From Acorus gramineus (Eukaryota; Streptophyta; Magnoliopsida; Acorales; Acoraceae): a stretch of 64,000 bases of DNA. Below the pieces are notes generated by a model, which made no database searches, had not been told where the DNA came from, and saw only the letters and a list, made by a program, of their open reading frames with translations. The translations under genes were made by a program, and so were the position numbers. Location: the NCBI GenBank assembly GCA_030737835.1, contig JAUJYN010000041.1, positions 497,083-561,082 on the forward strand, given 5' to 3'. Below are positions 1 through 64,000 of the stretch, piece after piece (the first letter of the stretch is position 1; the number at the start of each line of letters is the position of its first letter).

Positions 1-507
1 ATCGCTGAAAACGCCACAGTAAGATAACCGTCGAATTCACGTTGTGAACTCTGGTCTGGGTCCTCACCAGTTGTGGGCTTCTATGAACGCACTTTTTCTT
101 GGGTCTTATTTAGTGCCTGGGGTAGAAGTTGAACCAGAAATTTTCAGATACATTGAGGAAAAAAGTTGAACTAATGCAAGTAGAATTATATAAAAATGGA
201 GGACAATGACAGAGCAAAGAACAAAGCAGATAAGAAGGGTATAAAAAAAAAAAAAAAACATTACTATTGGGTTTGGGCGTTAATACTGAAGCATCATGAG
301 GTTGGTGTAGCCATTTTTTTAAGACTAAGGGCATTGAAATCCTAGCAAATATGTCAAGAGCCTTGTAAATTTCTAGCAAAACTATACGTATATCCTTGAG
401 CTGCTATTGTTAGTCAATATAATTTATGAGTCAAAATTTCTAACCTATTGAACTACAAATCTTCCATAAATGTGTCCTTGTAAAATATATAAATGTATCT
501 AAGTCAA

Positions 508-775
508 CCTATTCACCACTATGTTGTAGGAAAATAATACATCTAACCCCAATTACAATCAACACTATTTTTCTTTTTTAAATAAATCATAGATTCTTTC
601 ATTGAAGTGTATGCTGTTATTTGAAATAATGTATATACTGAGATACAATATATAGTGTATTTTTTTCGTTTTAAAAAAATATAAAAAACTGCAACATACT
701 CTATAATAACGTAGTATATACTATGTTATCATAGTGTATTAAACTGTAGAACAGCCTGCAAACCGAACTGGATGC
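508..775 (+). mobile_element. AT-rich MITE-like element (family A, copy 1)
   Basis: The stretch shares long blocks with 37495-37690 and, on the other strand, with 33972-34215: a CCCCAATT-type end, a central TGTATATACTGAGATA segment, and a far end with CTATGATAAC/GTATATACT patterns. There is no coding capacity. The copies inside the palindrome arms (8920-8985 and mirror) have only one end of it. The terminal repeats are not clean enough to assign a superfamily. Confidence 0.5.
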
Positions 776-824
776 ATTAGCGCTCTTATGTTGTAACTAG
801 ACCACTGGGTCAATTTTCATATGC

Positions 825-825
<1 letters not shown>

Positions 826-868
<43 letters not shown>
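826..868 (+). repeat. (CT)n(CA)n microsatellite
   Basis: A compound dinucleotide run lies inside the repeated block. The same compound run, longer, is at 8788-8842 (as GT/GA) and 19656-19710, which supports homology of the three blocks. Run lengths differ between copies. Confidence 0.9.
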
Positions 869-869
<1 letters not shown>

Positions 870-975
870 ACAAACCAACTGCGTGGGGCAGGGGACAACA
901 AGGAAGGTGAGGGATCAGGTAAGAGAAAAAAGAGGAAGAAGAAAAGGGAATAGCTAGGCGAATGCATAAACTATC

Positions 976-1292
976 CTAATTCTAAAGGTAAACATCAAAA
1001 TCCTAAATGTTCTTAAATTTTATTATTTATTTATCAATTGTTTTGATTTTATTGATTAAATTTGGGTTTTTTTTTTATCAAAACCCTAAATGTTGAATGT
1101 TGAATTTATTTATTATTGGAATATTGAGTGTATGATGTTTTGTTAAGTGAAATGTGAATTTTTTTAGGGTTTTGGTTATTTTAAAATTTCTTATTTGTCA
1201 AAATAAACTTTTAAATCTTAAAAAAAATTTGAAAAATTTGATTGTCATATATAAAAATTTTTTAAAAAATTGTATGGCCTTAGGAAATTGCT
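976..1292. other. AT-rich spacer between outer repeat and palindrome arm
   Basis: This sequence is not found in the right arm. It is A/T-rich with two AAACCCTAAA-like words. I see no coding region or RNA gene. It joins the outer repeat to the point where homology with the right arm begins, near 1293. Confidence 0.6.
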
Positions 1293-2912
1293 TCATCATT
1301 TGCATTTGAAAACTCATTCTAGATCTGTTTCTATCACATAATAACTTTTTTAATGTGATGGGTGAGTATTCATGTTGTTTGCATTGGTTATTCATTTCTG
1401 GTTTCATCTTAATTCGAGGTTGTTATAATATCTTTTGTAGGCAAAACCAAGTCAGTGAATTAGCGGATGACTACAGAAAACATCTGCATTTTGATGGTAA
1501 GTGATTTGCATCTTGAGTTATGGCTCTCTTAAATTGCCTTTTATTCTCATTGCTATTCTTTCATCTCTGCAGGGTTCAATTCATTGTTCCTTTACCGAAG
1601 ATGGTACAGGTGTTTTACCAGACTAGATGCCTTCTCTGTCGAAAACGGGAATATTGAAAGAAGAAAGGACCTCTCTGAACAGGAGTTTCAATCTGAGTAC
1701 GATGGTCAAAAACCGGTAAGGTTCTCTTTGTTTACCACTGTTATGTGAGAACTGAATTTGTGGTCTCTTATATTTGGTATTAGCGTTCTTAGAAGAGTGG
1801 GTTACATACTTACATGAGAAAGATTGTCCCTTGCTGTGTGACATATACGTGTTTCCATAGTTAAATATTTGGCCTGCCTGGTCTATACTTAACTAAATAA
1901 GAAGAAGTTCCCCCCTACAATTCATGGTGATGTAAGTGGTTTTATAGGTTGATTTAGTATTTAAACAGAAATTGATTAATATTTCTTAGTGGCCAGAATT
2001 AAGTTTTATCCTTAGTTGATCTAAGTGACACTGGAAATTTTCTTTCAAGGGGTCAAGGATGCCAACCTTGGTGGCCCAATGAAAGGAAAAAGGAAATGAT
2101 GGTAGAAATCATGTTCAAATTACCAGAGAATGGCAAAGAGCATTATTTATTGGAACCTATATTCCTTGCTTCCGTTTTTTTGTTTATGTAATATAACAGA
2201 TTTTTGCAGTACTACCTACACAGTGGCCATCATATTTGAACTTCCACCATTTTATGAAAATTATTTTCCTGGATTATTACATTGCCCCCAGATCTATATT
2301 ATATATATCCATGTAAATGATTAGCATAAATATGGACACTTATGTGGATATTCCAATACAATTTTCCTCTTCATTGGTGCTATATAGTTTCATAGTTATA
2401 CATTCGAATGTTTCTTATCCCAGGTTCTGCTTACTGACTTAGCGGAAAGTTGGCCAGCAAGAACCACTTGGACAACTGAAAAGCTCTTGAGGAATTGTGG
2501 AGATATTGCATTTAGAATATCCCAAATGAATTCAGGGAAAATTACCATGAAGTTGAAGGATTATATGTCATACATGCAACTTTAGCACGATGAGGATCCT
2601 CTTTATATATTTGATGAAAAGGTCTTTCTTATGCCCCTGGATTTTTTTTCTTCTTTTCTTTTTGTTTATAGCCGTGCAGAATTTTCTTAAGTTTGCTTTA
2701 CTCTTCTCGCAGTATGGGGAAATTGCTCCCACTCTTCTGAAGGATTACACTGTGCCTCATCTTTTTCGAGAAGACTTTTTTGATGTCTTAGATAGAGATA
2801 AGAGACCACCTTTTAGATGGCTAATCATTGGGCCAGAGTGATCAGGTGCCTCGTGGCACATAGATCCTGCCCTTACCAGTGCCTGGAATACCCTCCTTTC
2901 TGGACGGAAAAG

Positions 2913-5575
2913 GTAAATCTGAAGTTAATGTCAAGATCATTTAAAATTCCTTTACGCTACTGTACTGGTTCAGCTTTTTTTTTTAATTCTGCTCTCTGAA
3001 TTCTTGTGCAAAGTCATGTTTTTTTTTTAGTGCATAATCTTATGTACATTCAGCCATTGTCTTTGTAGGTTATTCCCTCAGAGGGCCAACCCTGATTTGT
3101 TCTACTAACTCCTAGGGATATCATCGTGATGCCTCAATGCACATGTTCAATCCACTTCTAATAAATGTCAGCTATATTATGTTGTTAAGTGGTTACTCCT
3201 GGGTTTCCTTGTATGAGTTCAGCAGTGCAACTAATTTAACTGTCTAATTCCATCACTCTTGATAATGACATTTGATCCTCACAAATTAGAAATTCTAATG
3301 AGCCCGTATGAGATGATTAAAGAAGATGACAGGTGCGCAATGCCTTCACTTCATGTAATCAAATTAATTTGATATTAACCATCCTTGTCAGATTTTTCAT
3401 AATTTTTTGAAACATCTTTTTGTGATTATTCTTTTCTTAGTGACTAATTCTGTTTAATCCCATTTGCTTAAAACTGCGTTGATATAATTATTCTGACAAA
3501 ATAATTCTTGACATTGATTCTTTTTTACATGCATAATCTTCAAAGTTTAGATTGTAAATATTTACATGGTTTCACAACTTTCTGAAAAAACCTCATATTA
3601 GTATATTACTCATCCTTTAGGAAGATTTAGAGATTTTGTTCCTAATGCATCTAATTTGGCATATATTCCAATAATGCCTGACTTTATTGAATTTGTTGAT
3701 AATATTTTTCACCCACACTTAAATCTAAGTTATCAATGAACTAATGAACACTGCATACCTGGAACTGTTAATTTCTCTTTTGATCTTTCCTTGTTTTTTT
3801 TGTTTGTCATCTAATTTAAGCTTATGATACTTATAGTAGAATTTGATCCAAGTGGGAATCATCTCTACCTGAAAGTTTCTGGTCTAGCTATCTGTGCTTC
3901 TAAAAACTACAGGTTGTTTTTGGGTAACTAAGGTTGGTTGATAGTAAAAGATACCCTGATCCTTTTTTCCCCAACTTTATTCCAAGTCTATTTTTTTTTA
4001 TAATTTTGAAAGAAAACAAAATCATATCTGAGTTTTAATTGAAAAAACCTTTTTGTCAAATTTTCCCCTTTCTGTCATGCACTTCTCTATTCGAGACACT
4101 AGGCTACTTGGTTTTTGTTCCACTTATTTTATTTAACCATTGAATATTTTTTTATCTTAAGTCGAAACATTTTGTTGATCTCAACTATGTTATTACTCAT
4201 GAGACGTGCATGTACAATCTCAACTATGTTATTATTTTTTTGCTCATGAGACGTGCATGTAAAATCAATCAGATTCATCTTCTTTGTTAAAATGGATGTT
4301 GGTATCTATGACAAACTGACAAAAACTTAAAGAAAATTCCACTGTTTTTACTTTTACTCAACAGAACATTGTCAAGAGTGTGACATTTTGGAACATTATT
4401 TGTCAAACTTTGGATATGAGTAACTTATGATAAAGTGATTACCATTAAAGAAATCTCAAAACACTACTTAAAAATTTATATTTTGTGAAGAAATTACAGT
4501 TTGAAACCTATATATTCACCAAAAAGATACTAATAATTAATTTTTTCTCCACGTGCCCTATTCAAATTTCTTTTATTGCTACAAAGATGATTTGAAAGCT
4601 TGCTTCATCTAGTTTTTTTTTTTTTTTATCTTTATTTGATCACCGAGCTGAAAATGTGGATTTGAGAACTGCGGTTGCATTTGATGAAATGCTCTAGTCA
4701 GCTGCTTTTGCCCCACACTTGGTCATTATCATTTATGCCAGTTATGTAATCTGTTTTCAGTTGTTAAAAGATGGTTACTATGTTAGTAAAAGGTTTATTG
4801 TAATAGTTTTAATGCTATTTGATCATTGAATTGAAAATGAAGTTCTTATATGAGTGCTTTTGCTAAAATTCAAACACAACTTCTCTCTCATAGTGAATAA
4901 ATGCTCAAACCATCTTTACTACATAAAGCCGCTTATATTCTTTTGCTTGTCTATAAATTTTTGTGAGTATTTCCGCTTTCCATAAGAACATCCTTTGTTT
5001 ATGAAATAAGATGGTTAATTTACATATTGGAATAACTGAGAATTCGTATTGAGATTGCTGCTTTTCCAGAAGATGTCATTTCCATGAGATAGTCAAGGAA
5101 TCTAGAAACTGATAATTTTACTTCAATTGAACTTCAGAAAAATAAGATTTATGACAGTGAATGGCAACATCAACGGAGTGTATGAATTACACGGATGACA
5201 GGTAGTCAAATAAACTATTGCCAAATCCAGTAGTAGTAACAGCTAGTGAGAAACTTCAAAATAGTCAGGGATCAGGCTAACATGCACAATAGGATCTGGA
5301 GTATCATCCAGATTTCAAAGAAACAGATATTGTGAGCCACTTTCAAACTTTTACAATTCACATTATTTGAACCTGCCACATTGTTTAGCTAAAGGAATTT
5401 ATGTTATAAAAAATAATTCCATTCAAAGTGTTGCTGATAGGATTCTTTTCTTTTTTGGCAATACTGATATGATTCTCATTTCTTTTAACTATATAATTCA
5501 TGTTCTCTGGTGTATGCTTCCCTTAATGGGAGGCTCAGCATCTGAAGGGGCTTATTAAGTGATGTTTTCTTGCAG
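2913..5575 (+). other. Long intron 6 of the left JMJ21 copy
   Basis: This 2.7-kb intron has a GTAAAT donor and a TTGCAG acceptor and is AT-rich. It holds a two-copy tandem duplication at 4180-4265. I see no gene or clear transposon inside. The right-arm mirror is about 24837-27489. Confidence 0.85.
4180..4265 (+). repeat. Two-copy 39-bp tandem duplication
   Basis: The words CTCAACTATGTTATTA and CTCATGAGACGTGCATGT each occur twice with a 39-bp offset; the second unit has a short T-rich insertion. It is also present in the right arm (about 26146-26232), so it predates the palindrome. Confidence 0.85.
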
Positions 5576-7387
5576 GTGGGCGTTATACCCCCCAGGAAGA
5601 GTGCCAGCAGGTGTCACAGTGCATGTAAACGAAGAAGATGGTGATGTCAACATAGATAGTCCCTCATCATTGCAGGTACTTTTACCTGGGTACAGATGAT
5701 TAATAAATACCTAAAAATGTATTTGTTTGTTAATATCGAATCATAAATGGACCCCTTTTTATGTTTTATTTCTTGCACTTATTTTGCTCCTACAGTGGTG
5801 GCTTGATGTATACCCACTTCTTGCTGATCATGACCCAACTACCTGGGGAGACGATTTTTGTTCCAAGTGGATGGTGGCACTGTGTGCTGAATCTGGAAAC
5901 CACCATAGCAGTTACTCAAAACTTTGTGAATGAAACAAATTTCAAGTTTGTCTGCCTGGATATGGCTCCTGGCCATCGTCATAAAGGAGTTGTTCGTGCT
6001 GGATTGCTTGCTGTGAGGGGTTGCACTCCTTCAGATGTCATGAACGATGCTTCCTTGGATACAGATCAGTTGAATTTCCCAGATATGACATGGAAAGAAA
6101 AGAGGCTTAGAACACAACTTAAAGAAGACACACAGATGGACATAAGTGGAAACAATAAAAATGAATTCTTGGAGGATCAAGATTTTTCTTATGATATAGA
6201 TTTCTTGTCAAATTTTTTGGAGCAAGATAGGGACCACTACAATTCTATTTGGTGTTCAAGCAATTGCATAGGGCAAAGAGAACTGAGACTATGGTTGCAC
6301 AAGCTTTGGGTTGTGAAGCCGGAAATGAGAAGCTTGATATGGGAGGTATAATCTGTATGGTTTTCCTGCAATTTATCTTTTATTCTGTTAGTGTGCCATC
6401 TTTCAAATAAGGACATTGAGATGGTGCAAATCACCTTTGTTGTGCATTTCTATGCATCTTAGACCTCATGTTAGATACTGCATCTGTTGCGTGCCCTGGC
6501 TCAATTTCCTAATTTTTGCATTCATATTTGAGAATATATGCACTCTCTAAATTATTCAATTATTGCTATCAGGGAGCTTGCTTAGCTCTTAATGCTAAAA
6601 GATGGTTAGAATGCGTCATGGAAATTTGCGCTTCACATAATTTGCCGTGTCCAGTGGATGATGAGAGGCTTCCTGTTGGCACAGGTAGCAATCCTGTAAG
6701 TGACCTCAATTACTGCTATTGATGTTAGTTATCTGAAAATATCAACATTACAGCAGCCAATTTCATTCTGTTGAAGCGGTAGCTTGTTGAGTAGCATGTA
6801 TTAAATGCTAAATTTCTATTATATGTTGCAATTCATACTTAATTCATGGTCTTGCCCAAATCTGATGCGTCATTGTTGATCTCATCTAGATAACTATGGA
6901 TTTTTTAAGATTTCAATGTAGTTTTGGCAGATTATGCTTTTTTCTTCGGATTGGATGTAAAAGGGGTGATAAAATCTATATGTGAATGTATAAACTATCC
7001 TTCTGAAGAAGCTTGCAAAACAAAGCTGGTATCACTGGACTAGTTATGGAGCTAGGCTTCTGATGAATCTGAGCAAGTTATCTTATTGGTTTTTCTAATT
7101 GATGTCTTGTAAAAATACTTATTAACTACATTTACCTTGTCTTTAGGCATTCTATCTTACATGGATATGTAATTAAGTAGGAACATCTATTTGGAAATGC
7201 AATAATAAATTGATATAAATATGATTCCTGACAATGTTGATAAAAAGTGTTTAGTTTTCAGGCTCTTAAAAACAACTTGATGTTTGTCTGCATTATGTCA
7301 AAACAGGTGTATCTCATTTCTGGCTATGTTATTAAGATATATGTTGAAGGGGGCTTGGAATCTTCTGTCCATAGTTTGGGCTCTGAG

Positions 7388-7752
7388 GTACCTGGTATTT
7401 CACTAGGTTTTCATTGAACTGATAATATTTAGAGACAGTTTAATTTTTCCTCTGTGAAAGTAGTTTTATTTCTTATGAATATGAAATCATGAATTCTGAC
7501 CTATAGAACAGAAATAATAAATGAAATATGTAATTAAAGGTCTTGTACTTATGGGTCTGAACCACCATCAAAAAAATAAAAGGGCCGATGCGAAGTCCAT
7601 GTTTATAAAAAATGTTGCAACATAATGATAATGTAATGATTTGTTTGTTGTGGGTATGTTCTGTTCAAAAAGTTTTCAACTACTGTATCACTAGTCTGCT
7701 ATCTGCAAAAGAGGAATCCATGTGGATTATATTCATTTACTTGATTTTGCAG
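7388..7752 (+). other. Deletion junction in left JMJ21 (exons 11-12 lost)
   Basis: Between exon 10 and exon 13 the left arm is about 1.9 kb shorter than the right. The junction is near 7420-7425; the flanking right-arm sequences (about 22989 and 21079) share only AAT there, a 3-4 bp microhomology. The lost part contained exons 11 and 12. Confidence 0.85.
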
Positions 7753-8259
7753 GGGAGATCCTATTCCGGGTAATTTGATCAATAAACTTGAAGAGTATCT
7801 TCCACATGATCTTGCAATGTTGCTAGATGTATTCAAGGTTTCTCAAAATTCTGATTTTATTATTTTCAAATACTGTCTCCACTTCTGAAACCTGTCTTGA
7901 CTTCTTACATCATTTATATACTTTACTAGAATAAAGATGGACAATATAAGTTCCATGGTTCTCCTACTTGGATACATACAGACATTATGGATGACAATAT
8001 TCACATGGAACCATGTGTCCCTAACAAGTCCCTTGGTGAAATTACTCCAGAAGCTATTGTGATGATGGTTAATGGTGCCCTAAATGGATGCAGTCAAGCG
8101 AAAAGGCCATTGAAATGGCATCCTACACATATTCTTGATTTCAGTAATCTGTCTATAGGTGAATCATCTCTCCCAACCTCTTTTTTTAGTTCTCTGTTTT
8201 TAACATATTTTTGATAATCTGTTCTTTACTCAGTGTGTAGAGCGGGGTATATTCTCATT

Positions 8260-8301
8260 CTAGGGTGGGTGACCTCCTGGGAAATCCTCGTGTTGCATCC
8301 C
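8260..8301 (+). rRNA. 5S rRNA 3'-end fragment (left arm)
   Basis: The segment matches the 3' third of plant 5S rRNA: it contains GGGTGACCTCCTGGGAA and CCTCGTGTTGCATCCC, followed by a T run like a Pol III terminator. The upstream bases (GAGCGGGGTATATTCTCATT) are only loosely 5S-like, and the 5' half is absent, so it is not a working gene. It could be a stray 5S fragment or part of a 5S-bearing Cassandra-type element fossil. It lies about 100 bp after the last recognisable JMJ21 exon. Confidence 0.85.
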
Positions 8302-8653
8302 AAATTTTTTTTTTCTTCAAAAAAAAATAAATAAATAAATTTTTTTCTTAAAGTTGAATGGCCAAAATTCCATGCTTTATTGAGATCAATTTTGAGTATT
8401 CTGATCATTTGCTTGAATTATTATAGTACATCTTATGGTCTTGATTGAAGTAATACTTTTGTTTTTTTTTAAGCTCCAAACAATACTGCTTATATCCCCA
8501 AAATGGGGTGTAATTCTGTGAATCACTAATTGGATGAATATGACCTGGCATATAAAAAATTGAGCATACAAAACACGGAGAAAAAATTATTGATAGGTTA
8601 CCATCAAAGTATGTAATTCCATTCATGCTTAAAACTAGTGATAAGTGTGAAAT

Positions 8654-8789
8654 GATAGCTTATGTATTCGCCTAGCTATTCCCTTTTCTTCTTCCTCTTT
8701 TTTTTCTTACCTGATCCCTCACCTTCCTTGTTGTCCCCTGCCCCACGCAGTTTGTTTTGGAAGATTTGAGGAAGGAAATCAGGGGGTGA

Positions 8790-8845
<56 letters not shown>

Positions 8846-9400
8846 CAAACCAGTGGTCTAGTTACAACATAAGAGCGCTAATGCATTCAGTTCGGTTTGC
8901 AGTCCGTTTTGCAGCTTCATATGCTATGATAACATGGTATATACTGCGTTATCATAGAGTATGTTGCAGTTTTTTATATTTAAAATTGACTTAGATACAT
9001 TTATATATTTTGCAAGGACACATTTATGGAAGATTTGTAGTTCAATAGGTTAGAAATTGACTCATAAATTATATTGACTAACAATAACAGTTCAAGGATA
9101 TACTTATAGTTTTGATAGAAATTTACATGGCTCTTGACGTATTTGCTAGGATTTCAATGCCCTTAGTCTTAAAAAAATGGCTACACCAACCTCATGATGC
9201 TTCAGTATTAACGCCCAAACCCAAGAGTAATGTTTTTTTTTTTTTCAATATATCTGAAAATTTCTGGTTCAACTTCTACCCCAGGCACTAAATAAGACCC
9301 AAGAAAAAGTGCCTTCATAGAAGCCCACAACTGGTGAGGACCCAGACCAGAGTTCACAACGTGAATTCGACGGTTATCTTACTGTGGCGTTTTCAGCGAT
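8654..9400 (-). repeat. Arm block, inverted relative to 1-975
   Basis: The block is the reverse complement of 1-975 and mirrors 19102-19844. Together with 1-975 it flanks the left JMJ21 copy as an inverted-repeat pair. It contains a (GT)n(GA)n microsatellite and lacks the two stretches noted in the outer copy. No coding region is visible. Confidence 0.88.
8788..8842 (+). repeat. (GT)n(GA)n microsatellite
   Basis: A run of GT dinucleotides passes directly into GA dinucleotides. Its mirror lies at 19656-19710. Confidence 0.95.
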
Positions 9401-9539
9401 AAAAGCATTGAACTGCATATTATTTCCGTTAGAAATTTGTTGACAAATTCATAAATGTCATTAATAACTCACTCAATTATTGCTAATAATCCACCTATTT
9501 AATGGATCTTGTTGAGGCAGTTGTTTTTTTATTATGATT

Positions 9540-9977
9540 CATAGTTGTCTAGATGACTAGGCGGTGGCTAACTGTTTAAGCGATACTTAATTACATTTAT
9601 ATGTCATCAAGATTATAAAAATGTGTAAAAATTAAAATGAAACAAAAAGGGAAAAATAATCATTGCAATAACTAAGAATCCATAGTTTTAAAACCATCAA
9701 CCAATGAACCAACATACAAAAACTAAATGGTTATCTTTTGTTTGTTTGTTTGTTTTTTTGAGATTTGAGGTAATTCAATCGTCACTTTTTAATAACATTT
9801 AGTTAGGGTTGGGCGAGCGCTGATGCGGGCCGGGAGGGTTTTAAGCGGGCTAGGCCCAGGTTAAATGGGCTAATGGGCCTTGGCACCCGCTCAATTCATC
9901 TTCTTGTTAGGCGTTCATGCGTTTAGGGCGTCTAGCCTGCCTACCCGCCTAGGCGAGCCGTCGCCTGAACAACTATG
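9540..9977. mobile_element. hAT-type MITE, left-arm copy
   Basis: The ends are inverted: CATAGTTGTCTAG at the left and CAACTATG at the right, with CGCCTAGGCG-type motifs inside each end. Flanking 8-bp target duplications are TTATGATT (9532-9539) and TTATGGTT (9978-9985), one mismatch. An 8-bp duplication and CA..TG ends fit hAT. It is 438 bp long and noncoding. The same insertion is in the right arm, so it predates the palindrome. Confidence 0.8.
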
Positions 9978-9985
9978 TTATGGTT

Positions 9986-12423
9986 GTAATAATGGGTTCC
10001 TTGTTTTAAGCTTTTATAGTTTAGGAATTCCTAATGTTGCGGGGCTCTCTTTCTCCTATAGAAGAACCATGTAAAGGAAGAAGATATAAAGCTTATAATG
10101 CATGAAAATTAGGGTTTTTCCTTTTCTTGTTGTTCTCCATTGCGTTTTGATTATCATTAAACATGTCTCATTATCTCTGAAAAACATTAAAACCATTTTT
10201 TTTGTTGCGGTTTAAGTTGGATACATGGAATATTAACGGTGGATGAAAAGTAGATAAGAAATAACAATTCTAACCTACTTGCGGTAGAGTGCCTTCCACT
10301 TAAAAATAAAATAAAAATCTAACCCAATATTAGTTGTGCTTGACAACATTGTCAAGTATCTCTGTGAGAGATGTGACATGTTTTAGGATGCAAGTGTTAT
10401 AAAAATCTTCTAAAATGACATCAAAGTTTGTTTTGGCCCTGTGTGTTAAGAGAGATATCAGGACTTGACAAAATAGAAAGGAATCTAGATTCACAACTAG
10501 TGAAATAAACAGATCATAGATGCAATGATAAATATATATTATATAACACCAAATCAGTTTAACAAAAAAATCCTCTCTAGTCACAACAGGTGACTGTATA
10601 AAGCCACAACATATTCAAGCAGCGTAAACAAGAATAAGTTGCACTAAACGTAGATTATAAGCTCTTACATTGGATAGGTTAATGCCTAGTCATCAACCTC
10701 CTGATATTGTGCAAAGCAACTGGGCACATTCGGGCAACACCGTGTCGCTCTGGGCAACACGGACTCACAGTACTCATCAGTCCTCCACGACCTGAATTTT
10801 GCACAAGCGGGTGTTCCCTGTCACGCCATCAACCGTGTTAAGTCACGTCTCCGGTGACGGCATTCCACTCTGACCTTCGCTCCTGCAAAGCACATCAGGC
10901 AATTGTTGCTCAGTCTAGTAATACATGAGTGAGACGTTTAAATTAGCACTATCAATTGTTGGATCTATATGGATCTTAAAAACTCAATAGTCGAGCAGGG
11001 AATTCTTCATTCAACGGAGCGAAGGGACCCTGTTTAGGGGTTCTGGGAAAAAAAAAGGGGTGTTTTTTTGTGTAGTAGCAGTAACACCTGTGAAGGTCGA
11101 AGACTCCAAACCTGTGTGAGCTGCTCAAAAATTAATGAGAAGAGAAACAAAGCAGCAAAAAAAAAAAAAAGGCAGAGACCCCTAAACATAATTGAATCAC
11201 TCAACAAAAAAAAAATCCAAAGAACAGTTCAGATTATGTGATGTTGTAAAGGCGGCTTTCGTGCGAATTAAATATAAATATCTGTAGATAAGTAAAACAA
11301 CAAAGATTGGATGGAAAATAACATAGCTAACCACGAGTTGAAAATTGCAGCACAGCCAAAAAAATCTGAAAATTCTCAATGTGAAAAATCAGAGAGAAAG
11401 GGCTTATCTTTGACGATGGTGTTGGGTGATTTTGGGAAGTGAAGTGGACCCTGTTTTAGTGTTTTTAAAAGGTCCACCCTGTGACATGAGGGGAAAACAC
11501 AAACTAAATGACAAAATTGTCCCTATTAAGGTGAACTTACCATGATGCCCTTGAGGACAAATTTGTCCGTATCATCTCACTTTTATAGATGTATTATAAA
11601 TATAAATGGAGGGCACATGCATTGTATGATAATGTTCAATCATAGTTGAAGAAGAATGGCACATGCATGTCCTTAAATCTGGTTCAATTGATTTGATCAA
11701 TTATTAGCATAAAGTTAAAATCTAACTGAATTGACAAAAGTTTTGAGAAACCAGCGGTTCTTTTTTTTTTTTCCGTTATTGGTGGATGCACACTGAAGGC
11801 AGACAACATAATGCAACTCAACTTGCTCCTGCAAGATTACCTGGGGCGTTGAGAAATCCAGATACATATATCGAGTGTTCTGGAACTGAATAGTGCGCGC
11901 CATAGGTGAGCAAATGTCTTCATATGGGGTCGCACATAACATTCCTTCAATATAAAATGAACTCCTTTTAAAAGCACTTACATTTGTAGATATAATATGC
12001 ATGAAACACACTTCTGATCCAATTGTTTGATAAAAGGAAGAGAAATTAAAAAAGAGAGCAAGTTTTATCTCATCAAAATAGCGTCAGCCATGGAGGACTA
12101 CTAAAAGAAATTGAAGAGGCCAGAACAAGATTGATGTGGTTTAACAACCAGCCATCTACAGTAAACTATATGGGTAGAGCAAATTCCTCCAGGATGCTAC
12201 ATAATTCATGTGTTTTAAAGGAACATTGGTTTTTAAGCTGTTGCTGTATTTATGATCATTTGGAAGCAATTAATTTTCCTCAAAAACTGTCAACAAATGT
12301 GGCTTTTTTTAATGTACTATTACTTGTCAACTCTTTTTTTGAGAAACGGTAGACCATAGCTACCCCAATTTTGGAGCAACAGCACTAGAACAAAATGTAG
12401 ATGGAAATGCTAATTTACATTAC
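9986..12423. other. Noncoding part of left arm between MITE and PPR region
   Basis: I recognise no gene here. There is an unclassified GC-richer block at about 10690-10880, an (A)n/T-rich patch near 11155-11220 and a conserved-looking segment at 11390-11560. All of it is mirrored at about 16083-18520. Reading frames on both strands are short and look random. Confidence 0.6.
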
Positions 12424-12486
12424 CTGTTGCTACCACACATAATCTGGAAGCTTCAGCTACACTTTGCCGACAATCAGCATATGCCT
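12424..12486 (-). other. Exon-like 63-bp segment, left arm (unidentified)
   Basis: On the minus strand this 63-bp block sits between a CTGGCAG acceptor-like and a CAG/GTAATG donor-like site and has an open frame reading AYADCRQSVAEASRLCVVAT. It is mirrored at 16020-16082. I do not recognise the family. It could be an exon of a neighbouring gene fragment or a chance frame. Confidence 0.35.
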
Positions 12487-12987
12487 CTGCCAGAAAGAAA
12501 AGAAGTTGTCAACAATTTAAATCTTCATCTGAAGAATGATTTCTTAAAATATAACAGAACCAGTTACATGATTAACTTCAATAAATTGCATACCTCCAAT
12601 ATTGTCTCGACCCAATACCACTTTCAGTAGCTATAGTTTGAGGTAAACTCAATCATTTGCATCGGTTCCTATCATGCTTTTCAAATAACTTTGTCCAGAA
12701 AATCAGAATTCTATTTAGGCATGGAAGTTTCTTTAAGGAAGATTGTAGCATTCATTTTAAAAATGACGCTCCTGTTGCTCTCCAATTAAAAAATGACACC
12801 CCCACCCACAAACAAGATTGGAGCATTCACGATGGAAGATTGAAGAATCCATATTCTTGATGCCCTTTCAATAAACCATCCTCTTTATTCACATCTAATG
12901 ATAGAGAATCTGAAGAGTTTGTCAACTGAATCGCTTTTGAAGTGAGTCCTTCCATCCACAGTATGGAAATGAAATAACTATTGAAAC

Positions 12988-14174
12988 CTAGCCTACAAGG
13001 CCCTTCTCCTCCATTTTCTCATAAATGTCAAATGCTTCAATCATCTGACCATGAATATAATACTCATTGATGAGTATGTAAAATGGTACATGATCAACAG
13101 GAACACCTGACTTTTGCATCTGATTAAAAATCGCTTTAGCCTCATGCAATTTCCCTTTCATGCAGTAGACTCTGATCAACTGCGTGTAAGTGATTTAATC
13201 AGGCTGACAACCTCTGCTGATCATTTTACTTTGCAGTTGGAGAGCAATAGGGACAAGACCAAAGGTGCAAGCACCACTTATTAACAAGTTATAGGTCACT
13301 AAATCAGGTAAGATCCCTTTTGAGACCATCTCCTCCTCCAATGATAGAGCATCTACAATATTTCCTACTATTGCATGTGCACGGATCAGGGCATTGTAAG
13401 TGAATACATTTGGCGTTACACCCAATTCCACCATTAGGTCTCTTGTCAAGTATGCGTTATTTAAATCTCCATACTTTCCAAAGCCATCAATTACAACATT
13501 CCAAATGAGAACCTCTGGAATCATAGAACATCCTAACATAATATGAAGAAGCTCAACAGCTTTAGCAACATTGCCATACATACAGAGCCCTTGAATGAGC
13601 ACTTTGTAGGAAATATGATTAGGCATAACATGGAAGAAAGACATCTTATGGTATATACCGCAAGCCTCATCCAATCTTCCAGATTTGCAAAGCCCACTTA
13701 AAAGAATATTGAATGTGAATATGTCTGGAAGAAAGCCCCTTTTGAACATTTCAGAAAGAAATCTATATGCAAGCTTCACATCATGAACTAAAAGAACCCC
13801 TTTAACGATGACATTATATGCAGTAATATCAAATCGCATACCTATCTGCTGCATCTTGTCCCAAAGTTCAAGCGCTTGAAATGTATTCCCATTCCTAAAA
13901 CACCAGTCAATGAGGATAGTTGACATAATCATATCTGCAACTTTGTGCTTACTCAGCAATTTCGGAAAAAAATTCATTGCATCCTCAAGAAGACCCCCGG
14001 TACAAAGCACATGAACAATAATTATGCAAGTTACTCTGTTAGGCATGATGTCACTATCAATCATTGTATTATATACATCAAGGGCTCCATCAATATCATA
14101 GCAACGACAATATCCACCAATAATTGTGCTATATGTAACACAGTCGGGAGAGACTCCTACCTCTGACATCTCTT
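12988..14174 (-). pseudogene. P-class PPR gene fragment, left copy
   Basis: The frame encodes at least ten 35-residue pentatricopeptide repeats (repeated N/D-x-x-T-Y-N-x-L-I signatures such as VTYSTIIGGYC, FTYNALIRAH, VTYNLLISG). Such proteins bind organellar RNA. The N-terminal part is cut off at the palindrome apex, so there is no native start codon or transit peptide. An in-frame TAA lies after the CQPD motif (about 13192-13194); the repeats continue in frame beyond it (ITYTQLIRVYC to EEKGLVG). The same TAA is in the right copy. Apart from that stop this copy is open. Confidence 0.9.
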
Positions 14175-14217
14175 TTGATATGGGAGGTATAATCTGTATG
14201 GTTTTCTTGCAATTTAT
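14175..14217 (+). repeat. 43-nt JMJ21-derived insert at the apex, left side
   Basis: These bases match JMJ21 exon 8 end plus intron start (6334-6376 in the left copy; 24036-24078 in the right) with one mismatch. The block contains GATATGGGAGGTATAATCTG and TGCAATTTAT. It is fused directly to PPR sequence, so both apex junctions are chimeric. The PPR frame runs through it on the minus strand only by chance. Confidence 0.93.
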
Positions 14218-14218
14218 G

Positions 14219-14287
14219 GAATATGTTCGTGGACCACGCAGGATTTGGTGCACTTCTACTACTGCCAGTCAGAGATCGGGTAACTTG
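14219..14287. other. Palindrome spacer (loop)
   Basis: This is 69 bp of unpaired sequence between the arms, of unknown origin. At its right edge (14280-14292) lies GTAACTTGCATAA, a 13-bp word also found in the PPR coding sequence (14472-14484 and mirror), a possible microhomology used in forming the junction. Confidence 0.85.
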
Positions 14288-14288
14288 C

Positions 14289-14331
14289 ATAAATTGCAAG
14301 AAAACCATACAGATTATACCTCCCATATCAA
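14289..14331 (-). repeat. 43-nt JMJ21-derived insert at the apex, right side
   Basis: Mirror of 14175-14217, with the same single difference from JMJ21. It is fused to the right PPR fragment. Confidence 0.93.
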
Positions 14332-15518
14332 AAGAGATGTCAGAGGTAGGAGTCTCTCCCGACTGTGTTACATATAGCACAATTATTGGTGGATATTGTC
14401 GTTGCTATGATATTGATGGAGCCCTTGATGTATATAATACAATGATTGATAGTGACATCATGCCTAACAGAGTAACTTGCATAATTATTGTTCATGTGCT
14501 TTGTACCGGGGGTCTTCTTGAGGATGCAATGAATTTTTTTCCGAAATTGCTGAGTAAGCACAAAGTTGCAGATATGATTATGTCAACTATCTTCATTGAT
14601 TGGTGTTTTAGGAATGGGAATACATTTCAAGCGCTTGAACTTTGGGACAAAATGCAACAGATAGGTATGTGATTTGATATTACTGTATATAATGTCATCG
14701 TTAAAGGGGTTCTTTTAGTTCATGATGTGAAGCTTACATATAGATTTCTTTCTGAAATGTTCAAAAGGGGCTTTCTTCCAGACATATTCACATTCAATAT
14801 TCTTTTAAGTGGGCTTTGCAAATCTGGAAGATTGGATGAGGCTTGCGGTATATACCATAAGATGTCTTTCTTCCATGTTATGCCTAATCATATTTCCTAC
14901 AAAGTGCTCATTCAAGGGCTCTGTATGTATGGCAATGTTGCTAAAGCTGTTGAGCTTCTTCATATTATGTTAGGATGTTCTATGATTCCAGAGGTTCTCA
15001 TTTGGAATGTTGTAATTGATGGCTTTGGAAAGTATGGAGATTTAAATAACGCATACTTGACAAGAGACCTAATGGTGGAATTGGGTGTAACGCCAAATGT
15101 CTTCACTTACAATGCCCTGATCCGTGCACATGCAATAGTAGGAAATATTGTAGATGCTCTATCATTGGAGGAGGAGATGGTCTCAAAAGGGATCTTACCT
15201 GATTTAGTGACCTATAACTTGTTAATAAGTGGTGCTTGCACCTTTGGTCTTGTCCCTATTGCTCTCCAACTGCAAAGTAAAATGATCAGCAGAGGTTGTC
15301 AGCCTGATTAAATCACTTACACGCAGTTGATCAGAGTCTACTGCATGAAAGGGAAATTGCATGAGGCTAAAGCGATTTTTAATCAGATGCAAAAGTCAGG
15401 TGTTCCTGTTGATCATGTACCATTTTACATACTCATCAATGAGTATTATATTCATGGTCAGATGATTGAAGCATTTGACATTTATGAGAAAATGGAGGAG
15501 AAGGGCCTTGTAGGCTAG
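14332..15518 (+). pseudogene. P-class PPR gene fragment, right copy
   Basis: This is the mirror of the left PPR fragment with the same repeats and the same TAA after CQPD (about 15309-15311). It has an additional private stop: the left copy reads CGA (Arg in GMRFDIT) where this copy reads TGA at about 14671-14673. The change is C to T in a CpG. The N-terminus is missing at the apex. It is not expected to make a full protein. Confidence 0.9.
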
Positions 15519-16019
15519 GTTTCAATAGTTATTTCATTTCCATACTGTGGATGGAAGGACTCACTTCAAAAGCGATTCAGTTGACAAACTCTTCAGATTC
15601 TCTATCATTAGATGTGAATAAAGAGGATGGTTTATTGAAAGGGCATCAAGAATATGGATTCTTCAATCTTCCATCGTGAATGCTCCAATCTTGTTTGTGG
15701 GTGGGGGTGTCATTTTTTAATTGGAGAGCAACAGGAGCGTCATTTTTAAAATGAATGCTACAATCTTCCTTAAAGAAACTTCCATGCCTAAATAGAATTC
15801 TGATTTTCTGGACAAAGTTATTTGAAAAGCATGATAGGAACCGATGCAAATGATTGAGTTTACCTCAAACTATAGCTACTGAAAGTGGTATTGGGTCGAG
15901 ACAATATTGGAGGTATGCAATTTATTGAAGTTAATCATGTAACTGGTTCTGTTATATTTTAAGAAATCATTCTTCAGATGAAGATTTAAATTGTTGACAA
16001 CTTCTTTTCTTTCTGGCAG

Positions 16020-16082
16020 AGGCATATGCTGATTGTCGGCAAAGTGTAGCTGAAGCTTCCAGATTATGTGTGGTAGCAACAG
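16020..16082 (+). other. Exon-like 63-bp segment, right arm (unidentified)
   Basis: Mirror of 12424-12486: an open 63-bp stretch between GGCAG and GTAATG, about 500 bp beyond the PPR frame. The family is not recognised. Confidence 0.35.
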
Positions 16083-18525
16083 GTAATGTAAATTAGCATT
16101 TCCATCTACATTTTGTTCTAGTGCTGTTGCTCCAAAATTGGGGTAGCTATGGTCTACCGTTTCTCAAAAAAAGAGTTGACAAGTAATAGTACATTAAAAA
16201 AAGCCACATTTGTTGACAGTTTTTGAGGAAAATTAATTGCTTCCAAATGATCATAAATACAGCAAAAGCTTAAAAACCAATGTTCCTTTAAAACACATGA
16301 ATTATGTAGCATCCTGGAGGAATTTGCTCTACCCATATAGTTTACTGTAGATGGCTGGTTGTTAAACCACATCAATCTTGTTCTGGCCTCTTCAATTTCT
16401 TTTAGTAGTCCTCCATGGCTGACGCTATTTTGATGAGATAAAACTTGCTCTCTTTTTTAATTTCTCTTCCTTTTATCAAACAATTGGATCAGAAGTGTGT
16501 TTCATGCATATTATATCTACAAATGTAAGTGCTTTTAAAAGGAGTTCATTTTATATTGAAGGAATGTTATGTGCGACCCCATATGAAGACATTTGCTCAC
16601 CTATGGCACGCACTATTCAGTTCCAGAACACTCGATATATGTATCTGGATTTCTCAACGCCCCAGGTAATCTTGCAGGAGCAAGTTGAGTTGCATTATGT
16701 TGTCTGCTTTCAGTGTGCATCCACCAATAACGGAAAAAAAAAAGAACCGATGGTTTCTCAAAACTTTTGTCAATTCAGTTAGATTTTAACTTTATGCTAA
16801 TAATTGATCAAATCAATTGAACCAGATTTAAGGACATGCATGTGCCATTCTTCTTCAACTATGATTGAACATTATCATACAATGCATGTGCCCTCCATTT
16901 ATATTTATAATACATCTATAAAAGTGAGATGATACGGATAAATTTGTCCTCAAGGGCATCATGGTAAGTTCACCTTAATAGGGACAGTTTTGTCATTTAG
17001 TTTGTGTTTTCCCCTCATGTCACAGGGTGGACCTTTTAAAAACACTAAAACAGGGTCCACTTCACTTCCCAAAATCACCCAACACCATCGTCAAAGATAA
17101 GCCCTTTCTCTCTGATTTTTCACATTGAGAATTTTCAGATTTTTTTGGCTGTGCTGCAATTTTCAACTCGTGGTTAGCTATGTTATTTTCCATCCAATCT
17201 TTGTTGTTTTACTTATCTACAGATATTTATATTTAATTCGCACGAAAGCCGCCTTTACAACATCACATAATCTGAACTGTTCTTTGCATTTTTTTTTTTG
17301 TTGAGTGATTCAATTATGTTTAGGGGTCTCTGCCTTTTTTTTTTTTTTGCTGCTTTGTTTCTCTTCTCATTAATTTTTGAGCAGCTCACACAGGTTTGGA
17401 GTCTTCGACCTTCACAGGTGTTATTGCTACTACACAAAAAAACACCCCTTTTTTTCCCAGAACCCCTAAATAGGGTCCCTTCGCTCCGTTGAATGAAGAA
17501 TTCCCTGCTCGACTATTGAGTTTTTAAGATCCATATAGATCCAACAATTGATAGTGCTAATTTAAACGTCTCACTCATGTATTACTAGACTGAGCAACAA
17601 TTGCCTGATGTGCTTTGCAGGAGCGAAGGTCAGAGTGGAATGCCGTCACCGGAGACGTGACTTAACACGGTTGATGGCGTGACAGGGAACACCCGCTTGT
17701 GCAAAATTCAGGTCGTGGAGGACTGATGAGTACTGTGAGTCCGTGTTGCCCAGAGCGACACGGTGTTGCCCGAATGTGCCCAGTTGCTTTGCACAATATC
17801 AGGAGGTTGATGACTAGGCATTAACCTATCCAATGTAAGAGCTTATAATCTACGTTTAGTGCAACTTATTCTTGTTTACGCTGCTTGAATATGTTGTGGC
17901 TTTATACAGTCACCTGTTGTGACTAGAGAGGATTTTTTTGTTAAACTGATTTGGTGTTATATAATATATATTTATCATTGCATCTATGATCTGTTTATTT
18001 CACTAGTTGTGAATCTAGATTCCTTTCTATTTTGTCAAGTCCTGATATCTCTCTTAACACACAGGGCCAAAACAAACTTTGATGTCATTTTAGAAGATTT
18101 TTATAACACTTGCATCCTAAAACATGTCACATCTCTCACAGAGATACTTGACAATGTTGTCAAGCACAACTAATATTGGGTTAGATTTTTATTTTATTTT
18201 TAAGTGGAAGGCACTCTACCGCAAGTAGGTTAGAATTGTTATTTCTTATCTACTTTTCATCCACCGTTAATATTCCATGTATCCAACTTAAACCGCAACA
18301 AAAAAAATGGTTTTAATGTTTTTCAGAGATAATGAGACATGTTTAATGATAATCAAAACGCAATGGAGAACAACAAGAAAAGGAAAAACCCTAATTTTCA
18401 TGCATTATAAGCTTTATATCTTCTTCCTTTACATGGTTCTTCTATAGGAGAAAGAGAGCCCCGCAACATTAGGAATTCCTAAACTATAAAAGCTTAAAAC
18501 AAGGAACCCATTATTACAACCATAA
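16083..18525. other. Noncoding part of right arm
   Basis: Mirror of about 9986-12423. It holds no recognisable gene, only the GC-richer block at about 17620-17820 and short T- or A-rich runs. Confidence 0.6.
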
Positions 18526-18963
18526 CATAGTTGTTCAGGCGACGGCTCGCCTAGGCGGGTAGGCAGGCTAGACGCCCTAAACGCATGAACGCCTAACAAG
18601 AAGATGAATTGAGCGGGTGCCAAGGCCCATTAGCCCATTTAACCTGGGCCTAGCCCGCTTAAAACCCTCCCGGCCCGCATCAGCGCTCGCCCAACCCTAA
18701 CTAAATGTTATTAAAAAGTGACGACTGAATTACCTCAAATCTCAAAAAAACAAACAAACAAACAAAAGATAACCATTTAGTTTTTGTATGTTGGTTCATT
18801 GGTTGATGGTTTTAAAACTATGGATTCTTAGTTATTGCAATGATTATTTTTCCCTTTTTGTTTCATTTTAATTTTTACACATTTTTATAATCTTGATGAC
18901 ATATAAATGTAATTAAGTATCGCTTAAACAGTTAGCCACCGCCTAGTCATCTAGACAACTATG
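18526..18963. mobile_element. hAT-type MITE, right-arm copy
   Basis: Mirror of 9540-9977, with the same CATAGTTGT ends and imperfect 8-bp duplications. Confidence 0.8.
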
Positions 18964-19101
18964 AATCATAATAAAAAAAAACTGCCTCAACAAGATCCAT
19001 TAAATAGGTGGATTATTAGCAATAATTGAGTGAGTTATTAATGACATTTATGAATTTGTCAACAAATTTCTAACGGAAATAATATGCAGTTCAATGCTTT
19101 T

Positions 19102-19656
19102 ATCGCTGAAAACGCCACAGTAAGATAACCGTCGAATTCACGTTGTGAACTCTGGTCTGGGTCCTCACCAGTTGTGGGCTTCTATGAAGGCACTTTTTCT
19201 TGGGTCTTATTTAGTGCCTGGGGTAGAAGTTGAACCAGAAATTTTCAGATATATTGAAAAAAAAAAAAACATTACTCTTGGGTTTGGGCGTTAATACTGA
19301 AGCATCATGACGTTGGTGTAGCCATTTTTTTAAGACTAAGGGCATTGAAATCCTAGCAAATACGTCAAGAGCCATGTAAATTTCTATCAAAACTATAAGT
19401 ATATCCTTGAACTGTTATTGTTAGTCAATATAATTTATGAGTCAATTTCTAACCTATTGAACTACAAATCTTCCATAAATGTGTCCTTGCAAAATATATA
19501 AATGTATCTAAGTCAATTTTAAATATAAAAAACTGCAACATACTCTATGATAACGCAGTATATACCATGTTATCATAGTATATGAAGCTGCAAAACGGAC
19601 TGCAAACCGAACTGAATGCATTAGCGCTCTTATGTTGTAACTAGACCACTGGGTTG

Positions 19657-19708
<52 letters not shown>

Positions 19709-19844
19709 TCACCCCCTGATTTCCTTCCTCAAATCTTCCAAAACAAACTGCGTGGGGCAGGGGACAACAAGGAAGGTGAGGGATCAGGTAAGAAAAAAAA
19801 GAGGAAGAAGAAAAGGGAATAGCTAGGCGAATACATAAGCTATC
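19102..19844 (+). repeat. Arm block, direct copy of 1-975
   Basis: Mirror of 8654-9400. It shares with that copy the absence of the two stretches found only at 1-975, so these two are sisters and the copy at the window start is older or separate. It includes a (CT)n(CA)n run at 19656-19710. Confidence 0.88.
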
Positions 19845-20196
19845 ATTTCACACTTATCACTAGTTTTAAGCATGAATGGAATTACATACTTTGATGGTAA
19901 CCTATCAATAATTTTTTCTCCGTGTTTTGTATGCTCAATTTTTTATATGCCAGGTCATATTCATCCAATTAGTGATTCACAGAATTACACCCCATTTTGG
20001 GGATATAAGTAGTATTGTTTGGAGCTTAAAAAAAAACAAAAGTATTACTTCAATCAAGACCATAAGATGTACTATAATAATTCAAGCAAATGATCAGAAT
20101 ACTCAAAATTGATCTCAATAAAGCATGGAATTTTGGCCATTCAACTTTAAGAAAAAAATTTATTTTTTTTTTTTTTTTTGAAGAAAAAAAAAATTT

Positions 20197-20238
20197 GGGA
20201 TGCAACACGAGGATTTCCCAGGAGGTCACCCACCCTAG
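20197..20238 (-). rRNA. 5S rRNA 3'-end fragment (right arm)
   Basis: Mirror of 8260-8301; the same 42-nt 3' third of 5S rRNA with a following T run on the minus strand. It is a fragment, not a gene. Confidence 0.85.
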
Positions 20239-20745
20239 AATGAGAATATACCCCGCTCTACACACTGAGTAAAGAACAGATTATCAAAAATATGTTAAAA
20301 ACAGAGAACTAAAAAAAGAGGTTGGGAGAGATGATTCACCTATAGACAGATTACTGAAATCAAGAATATGTGTAGGATGCCATTTCAATGGCCTTTTCGC
20401 TTGACTGCATCCATTTAGGGCACCATTAACCATCATCACAATAGCTTCTGGAGTAATTTCACCAAGGGACTTGTTAGGGACACATGGTTCCATGTGAATA
20501 TTGTCATCCATAATGTCTGTATGTATCCAAGTAGGAGAACCATGGAACTTATATTGTCCATCTTTATTCTAGTAAAGTATATAAATGATGTAAGAAGTCA
20601 AGACAGGTTTCAGAAGTGGAGACAGTATTTGAAAAAAATAAAATCAGAATTTTGAGAAACCTTGAATACATCTAGCAACATTGCAAGATCATGTGGAACA
20701 TACTCTTCAAGTTTATTGATCAAATTACCCGGAATAGGATCTCCC

Positions 20746-22238
20746 CTGCAAAATCAAGTAAATGAATATAATCCACATGGATTCCTCTTTTGCAGATAGC
20801 AGACTAGTGATACAGTAGTTGAAAACTTTTTGAACAGAACATACCCACAACAAACAAATCATTACATTATCATTATGTTGCAACATTTTTTATAAACATG
20901 GACTTCGCATCGGCCCTTTTATTTTTTTGATGGTGGTTCAGACCCATAAGTACGAGACCTTTAATTACATATTTCATTTATTATTTCTGTTCTATAGGTC
21001 AGAATTCATGATTTCATATTCATAAGAAATAAAACTACTTTCACAGAGGAAAAATTAAACTGTCTCTAAATATTGTGTTATGCTAAAAAAAAAAATCATC
21101 ATATTTCTCGCCTTTCTTCAAATTCACAATTAATGAACTAGCTTCAACATCCAGGTCCCTCACTGCATTTTTTTTAGATAAAAAATTGGTGGCGATGAGA
21201 GAAGGGTAATGAATTCTGCATTGGACATATAGGAATATGCTAAAGATTATCGTAGATCCCACTGAAAAAATGTTCCTTCTTAATCCGCATTTAGATTATT
21301 TTGAAAGCTTGGAGAGCAAAGAATGGCTCCTTATTGCATGAGCATAAGCTAAAGAACTATTTAGGTTTCCCACATGCAAACCGGCCATCACCAAGACATG
21401 GCAAGCCCATCCCTGGCTATAATTAACTGGCCTCTCAAGATTATGCATGATCCTTTACCCTACTCCAAATACATGGGGCAAGGCCTGTTGATTATAATAA
21501 TGGTTTTGGTGATCGGCGTAGTAAAAAAAATGACTACAGCAGCGACACAAACCTTGAGAACAAATCTTCCAAAGTAGACGTGGTTCCAGAGCTTAGACAA
21601 TAGGAACGACATCCCAATTTTTTTATTTTTTTTTAATATTTCAACTGTCAGCATAGATTCCATGAGATCAATATTTTTGTCTTTGAACAGATCGTTAGTT
21701 TTTACTTCCTGCATATGATGCATAAAACATTTACTAACTGCAAAAATTCAATGAGGCAATGAGCATTGATCAGATGCTTGTTAAAGAAGAATATAATTCT
21801 TCCAACTCTATAGTGGTGAACTTTTTGACCCCCATTTCCCCTTCATTTTAAATATACTCTGAAACATCAGCAGAATAACAAAAACAAGACCAGTATCTGA
21901 ATCTTAGTTAAATTGCACCTTTCTCGTGAAATTGCTTAACTACAAAATGTGTGTTGTCCTTTAAATCAGAAGGTCCTTAAAATGATAGACTCTTTCAATT
22001 AGTTTCTCTAAGGTTTCCCAAATATTCATTATCTTATACTAACTAAAAGCGAATAATTTCAGCATACCTTTCCATTTTAGATATTAGTATGATATACACA
22101 GCATAAGTCATAAACAGATAATAATATTTTATAACAGAAACAGTAATCGCATCCATGAAGCTTATTGTACAAACCCACCAGAATCAGAAACATGAGGAAA
22201 AAAAAATTAAAAGCCAAGGCATAAGTATTAAAAAGTAC
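20746..22238 (-). other. Intron 12 of right JMJ21; contains one deletion endpoint
   Basis: This is a 1.5-kb intron between exons 12 and 13. From 21079 onward (toward exon 12) it has no counterpart in the left arm. I see no recognisable gene. Confidence 0.75.
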
Positions 22239-25200
22239 CATTTAGCCAAACGGCTCAAAAGATCCCTCTTTCTTCTATTCATGCTTGCAATAAAAAGGGG
22301 CCATTCAAATGGTACAGTAAGGCATTCAGGAACTGCCATAATAGAAGCATTTGCATGAGGTAGACCTTCATCCTGGCCATTTAATCTTCTGTTTTGATGT
22401 ACCTTTCCTTCGTCATCTGGTGATATGAGACTTTGCATAGGTGGCAGGGGCAAGAGGTGAAGATTGCGCACTTTGTCTCCCAAAAATGAAGCTAAATTTA
22501 GAATATCTTCCTTCGGTAATTCATCTCTTCTGCAAAACAGAGATTTGCATGTTATAAAGTATATATTGGGCATGCCAAAGTTGTGCGCACTTCATACATG
22601 ACCATATAAAAAAAATGCTGACATAGCAAGTGGTGAACTTACAAATTTGCAAATATATCGCCTTTGCATCTCTTTGTAATTAAGTATGGCCAGATCCCTG
22701 TGCATGCAGAAATTCCCACTTCTCTTAACTCAAACTGCTGTTTGCTCCACACACCAAAATGGAAACCATCTATTGCAAGATTTTCATTAACCCAATCAAA
22801 TTTTGAAATCTCATGTGGAACACCTTTTCCATCCCATGGGACAGTTCTAATAAAACTATTTTCATGGACCACAAAACCACTAGCCATAACACCAGGAATG
22901 TTATCAATCAGTGGGGAGCTCTTCTCCTTAAGCAATGTGTAGAATTCAAGCTGCAAGCACACAGAGAGAAAATATGACATTTGAAATTATCAGTTCAATG
23001 AAAACCTAGTGAAATACCAGGTACCTCAGAGCCCAAACTATGGACAGAAGATTCCAAGCCCCCTTCAACATATATCTTAATAACATAGCCAGAAATGAGA
23101 TACACCTGTTTTGACATAATGCAGACAAACATCAAGTTGTTTTTAAGAGCCTGCAAACTAAACACTTTTTATCAACATTGTCAGGAATCATATTTATATC
23201 AATTTATTATTGCATTTCCAAATAGATGTTCCTACTTAATTACATATCCATGTAAGATAGAATGCCTAAAGACAAGGTAAATGTAGCTAATAAGTATTTT
23301 TACAAGACATCAATTAGAAAAACCAATAAGATAACTTGCTCAGATTCATCAGAAGCCTAGCTCCATAACTAGTCCAGTGATACCAGCTTTGTTTTGCAAG
23401 CTTCTTCAGAAGGATAGTTTATACATTCACATATAGATTTTATCACCCCTTTTACATCCAATCCGAAGAAAAAAGCATAATCTGCCAAAACTACATTGAA
23501 ATCTTAAAAAATCCATAGTTATCTAGATGAGATCAACAATGACGCATCAGATTTGGGCAAGACCATGAATTAAGTATGAATTGCAACATATAATAGAAAT
23601 TTAGCATTTAATACATGCTACTCAACAAGCTACCGCTTCAACAGAATGAAATTGGCTGCTGTAATGTTGATATTTTCAGATAACTAACATCAATAGCAGT
23701 AATTGAGGTCACTTACAGGATTGCTACCTGTGCCAACAGGAAGCCTCTCATCATCCACTGGACACGGCAAATTATGTGAAGCGCAAATTTCCATGACGCA
23801 TTCTAACCATCTTTTAGCATTAAGAGCTAAGCAAGCCCCCTGATAACAATAATTGAATAATTTAGAGAGTGCATATATTCTCAAATATGAATGCAAAAAT
23901 TAGGCAATTGAGCCAGGGCATGCAACAGATGCAGTATCTAACATGAGGTCTAAGATGCATAGAAATGCACAACAAAGGTGATTTGCACCATCTCAATGTC
24001 CTTATTTGAAAGATGGCACACTAACAGAATAAAAGATAAATTGCAGGAAAACCATACAGATTATACCTCCCATATCAAGCTTCTCATTTCCGGCTTCACA
24101 ACCCAAAGCTTGTGCAACCATAGTCTCAGTTCTCTTTGCCCTATGCAATTGCTTGAACACCAAATAGAATTGTAGTGGTCCCTATCTTGCTCCAAAAAAT
24201 TTGACAAGAAATCTATATCATAAGAAAAATCTTGATCCTCCAAGAATTCATTTTTATTGTTTCCACTTATGTCCATCTGTGTGTCTTCTTTAAGTTGTGT
24301 TCTAAGCCTCTTTTCTTTCCGTGTCATATCTGGGAAATTCAACTGATCTGTATCCAAGGAAGCATCGTTCATGACATCTGAAGGAGTGCAACCCCTCACA
24401 GCAAGCAATCCAGCACGAACAACTCCTTTATGACGATGGCCAGGAGCCATATCCAGGCAGACAAACTTGAAATTTGTTTCATTCACAAAGTTTTGAGTAA
24501 CTGCTATGGTGGTTTCCAGATTCAGCACACAGTGCCACCATCCACTTGGAACAAAAATCGTCTCCCCAGGTAGTTGGGTCATGATCAGCAAGAAGTGGGT
24601 ATACATCAAGCCACCACTGTAGGAGCAAAATAAGTGCAAGAAATAAAACATAAAAAGGGGTCCATTTATGATTCGATATTAACAAACAAATACATTTTTA
24701 GGTATTTATTAATCATCTGTACCCAGGTAAAAGTACCTGCAATGATGAGGGACTATCTATGTTGACATCACCATCTTCTTCGTTTACATGCACTGTGACA
24801 CCTGCTGGCACTCTTCCTGGGGGGTATAACGCCCACCTGCAAGAAAACATCACTTAATAAGCCCCTTTAGATGCTGAGCCTCCCATTAAGGGAAGCATAC
24901 ACCAGAGAACATGAATTATATAGTTAAAAGAAATGAGAATCATATCAGTATTGCCAAAAAAGAAAAGAATCCTATCAGCAACACTTTGAATGGAATTATT
25001 TTTTATAACATAAATTCCTTTAGCTAAACAATGTGGCAGGTTCAAATAATGTGAATTGTAAAAGTTTGAAAGTGGCTCACAATATCTGTTTCTTTGAAAT
25101 CTGGATGATACTCCAGATCCTATTGCGCATGTTAGCCTGATCCCTGACTATTTTGAAGTTTCTCACTAGCTGTTACTACTACTGGATTTGGCAATAGTTT

Positions 25201-28200
25201 ATTTGACTACCTGTCATCCGTGTAATTCATACACTCCGTTGATGTTGCCATTCACTGTCATAAATCTTATTTTTCTGAAGTTCAATTGAAGTAAAATTAT
25301 CAGTTTCTAGATTCCTTGACTATCTCATGGAAATGACATCTTCTGGAAAAGCAGCAATCTCAATACGAATTCTCAGTTATTCCAATATGTAAATTAACCA
25401 TCTTATTTCATAAACAAAGGATGTTCTTATGGAAAGCGGAAATACTCACAAAAATTTATAGACAAGCAAAAGAATATAAGCGGCTTTATGTAGTAAAGAT
25501 GGTTTGAGCATTTATTCACTATGAGAGAGAAGTTGTGTTTGAATTTTAGCAAAAGCACTCCTATAAGAACTTCATTTTCAATTCAATGATCAAATAGCAT
25601 TAAAACTATTACAATAAACCTTTTACTAACATAGTAACCATCTTTTAACAACTGAAAACAGATTACATAACTGGCATAAATGATAATGACCAAGTGTGGG
25701 GCAAAAGCAGCTGACTAGAGCATTTCATCAAATGCAACCGCAGTTCTCAAATCCACATTTTCAGCTCGGTGATCAAATAAAGAAAAAAAAAAAAAACTAG
25801 ATGAAGCAAGCTTTCAAATCATCTTTGTAGCAATAAAAGAAATTTGAATAGGACACGTGGAGAAAAAATTAATTATTAGTATCTTTTTGGTGAATATATA
25901 GGTTTCAAACTGTAATTTCTTCACAAAATATAAATTTTTAAGTAGTGTTTTGAGATTTCTTTAATGGTAATCACTTTATCATAAGTTACTCATATCCAAA
26001 GTTTGACAAATAATGTTCCAAAATGTCACTCTTGACAATGTTCTGTTGAGTAAAAGTAAAAACAGTGGAATTTTCTTAAGTTTTTGTCAGTTTGTCATAG
26101 ATACCAACATCCATTTTAACAAAGAAGATGAATCTGATTGATTTTACATGCACGTCTCATGAGTAAAAAAATAATAACATAGTTGAGATTGTACATGCAC
26201 GTCTCATGAGTAATAACATAGTTGAGATCAACAAAATGTTTCGACTTAAGATAAAAAAATATTCAATGGTTAAATAAAATAAGTGGAACAAAAACCAAGT
26301 AGCCTAGTGTCTCGAATAGAGAACTGCATGACAGAAAGGGGAAAATTTGACAAAAAGGTTTTTTCAATCAAAACTCAGATATGATTTTTTTTCTTTCAAA
26401 ATTATAAAAAAAAATAGACTTGGAATAAAGTTGGGGAAAAAAGGATCAGGGTATCTTTTACTATCAACCAACCTTAGTTACCCAAAAACAACCTGTAGTT
26501 TTTAGAAGCACAGATAGCTAGACCAGAAACTTTCAGGTAGAGATGATTCCCACTTGGATCAAATTCTACTATAAGTATCATAAGCTTAAATTAGATGACA
26601 AACAAAAAAAACAAGGAAAGATCAAAAGAGAAATTAACAGTTCCAGGTATGCAGTGTTCATTAGTTCATTGATAACTTAGATTTAAGTGTGGGTGAAAAA
26701 TATTATCAACAAATTCAATAAAGTCCGGCATTATTGGAATATATGCCAAATTAGATGCATTAGGAACAAAATCTCTAAATCTTCCTAAAGGATGAGTAAT
26801 ATACTAATATGAGGTTTTTTCAGAAAGTTGTGAAACCATGTAAATATTTACAATCTAAACTTTGAAGATTATGCATGTAAAAAAGAATCAATGTCAAGAA
26901 TTATTTTGTCAGAATAATTATATCAACGCAGTTTTAAGCAAATGGGATTAAACAGAATTAGTCACTAAGAAAAGAATAATCACAAAAAGATGTTTCAAAA
27001 AATTATGAAAAATCTGACAAGGATGGTTAATATCAAATTAATTTGATTACATGAAGTGAAGGCATTGCGCACCTGTCATCTTCTTTAATCATCTCATACG
27101 GGCTCATTAGAATTTCTAATTTGTGAGGATCAAATGTCATTATCAAGAGTGATGGAATTAGACAGTTAAATTAGTTGCACTGCTGAACTCATACAAGGAA
27201 ACCCAGGAGTAACCACTTAACAACATAATATAGCTGACATTTATTAGAAGATTGAACATGTGCATTGAGGCATCACGATGATATCCCTAGGAGTTAGTAG
27301 AACAAATCAGGGTTGGCCCTCTGAGGGAATAACCTACAAAGACAATGGCTGAATGTACATAAGATTATGCACTAAAAAAAAAACATGACTTTGCACAAGA
27401 ATTCAGAGAGCAGAATTAAAAAAAAAAGCTGAACCAGTACAGTAGCGTAAAGGAATTTTAAATGATCTTGACATTAACTTCAGATTTACCTTTTCCGTCC
27501 AGAAAGGAGGGTATTCCAGGCACTGGTAAGGGCAGGATCTATGTGCCATGAGGCACCTGATCGCTCTGGCCCAATGATTAGCCATCTAAAAGGTGGTCTC
27601 TTATCTCTATCTAAGACATCAAAAAAGTCTTCTCGAAAAAGATGAGGCACAGTGTAATCCTTCAGAAGAGTGGGAGCAATTTCCCCATACTGCGAGAAGA
27701 GTAAAGCAAACTTAAGAAAATTCTGCACGGCTATAAACAAAAAGAAAAGAAGAAAAAAAATCCAGGAGCATAAGAAAGACCTTTTCATCAAATATATAAA
27801 GAGGATCCTCATCGTGCTGAAGTTGCATGTATGACATATAATCCTTCAACTTCATGGTAATTTTCCCTGAATTCATTTGGGATATTCTAAATGCAATATC
27901 TCCACAATTCATCAAGAGCTTTTCAGTTGTCCAAGTGGTTCTTGCTGGCCAACTTTCCGCTAAGTCAGTAAGCAGAACCTGGGATAAGAAACATTCGAAT
28001 GTATAACTATGAAACTATAGAGCACCAATGAAGAGGAAAATTGTATTGGAATATCCACATAAGTGTCCATATTTATGCTAATCATTTACATGGATATATA
28101 TAATATAGATCTGGGGGCAATGTAATAATCCAGGAAAATAATTTCTCATAAAATGGTGGAAGTTCAAATATGATGGCCACTGTGTAGGTATTACTGCAAA

Positions 28201-29394
28201 AATCTGTTATATTACATAAACAAAAAAACGGAAGCAAGGAATATAGGTTCCAATAAATAATGCTCTTTGCCATTCTCTGGTAATTTGAACATGATTTCTA
28301 CCATCATTTCCTTTTTCCTTTCATTGGGCCACCAAGGTTGGCATCCTTGACCCCTTGAAAGAAAATTTCCAGTGTCACTTAGATCAACTAAGGATAAAAC
28401 TTAATTCTGGCCACTAAGAAATATTAATCAATTTCTGTTTAAATACTAAATCAACCTATAAAACCACTTACATCACCATGAATTGTAGGGGGGAACTTCT
28501 TCTTATTTAGTTAAGTATATAGACCAGGCAGGCCAAATATTTAACTATGGAAACACGTATATATCACACAGCAAGGGACAATCTTTCTCATGTAAGTATG
28601 TAACCCACTCTTCTAAGAACGCTAATACCAAATATAAGAAACCACAAATTCAGTTCTCACATAACAGTGGTAAACAAAGAGAACCTTACCGGTTTTTGAC
28701 CATCGTACTCAGATTGAAACTCCTGTTCAGAGAGGTCCTTTCTTCTTTCAATATTCCCGTTGTCGACAGAGAAGGCATCTAGTCTGGTAAAACACCTGTA
28801 CCATCTTCGGTAAAGGAACAATGAATTGAACCCTGCAGAGATGAAAGAATAGCAATGAGAATAAAAGGCAATTTAAGAGAACCATAACTCAAGATGCAAA
28901 TCACTTACCATCAAAATGCAGATGTTTTCTGTAGTCATCCGCTAATTCACTGACTTGGTTTTGCCTACAAAAGATATTATAACAACCTCGAATTAAGATG
29001 AAACCAGAAATGAATAACCAATGCAAACAACATGAATACTCACCCATCACATTAAAAAAGTTATTATGTGCTAGAAACAGATCTAGAATGAGTTTTCAAA
29101 TGCAAATGATGAAGTAGTTCAATTTTCATATAAATAAGGGACGTTTAGACATACCTATACAGTGTGGTCCTTTTCCAAGATCCCTTATACTCAATCAGAC
29201 CCCTTTCTCGAAGGCAAAGTCTCATCCACAAAGGTTCTTCATTGCACAATATGTACATAACGCTGCAAATGTGAAGTGAAAGCAAAGTTTAAAATGGGAG
29301 AGTTGTCATGTCATGCCATTAGACACTTTAATGAGGCAAGGCATACACCTTTATTTCATTAAATATTTATTTGATTATAAAATAGAAGAAAAAA

Positions 29395-31690
29395 AAGATT
29401 TTTTGAATAAACAGTAGGCATTCAGCCTCAATTTCATTTCAAAAAGAAAGGGAATACCCAAAGCATAAATAAAGAAAAGTAAAAGGTACAAAAAACAATG
29501 GGAAGGGTCCAAACAAAAACACCACCAGGGGTCTTAGTAGAAGATATATCTACATAGGCCCCGACACATGCCCACACAACTCCAATCCTCAATGGAAAAT
29601 CTTCCCCCAGAGTACTTTACCCTTCCAGCACCCGCACAATGAATGCCACACTCTTTAATAAGGCACACTATTGTCTCCCAAATAATCTCAATATAATACC
29701 ACGAATGATTAGACGGTTCAAAGAAAGCTAAATGGCCCATGTGATAGAGAGGATGAAGGATTGCAACACTTTAGCCTTGGCATTCCTATCTCCTGCACGG
29801 TTAAGATTTTTCTCAGCATCCCACAATCCCCCAAGGGACATGAAGTGATCCTCAAATTCTGCAACTACCATTCAAATACTCCAAATGTGTTAGGCAACCG
29901 GGCATTCGATCATGAAGTGAGCGGTTGTAATTCCGGCCCATTGCTGCAAATCTGGCAAGTAATTGTCTCTTGCGGTGCCCACTTCGATTGGTAGACTTTC
30001 GTGACCAGCTTGTCCTGGTACATAAGCCACTAAAAGAATTCACCTTTAACGACACCTTAGGCTTCCAAATCTCCTTAGTCTTCCCCGTTGTGATCTCCAT
30101 TCTAGGCTTTTCTCTCACCGACCACTCATAAGAGCATTGTATTGAAAAATCCTCCCCCGGTTGAGGTCTCCACAAAACATGATCCGACATCTCCATCACC
30201 AAAGAGGTCTCTTTAATCTCCCGAAGTAAATTGGTGAACAAATCCACCTCCTCATCATGGATGTTCCTCCTCATCCTCGCATCCCAATGCCCGCCCAAGA
30301 CACTCTTAGCCTATACTTGGTCCACCGCGCCATCTTTGTCCACCACACTCTCAAAAATCCTACCATCTCATAGCCTCCATGAAGTGATTAGTTGTGCTCA
30401 AGATCCTTGACCAGATCTGCGGCGGTCTAGGAGAACATCGAGAGAAACTATTAAGCTGGTGATCTGTACACCTGTACCTTTCCTCAACCACCCATTGCCA
30501 AAGCAGAGAGCTGTGTGACAACCATGCCCATCTCTATTTGTTGAAAAGAGTTCGGTTCAAGTCTTCTAAGTTTGGAACCCCTGCTCCGCTCAACCCTTTT
30601 TCACTGCACACCACATCCCATTTGGCTAGATGTACATTCCTTCCATCTCGTCCCGTACCATTCCATAGGAACCTATTCCTAAATTCTTCAATTGTTTACA
30701 AAACCCTTTTTGTTTGAAGATGGAAAGGAAATAAATCAGGAGTTTGGACAAAGGAGAAGTCCACCGACGTAACTCAACATCTTACTTTTTCCATCCTTCC
30801 AACTTCTCTTCGAATTTCCCAATGAGAGACAACCACCCAGACTTTGCAAAATTTATCACATGAAGAAGAAGGCCAAGATGTCTGACAGGGAACTCCTGGG
30901 TCTGCCACTGGAAGATCTGAGCAAAGGCTTGAAGCTCCTGTCAATCCACATTTCCTATAATTGATCGGCATATCCGAGAGGAGTTCAAAGCACTTGAAAT
31001 AACTTTATCCCCTTGATCAACCACTCATCTGCCTCACAAAGAATGACAATGTCATCAGCTTATTGGACATGAGAAATGGGACACCCCCCAAGGAGCAACT
31101 CAGGCTTTTGATCCATCCCTCCTCCTCAACCAACTTCATCATCCTACTAAAAACATTTGTCACCAGCACAAAAAGCAAAGGAGATAACAGGTGCCTGGAT
31201 GCAACCCTTTGTTGAGATGGAAGAATTCGCATGGTTTCTCATTAACAATCACTAAAGACTTCACCATTGAGATGAAATTATTTACCATCCAATTAGACTC
31301 ATAACCCTGCCTTTGAAGAAGCCAAAGAAGGAACTCCCAATTTACATTAACATAAGCTTTAGAGAAACCAAGCTTACTGATAATGCCCTTTCTTCTGTCG
31401 TAGTGCCCCACCGAAATGCACTCCTGAGTCACTATAAAGTCGTCCTGTAGCAGCCACCCAAGGATGAAAGCTTAAGGATTCTCCTCAATCATGCTATCAA
31501 TCACTTTCTTAAGCATGTTTGCCAAAACTTTGGATATCATCTTATAGCATCCATTGATCAGGTTGATTGGTCTGAAGTCGTCGATCTCCAAAGCACCTTA
31601 TTTCTTAGGGATCAAGGCGAAAAAAGTCACATTCAAACAACCGCTCCTCTGTCATCCGGTGTAGAACGCGAAAAACATCTCCATATGCAT
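29395..31690 (-). mobile_element. L1-type LINE fragment in JMJ21 intron 1
   Basis: On the minus strand the reverse transcriptase is recognisable: PKK..ALEIDDFRPINLING, KLGFSKAYVNVNWEFLL, a GLHPGT box, and an ADDIVIL catalytic box in another frame near 31050. A zf-RVT-like tail (GHRKRQLLARFAAMGRN, PGCLTHLEYLN) lies at 29852-30298. The 3' UTR ends in an A-rich tail near 29395. The 5' part (endonuclease ORF) is missing, as is common for LINEs. Several stops and frame changes break the ORF, so it is old. It is in the same orientation as JMJ21 and lies outside the duplicated arm. Confidence 0.88.
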
Positions 31691-32146
31691 TTTTTCACAT
31701 AGCAAAAAAGTTTAGAATTAAAAAAAGTTTACACCTATCTATAATTTTTAGGAAAATAAATGTCTCACTCTTCAACATATTCGCAGGGAATGTTCTTCAA
31801 TAAAGGGGTCTAGAATCTGATTTCATATTCTATGGTAAGCTTCAGTTATAAATATTGGTTAAGAGAAAGACGGGATACTTTAAAGTCTCTTTTCCCCGAC
31901 CTTCGCATTGAGATGCTTAACGGATAAATGTGTAAGGTTTGAGGCCTAAGCCTTTATAAGGACTCAGTTGATGCAGCATGGCCTATGCATTCTGAAAGAC
32001 TCTTGGTAAATAGGAAAAATAAAACAAAGTATGAAACAAAGCACAAGGAGCAAGACTTTTGAAACTATGACTAAAAGAAAGGAATAGGAAAATTTGAGCA
32101 AACCATGAGAAGGTCTACTACTCATAACTTGCAAAATTTTCATTAA

Positions 32147-32902
32147 AGGGTTTTTTGCGTATATATCCCTCTTAAATTCCATTATTACAGAAATACTCCT
32201 CTTGTATCCTAGATTGGAAAAATGCCCCTCTTACATTTGGAAGTCGTGCAACCATACCCCTCCGTTAGTCACCGTTCAGAACCCAGATTGAACCATGGTT
32301 AGTTTCCTAACCCACACCAGTGAAATTACTAGATTACCCCCGCTTAAACCTTAATCCTTAAAACATTTACAAATTTCACCTTTTTCAAACATCCAAGATT
32401 CAAATTTGGGAAATATGAAGAAAAACTTATTCCCCATTGTTGACATTTGTAAAATTTCTTTCCTTTTTTTTTCTTTTATTGATGTCCACATTCTACAAGG
32501 AAACCCACAATGTCTTAGAATATGGGATGGGATCTCATTTCCATGGGATTGATTTGGGTTCATCGTTCACCAATCAATAAAAAAGGAAACAAAGAAACTA
32601 AGAATATGTGTTGTGAGGAAGAAAGAGAGAGGCTTTGGATGAAAAAGAAAGGGAGAAGAGAGTATGGGAAGGAGGAGATGGAGGTTGGGTGTTTTTTTGG
32701 CCTTTGGGAGAGCATTTTAGACAATTTACCTAACGGTGACTAACGGAGCTCTCCTAACCAGACCTCGCGACATCTAAGGACAGGGGCACCGTTGCACGAC
32801 TTCCAAATGTCAGAGGGGTATTTGTGCAATTGAGGATACAAGAGGGGTATTTATGCAATAACGGAATTTAAGAGGGGTAAATATGCAAAAAACGAAGAAG
32901 TA
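32147..32902. mobile_element. Long-TIR nonautonomous element in JMJ21 intron 1
   Basis: The two ends form an inverted repeat of more than 120 bp (CCCTCTTAAATTCC, CTCTTGTATCCT and CATTTGGAAGTCGTGCAAC recur in inverse order at 32750-32902). Long TIRs suggest Mutator-like or foldback origin. I could not resolve a target duplication. No coding capacity was found. Confidence 0.75.
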
Positions 32903-33166
32903 ATGTCATACATATATAATAAAAGTCAAAAGGAACACTTTTCTTCTTCTTGTTTCAGGGGAAGGTTGGTCATTATGGACTAGGCTGAGGTTGCATTCTT
33001 TTTGGAGACCGGGGGAGGGTTGGATGTCTCATTCACCCGCATACCCCACGGGCTGTCATTAAGATGCTTTACCCGGATTGTAATTTTCTCTTTTAAGTGA
33101 TTTTCTATGATTTGAGCAAACCATAAATTTATTATAAGACAATGGTAGAATGCCTACCCTTTCATT

Positions 33167-33232
33167 CCCCCCCCCCCCCCCCCCAAAAAAAAAAAAAAAA
33201 CAAAACAACAACAACAACAACAATTTTTTGAG
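33167..33232. repeat. Poly-C / poly-A / CAA low-complexity tract
   Basis: About 17 C are followed by about 16 A and a CAA-type repeat. Homopolymer length is likely unreliable in any assembly. Confidence 0.9.
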
Positions 33233-33971
33233 GTTATTTGATGACAAAACTACAAGTTTAAAGCAATTTCAATAGTCATTATTCAAACATAACAAAACCC
33301 AAACAAAAACAACAATCAAACAAGCATTTTTCCATCAATTTCAGAAATTGGTGTAAATTGTACTACCAATCATCTATCTGACGTCAACACATCCCCAAAA
33401 AAAATTCAAATATTCTCTTGTTCCTTTAATCTCGATAATCAGTTCAAACATCAATATTGAGGTGGTAGCTATGTTGAATTCCACTCGAAAAACTGCCCTT
33501 CAACAATTCAAATCACATGAAAAAAGCCGTTTCTCTTCCGAGATTGATTAAACAGAGACTCCAACAAAGACGAAACGGATTGAATTAGTTAAACATGCTT
33601 AGACAAACAGAGAAGACCTGCTGACGCAAGAGAGTCGACCGACGTCACGGGGGGTGAGTGAGGCATTCCAAGATGGCGCAGAGAAGCTCGTCGGGGATGA
33701 CTCGGAAGTCGCCGAGGGCGTCGGGCCGTCGGTTCCGAATCGACGGCCCGGATTGTGCGGGATCCATCGAACGCGCGCGCGGTGATGGCAGGAATGGGGC
33801 TTGGGGGATGGGGGAGGGAATCAGATGAGGGAGAGGAGAAGAAGACACGCTTGCGATGGAACGCGACGGGAAAATGTCTTTGTGAATTTTCTTTTTTATT
33901 TCTGAAAGAGCCGGACGCGGCACTTAGCGAAACAGCGGCGTGAAATTTATTTATTTATTATTATTATTTTT

Positions 33972-34215
33972 ATGAGGGCTGATACCAGCTCCATATGCTA
34001 CGATAACTTAATATATACTGCATTATCATAGTGTATATTGTGTGGATCTTTTCATAGTATATGATATTTTTTTTTTCATTTTTTCATCATTAAAAAAAAA
34101 TATATTGATGTATCTCAATATATATTCCATTTCATATAACATCATTCAAGGGTGAGTGTATGATTTTTTTTTTTAAAAAAGGATGAACTGCAATTGGAGC
34201 TATAATAGGGGCTGC
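33972..34215 (-). mobile_element. AT-rich MITE-like element (family A, copy 2)
   Basis: Reverse-complement relative of 508-775 and 37495-37690, just upstream of JMJ21 exon 1. It shares the GATACATCAATATA/TATATTGAGATA core and the CCATATGCTACGATAAC end. Confidence 0.5.
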
Positions 34216-36193
34216 GTGTATCTTTATTCTTATGTTTTTTGGACAGGAAGGTCAAGGCTAGTACAACAAGGTCAAAGCCCACAACCAAAACCCAGGTTTC
34301 AACTCTCAAATTAAAATTGGATTGCGTAAATAAAACCATATTATAAAGAAAAAATAGTTTTATTATATTTTTTATATATCTGATAAATTATCTAAATATT
34401 TATTTAATAATTTTGTATTAGTAAAAATGAACGCATTGTCATACGTGTTTGTTGCATGTGTTAGTTACCAACTACAAACACAAAATGAACAACAAAATAA
34501 CAAAGTGATTTCTAAACAATCTCATAATTTTCAAAGGCAAACATTATGTTATTTTACCCTTTTAATGGAAAATAAACACGAGGAGTTGTTATCATAATTG
34601 ATTTTTAGCATTAGCATGACTACACAAATAGGAGTCTATTCCGTGGGATGATAAATTAGAGAGTTTCCCACAAAAAAAAAAAGCTTTCAATAAAAAAACA
34701 ATTGAAAAGATTTAATAAAGCATTCATTTTTATTTGAGAAGAGAGTTCACCAAATAAAACATTTTTAATCATCCTTGCCGGCTTGCTGCTACTCGATCCT
34801 TGTGGTTGGTAATAAAGGATCCTATATGATATCAATTTTGACCACAGCAAAGTCACACGTGATTCTAATAATTCGGTTTAACAGAAGCACAAGCAAGTAG
34901 AAATTAATACATTGTTCATCAGCTCTCCTATGTTAAATTTTGTGGTGTATTATGATATCTTTCGACAACAAAAAGATCACATGCAACCCATCATATACTT
35001 TTTTATTTGGTCCTCATTACTCGATTACACGTGAAACATATTTTCTAGCCCGCCTAGGTCTGCCCAAGCGACCAATGACATCTAGGTCGCCCAACTGGAT
35101 GATTACCCCCTCATCGGGGTGGTGAGGCACTGCCTATGCCTAGTTGGGCAATCCCCGCATAGGGCCGCTTTTTAGAACATTAAGACAACATATTTCATGA
35201 TATGGTCCATGAGGTTGTGCGCCCTCCATTGCAACGTATAATGCACTGATTCAAATACATATTTTGCAATAAATTCAACATCGCAAACACATTCTCATTT
35301 TTCGATGAATTGGTCCAAAGAGTTGTTTGCTAAATACGATGACACATAACGTGATGATAAGAGGGCCTTGTCATTGCAATGGGATAAACGATGATACCAT
35401 TTTATGGATATTGTTGTGATGTAGTGTTCAAAAGAATCAAAGCTAGCGTGCATGACTGCGCACAGTGGATCAAGGAGTAGTGGTGATGATGGAAGTGAAT
35501 ATGGAAACAAGCATGAAAACAGACACTCATAGGCTGTTTCATTAGAATGCTTAAAAGCTTAAGTATTAGCTTTGTTAACAAGTAAAACTAGATTGCTTGA
35601 AAGTTAGAAACTTTACCTATGATGGTTTGTTGGGATTGGCGTGTGTGAGGAAAACTTTGTTATTATAGGCAGAGAGGGTGTCTCGTGATTATGAAGTGGG
35701 GATGGAGGTGGTGGATAATGTGGTGGACAACAAACCCACTATGTGTGTGTCTATGATTTTGGGATTCCAATGGAATAAAGTGAACAAAAAGGCGAAGGTG
35801 ACACAATCAAAGGAGGGGATCAAAGTGGGGTACTGTTGACGATGATGATAAAAGTTTTTTTTTTTGTAATTTTTAAACTTGTTATTTTAAATAAAATTTA
35901 AGGGGGATAAGGTGATAGGACCATAGGAATAATTTGATCGATTTCCATGATATGGTTAATCAAGTAGTAACTATGGTTAAGGTAATGCAACAGTCGATGG
36001 TAGATGAAGGGACATTTTTGCATAACTTAACATTTTTGTTGTATATAAAGCAATTACAGATGTTATCAGGGGTATATATGCAATTATCTTTTATCATTCA
36101 TTGACATATTCAAATGCGTACAAACCATCACATATCTTAATTATATTAATAAATTAAATTTAATAGAGCTGGTATTATTATATTATTATAATC

Positions 36194-36196
<3 letters not shown>
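34216..36196. other. Intergenic, no gene recognised
   Basis: AT-rich DNA with short random reading frames. A degenerate hAT-related piece lies at about 35048-35185 (listed separately). Nothing else could be assigned. Confidence 0.6.
35048..35185. mobile_element. Fragment related to the 63.5-kb hAT MITE
   Basis: It contains CCCGCCTAGG, CTATGCCTAGTTGGGC and a CTTTTTAGAACATTA end, the same ending style as the complete element at 63462-63830 (CTTTTTAGAACATTG). The other end is not clear, so it is probably truncated. Confidence 0.5.

Positions 36197-36253
<57 letters not shown>
36197..36253. repeat. (AT)n microsatellite
   Basis: An uninterrupted AT run of about 57 bp directly abuts the TIR element at 36254. 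A shorter TATATATATAT run follows that element (36987-37000). Confidence 0.95.
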
Positions 36254-36256
<3 letters not shown>

Positions 36257-36982
36257 GAGTGTTTACCTGCGGTCGTGCGCCCCGAAATTCCACCGTGCGC
36301 CCCTAATCCCGACCGTGCGATCGCACGACCAGCGATCGCACGGTCGAGCTTATTTAAAAAAAAAAAAAAAAAACGAAAAAAAAACCCTCTCTCACGCCGT
36401 CTCTCTCTCTCTCTCCCTCTCGAAGTCTCTCGCGCTCTCTCTCTCTCTCTCTCTCGCTGCATCTCTCTCTCTCTCGAAATCTCTCTCTCTCTCTCTCGCT
36501 GCATCTCTCTCTCTCTCGATCTCTCGCTGTCTCTCTCTCTCTCTCGACGACGACGACGTCGACGACGACCCCCGTCGACGACGACCGCGACCCCGTGGAC
36601 CCCCGTCACCCCCATCGACGACGACCGCGACCCCCGTCGCCCCCGTCGACCCCCGTCACCCCCGTCGACCCCGTTGACCCCCGTCGACGTCGCCCGGGTC
36701 GGTCGCGGTCGTCGTCGACGGGGGTCGGTCCGTGACGGGGGTCGGTCGCGGTCGTCGTCGACGTTGTCGTCGTCGTCGTCGTCGAGAGAGAGAGAGAGAC
36801 AGCGAGAGATCGAGAGAGAGAGGGTTTCGAGAGAGTTCGTTCGAGAGAGAGAGACAGCTGTCGACGTGTTTTTTGGTTTTTTTTTTTTTTTTTAATCGAC
36901 CGTCCGATCGAGGTCCATCGATCGGACGGTCTGATTTCGGGGCGCACGGTGATTTCGGGGCGCACGAGCCGCACCTAATCAT
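36254..36982. mobile_element. TIR element inserted in (TA)n, near-palindromic interior
   Basis: The ends carry GTCGTGCGCCCCGAAAT and ATTTCGGGGCGCACGAG in inverse orientation, each with a second GTGCGCCCC motif. Inside, poly-A, (CT)n and GAC/GTC-rich blocks on the left are answered by (GTC)n, (GA)n and poly-T on the right, so the whole unit can fold back. It sits between TA runs, as known for Micron elements of rice, which target TA microsatellites. Long open frames on both strands are Ser/Arg-rich artefacts of the repeats. No transposase is seen. Confidence 0.75.
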
Positions 36983-37009
36983 TTATCTATATATATATAT
37001 CAACTATTT

Positions 37010-37390
37010 TGCTGCAGCCATCACCAATGCAAGTGTTGGGGGCATGATATATGTAATTGCCTTGGGCAGTTGGGCTCCATCTCTTTGAATGGAAGTAGAG
37101 GCTATTTGATTAGGTGTTGAAAAGGCCAAAGAGATGGGTCGGAGAAGGATATGTGTTTGTTCGTACTCTCAGCTAGTGATACAACTATTAAGAGGATGGG
37201 AATTAGGCCCTCCCTCTATTGCTCCTATTGTCCAAGATATTTGTCGTGTGAGTTCAAAGCTGGAGCTCATATAGTTTGTTAAAGTCTCACAAGACTGTGT
37301 TCGAGGGCCTAAAATTTTGGCTAAATTTGTTGAGAGAAGTAAGAAATCATGATATAGTATGTATCTTGAAGATTTCTAGGTTTGCAACTT
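37010..37390 (+). pseudogene. Degenerate RNase H (RVT_3-type) domain
   Basis: Pieces such as EAI.LGVEKAKEMGRRRICV, SQLVIQLLRGWELGPPSIAP and GPKILAKFVERS match the pattern of plant RVT_3 RNase H domains (A-E-A-x-A ... D-S-x-x-L-V ... A-H-x-L-A-K). Stops interrupt it and a conserved Asp is changed. It most likely derives from a LINE 3' region or a related host RNase H-like gene. Confidence 0.6.
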
Positions 37391-37494
37391 ACTACAATTT
37401 TTGTAAATTTACTTCAATGTATAGATCAGGTTGAGGCTCATATGAGAGAGCCCAACATATTGTAAATAGTATATTTTTGTGAATGAAAAGGATA

Positions 37495-37690
37495 CATCTA
37501 GCCCCCATTGCAGCCCCAATTGCGGTCCATATCATTTCCTTTTTAAAAAATCATATACTCCCTTTGAACTGCATGTTGTCATATGAAATGATGTATATAC
37601 TGAGATAGAATAATGTATTTTTTTTCGAGTTGAAAAAATGAAAAACAAATCGTGTCATACACTATGATAGTAGAAGCTATACATTATTAT
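37495..37690 (+). mobile_element. AT-rich MITE-like element (family A, copy 3)
   Basis: Direct relative of 508-775: ACATCTAGCCCCCATTG end, ATGTATATACTGAGATAGAA core, CACTATGATAG end. Noncoding. Confidence 0.55.
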
Positions 37691-39317
37691 AGCCTGTGGC
37701 AGAGGCAAGATTTTTATAGGGGGGGGGGGGGCTAACGTGACTTGTGCAAATATTTTTTAAAGTTATATCATTATATTTTTTTAAAAAAAAATTTCAATAG
37801 CATAGTTAAAAAAATAAATATGCATAAAATAAATATAGACATTCACACAAAACATAGCACTGAATAAAAAGATAATTATCATATTTTAAAACGATATGTT
37901 AAATTTCAAATCGATGATTCACTAAAAATGATGTTAAAACATAAATCTAATGTTTCATTTTCTTTTGCTTTAGTGGTGGGCTGTTGCTGTTTAAGAATTT
38001 CATATGTAGATGAGACCCACGACCTATGGGTCCTAAAAGAGTGCTGTTACACAATTTTTTTCAGCCCCAATTCCAGTCTCATATGCGTCGATAAAAAATT
38101 AACAGTACGTATTCTCATGTTAATGAGGTACATGCTTCGATAATTTTTTTTTATTTTCTATATATGCACCAATGCAATTCATTGAAATATATGCTTCACT
38201 TTTTTATATAAACACATACCTTATTAGATGAAGTATATTATATTATATAAACTAGAATTAGGGTTGAAAATAGGGTTATGTAACATTATCATAATTAAAA
38301 CCATTCTATCACAAAAAATGGGATTTAAAAAAAAAATCCAAGGGGGCATGGGACCACCCTCAAGATTAAATACTAGAATAAATGTCCTATGAGGTTTAAT
38401 TCTTTATTTTATTTTTTATAAATAAATAACCAATATAAACTCAAGATGAGAAGTTAGTATATACTATACATTAGGCTAATATTAATACTATAACATAATA
38501 TGGGGGTAGACATTGGGTAATATTATAAGCAAATAAATTGGGGTGTTGAAGTTTGGGGCTTAACTATAACACAAAGTGGGGGTAGACATAGACATTGGAC
38601 TAATATTAATAAAATAAATTGGGGGGGGGGGGGGGGGGGGGGGGTGTGGTGTGTGTGGGTGGGTGGGGGGGGGGGGGTTTGTTGTTAAGCCCCCCACCAG
38701 GGACTGTGGGTCTGCCCCAAGGCTTCTTATCTATTAGCCTTACTTGCAGCCTTCAACCTTTTCATTTTTTAAAAATAAAACATCTCTTATTAAAATACAT
38801 ACATTGTTATAAAGTGAAGCATATATTAAGATGCACTAGTATTTTTTCTTTGAAAATGTGAATATTTTTTAATTTTCATACAGTGAGGGGACAACAAATG
38901 AGATGGAAGGGACGGTTATACAGAAGAGGAGAAAGTTGATTATCTAGGGTTATCAATTAAGTGAATGACTTTAATTTATTCTCATAAAATTAATGGTTAA
39001 GATTAGAGGGTATATTGTAAATGCATAACTTCACAAATTCAACATTTACAAGCAACAATAAGATCGGGTTCAAGTTGGACTTGACCAACCCAACTCCCCA
39101 ATCTGAACCCGACCATTGAGTTTAGGTTGACTTTGATTGAACTCGATGACCAAAAAAATCAAGTTGGATTGGGTTTAACTCGTCCAAGTTGCACCCATAA
39201 TATAGGCCTCTCAGAATCAGACACCACATTCAAGACTGACCCCCAATTTCCATGCCACCAGCTTCTGCGATTAGAGGAGCAAGGTAAGGCCATACATGGA
39301 GCCCCGCTCTGAGTGTC
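37691..39317. other. Intergenic with poly-G tracts
   Basis: AT-rich DNA with G runs at 37720-37732 and 38621-38678. The stretch around 38685-38720 and that near 37695-37735 resemble ends of decayed repeats, but I cannot pair them. No gene recognised. Confidence 0.55.
38621..38678. repeat. Poly-G / GGTG low-complexity tract
   Basis: A G run of more than 20, then GTG repeats and a second G run. It could form a G-quadruplex. The apparent Gly-rich frame over it is an artefact. Confidence 0.9.
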
Positions 39318-39503
39318 TATACATTTATTTTTTGGTAAACAAACCCACAGGGGGCATGTACATTGAACATAGCTCAAATGTCCAAATTTACAGCCCAAGG
39401 GGGCAACTACTCCACATGGAAGTACAACCGGGTTTAAACTTAGGACGTTCGCCAAAGGCGGGTGCAATCCAACCACCCCGCCAAGCAAGGTGTGGTGCGA
39501 GTG
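39318..39503 (-). mobile_element. tRNA-derived SINE
   Basis: On the minus strand the head contains a box A-like CTTGGCGGGGTGGTTGGAT and a box B-like AAGTTTAAACCC about 40 bp later, followed by a body ending in GGGTTTGTTTACCAAAAAAT. This is the layout of plant tRNA-derived SINEs. No flanking duplication identified. Confidence 0.7.
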
Positions 39504-39719
39504 TCTATGCAATTGATAATTTATAAAATCCACAGCCCTTTAATATTTTAATATAGTGTATCTAGATATATAGTGCACTATAATTTGCGCTGTTTATTCC
39601 ATGAGGCATAATAATTTCATAAACCAAAAATATTCATCAGTCAAAAATCAATGTAACCAAGTTTGTTTTCCAGGCATCTATTGGCAATGCAAATCTTGCT
39701 TTTGAAGTCAGAATTTCAG

Positions 39720-40160
39720 AACTTACACCTAAGCCTGTCACTCGGATGGATACGGATTGGATAGGCAGTCTACATATTCGTATGTATAATGATTAAAATA
39801 TCCAAAAATTAATTATCCAAAAATAAAAATCATATATCTAATATTTAAAATATGTAAATAAATATAATAATTATCTAATATAAAACATAAAAGTATAAAT
39901 ATATACATAAAACATTACATGTTTAAGAGTAAAAATAAAAAATAAAAACTCATACTAATCCTAAAAAAATAAATAATATAATAATATTATTTTCAGATAC
40001 GGATATTTTTTTGATCCGATACAGGCATATCCGTATCCGATCTGAAAATTTTCGGATACGGATATTTTTTTTAGATACATATTCGAATTTTTCAAATATC
40101 GGATTTTTTTGAATTTTTAGATACGGATTCAGATCAGATACGAATATTTTTTTAGATAAT
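39720..40160. mobile_element. Decayed repeat rich in GGATACGGATAT motifs
   Basis: Inverted GGATACGGAT / ATCCGTATCC motifs at both ends and centre give foldback potential. AT-rich and noncoding. Superfamily not assigned. Confidence 0.4.
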
Positions 40161-40395
40161 TGACGGATTTACTTTCCCCTTATTTTAATGCTTTTACTAG
40201 CAATTAAATAACATGAGCAAGTCATGGCAGTTAACAAATAAAATAACAATCGTGGGCCTTGCGTGGGCGATGAGTATTTTTTTGAGCGATGAGGTGTGTC
40301 AGATCAATGCTCAGGCTCCCAGATTTCCTACCTGTCACCACTCTGTAGAAACCTAGCTTTTCTGCTGGGTCTGGTTTATGGTTGGGTCATGTCTG

Positions 40396-41122
40396 TCAGG
40401 GGAGCTTTATTTTCACCCCACTACTTCTCTACCCCCCCCCCCCCCAAATTTTTTTTTTTGGGGTGGGATAGAGAACCTGGTGAAAAACAGATGGAGAAAG
40501 GGAGAAAGGAGAAATGGAGAAAGGAGAAAGAGAGAGGATGGCTGGCGGTGATTGAGCATGCGTCATCAGCGTCGCCGTGCGTCATCAGCGTCGCCGTGCG
40601 TGTGATGACCGCCTTGTCGCTGCCGCACCCTTTCTCGTTGTAGCTCACGAGGACCCTGACGAAGTAGTGCGCATACGCAAGGACATTGCGCTTCACAGCA
40701 TGTACGACATCTTCCCCATGACAGAGATGGCCATGCGCGGATGGTGGCCCTCCGCGTGCCTGAACTTCTACAACTCCACGTGGTTGCTACCCATCCCAGC
40801 TCCTCCTCGGCGAATGACATATAGAAGGCTGTGACCAAGGCCGTTGAGGTGTTTCAGCCGTCGCCGGAGATGAAGGCGACAGTGGCTGATGGTGGTGGTG
40901 ATGGTGGGTTTGCGAAAGGGGGCAGCGGAGGGGGCAAAGGCGGCATCGGTGTTGGAGGGCGGATTGGCAAGGATGGATGTCGAGGTGGACTTGTTTGGGA
41001 TGTCGGGGTTGTGAAATGTGGAGGAGATGATGTTAGGATTTTTACAAGATTCTCTATCCCACCCTAGAATTTTTTTTTTGGGGGTGGGATAAAGAAGTAG
41101 AGGGGTGGTAGGAAAGCTCCCC
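40396..41122. mobile_element. Complete nonautonomous TIR element with GC-rich cargo
   Basis: The ends form imperfect TIRs of about 75 bp (GGGGAGCTTT, CTACTTCT, GGGTGGGATAGAGAA; inverted at 41045-41122). Identical 8-bp target duplications CATGTCTG flank it at 40388-40395 and 41123-41130. The interior, about 40540-41035, is GC-rich and unlike the AT-rich surroundings: two short CATCAGCGTCGCCGTG repeats, then a gene-like stretch with short open frames in several phases. I could not identify the cargo. A Pack-MULE-like or hAT-like captured gene piece is the best guess; no transposase is present. Confidence 0.75.
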
Positions 41123-41402
41123 CATGTCTGATGTTCCTTGCGATTGGTTTTTTATTTTTCTCCTTGTTTTTGTTCTTTTCATTTTATTCTCCTCCCCCCC
41201 CCCCCCTTCGAATATTATCTATTTTAATTATTATTTTAAGTTGGGATAGAAATGACCACAATTTACTATAAATAAAAAAACTTATAAAAACTTGAACTAT
41301 GGATGATAAGTCATTTATGAAAGAATGAATAAATCACAAAAACATGCACCTTATATATATACACCACATCACGTTATTGTCAATCTTGATCAAACACTCC
41401 CC

Positions 41403-42344
41403 CTACACCAAAGTAGAACAAGAAGATGTCGACGGATCGAACAATGAAGGGAGCAAGTACTTCCTCCCATTCACTCCATGTGCATTGTAACTCGCTCCAG
41501 TCGTCGAAGCCACCAACAGGTCCCCCGCATAACCTGGATACGCATTCTTCCCATACATCCCCGGGCAGACCTTGTTCACCTCCAGTGGAGCCTCAGGGGG
41601 ACCCTGGAAATAACCCTTCCCGAAAGGGTTCGTCACTGTCCCCGCCAAGAGACTAGCAATGTTTATGACCATTCCATCCAACCCCACATCGTTGTTTGGC
41701 GCGACCAAAGGCGGCGTTTGAGGGCCGTAGATGGGTTGGTGGAAGGGCCACGCGCACTGTCCCGGGCATTGACTCGCCGAGTTCCCAACCCAAATGTAGG
41801 CTGAGTTGGTCTTCGCATTGGAGCCATGAAAGCCACAGTTGCTCATACAAAAGCCTTCCACGGCGACATCTTTGGCAGTCAGCACGATTGTTATCCCACC
41901 TTTGTTGCGCGCTTTCGCCGCCAACAATGAGATTTGGGACTTCTTAAGGGACTTGCCGAGCGAGCACTTGTCGTCGAAGATTTGATTGGCAAGTGTGATG
42001 TGGGTTTTCTTTTTCTTTGCCTTGACAATGTAGGAATCGACGGTTTTCCACCATAGTGACACAGAAGGCGTTGGATTGGGGGAACGCAATTGAGTTTTTT
42101 TGGGAGTGAGAGAGAGAAGGAAATCAGAGACTATGGATTTCTGGGCAGTCGTGAATTTGCCATACCATACAATGGAGATGAGCAGATTTCCTTCCAGTAA
42201 CGCCCCATTGTGGTATTCGACAATAGTGGGGGGTGGATTGTATAAGGAACTTAGCTTCCTCAACCCAAAACACTGGTCGATGGAGCTAATTATGAAGAGG
42301 AGAGCACATAGGCGGGTCATTTGGTTTGCTTGAAAGGAAGACAT
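41403..42344 (-). CDS. EXORDIUM-like (PHI-1 family) secreted protein
   Basis: An intact, intronless 313-residue protein. Residues 1-27 form a signal peptide (hydrophobic RLCALLFIIS). The rest is one phosphate-induced protein 1 domain with the family marks IVWYGKFT (about 58-65), [38 protein letters not shown] and PGYAGDLLV. Family members act in the apoplast; Arabidopsis EXO promotes brassinosteroid-dependent growth. The chosen Met lies 84 bp after a TATATATA box; an upstream in-frame Met would place that box inside the coding region and hide the signal peptide, so it is rejected. It is the divergent member of the cluster. Confidence 0.93.
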   Translation of the reverse strand: MSSFQANQMTRLCALLFIISSIDQCFGLRKLSSLYNPPPTIVEYHNGALLEGNLLISIVWYGKFTTAQKSIVSDFLLSLTPKKTQLRSPNPTPSVSLWWKTVDSYIVKAKKKKTHITLANQIFDDKCSLGKSLKKSQISLLAAKARNKGGITIVLTAKDVAVEGFCMSNCGFHGSNAKTNSAYIWVGNSASQCPGQCAWPFHQPIYGPQTPPLVAPNNDVGLDGMVINIASLLAGTVTNPFGKGYFQGPPEAPLEVNKVCPGMYGKNAYPGYAGDLLVASTTGASYNAHGVNGRKYLLPSLFDPSTSSCSTLV

Positions 42345-42427
42345 TTTTGAAAGAAAGAGTTCTTGTGGGATTGAGGTCTGTTGTGGATTTGGGAGGTTTT
42401 GTGATGAGTTTGAGATGTTCTGGGGGG

Positions 42428-42435
42428 TATATATA
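42428..42435 (-). promoter_or_regulatory. TATA box of the 42.3-kb EXORDIUM-like gene
   Basis: TATATATA 84 bp upstream of the ATG, which fits a 50-60 nt 5' leader. It supports the start chosen at 42344. Confidence 0.65.
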
Positions 42436-42867
42436 GGTTGATTGGGTGCATGAACAAGTATTGAAAAATGGGTCGAGGGTCTTTCTTTGCGTGGGTTTCC
42501 TCCAAGCTTCCTCTCCTGGAATGACCTCCCCCACATCACGAAATATTTCAATGAGATTTGATGAGATGGGGACATCTGGCGAGCATCTCTCTCTTTTTTC
42601 GCTTTTCATTTTTTTGAAGTATTGGGAGATTGGAGTGACACACACAGAATTCTCTTCCTGTTTTCGTGTGTAGGCCGTAGGGGTGGGGTGGCAGACTGTA
42701 ATAATATTATGTTATTATAACGAAATCCTAGGTAAAAGCATGTGAGGGGGGATGGTTCCTAGACGCTTCACCACATTGGAGGATTTCCCCAAATTTAAGG
42801 TGATTTGGCATTCCGCACAATAATATCCTACATTTTTAAGCTTAGTTAATTGAATGAGCCGATCTAC

Positions 42868-43385
42868 TGATGCAGAACGGGTGGCGGACGCGTTCCAAGA
42901 GCGATGAACCCGAAAGGGTCCATTTGAGATTTTCAAATATTTACAGAAAAACCGGCTAGTAGAAATATGGCGCCCCGAACTCGGAATCGCCTGAAATTTT
43001 TACTGGAGGTAGATATCGAGGAGATCTACAAAAGTTGTCGCTACGCCACAACACGCGCTTATTTTTTCATTTTTCCCATTTTTCGGCCCTCAAAATGGCA
43101 TTTTTGCTATTTTTAGTAATATTTTAGATTCTGCATATCTCCTTCATAATAATCCGGATTTGACTGAAGATCTTCTAAGATCCTCTAGAGTTAGTTATAA
43201 CAAATTTTCGTTTTTGCTATTTTTAGTAACTTTTTAGTATAAAAGGGATATTTGTAATTTAGGGTTGGCAGTTTTATAATATATTTCTGAGTTTTATTAT
43301 TCTCTTTGAGAATTGTGGTTTGTTGAAGGATCTCAATGCTTGTTGGATCTTTGTTTTAGTTTTTCGCTGCGTTATCTACTTCAGA
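42868..43385 (+). mobile_element. LTR-like fossil (class uncertain)
   Basis: A TGATGCAG...CTACTTCA interval with a TATAAAAGG promoter-like motif near 43237 and the general look of a retrotransposon LTR. No internal region or target duplication was found. The ends are tentative. Confidence 0.35.
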
Positions 43386-43512
43386 TAATGAATTCCAATT
43401 TTAACCAGAGTTGGACACACTATTTGTGAGCCATGCCATACCATGTTCAGATAAAGAATTCCAATTTTATCCAGAGTTGGACACACTATTTTGTGAGCCA
43501 TGCCTGACCATG
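43383..43512 (+). repeat. Two-copy tandem duplication, about 62 bp
   Basis: AATTCCAATTTTA.CCAGAGTT and GTGAGCCATGCC recur with a 62-63 bp offset and few differences. Probably replication slippage. Confidence 0.85.
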
Positions 43513-44750
43513 TTATGAATGGCTTTACATTTGCCATCTTTTTGTTTTGAAAATGTTACACATTTTGTTTTACACAGTTCAAAATGCAGAAAACGCATTT
43601 TTTAATTTTTTAAAATATAATGAATTTAATTTAATGAGATATATAAGATTTTATTAGAAGCTTTAAAAAAATACTAAGGGTAAAAAAACTCTTGTTTTCG
43701 GTATTCAAAACCAAAAACTTTAATGAACTATATGGTGTTCAAAACCCAAAATCTTTAATTAACTACAGTTGTGTTTAGAACCCTGCTTGGCACACGTTTT
43801 TATGGACAATGCAGGTAATTGAAGATTCAATTATATAAATAATTAAGTACATGTTTTATGCCATTATTGCATTTTATAAAATCACATTCATCCTAAATAA
43901 CTTACTGTCACATTGTTCATATATTGTCACTTTGCAAGTCTATGTAAAATGGTTATGGAGCGATTACATGCTCCTTCCAAGTCATTTTTTACTTTTTTTT
44001 TTTTTTTTATTTTTTTTTTATTTTTTTGTAATTACAAATTTAGTATAAAGGCTCTATTCTCACGAAACACAAATTTAAGACCAAGATACAGTAATACTCG
44101 ACTGAGGCCAAAGTTGCATTTGATTGCGTGTTGTACAAAGTTTCATCTCTCCACTTTCTGTTTTTTATGAAAAACAAAATGTGGTTTGGCAATTTGCCAT
44201 TGTAATCTAGCAGATCTAATTAGTAACTAGAACATAGGGATATTCTAATATCAATTACATGTATTTGTTCCATAATCACACAATCTAAAACTAATTATTA
44301 TATTAAAATTTAGCGATGAATTGGGAGTGTGAATATGGATCTCTTTCCCTTTAATAAGTGAGATAATAGAAATGTAATTTATGAAAAAGCAAAACTAATC
44401 TAACTATTGTTAGAAACTTGGTTTGACCAAGTATATTTTGGAACAAATGAGTTTGATCTCCTCTAATTATTTGAAGTGAAAAACTATTAGATTATGTTCT
44501 CCTTGTTAAGGAGATTAACGTAGTATATTTATATTCTCAAAACTATTTTTGGGTGAATGAAAAATTGAAGTCAAAGTAACTCTAAAAACCTAGTGAATTT
44601 AGTTGGTGGCAGAGGGGAAAATCATACGGAAGACCGAAAAAGCATACGGAAGATCGAAAAAGCGTAGCATATCTTACTATATATGGTGGGTTTGACTCAT
44701 TTATTGGGCTAAGGGCACCTCATATATTGGAAAGAGCTCTATTACAGTTT

Positions 44751-45014
44751 TTGATAATTTTTTACATTTTCTACAAAAGATATTATTTAAATCATTACAA
44801 TATATATTTTACCCTTTATAAATATACATGTATCAATATATGAGAGTAGATTTTAAAAAAAGTTAAAACACATGTGGTCATTTGATAAATTTTTTTTAAA
44901 TTTTCTATAAATGATATCATTTAAATTATTAGAATATATATTTTACCCTTTATCAATATACATATATCAATATATGAGAGTAGATTTTAAAAAAAGTTAA
45001 AACACATGTGGTCA
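44751..45014 (+). repeat. Two-copy tandem duplication, about 130 bp
   Basis: Shared blocks ATATATTTTACCCTTTAT, TATCAATATATGAGAGTAG and AAAACACATGTGGTCA occur twice at a spacing of about 130 bp. The high identity suggests a recent local duplication. Confidence 0.88.
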
Positions 45015-45226
45015 GCATTTTAGATTGTAAAAGTGACTGAGTATTATATTTTTCTTTTGGAAAGGGAGATCTATCTTGTTGTGAGCTTGGCCTAAGAACA
45101 CACAATCACCCCTTCTATTCATGCCTGTTAAAATATTTTTGACAAAATTTATTTATTTATCCAGATTTTTTTAAGCCCATGAAAGCAGTACACTATTTAG
45201 ACTTGGTTTAAATACGATTACTCTAA

Positions 45227-45719
45227 GGCTTGGTTTGGTATTGAGAATTGAGATAAGGAGTTGGAATATAGAAATAATTAGTTTAAATCGCATGTTATAG
45301 TATAAGAAAAAAAAAGGGATAAAACATGGACAATTGGCCATATTTTAAGAGAAAAAGTGGGGATATTTTGTTCTAAGTAAAATGTGGAACAGACTTTATC
45401 CCCATTTTTTAATCTCATTTTGTAAAACATGGATAACATTTATGACTGTCATTCCTGAAAAAATAAAAATAAAAAACTTCATAAAACCAAAACTAAGAAT
45501 ATTAATGCCTGAAATGGTATACTTGATATTTTTAAATTTTTTAAAAATTATCCCATATTTTACGTCATATGATCCAAATGTAAAGTTAAAGATAAGAACA
45601 CAAAAAATGGGGATAACAAAATACATTACTAAATATAAATATGAAAAAAAAAATAATATTTTTATCCTCATAAATTATGTTAACTTATTCTAAATATTTA
45701 TTTATTTATCAAACTAGAC
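45227..45719. mobile_element. Tourist-like MITE (family B, copy 1)
   Basis: Begins GGCTTGGTTTGGTATTGAG and ends TATTTATCAAACTAGAC, an inverted pair. The interior repeats GGATAA/TTATCC motifs and the CATGGACAATTGGCCAT and AACAGACTTTATCCCCA words shared with 46184-46682. Noncoding. Confidence 0.6.
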
Positions 45720-46183
45720 ATAACGGCGGGGTGTTCGGGCTATGAAAGGTTGCAATTGTGTAACTATACCATGGAAGAGATGCTTTGAACAACAATGGGA
45801 ACTATCAATCTTCTGCTATGTAAACACTCCTCTGTCTATAATCCATAACGAATCGTCTGAGTTCCAATCTTGTCAGCATTCCTTTGTCATTGCATCCATC
45901 CAGTTCGGTGCATTCAGTATCCAAGAGAGAGATTAAGCACACTACAGTTGCTTTGTCGTTCCTGTGATTGGTAGTATTGCTATCAAAGGAGTTCGATGGT
46001 TGAATCCTAAGAGATAATCGCTATCAACAGAAGCCGGTAACACTAGTGTGAGCCAAAATCTGTCTTAAAGAAATAAAGTCTAACTTTAACCTCAGTACTC
46101 ATCTTTTGCATCAACAAGTAATATTTCTTCAATTTAGTACGCTTCCAATTTTTATTTATAAGATATTCTAAGTACACTCAGAC
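45720..46183. other. Intergenic, no gene recognised
   Basis: A 64-residue open frame at 45742-45936 has no family features that I recognise and no promoter. The stretch may be an old gene or repeat fragment. Confidence 0.4.
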
Positions 46184-46682
46184 TTAGTTTAGTAAAAGAA
46201 TAAATTTTTAAGATAAGTTAGTTTAATTTATAGGGATAAAAAAACTATTATTTTTATCCAGATTTGTATATGATAATGTTTTTTATTATCCTCATTTTTT
46301 GTGTTTTTATCCTCAATCTTGTATTTGGATCAAATATGGGATAACTTTAATTTTTTTAAAAAAATACCAGATCTACCCTTCCTATTAATGGGTCATTAAT
46401 ATTGTTTGGTGGAACACATTCTTTTTTTTTTGTTTTTTTTTTTTTGTTGGGAATGGTAGTCATAAATGTTATCCCAATTTTACAAAATTAGGATAAAAAA
46501 TTGGGATAAAGTCTGTTCCAACTTTTACTCAGAACAAACTATCCCTATTTTTTATCTTAAAATGTGGACAATTGTCCATGCTTTATCTTTTTTTTTTTTA
46601 ATGTCATATGGGATAACAAATAATTTAACTCAATTTTTTTCTTATCCCAACCTTTTATCCCCATGTCAAACTAAGCCTAAGT
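46184..46682. mobile_element. Tourist-like MITE (family B, copy 2)
   Basis: TIRs GACTTAGTTTAGTAAAAG and the inverse of GTCAAACTAAGCC. The interior has AAAGTCTGTTCCAACTTTTA and GGACAATTGTCCATG, as in copy 1. GGSCTAGTTTGG-type ends are typical of PIF/Harbinger MITEs. Confidence 0.65.
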
Positions 46683-47140
46683 ATATAGCTTGCTGTGAGG
46701 CTAATAAGTAGTATGAAGTATAATTTAGACATCATATACTTACTTACTCCGTATTAAGTATAATCAGTATTCATATCACTTGTAATTATTCATGGTATAT
46801 TAGAAGAAAACTTTGTTCCACATAGTATTGTTTAGTGGATGCTTTGCCACTAAATTGTCCAACAATTGTATGTATTTGGTACACAATCATCTTAAATCTA
46901 AAACTAATCATTATATTAAAATATAAGAAAATTGAGAATATAAAATTGGATGGCTTTTCCTTTAATAAAATAATTATAGCTTTAAGTAGCGTTTGAAAAC
47001 CTTAGATTTTATTTTGCTTTTTTAAAAAATAAAAAATATAAATTAGTTTTCAAACGGTTACACAAAAGTATGCTTATTACACATAAATCTTATTCTCCTA
47101 CACGGACTCACAATGTAGTGCTCTCTTTTTTAGAGTGGCC

Positions 47141-47146
47141 CACGTG
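47141..47146. promoter_or_regulatory. CACGTG G-box upstream of EXORDIUM-like gene
   Basis: A palindromic CACGTG 700 bp before the ATG at 47846. Such boxes bind bHLH/bZIP factors. Whether it is used here is unknown. Confidence 0.3.
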
Positions 47147-47772
47147 GTTTTTCTTATATGCTGCTTTTACTCTTTATTTTTCTTTGTTGTATCTCTTTTT
47201 GCTCTTTGTATTTCAAACTCTTAGAAGTTTTGATTAATAAATGAATGGAATAGAAATTATCTACTGTACACTAAAAAAAAAGTTTCCAAACGCATTTTTG
47301 AAATGTGCTTTCAAAAACAGACTTTAAAAAAAGAAAAACCGAGCTAAAAAAGGCAAAATAGGTAGATCAGCTGTTCTCCTATTCGAACAGTGCGGAGTAA
47401 AGAGAGCTGTGCACAGTTGTCATGTGACGCGCTACACAGTCTACACAGCTGTAACAAGCCCCGAGCGGCGTGCAATTTTCATTTCCAACCTGTCCCCTCG
47501 CCGCTCAACCCCGGAGGCCCAGCCTGTCCATCCCACCACTTTTTCCATCTCTCCCACAGCTACCCTCTTCAAACATAACGGCCTTCAATGGACCGCAGGT
47601 CAAAAGGGGGTAATCCAGTCCAACTAACGCGCAATTGCAAGGTGTTGTGGACTCCCTATTTATTAATTTTTGTCTAACTTCTAGGCAGCTTCCTCAACTA
47701 ATCAACAACTTTCTTTTGTTTTTTGTTTTTTTTTTTTTAAAATAGACGTGGAAAGACTACCACAACCTTAGA

Positions 47773-47780
47773 TATATATA
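47773..47780 (+). promoter_or_regulatory. TATA box of the 47.8-kb EXORDIUM-like gene
   Basis: TATATATA followed by AACCCACTGAACAC. The same AAACCCACTGAACAC context follows the TATA box of the 60.8-kb paralogue, so the core promoters are homologous. Confidence 0.75.
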
Positions 47781-47845
47781 AACCCACTGAACACCCTCCA
47801 ACTCTCACTCCTCAATTCATAAACCTCTGTTTTCATATTCACAGA

Positions 47846-48775
47846 ATGGCTTCTTATTCTTCAACCTTCTATATTTTTCTTCAGATCTTCTTGTTGGCAG
47901 CTCTGTCCCAATCCTCATTGGCTTCAAGGAAGCTTTCCGAATTGGTGAAGGAAGAGTCACCCCTAATGCAATACCACAATGGGTCTCTCCTCAACGGACC
48001 CATCACAGTCAACCTCATTTGGTATGGCCGTTTCACCCCCTCCCAACGCGCCATACTATCTGACTTCGTCGCCTCTCTCTCCTCCACCCAGCCCCAAAGC
48101 AGCCCCTCCGTCTCGTCATGGTGGAAGACCACCGAGAAGTACTACAAAAACAACCACCACCGCCTGTCTCTGACCGTAGGAAGGCAGATCCTCAACGAGG
48201 GCTATTCCTTCGGGAAGTCCCTATCCACCCAAAAGATCGAACGTCTGGCGGCGATGGGCGACCCCCGCAACGCGATCAACGTGGTCCTGACCTCGGACGA
48301 CGTGACCGTTGATGGGTTTTGCATGAGCCGATGCGGCACCCACGGCGCGTCCCCTCCCGCGAAGAAAGGGAGGTTCGCGTACGTGTGGGTGGGGAACTCG
48401 GCGAGTCAGTGCCCGGGACAATGCGCGTGGCCATTCCACCAGCCCATCTACGGCCCTCAATCACCACCGCTGGTTTCACCGAACGGTGACGTGGGCGTGG
48501 ATGGGATGGTGATGAACCTGGCGAGTCTGTTGGCGGGGACGGTGACGAACCCGTTTGGGGATGGGTACTTCCAGGGGCCAACCGAGGCTCCTCTCGAGGC
48601 CGCCTCGGCTTGCCCCGGCATGTATGGGAAGAACGCGTACCCTGGATACGCAGGGGACCTGCTCGTGGACCCCACCACGGGAGCCAGCTACAACGCCAAT
48701 GGGGAAATAGGGAGGAAGTACCTGCTGCCGGCATTGTTTGACCCCACCACGTCGTCCTGTTCCACTCTGGTTTAA
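47846..48775 (+). CDS. EXORDIUM-like (PHI-1 family) secreted protein
   Basis: Intact, intronless, 309 residues: signal peptide about 1-26, then the PHI-1 domain with IWYGRFT (58-64), [12 protein letters not shown] (156-167), [18 protein letters not shown] (181-198), GPTEAPLE (244-251) and PGYAGDLLV (266-274). Expected location is the cell wall or apoplast. The ATG follows a TATA box by about 70 bp. The coding region is GC-rich compared with its flanks. Nucleotides 1-800 of the CDS are identical to the gene at 59896-60825; seven differences fall in the last 130 bp, changing EI to AL at residues 287-288. Confidence 0.96.
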
Positions 48776-48932
48776 ATTTTTGAAACTTTTTTGTATGTAC
48801 AACACCTGTAGGAAGAGACTGTAATTCTTTGATTCATTATATTATTTTTCTCCCCTTCATTTAAATGATGTAATGCTTGCGAAACCATTGAATGCATTTT
48901 TCAGTTCTTATTTGAACACCATGGTCTTATCT

Positions 48933-49715
48933 AGGGGTGCAATGGTTCTGTTCCATTGGGTTTAAATTGATTAGACAAATTCGATAATGTGAAATTTTTA
49001 AAATGCATTTTGTTATCTATCTATCTATCTTAGTTTTTATATTAAGGGATGCAGTTAGGTAATTTTATAATTTTGTATAGAACATTCTGACTTACTTGCA
49101 TAAATATTCACCATCACCTATTTCTTATATTTTTCACTATCAACCATTTTATTTATTTCATCATTTTCCGAAGCTTTAACTTGCTATATTAACACCATTT
49201 TTTCGTGATTTTTCAAATCACAACCTTTCTATTACCTATGCATTTATAAACCACATTGACCACTCTTTTCTCGTATATTCTTATTTACCCATGCATTGAT
49301 ACATTACACAAGTCATTATGTACACCAACTACCCATAACTCATTTCTCCATACCAACCTTGCTTGTATAAGCAACCCTCCCCCACCATTTCCATCAACTC
49401 AACCCACCTCATCCTACAAAAACCCCAACATCACCTAAAACATAGTGGTCCACTTTTGATGTAAGCTTAAGTCTTGTAGTGAAATCAAGTTGCCAATATT
49501 TTTCCCTCATCTTCTTGAAGTTGTTCATTCTTCTTTTACTTTTGATTGTCAGTATTGGGTTAGTATAACTTCTAGTTGCACTATTTGATATCTTCGTGTC
49601 TCTCTATTACGGTTTATGGGTTTAATTAGTCGGTTTCAAATACAGTTTCAGATTGAGTGCAATTGTAAATCAGTTAGTTTGGCACAAAAACGAACTAAAC
49701 CGACTGTACACCCTA
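48933..49715. mobile_element. Possible MITE downstream of EXORDIUM-like gene
   Basis: The interval starts CTAGGGGTGCAATGGTTC and ends GACTGTACACCCTAG, giving short inverted ends with CTAGGG termini. The flanking bases TCTTAT/TCATAT are only roughly alike. AT-rich and noncoding. Confidence 0.35.
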
Positions 49716-52700
49716 GTCATATTTGTTTACGGTGCAATCTCTCATGGTTTTTTTAGTAAGTGATTGAATATCTGAAAAATAATATTTAAATAATTCTCCG
49801 TGCATGTAAATCATCCAAGTTTGGAATTAATTTGTAGATAATGTTGGTTTATGTTTTCTGATAAATTATAAGTTCAATTTGAAAAAACGGGGTCTGACAT
49901 TTCTCAAGTTGGTACATCAAGAACGAGGAGAGGATCCTATATACGTGTGAGGAGACACCTTCAAAAAAAGATGGCAAACTCTTCCACCATTAAAGTTAGT
50001 AATTGTAGAAGAAAAAAAATGAAGATTTCTCCATTTGTCTGTACACCTCTTTGGTCAAATTTAATTCAAATCCAAGATCCCTTAATAAAGAGAGAGTAAG
50101 GAATACTTTTACCAACCTGTCAAAAGATGATTTAGTTCTCCATTGATTGTTGACTTGTAGAGTTCTCTCTCTCTCTCTCAAATTCCCACTTACGTTTGAT
50201 TCTTGATTTGCATTAGGCTCAAGAATCATCGCTCTTACAAATTTTTTCATGTTAAATTTTAAAATAAAGTTTAGGATTTATCTTAGTTTATTTTTCTGAA
50301 TTTCTTTTTGGGGGATATGGTAAGGCTATATTGTAACGTGTGTAGCAATTTTGGCATGGCTTCCTTGCACATGTGTGACCTACACATGTCAACGATCAAC
50401 CACCACCCATTTATCTCCTCCACCACTCCCACCACTCAACTATCTCAACAGTTTGATCACTAAAAAAAAAAAAACTATCTCAATATTTCACCATTTACCC
50501 GATTGATGACTTTCTATACCACCGATAACTTAATCAGCTTCACCACTACTTTTCATGAACTTCTATTTATTTATGCAGCAGAAAATGATTTATAAGCTCT
50601 ATTTTATAAGTCCCATATAAGCCTCATAAGGTGGCATGTATAGTAATACCAAATTTGCTCTTTAAGCCACTTTTGGTAACTTCTCACCTTAATTATAGGA
50701 TGATTATGATTTTCTCATATGAAACTGTAGAATACATGCAATTAACTTTTTTTTTTTACTTATCACATTCGAATTATTTATTGATAATTGAATCAACTCC
50801 TCGATTGTCATTGTTTTTAAGAACACATCGAAGAAGCACATCCAAAGTTTGTTTTAGATGTTTTTCAACCTCAGTTTTGATTTTTGGAGGATTTTTTGTT
50901 TTTGCAATTAATACAATCTTTTTTTGTTTTTTTTTAATTCCGGTGACATGCTAATCTACTTCTTGTTTTGTTTTCTTAGGGACGTAAATTTGACATTTAC
51001 ATGTCCCACTCTCTTTCATGTTTTTTTTTAACCCTCTCTTTCAGAAAAGAAGCCACGAAGCATCTCTCTTTCGGAAAAGAAGCCATGAAAAGGAAAAAAA
51101 ATTGTTTGGGTAAGATTTTTTGTTGTGATTTTTGCTTATTTGATTTCAAAAAAAAAATTGTTAGAGTGAGATTTTTGTTGTGATTTTGCTTATTTGATTT
51201 TTAAGTCTAACGATATCTAATATGGTTTTTTTAATATGGTTTTTGAATTCAAATATGGAAGTATCTGATCTGGCCTTTTAAATATGGTATTTGATGTCAA
51301 AGTTTTTTATTATGGCATGTGATTGTGTGACTGTTGAATGTCTATTACATTTTCATACCTTTTTGTGGAGTTATATGCATTTTTTCAAAAGTAAGTTACA
51401 TTTGTAACTAATATGAACATTTATTACTTTTATTTGTAAAATTTGGTTACATTTATACAATATAATTAATTTATTTATATGGATTTAAAATAAATGTCGG
51501 TTACATTCACAAATGTAACAGAATTTTTTGTGCAATATATTTTAAAACTAAGTTACATTTATAAATGTAACTGACTTTTTATTTGATCTTAGCGATTTTC
51601 ATAAAAATTAGTTACATTCATCAAAAGGTAGATGTGAAGGTCGAAAACGATAGAGTTCGGAGAAAGACTGGAAAGGTAGTCGAACCACCTCTCATATGAT
51701 GGAAGGTAGCGAGAGGAATCCAATAGTGGTGACACTGGTCGCCGGAGATAAGCAGGTCGGCCATAATAATTTTTTAAGTGGTGGATATGTATAAAAAAAC
51801 GGTTAGAAATTTTGGAATGTGTTTTATGATTCAAAATTATATTTTTGGATATGTTTCGAGAGTAGGAACGAAAATGAGGGTTTTGGCATGGAAATCTTGT
51901 GAGTTAAATAGGGGTAGTTTTATATTTTACTTTTTTATCTTTTTATAAAAGTCAACTCGGAAACCAATAGTCTATTAACACTTAATGGAGTTTATGATTG
52001 AGGTCTAAATAGTGGGGTCTGTGTAACAAAACTCTTATTTATACATTGATCATTACTTTCCGTAAACCTCTACTTACCTATACATCAATACACAACACAA
52101 TTCTCACAATTCATGCCACCTATATATAGACCTTCTCTCTACCACACCATCAACCAATGTAATTCATATATATACGTGCAAATGTACCCAAAAAAAAATT
52201 GCAAGCATTGAATGTCTAAAAATACCATTAGATCACATAATAAGTCAAATAATAAAAAATCAATGCCTACTAATGCGAGCAAAATATAATATTTTTTTAA
52301 TTAAAGAATTAAACAAAGTTCATTAAAATTTCACGAGGTCACGATGAATTATGATGGGGGGGGAGAATGAGGTTGACCAAAATCATGTTCAGCAGCAACA
52401 AATACGCTGGCCAATGTCGAGACCCCGTATCATTGGATACTGTGACACTCAATTTTTTTTATAAAGTCCAATATGCATTTATGTATACCCCGTTAAAAAT
52501 CTCATTAAATCTTTCCTTATAAATTAAAAATGAGTTCATTGAATTCAAAATTAAACGATATATATATATTTTTTATCAAGCATAGCTTATTAGATGATTG
52601 CTTATTATTTTTAAAAATAAAATAAAAATATGTGTAATTTGAATTTTAAATCGTAAAAATAATCTAGTCTAACATTTTTTCAAATAATTCAATTTGCTTC

Positions 52701-53961
52701 ACAGGTGAACCAATTGCGTCCCCAAAATGATGACCAAAACCATTGATCAAGAAAGTATAAGAAAGTCATCGAGGAGGCAACAATCTTGGATGGCATAAAA
52801 AAAAGGTTTGCAAATACGTGGACAAGTAGATCGATGAAATATCTGAGTTGTGGGACGTCTAGGGATTTGGAGATGAATCATAGTATGGAACAGGCAAGAT
52901 ACAAGGTGGAATATCTGAGTTGGATACGTTTGGTTATAAATAATTCAGATGCTTGTCGGATGTTCATTGTTCAGAAGAGGAGGAAAAAAAAAATTATTTG
53001 CCAAGAAACATCAAGATTCTTCTGGTCTCCTCTTCATAAATGCCTGCCCTTCATTAAACGCTTGTGCTAGAAATTTTGAAGGAACAACTTGACATTTCAC
53101 TTGGCTCTCCATTGTTGGAACCTTGCAAGTTGCAACTAGCTTTCAATGTCATGTTCCGAAAAAATTATTTATTGAATATATACAATAAAAATAGAGGGCT
53201 TGCCGGAGAGAGCAGTTCAGGTCCTTCAGGATTTATTTTTGTTTTCTTCAATTAGAGACAGATCCGCATGGAAACAGCTAACTTAATTATAAGAAGATTA
53301 TCTTTTCAGAATTTGTTACTTGGCTTTGCTTCCTTCCTTGTCTGTAATTAACATGACATGAGTAGAGAGTGCTCCGGAGGATGTGCTTGAACATCGACTG
53401 TAGCCCATCAGGATCTAATTCTAGTAAATTATCAAGGTAGCAACAGTCATGTGTTGGTGCATAAGTCTTCCATTCCTCAGATACTCAGATGCAATATTTG
53501 TAAAAGTTGTACGTGAAGCAATAAAAAAAAATATAGAATGATGTGATCACTTTCAGTAAAATCAACAAAATGAAAACCTCTAGAGTCCACAAAGAAATTA
53601 AGATATGATTAGTAAAGACTTAACTGGACCATTGTTTGCACGGTTATTATGTTTTTACATTGGTTTCATTTTCAAGTAATCAACATTAGTCCCCAGGCGT
53701 GCGTGTGGGCGTTATTGCTGATCTGAAATGACGTGGGGTATTCAAGGCTCATAGGTTCTCTTTTGAGAATTTGTGGTTTTTGGCTACTCGGTGCATCACG
53801 GATTGGGGAATGCATCTTTCGGGTGCGCTTCGAGGGGGGTCAACTGGTTTTGGAGGAGTAGAGTTTGGCCCTTGGCAAATTAGGTGGTCTCTCGTATACC
53901 CAGTTCATGCTTCACATCTTCTTCTTGCCACTGTGAGTTCCTTTAGATTTTATGTCTTTTG
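49716..53961. other. Long intergenic region, no gene recognised
   Basis: About 4.2 kb of AT-rich DNA. Short repeated words occur (GTTACATT.TAAATGTAAC at 51380-51620; GATTTTTGTTGTGATTTTGC twice near 51110-51200). Frames such as 52786-53070 show no family features. Nothing could be assigned. Confidence 0.55.
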
Positions 53962-54457
53962 TGTTTGGATTATGTCTCAATACGGTGTATCATATTGGAT
54001 GGACATGATGAAACTATATTATGGACACTTAATTGGTAGAATATTAATTCATATTCAATCTTAATTAATATTTAAAGTGAATATCTTAAAATATGAAACA
54101 ATATTTGTTTGTTAATTAGGAGAGTAATGGGAACAATATTTGTTTATTAATTGGAAGATTACTTGGGAAAAAATTATTTATCTCTATAAATATCTTCTAG
54201 GGTTTCATGGCAAGACTTGGGTAAGGAATTATACAATGGAGAGATCCTAAGAGAAGGTTGAGAGAGTTCTAAGAGATGGTAACTCTTTGAGAGAATTTGT
54301 GAGTCTCTTAATGTAACTCAACTATCAAAGTGGATTATCTGTTTTTTGCCCTGTAGATGTAGGTATAGACCGAACCACGTATATCTTGTGTTCTTCGTGT
54401 GATGTGGTGTTTCATTCTTGTATTTGTTGTTGGCTTCCGCGAATCACCTTCCCAACA
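53962..54457 (+). mobile_element. Solo LTR, Ty1/copia-type fossil
   Basis: A 496-bp TG...CA unit ending CCCAACA, with a CTATAAATA promoter motif near 54204 and the GTAGGTATAGACCGAACC region typical of copia LTRs. Matching 5-bp duplications TTTTG flank it (53957-53961 and 54458-54462). No internal region or second LTR is present, as expected after LTR-LTR recombination. The kept duplication suggests moderate age. Confidence 0.8.
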
Positions 54458-54805
54458 TTTTGTTGTTTTATTAGTCTATTTCTCTCACCTCTCATTCAGT
54501 TATTGTCATTACACTTTACTTAAAGATAATGCATACTTTCACAAAAAAAAATACTTAAATGAGCATGTCAACGTTAAAATTTATTTTGGGGGGGGGGGGG
54601 GATGGATGAGAGATCCTGTAAGCGCAATGCATAATATCAGAACTTTTTAGAAGACCATTTTTTTCGTTGCAAAAAGTAATAAAGCAGTGTATTTACTGAA
54701 AACAATCACAACCATGGCAGATCCTACTGGAGGTAGAACAAGTGTAATGCGCAAATGTATCATGACTTCTGTCTGTTAGGTTTCTTCCCCATTTACTTGC
54801 TTCAT

Positions 54806-55102
54806 CCCGAGGGCTAGTTTGGTAAAGGGTTTGGGTTTTTAGGATAAGTTGGTTTAATTTTAAGGGATAAAAAATCTATCAATTTTATTTATATTCACAT
54901 TTGTCAAAATTGAGACAAAAGTGAGAATAAATGCTATCCCAATATTTAAGTAGAGCAAAATATCATTATCTTCATTTCAAAATTGAAACAATTGCCTGCA
55001 GCTTATCCTGATTATTTTTTATATTAAACAATGATAAGTTGTCCTCATACTCACTCATTGCCATAATAATCTTCTTACCGTTTATCTCCTTGTCAAACTA
55101 GT
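54806..55102. mobile_element. Tourist-like MITE (family B, copy 3)
   Basis: TIRs GGGCTAGTTTGGTAAAGG and the inverse of CTTGTCAAACTAGTCC. The interior shares GGATAAGTTGGTTTAATTTT and TCAAAATTGAGACAAAA with the copy at 63.3 kb. About 300 bp; the cleanest copy of the family here. Confidence 0.75.
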
Positions 55103-55107
55103 CCTTA

Positions 55108-55682
55108 GGGTGCAACTTTGGTCGGTTACGAATCCGAACCGATCCAAACCAATTTTTTTCAAGTTTAGGTCAATAGATTTTTTATTTAGTTTATGTATGG
55201 ATTGAAAAATTAATAAACTGATTTACTTTTGTTTGAGTTTAGTTTTACTTCAAAAAAACTGAATTAACCGAACTGAATCAAATTATATTTAAACATATGA
55301 TTATTCATATTAATATTCATTTAGACTATTCTTTTTATATTAAAAACTATTTTATTGTTATATCATTAATATTTATACAAAAAAATGAATGCTCTAATTT
55401 ATATTATCAATCCTAATATTTATATAAAGTTGTAATCAACTCAAAAAAATAATCTACCCAGCCCAAATAGGTAGAAAAGAAAAAAATGATTGGGTATATA
55501 TATGTTTATCTTTAACAGTTCGGTTCGGTTCGTTTTAGTTCGATTTAAGAAAACAAGATTCAGTTCGATTTTGGGTTTTTGATTCACTTTTCAATTCGGT
55601 GTTCAAATTATATGTGATTATACTTTTATTCAAGTTTGTAAAAACTGAATCAAACCGATCAAACAGAACCCGTATTCACCCT
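55108..55682. mobile_element. MITE-like repeat with GGTCGGTT / AACCGATC ends
   Basis: Starts GGTGCAACTTTGGTCGGTTA and ends AACCGATCAAACAGAACCC...TTCACCC; multiple GTTCGGTT/AACCGAAC motifs in between. Noncoding and AT-rich. Superfamily not assigned. Confidence 0.5.
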
Positions 55683-55859
55683 TTTCTTTGATTTGATTTT
55701 ATAAAAAGATCCAATCATCAATGGAGCCCTTTTTTTTTCTCTTTAAAGATGACAGAAGTGCTTCTGTCACCTCTACCGGTTCAAATGTCTCTTTTCCATA
55801 CATCACTGTAGTAACAAAGTGATCATAAGAATTCAAAAGAGACACCAGCAAGAAGATCT

Positions 55860-56160
55860 ACTACTAGCTCACCGTTTAAAATCGTGATTAAAAACTTTTA
55901 ATCACAGTTTTAAACTGTGATATCTGAGAATATGATTGTTTATATAATATTTTTTTATCACGCTTTTTAAACATGATCATTGATAAATAAACAATCACGT
56001 TTTTACAATGAAATGTGTTCTTTGATAAAAAAAAAAAAAAAAAATCAAATTGTGATCTTTAAATTTTTAAAATCACACTTTATAAAGAATCTATAATCTT
56101 TATATTATTTAATATCGCACTTTATAAATAATATGTAATCTTTACATTAATTACAATTCA
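55860..56160. repeat. AT-rich foldback region
   Basis: Repeated inverted pieces (TTTTAATCACAGTTTTAAA / CTGTGAT, ATCACG / CGTGAT, ACAATCACG) give hairpin potential. Probably a decayed MITE. Confidence 0.4.
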
Positions 56161-56329
56161 TCGAACTATGATCTAATTTTCAATATTGGTTTCACCTGCT
56201 CATACAATTCAATTTCATACATCAAATGAGATGCTCATTAATAAAAAAAAAAACTTTCATTCATTTCCAATGTATCAACTTATCACAACTCTTTTTTTTC
56301 ACACAGACAATTGTTTCACATTACTAAAA

Positions 56330-56788
56330 GTCACCGAATAAGAGTTAAGCGAGAATAAGAGTGGTATAAAGGTGGTATAAGAATGGATAAGAAAAATGGC
56401 TGTTTGTTTACAGAGTATAATTTGGTATTACTAAGCCAGCTTGAACGAGTATAAGAGAGTATAACAATTCTAAGTAACCCCTCGAATAATCTATACTTAG
56501 TTTATACTCAAATAACCCACTATGAATTGGTGGGGCCCACCTACAAATAAAAAAAAACACATCAAATCACCTATCAACAGCTCTTATACATCAATTCAAA
56601 TCAACCTTTTACACTTTATTTATATTTTATTTTTCATCAACCAAACAACTCAACCTTTATTCTTACGTTTTTCAATAAGAATAAAAAACACAATCAAACA
56701 GAAAACCTCTTATTCATGTAGAATTGTTATCTATACTGGCATAGTTATTTATCCAGAATAACTCAATTCCTCGATCCAAACAGGGCAT
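56330..56788. mobile_element. MITE-like repeat with PIF/Harbinger-type end
   Basis: The right end reads CGATCCAAACAGGGC, the inverse of the GCCCTGTTTGG end common in Tourist-like MITEs. The left end is unclear. The interior shares GGTATAA/GAATAAG-type words with 56995-57300. Confidence 0.45.
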
Positions 56789-56994
56789 TCAAGTTTAGCA
56801 TCAAGGCTACTAAACTAGTAGAAAGCATATTAATAGTATTAATATATCCCAGCAGATCTGCATCCGCATACATATCTGTACATGTACAACTTGTTGGACA
56901 AATTTTTCCATACATTTTCTTCATCCATTATGTTGTGGATGACCACATTAACAAGATTGAGACAGTTCCTCCCATTTAGGGTCTGACATAGGGT

Positions 56995-57300
56995 TATTCA
57001 CCCCTGATAAGTATACTAGGATAGATAATAATACATGCTGAATAAGTAAATTTTTGTTTGATTGTATTTTCTATTATTCTCATTGAAAAATGTAAAAATG
57101 ATATTTTTGTTGTTTGGTTAACCATAGAAAAAGTAAGGATAAATGGTAGGTAAGAGATGAATAAAAGTTTATGAATTTTTAAATAACAATTATACCTCGG
57201 TATAATAGAAAAACTGAAGATAAATGGTAGGTAAGAGATGGATAAAAGTTTATTATTTTTTAAATAACAACTATACCTCATAATAAATTATGTGTTTGGG
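56995..57300. repeat. AT-rich repeat with internal duplication
   Basis: AAATGGTAGGTAAGAGATG and AAAGTTTAT...TTTTTAAATAACAA.TATACCTC each occur twice, about 90 bp apart. Related to the previous MITE-like unit. Confidence 0.5.
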
Positions 57301-57532
57301 AGTAAGTGTGAGAGATGTATGTGTGATATGCCAGATGTGATAGTTTTTAGAATGTGTGCAAAGAGTGTTAGGCGAGATAAATTTTTTAAAATAACAAAGA
57401 AATGTATTTTTATCCATTAGCATAGATAAACCCTAATAAACAATTCCAGTATTTTCTAATAATAGTTATTGTATGAGACCAAATTCATCACAAGATGGAA
57501 TAAGGTAAGATTGCATAAATATGAGAGTTAAG

Positions 57533-58374
57533 TGTAGATACGCCCATTATGACTAACAAGTGATCCATAATGAGAAATCTCAAGATCCCAAATTACCCCA
57601 TGGGCTAAACAGGCCCATCTTCTTCACCAGGTCGGGTAAATGATATTGCCCGACTAGGACAAGTCGGACTCCGACGCAGGTCGGATGTTTGATCCCTAAG
57701 CCAACCAGGGACGGACGCAAAAGTGTTGCCCAACCAAGTCAAGATGGCTGAATACAAAAGGTCCGACTTGAAGTACGAGCTGTCTAAACCATAATACCCG
57801 AACTGGAATGTAGGTCGGCCATGCATCCACCTCTATAAAATAACGGTTAACCAAGGGAATATTCCCTAACACAGGAAAATGATTAGATGTCAGAAAATCT
57901 GTTGCAGTATGGCAATCCCTAGGTGACACGTGTCCACAGTTCCAAGAATCATGCGGAGATTCTATCTCATGATATGCTCACTCCACAAGGCTAAGTTCGA
58001 CACACCCCTTTTCTAGTATAAAAGGAGGACATCACCTCCCCCTCAAGGTATGCACTCTCTCTCTCCCTCCCCTACTTGTGCTCAAGCATTCTAAGGTATT
58101 TTTCTTCTAATGGAGAAATCATTGACTTAAGCGTTGGAGGGGCATTAACTGGCACCACATTGGTGTGAGTTTCAGGTGTTCGAATGCCAAAGAAGGAGGA
58201 GGACGGTGAGCAAACGAAGCTTGTTCTGGATCGTCGTGAGGAGGAGTCAGCATCAACATCATCTCAAACCAACTACCAAAGCCCGGATCTACATCAATCC
58301 GGCCCAGGAGTGGACGACTTGATTTCGTCCACCACAGTTATTATGCTTTATTTTAACTTATTCAGACACAGCAA
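57533..58374 (+). mobile_element. Solo LTR, Ty3/gypsy-type fossil
   Basis: An 842-bp unit starting TGTAGATACG, flanked by identical 5-bp duplications TTAAG (57528-57532 and 58375-58379). It has a promoter-like TATAAAAGGAGGACATCACC and a downstream CATTGACTTAAGCGTTGGAG motif, typical of plant gypsy LTRs. No internal domains or partner LTR are seen, so it is a solo LTR. Confidence 0.78.
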
Positions 58375-58934
58375 TTAAGGTTTATTCTTGCAAAACAAAA
58401 AAAAAAATTAGACTATTCTCTTTTATTCTTCTTTATTTTTTTACTTATGCTCCATCCCAAACAGGAATATAAGACTAGAGGTTAAAAACACCTTCACCAT
58501 CTCCTTAAAATGAGATTCTATCTTTTTAGAAACCAAACCCAAATTAACTAAACACTCCGGCCTCTCTCCATTCATTTCCTCAAAAAAATAAAATGAAATG
58601 AAATCTGGAGAGCTAAAGTGGTTCATCAAATGTGGGGGTTCATAATATTTTACCAAAAAAAAATGGTGGGGTTCATAATATTTGAAATGATGTTTCAATT
58701 TTATTTAATACAAGTTTTTTGAAAGTTTGGATGGGCATTAAAGTCATTTAAAAAAATTTAGAAAAAGAGGGTTGGAAAACTAGTCACTAAAAAAATGAGG
58801 AAAGAAAAAAGAAACATTGTATTCCCTTCACGAGGGAAAGAAATAATGAAATAAAAAAAGGGTTGGATATGTTCTAGATTGGGGCAAAACTTACTTTATT
58901 CGATTCTAACTCGTCAAACCAAAGCGAACCATGA

Positions 58935-59106
58935 AGGGATCCTTTCTTTCTTTTTTATATTGGGTAAACAAGACCCGTAAAGGGTACATACAAACAAGGC
59001 ACAAAACTCAAAATCTAATCAAAACTCTCCACAAGAGAGGCATACCGGGATCAAATCCAGTGAGAACATATGCACCTCGTCCACTTCGCTGGGCTAGGGG
59101 ACGTGT
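58935..59106 (-). mobile_element. tRNA-derived SINE (second copy)
   Basis: On the minus strand a box A-like AGCGAAGTGGACGAGG and a box B-like GGATTTGATCCCGG are followed by a body ending GGGTCTTGTTTACCCAATAT, the same tail style as the SINE at 39.4 kb. The heads differ, so these are related but not recent siblings. Confidence 0.6.
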
Positions 59107-59344
59107 GAACCATGGAGGGACCTTGATGAGTAAATTAGGATGACAAGAGAGATCAAAATTTTACACCGTCCATTATGATGAATCTAAATCCATTGTAAAG
59201 TTTTCATAATCACTTAAAATTACATCGTGCAATGGCTGACTCCAGCGATGTTTCATGAAGAAAAATAACATTCTAAAGACAAAATTATGTTTAATTTGTA
59301 AAATAGGATTAAACTATCTTGATGTGAACTTACCTTCCTTTCCT

Positions 59345-59712
59345 TAATAGTTTGGTAAAAGATTAAGGATTTAAATATAAGTTATCTTAATTTTAATAGA
59401 TAAAAAATATATCAATTTTGTTTATATTTACATTCGTTAAAATTAAAATAAAAAATAAATATAAACATAATTAAATCTTTTAAGTAGAATAAAATATTTT
59501 TATTTTTATTGTAATATTAAAGCAACTGTTCACTATTTATCTTAATTATTTTTTACACCAATAAAAAATAAACTGTTATCACACTCATTTATTCTTATAA
59601 TTATCTCTTATCACACCACTTATATCCGTATTAAACCCACTTATCTCATCACTTGTCAAACCCATTTATTTCAGTGATCATCTCTTTATCTCATCATTTG
59701 TCAAACCAACAA
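59345..59712. mobile_element. Tourist-like MITE (family B, copy 4, diverged)
   Basis: Starts TAGTTTGGTAAAAGATTAAGG and shares the ATAAGTTATCTTAATTTTA, AAAAATATATCAATTTTG and inverse CTTGTCAAAC motifs with copies 3 and 5. The right end has an extra CATTTGTCAAACC, so the exact end is unclear. Confidence 0.55.
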
Positions 59713-59895
59713 TTGTGGGGGCATCAAGGATTAAAAAAAAAATTGCGCATTCATTAAAATAAATCTTCTAACAAAATGAAATATCCATTAATTGAATGAA
59801 AGAATTACAAGAGTGTAATAATCTTTGTTCCTCCAAAACCAAAGAAAAATCCCTCTACTCTAATCCAATGTATACGCGCTGTATAACACAACACA

Positions 59896-60825
59896 CTAAA
59901 CCAGAGTGGAACAGGACGACGTGGTGGGATCAAACAAGGCCGGCAGCAAGTACTTCCTCCCTAGTGCCCCATTGGCATTGTAGCTGGCTCCCGTGGTGGG
60001 GTCCACGAGCAGGTCCCCTGCGTACCCAGGGTACGCGTTCTTCCCATACATGCCGGGGCAAGCCGAGGCGGCCTCGAGAGGAGCCTCGGTTGGCCCCTGG
60101 AAGTACCCATCCCCAAACGGGTTCGTCACCGTCCCCGCCAACAGACTCGCCAGGTTCATCACCATCCCATCCACGCCCACGTCACCGTTCGGTGAAACCA
60201 GCGGTGGTGATTGAGGGCCGTAGATGGGCTGGTGGAATGGCCACGCGCATTGTCCCGGGCACTGACTCGCCGAGTTCCCCACCCACACGTACGCGAACCT
60301 CCCTTTCTTCGCGGGAGGGGACGCGCCGTGGGTGCCGCATCGGCTCATGCAAAACCCATCAACGGTCACGTCGTCCGAGGTCAGGACCACGTTGATCGCG
60401 TTGCGGGGGTCGCCCATCGCCGCCAGACGTTCGATCTTTTGGGTGGATAGGGACTTCCCGAAGGAATAGCCCTCGTTGAGGATCTGCCTTCCTACGGTCA
60501 GAGACAGGCGGTGGTGGTTGTTTTTGTAGTACTTCTCGGTGGTCTTCCACCATGACGAGACGGAGGGGCTGCTTTGGGGCTGGGTGGAGGAGAGAGAGGC
60601 GACGAAGTCAGATAGTATGGCGCGTTGGGAGGGGGTGAAACGGCCATACCAAATGAGGTTGACTGTGATGGGTCCGTTGAGGAGAGACCCATTGTGGTAT
60701 TGCATTAGGGGTGACTCTTCCTTCACCAATTCGGAAAGCTTCCTTGAAGCCAATGAGGATTGGGACAGAGCTGCCAACAAGAAGATCTGAAGAAAAATAT
60801 AGAAGGTTGAAGAATAAGAAGCCAT
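59896..60825 (-). CDS. EXORDIUM-like (PHI-1 family) secreted protein
   Basis: Intact, intronless, 309 residues, inverted paralogue of 47846-48775 and differing from it only at residues 287-288 (AL instead of EI). Signal peptide, PHI-1 domain and expected apoplastic location are as described there. Homology continues weakly upstream to the TATA box but the 3' UTRs differ at once after the stop. The combination of an identical 5' CDS with diverged flanks points to gene conversion. Confidence 0.96.
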
Positions 60826-60912
60826 TCTGTGAAGGTCTGGATGTGAAACAGAGAATTATGAATTGAGGAGTGAGAGTTGGTGGTGATTATAGAGGTGATA
60901 GTGTTCAGTGGG

Positions 60913-60920
60913 TTTATATA
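60913..60920 (-). promoter_or_regulatory. TATA box of the 60.8-kb EXORDIUM-like gene
   Basis: TATATAAA on the minus strand, about 90 bp before the ATG, followed by CCCACTGAACAC as in the 47.8-kb paralogue. Confidence 0.75.
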
Positions 60921-63302
60921 GGGAGAGTGGAAGGCAGAGCTTAAAATGGGGAGAGCTGGCTTGTTTTGAATCCATTAAACAAAAAGAAGAGTGGAGGAAA
61001 ACGAGTGAGGGACAGGAAACAACGGTCACTAAAGATTGGCTGGCAATGGAGAAATAAAGAAAAAAGTAAACCATGTACGAAACGAAACCAGACAAAACAG
61101 AGACAGCTTGCAATTTGAAGGCGGATGAACGATTACGAAAATGCCCCTCTCATGTAACGCTTTTGTGATGGGTGGGGTGGGTTTATACGTCAAAAAAAAT
61201 GAAGTGAGAGGGGCACTGTTCCGTTTTTAAAACTTCAAAAAGGAGACAGGCTGGATCAATAATATTGGAAGGAGCGGACTTGCCAGCTGTAGTCGCTCAA
61301 TTAGTGTGCGTGATAGAGGGTCTGACTTTTCCCTCGAAGTCTGAAGAAATAATGATGAATAATGGATGGTGTGTCTCGTCACTCACTACTTGTGAACGCG
61401 TCTTCTTCACCGATCTTCATTAATAAGTAATAATCATCTCCAGATTTTTTTATGATGTTCCCGAGTGAGGTTGAGCTTTCACTGAGGGCCTGATTGGCCA
61501 GAAGAACAGTGGAAAAAAAAAAAAAAATGTTTAGATAAATAGAATAAAAAAGTATGATTACATGGGATTACGTGAAAATAAATTAATATTATATCAAATC
61601 ATTGTCATTATTTTTTTTTTTTATACATGAATAGAGTCTACATGTTAAATAATTTTTTAAAACTTTGTTCACATTTTATTCTTTATCAATTAAATATTTC
61701 AATCTTTATTATTATATTTTTCAACGAAAATGATTGAAATCATTTATTTTATTAATAAAATAAATAATTTTTGAAAATAAGTATAAATTTTAAAATAATT
61801 TATGTTTATATCCTTTGCCGAAAGGAGATCATATTTTCAACCATTTCGTCTTGCTGTCATTTTGAGAACTGTGCGAGTACTTCCATAGTAAATGCTGGTT
61901 ACACGTTTATCATTAATTAATAAAAGTTGTTCAAGATAAGGCTCTGATTTTTTTTATGGTGATTGTTTTGCGTCCCCAGGAAGGGATATAGCCGTCCAAT
62001 ACTCCAATGTACCTAGGCGGGCTATAATTTTATAGGCGGTCTACAGAAATCTAATAGTATCTTATGTTTATCTTTGGTCCTAATTGTTGTTGGTTGAATA
62101 ATATGGCATGTGGATCCAGGGTGTCATATTCGTTAAATGAACATATCTTGTTCCTTCTTTTCTTTTTTTCTCGTTAAAAATCTTGTTGCGTTTGTTGGGG
62201 AAAGGGTTATTTATTTGTTAATAAATTTAATAAGATATTTATCAATAAATAATTTATAAATTTATGACCATTTGAGGATGCGGCGTACATGGTAAAAGAT
62301 GCATCTAGTAAAACCCTAATATTTGATATTTTTTATTTTATTAATTTATCATCACCGTGTTATCGTCATTGTTGTTGTGAAGATAGTGGATAATCACCAC
62401 TTTTAACCCATAACCACTCTCTCTCTTCAACTACAAAACTTTCTCATTCAACTCCATAACCCACACTCTTTATTACTCCACTATGTACCTCTCACTTTTT
62501 TAGACTTGCAACTTATAATTTTTGGGATTCCTCTATGAACTATATAAATTGAGGGGTTTTGTCATGTATTTCATAACCAACAATTGAAGAATATATATCT
62601 CTCTCTACTTCTTTAACGGAGCAGAAGAATGATAAAAGATCTGATCTATGCCAAGATCTGATCTATGTCAAGATCTTATACAATATCTCTCAAAGAGAAG
62701 GAAAATTAAAATAACTCGATATTATTGATAGATAAAAGTTGAATATACCATTAGGCTACAAGTCTTTATTATATAAACTCAATAAGCACCAATGAGAAAC
62801 CTCATTAAACCTAATTACAAATTTACTAAAAGTAGAAAATATTAAATAAATATAATAGTTATTTATTCTAAGATCCCACAAATCAATCAGAATCAATGGT
62901 AATAATTTTGATATTTATGGAAAAAAATAACCATGCAAATTATTGCTATAAATGACAAATTTGCTTATTTAATGGTTTTAATGATAAAATCTAGCAAAAT
63001 TAAATATCTCCACAAAATAATTCAGCATATCAAATATTGTGGGATTCTGAGATAGTTTGAATTATTCTTGTCACCTGCTATTCTCACAGTTTTTTTACTA
63101 GATCTCTTTTGATGATCTAATCGCTCAAATAACATATCGATCGTCCATTCTACATCATTCTCTATTTGCTTGTGTGTTTTGTTTATGTATTTATATTCTA
63201 CTTAGTTTACAATAATCGTTTATTATTTTGTATCAAGTTTTTATTGTACTTTCGATACAATGGACCCGAGACCTACCGGATCTTCCTCCGATTTATCGTC
63301 CA
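60921..63302. other. Intergenic, no gene recognised
   Basis: The 0.6 kb upstream of the last EXORDIUM-like gene is mixed in base composition and may hold its promoter. The rest is AT-rich with no feature I can assign. A GCAAGATCTGATCTATGCCAAG-like short duplication lies near 62640-62670. Confidence 0.5.
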
Positions 63303-63980
63303 CACTTAGGGCCTGTTTGACAAAACGTTAGGATTTTGAAAATAAGTTATCTCAATTTTAGAGGATAAAAGTCAATCAATTTTATCTTTATTCACACTTA
63401 TCAAAATTGAGACAAAAAATGTGGATAAATGTCATTTCATTCTTTAAGTGGAACAAAAAACCAATGTTCTAAAAATCCTTTCTAGGTTTTGATTAATCCC
63501 CCGCCTAGGCCTAGGCGGTCCCTCTCCGCAACGCTTAGCACCTACCACTTTTTCAATTAATCTTTAGTTGACTAATAAAATATTAAGTTACTTTACATAT
63601 TATATACCTGTTAATTAGTTTTTTTTATTATGCTATCTTATTATGTTTATATTATTAATATTATTTTAATGTTACTTTATTATTATTTGGTAGTTTAAAA
63701 TTATGATTTATGTAATATGTATATGCATATGAATTATATTTATATTCTAAAAAGTGATTGATTAATCCCCGATTAATCCTTAGTCCCTCTTGAACCATTC
63801 GACAAGCGCCTAACGCTTTTTAGAACATTGCAAAAAATTCAATTTTTTATTTTAAAATTGGAACAATTTTTTACATTTTATCCCAATTATTTTTTATAAC
63901 AAACGGGATAAGTTGTCCTCTCCTCTCACTTATCCTCATAATTATCCATTATCTCATTTTTTAGCCTCTTGTCAACCCCG
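63303..63980. mobile_element. Tourist-like MITE (family B, copy 5), split by an insertion
   Basis: Left part begins TTAGGGCCTGTTTGACAAAA and continues with family B sequence (AAGTTATCTCAATTTTA, TCAAAATTGAGACAAAAAA). The right part resumes after 63838 and ends TTTAGCCTCTTGTCAA. The two are separated by the hAT MITE listed next. Confidence 0.65.
63462..63830. mobile_element. hAT-type MITE nested in a Tourist-like MITE
   Basis: TIRs CAATGTTCTAAAAA and CTTTTTAGAACATTG. Flanking 8-bp duplications CAAAAAAC (63454-63461) and CAAAAAAT (63831-63838) differ at one base. Interior has CGCCTAGGCCTAGGCGG. 369 bp, noncoding. Confidence 0.82.
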
Positions 63981-64000
63981 CACTGAGCATGGGAGGATAC

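What the first reader, a model, noticed from the sequence alone, without database searches (positions are those of the whole stretch)
1293..29121. Near-perfect 13-15 kb-arm palindrome of host gene fragments: a candidate hairpin siRNA locus
Two long arms with only a 69-bp loop carry inverted JMJ21 and PPR fragments. Seen: arms match through exons, introns, MITEs and microsatellites with few differences. Known: inverted gene duplications in plants can make hairpin RNA cut by DCLs (IR71-type loci), are proposed ancestors of MIR genes, and PPR genes are frequent small-RNA targets. Inferred: read-through of the apex would give kilobases of dsRNA able to silence intact JMJ21 or PPR relatives elsewhere.
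Basis: partly seen in the sequence, partly recalled or inferred. Interest (0 to 1): 0.85.

Follow-up and report, generated by a model that had tools for sequence, protein, structure and literature searches.

The report
Palindrome of dead plant gene fragments
A stretch of plant chromosome appears copied back to back into a 13-kilobase near-perfect mirror image of broken gene pieces, probably made when a broken DNA end folded back on itself; it could make self-pairing RNA if transcribed through its middle, which the sequence alone cannot show.

Summary
The palindrome is in the sequence. Two arms (left 1291-14221, right 14285-29114) pair over 12,912 columns with 55 substitutions (0.43%) and 12 small indels, around a 69-nt loop. 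The left arm lacks a 1.9-kb block (right 21075-22985) that holds JMJ21-like exons, with 3-nt junction microhomology.

The genes are dead, apparently before the palindrome formed. The PPR fragment has no 5' end and shares a stop; the JMJ21-like copy shares a JmjC frameshift, and its last exon(s) were not found. Each arm also has private nonsense changes. Both sides of the loop carry a 43-bp copy (42/43) of a JMJ21 exon-intron border: a templated insertion, the mark of fold-back/template-switch repair. An older third copy (5.3% diverged) lies at 1-975.

The hairpin-siRNA reading is possible: the only JMJ21 5' end found lies outside the arms and points at the apex, and its native 3' end seems gone. 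But it is about 19 kb away, and no small-RNA, transcript or genome data were available. A mis-join of two haplotypes is unlikely, not excluded.

The parts
1291..14221 (-). Left (inverted) arm
   Evidence: blastn/MAFFT against right arm, 0.43% substitutions
14285..29114 (+). Right arm; the JMJ21-like pseudogene continues past its outer end
14219..14287 (.). Apex loop, 69 nt unpaired; no match in the window except a 13-mer that spans its right edge
14175..14217 (+). Templated insertion, left side of apex: 42/43 copy of JMJ21 exon-intron border 6334-6376
   Evidence: blastn-short E 6e-17
14289..14331 (-). Templated insertion, right side of apex: 42/43 copy of JMJ21 exon-intron border 24036-24078
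   Evidence: blastn-short E 6e-17
24036..24078 (-). Right-arm source of the templated insertion (JMJ21-like exon end and start of intron)
6334..6376 (+). Left-arm counterpart of that source
14332..15518 (+). PPR gene fragment in right arm: 5' end missing at apex; stop at 14670 (right arm only) and shared TAA at 15309
   Evidence: Pfam PPR_2 E 3e-65 for 14673-15308; codons
12988..14174 (-). PPR gene fragment in left arm; frame open over 13198-14268; shares the TAA at 13195-13197
   Evidence: Pfam PPR_2 E 1.3e-83 for 13198-14268
20335..33767 (-). JMJ21-like pseudogene, right copy: exon 1 frameshift near 33655, JmjC frameshift near 24578, last exon(s) not found
   Evidence: Pfam JmjC E 2.5e-8 for 24064-24678; other exons by tblastn with a recalled template
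1572..8163 (+). JMJ21-like pseudogene, left copy: no exons 1-2, 1.9-kb internal deletion, nonsense changes at 2583 and 2839
   Evidence: Pfam JmjC E 2.3e-8 for 5734-6348
21075..22985 (-). 1,911-bp block present only in right arm; holds JMJ21-like exons, so read as deleted from left arm
   Evidence: ATT microhomology at left 7424-7426; exons
14592..14736 (+). Cluster of 7 substitutions, each with C or G in the left arm and T or A in the right
   Evidence: reached in 0 of 20,000 shuffles of the 24 such sites
1..975 (+). Copy C: older third copy of right-arm 19102-19842, direct orientation; reaches the window's left edge
   Evidence: 38 of 711 columns differ from right arm, 39 of 711 from left; alignment
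976..1290 (.). A+T-rich stretch between copy C and left arm, no repeat partner in the window
   Evidence: best other match 18 nt, within itself

Best explanation
A real, fairly young fold-back inverted duplication of an already decayed gene mosaic (5'-truncated PPR fragment, an unidentified gene end, 3'-truncated JMJ21-like pseudogene). Inferred course: a broken or stalled end in the PPR fragment was extended by copying 43 bp from the JMJ21 exon-intron border about 10 kb away plus a short stretch of unknown origin, folded back on itself through a 69-nt loop, and primed synthesis of an inverted copy out to the intron after exon 2 of the JMJ21 copy, where it was joined to the flank beside the older copy C. 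Later the left arm lost 1.9 kb and both arms gathered mutations. Shown: arms, loop, templated copy, deletion, disablements, third copy. Inferred: order of events and repair pathway. Most likely present role: a neutral pseudogene palindrome, at most a conditional source of dsRNA and siRNA through read-through from the right-hand JMJ21 5' end.
For: Arms with 0.43% divergence along their length. 43-bp templated insertion at 42/43 identity on both sides of the loop. 69-nt loop: in yeast with MRE11 and SAE2 intact, fold-back hairpins have loops of median 36 nt and up to thousands (PMC7467729, section 10); human fold-back junctions show a spacer with short inverted homology at its edge, and the authors suggest template insertions at complex ones (PMC3907307, passages). 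Microhomology at the deletion. Disablements shared by both arms suggest decay before duplication: PPR TAA, JmjC frameshift, JMJ21 end not found. Private nonsense in each arm (2 left, 1 right) shows decay after. Transitions fall at CG/CHG sites more than expected (17 of 34 against 21.8% of cytosines, p 0.0003), as germline mutation in methylated plant DNA does.
Against: No long reads seen; a join of two haplotypes would show similar divergence and spectrum. Base-calling errors at methylated cytosines could imitate part of the transition excess. Shared disablements could also have spread by conversion between arms. The origin of the 69-nt loop is unknown, and the sequenced human fold-back spacers in PMC3907307 are far longer (766-70,466 bp). 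JMJ21 exon calls outside the JmjC part rest on a template recalled from memory. The right-arm cluster of 7 differences is not explained by this account.
Confidence: 0.72

Rival explanations
1. An active hairpin-RNA locus: transcription from the right-hand JMJ21 5' end runs left through the pseudogene, meets no native terminator (last exon and 3' end lost), crosses the apex and yields a long hairpin cut by DCL2/3/4 into siRNAs that silence JMJ21 or PPR relatives or methylate the locus. It does not exclude the best explanation.
For: One JMJ21 5' end, outside the arms, aimed at arm - 69-nt loop - arm. The last ~100 residues of the recalled JMJ21 template gave no match above 24 bits in the window. 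In Arabidopsis Cvi-0 a deletion that enables read-through between inverted VIM genes is proposed as the causal change for siRNA production (PMC13213937, passages). 11,449 perfectly paired 24-mers. Transition excess at CG/CHG fits a methylated locus.
Against: No RNA data. About 19 kb from JMJ21 exon 1 to the apex, with a first intron of over 4 kb; promoter activity untested. PPR 5' end absent. The CHG excess alone is not significant (9 of 34, p 0.07). The mutation cluster lies in one arm only, whereas siRNA-guided methylation should touch both.
Confidence: 0.28
2. Assembly artefact: two haplotypes of one single-copy locus joined head to head.
For: 0.43% divergence plus a 1.9-kb indel looks like heterozygosity; the transition contexts fit any germline variation.
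Against: The arms end at 1291/29114 in dissimilar flanks, so a second mis-join or structural difference would be needed. The loop with its two copies of a JMJ21-derived 43-mer looks like a rearrangement junction, not a simple chimeric-read turn. No N in the window. Artificial palindromes from amplification are known (PMC6218980, search listing), but I would expect those to be nearly identical (inference).
Confidence: 0.13
3. A palindrome of the sex-chromosome kind, kept alike by arm-to-arm gene conversion, with copy C as its 'pre-arm'.
For: Willow W palindromes have ~20-kb arms over 99% alike on average, arm-specific indels, and a 12-kb 'pre-arm' similar to part of the arms just outside (PMC7023750, passages); copy C is placed likewise.
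Against: Gene content here is dead; no unusually long identical stretch stands out (longest distance between substitutions 1,254 columns, 55 substitutions in 12,912; judged by eye); copy C differs from both arms alike, which plain age explains. Genomic position unknown.
Confidence: 0.07

Closest known systems
Soybean I (CHS) locus inverted repeat (PMC3804491, passages)
   Same: Two 10.91-kb inverted clusters of host genes, perfect repeats; nearest in scale
   Different: CHS siRNAs and their targets are reported there; 5.87 kb between clusters against 69 nt; CHS family genes against dead PPR/JMJ21 fragments
Arabidopsis VIM4-VIM2 (Cvi-0) and PAI4-PAI1 inverted repeats (PMC13213937, passages)
   Same: Inverted host gene copies; for VIM4-VIM2 a structural change that permits read-through is proposed as the switch
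   Different: siRNAs and methylation measured there; none here; here the arms are pseudogenic
Arabidopsis IR71 (PMC12825306 and PMC4687873, passages)
   Same: Endogenous inverted repeat able to form long dsRNA
   Different: IR71 is about 3 kb of dsRNA with DCL2/3/4-dependent siRNAs; this stem would be about 12.9 kb and is untested
Willow W-chromosome palindromes (PMC7023750, passages)
   Same: Arms of similar size and identity, an arm-specific deletion, a partial further copy just outside the arms
   Different: There genes with reported expression, gene conversion, a spacer of 2.6 kb (text) or 3.6 kb (table), sex-linked; here dead genes, 69-nt loop, position unknown
Fold-back inverted duplications of human and yeast (PMC3907307 passages; PMC7467729 abstract and section 10)
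   Same: Inverted copy, short loop or spacer, junction features of template-switch repair
   Different: The human cases adjoin terminal deletions, translocations or rings; this one is interstitial and rejoined to a flank
SULF (Antirrhinum) and YUP (Mimulus) small-RNA loci (PMC12371187, passages)
   Different: Small RNAs, targets and phenotypes known there; untested here

Membership tests
Fold-back (template-switch) inverted duplication | Inverted copy separated from the original by a short unpaired spacer | tested here: met
   69-nt loop 14219-14287
Fold-back (template-switch) inverted duplication | Junction microhomology or templated insertion | tested here: met
   43-bp templated copy, 42/43, both sides of loop
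Fold-back (template-switch) inverted duplication | Spacer is contiguous with one arm in the ancestral chromosome | not testable with these tools
   No ancestral or related plant sequence held
Endogenous inverted-repeat siRNA locus (IR71 / soybean I type) | Near-perfect inverted arms | tested here: met
   12,912 columns, 0.43% substitutions
Endogenous inverted-repeat siRNA locus (IR71 / soybean I type) | Transcript crosses the apex | not testable with these tools
   No RNA data
Endogenous inverted-repeat siRNA locus (IR71 / soybean I type) | DCL-dependent 21-24-nt siRNAs from the arms | not testable with these tools
   No small-RNA data
Known MIR gene | Precursor matching a described family | tested here: not met
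   0 Rfam matches at gathering thresholds in the 64,000 bases; a new MIR gene would not be seen this way
Gene-conversion-maintained (sex-chromosome) palindrome | Arms homogenised: differences fewer or more clumped than age predicts | tested here: inconclusive
   Longest distance between substitutions 1,254 of 12,912 columns; no outgroup to date the arms

The most novel reading that the evidence does not exclude
The locus is a natural hpRNA gene assembled by decay: the JMJ21 copy kept its 5' end but lost its terminator, so its transcript runs through a palindromic apex and gives a ~12.9-kb dsRNA stem, longer than the soybean clusters (10.91 kb) and IR71 (about 3 kb), silencing a chromatin-modifier gene (JMJ21) and a PPR gene in trans. 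The 43-bp self-templated insertion at the apex would record the repair event that made it.
Probability: 0.2. Interest if true: 0.65.

Novelty: new member of a known kind. Interest (0 to 1): 0.42.

Why it matters
Inverted duplications of plant genes are a proposed source of siRNA and miRNA loci, but one with a readable birth scar is useful. This one keeps its apex junction, including a self-templated insertion, and carries shared and private disablements that help to order the events. It would test two questions: whether a long palindrome of dead genes is silenced or expressed by default, and whether loss of a terminator between promoter and apex is enough to switch on siRNA production, as is proposed for read-through at VIM4-VIM2.

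Tried and rejected
Own-genome search for intact JMJ21 and PPR relatives and for the sequence left of copy C: the genome search 'own' was unanswered in 10 of 10 tries, so every statement about copies elsewhere stays open.

Transposon insertion in the right arm (3-nt target-site duplication): rejected, because the 1.9-kb block contains JMJ21-like exons in order. Known structured RNA: 0 Rfam matches. tRNA: 0, with the tool's bacterial setting. Identity of the third gene end (window 23-166): 0 Pfam matches to E 5 and 0 PDB matches to E 10. Origin of the loop: nothing beyond a 13-mer also found in the PPR fragment (E 0.2). Gene-conversion tracts: none evident by eye. Pfam gave no F-box hit and no hit for the JMJ21 stretches tested outside the JmjC core, apart from a sub-threshold JmjC match (E 0.21) for 27489-27845. 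MITE and Pack-type transposon readings of the arms were not tested.

Strand-coordinated deamination for the 7-site cluster: C and G sites are mixed on one strand, so not supported.

Rows dropped or set aside: three 'shared stop' rows at 24579-24614 came from my reading that short exon (12 codons) in the wrong frame; it holds no substitution, so the changed-codon counts stand (16 changed: 7 missense, 6 silent, 3 nonsense, among 562 JMJ codons, those 12 included, and 396 PPR codons). The shared TAG at 15516 is taken as the end of the frame. The exon near 28900-28960 was not included. In one search a 3-nt 'insertion' at 22986 is the ATT overlap of my segment ends and is not among the 12 small indels (recounted). 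In one search I printed only matches above 24 bits.
Full report
OBSERVATION. Self-comparison of the window gives one dominant inverted repeat: 7424-14221 against 21074-14285 and 1291-7426 against 29114-22986. Aligned base by base it has 12,912 columns, 55 substitutions (34 transitions, 21 transversions) and 12 small indels, spread over the length, with 9 substitutions in the first 1,000 columns and 1 to 7 in each later 1,000. The unpaired loop is 69 nt (14219-14287). The only large difference is a 1,911-bp block, right 21075-22985, absent from the left arm; the junction shows a 3-nt ATT overlap. Because the block carries JMJ21-like exons in order with their neighbours, I read it as a left-arm deletion.

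WHAT IS IN THE ARMS. Right arm from the apex outward: a PPR fragment on + (Pfam PPR_2, E 3e-65 for 14673-15308; left-arm 13198-14268 E 1.3e-83), a short unidentified open stretch at 19124-19291, and a JMJ21-like gene on - from 20335 outward, whose 5' exons continue past the arm's end to an ATG at 33767. The JmjC core is supported by Pfam (E 2.5e-8 right, 2.3e-8 left). The other exons were placed by tblastn with an Arabidopsis JMJ21 sequence recalled from memory, so the gene name is a recalled label with partial support.

THE GENES ARE DEAD, APPARENTLY BEFORE THE PALINDROME. Shared by both arms: an in-frame TAA in the PPR fragment (right 15309), loss of the PPR 5' end at 14332, a frameshift in the JmjC region near 24578 (left 5834), and no match above 24 bits to the last ~100 residues of the recalled JMJ21 anywhere in the 64 kb, although a 29-residue exon was found. 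Outside the arm, exon 1 is out of frame with exon 2, by what looks like 4 extra bases near 33655 against the recalled protein. Private: nonsense changes at left 2583 and 2839 and right 14670. Of 16 changed codons, 7 are missense, 6 silent and 3 nonsense. The right-hand JMJ21 copy therefore is not an intact parent. Conversion between arms could also spread a disablement, so the order is an inference.

THE BIRTH SCAR. On both sides of the loop lies a 43-bp copy, 42 of 43 identical, of the JMJ21 exon-intron border at 24036-24078 (left 6334-6376). It sits between the PPR fragment and the loop, exactly at the turn. Templated insertions and a short loop are marks of fold-back or template-switch repair: human fold-back junctions have a spacer and short inverted homology, with template insertions suggested for complex ones (PMC3907307, passages), and yeast fold-backs formed with MRE11/SAE2 intact have loops of median 36 nt (PMC7467729, section 10). 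The human spacers are much longer (766-70,466 bp). That the insertion is in both arms suggests it was added before the inverted copy was made.

A THIRD COPY. Window 1-975 is a direct copy of right-arm 19102-19842, differing from the right arm at 38 and from the left at 39 of 711 columns, while the arms differ at 3. It has two stretches that the arms lack and lacks one of about 28 bp that they have, and it reaches the window's left edge. At the three arm differences it assigns one change to the right arm and two to the left. Willow W palindromes have a comparable 'pre-arm' (PMC7023750, passages).

MUTATION PATTERN. Of 34 transitions, 24 have T/A in the right arm and 10 in the left (p 0.024; 17 to 10, p 0.25, without the cluster). 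Seven of the 24 lie in 145 bp (14592-14736), reached in 0 of 20,000 shuffles; for all 55 substitutions the same maximum is reached in 30 of 20,000. CG and CHG sites hold 17 of 34 against 21.8% of cytosines (p 0.0003); CG alone 8 of 34 (p 0.001), CHG alone 9 of 34 (p 0.07). This looks like methylcytosine decay in a real genome, though base-calling errors at methylated sites could imitate part of it. It does not separate paralogues from alleles, and the one-armed cluster is unexplained.

REAL OR ARTEFACT. Against a mis-join: outer ends in dissimilar flanks, a rearranged apex, arm-specific deletion and nonsense changes, no N. For it: divergence in the range of heterozygosity. I give an artefact about 13%. 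Long reads decide.

HOW IT COULD WORK. The apex lacks the PPR 5' end. The only JMJ21 5' end found is in the right flank and points at the apex; its native 3' end seems lost, so no native terminator stands before the turn (inference). Cvi-0 VIM4-VIM2 is reported as a case where read-through across an inverted gene pair gives siRNAs that act in cis and trans (PMC13213937, passages), and the soybean I locus makes CHS siRNAs from 10.91-kb inverted clusters (PMC3804491, passages). The arms offer 11,449 perfectly paired 24-mers. But the distance is about 19 kb and nothing measured here shows transcription. I put an active siRNA locus near 0.28.

VERDICT. A confirmed palindrome, best read as a young fold-back duplication of pseudogenes: a new member of a known kind, with an unusually legible junction. 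The siRNA reading is a fair, untested proposal.

Noticed in passing
47775-48774 and 59897-60920: A second inverted pair, about 1 kb, 96.5% identical, with a 77% relative at 41403-41801; probably copies of one repeat element.
   Followed up: no
45307-45716 and 46185-46598: Inverted pair, 74% identical, with A-rich and T-rich ends; perhaps two copies of one short element.
   Followed up: no
36196-36900: Perfect TA microsatellite (29 units) beside TC and CGACCCCCGT-like arrays; G+C rises to 48% in 36001-37000.
   Followed up: no
14592-14736: Seven C:G-to-T:A differences in 145 bp, the right arm being the T/A one, mixed strands and contexts; polarised as right-arm changes by the stop at 14670 and, less surely, by the recalled PPR consensus; cause unknown.
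   Followed up: partly
23-166: Open 48-residue gene end shared with the arms; no Pfam or PDB match.
   Followed up: partly
29400-33600: Intron 1 of the JMJ21-like copy is over 4 kb, with ORFs that by eye recall plant LINE remnants; Pfam found nothing in the two tested.
   Followed up: partly
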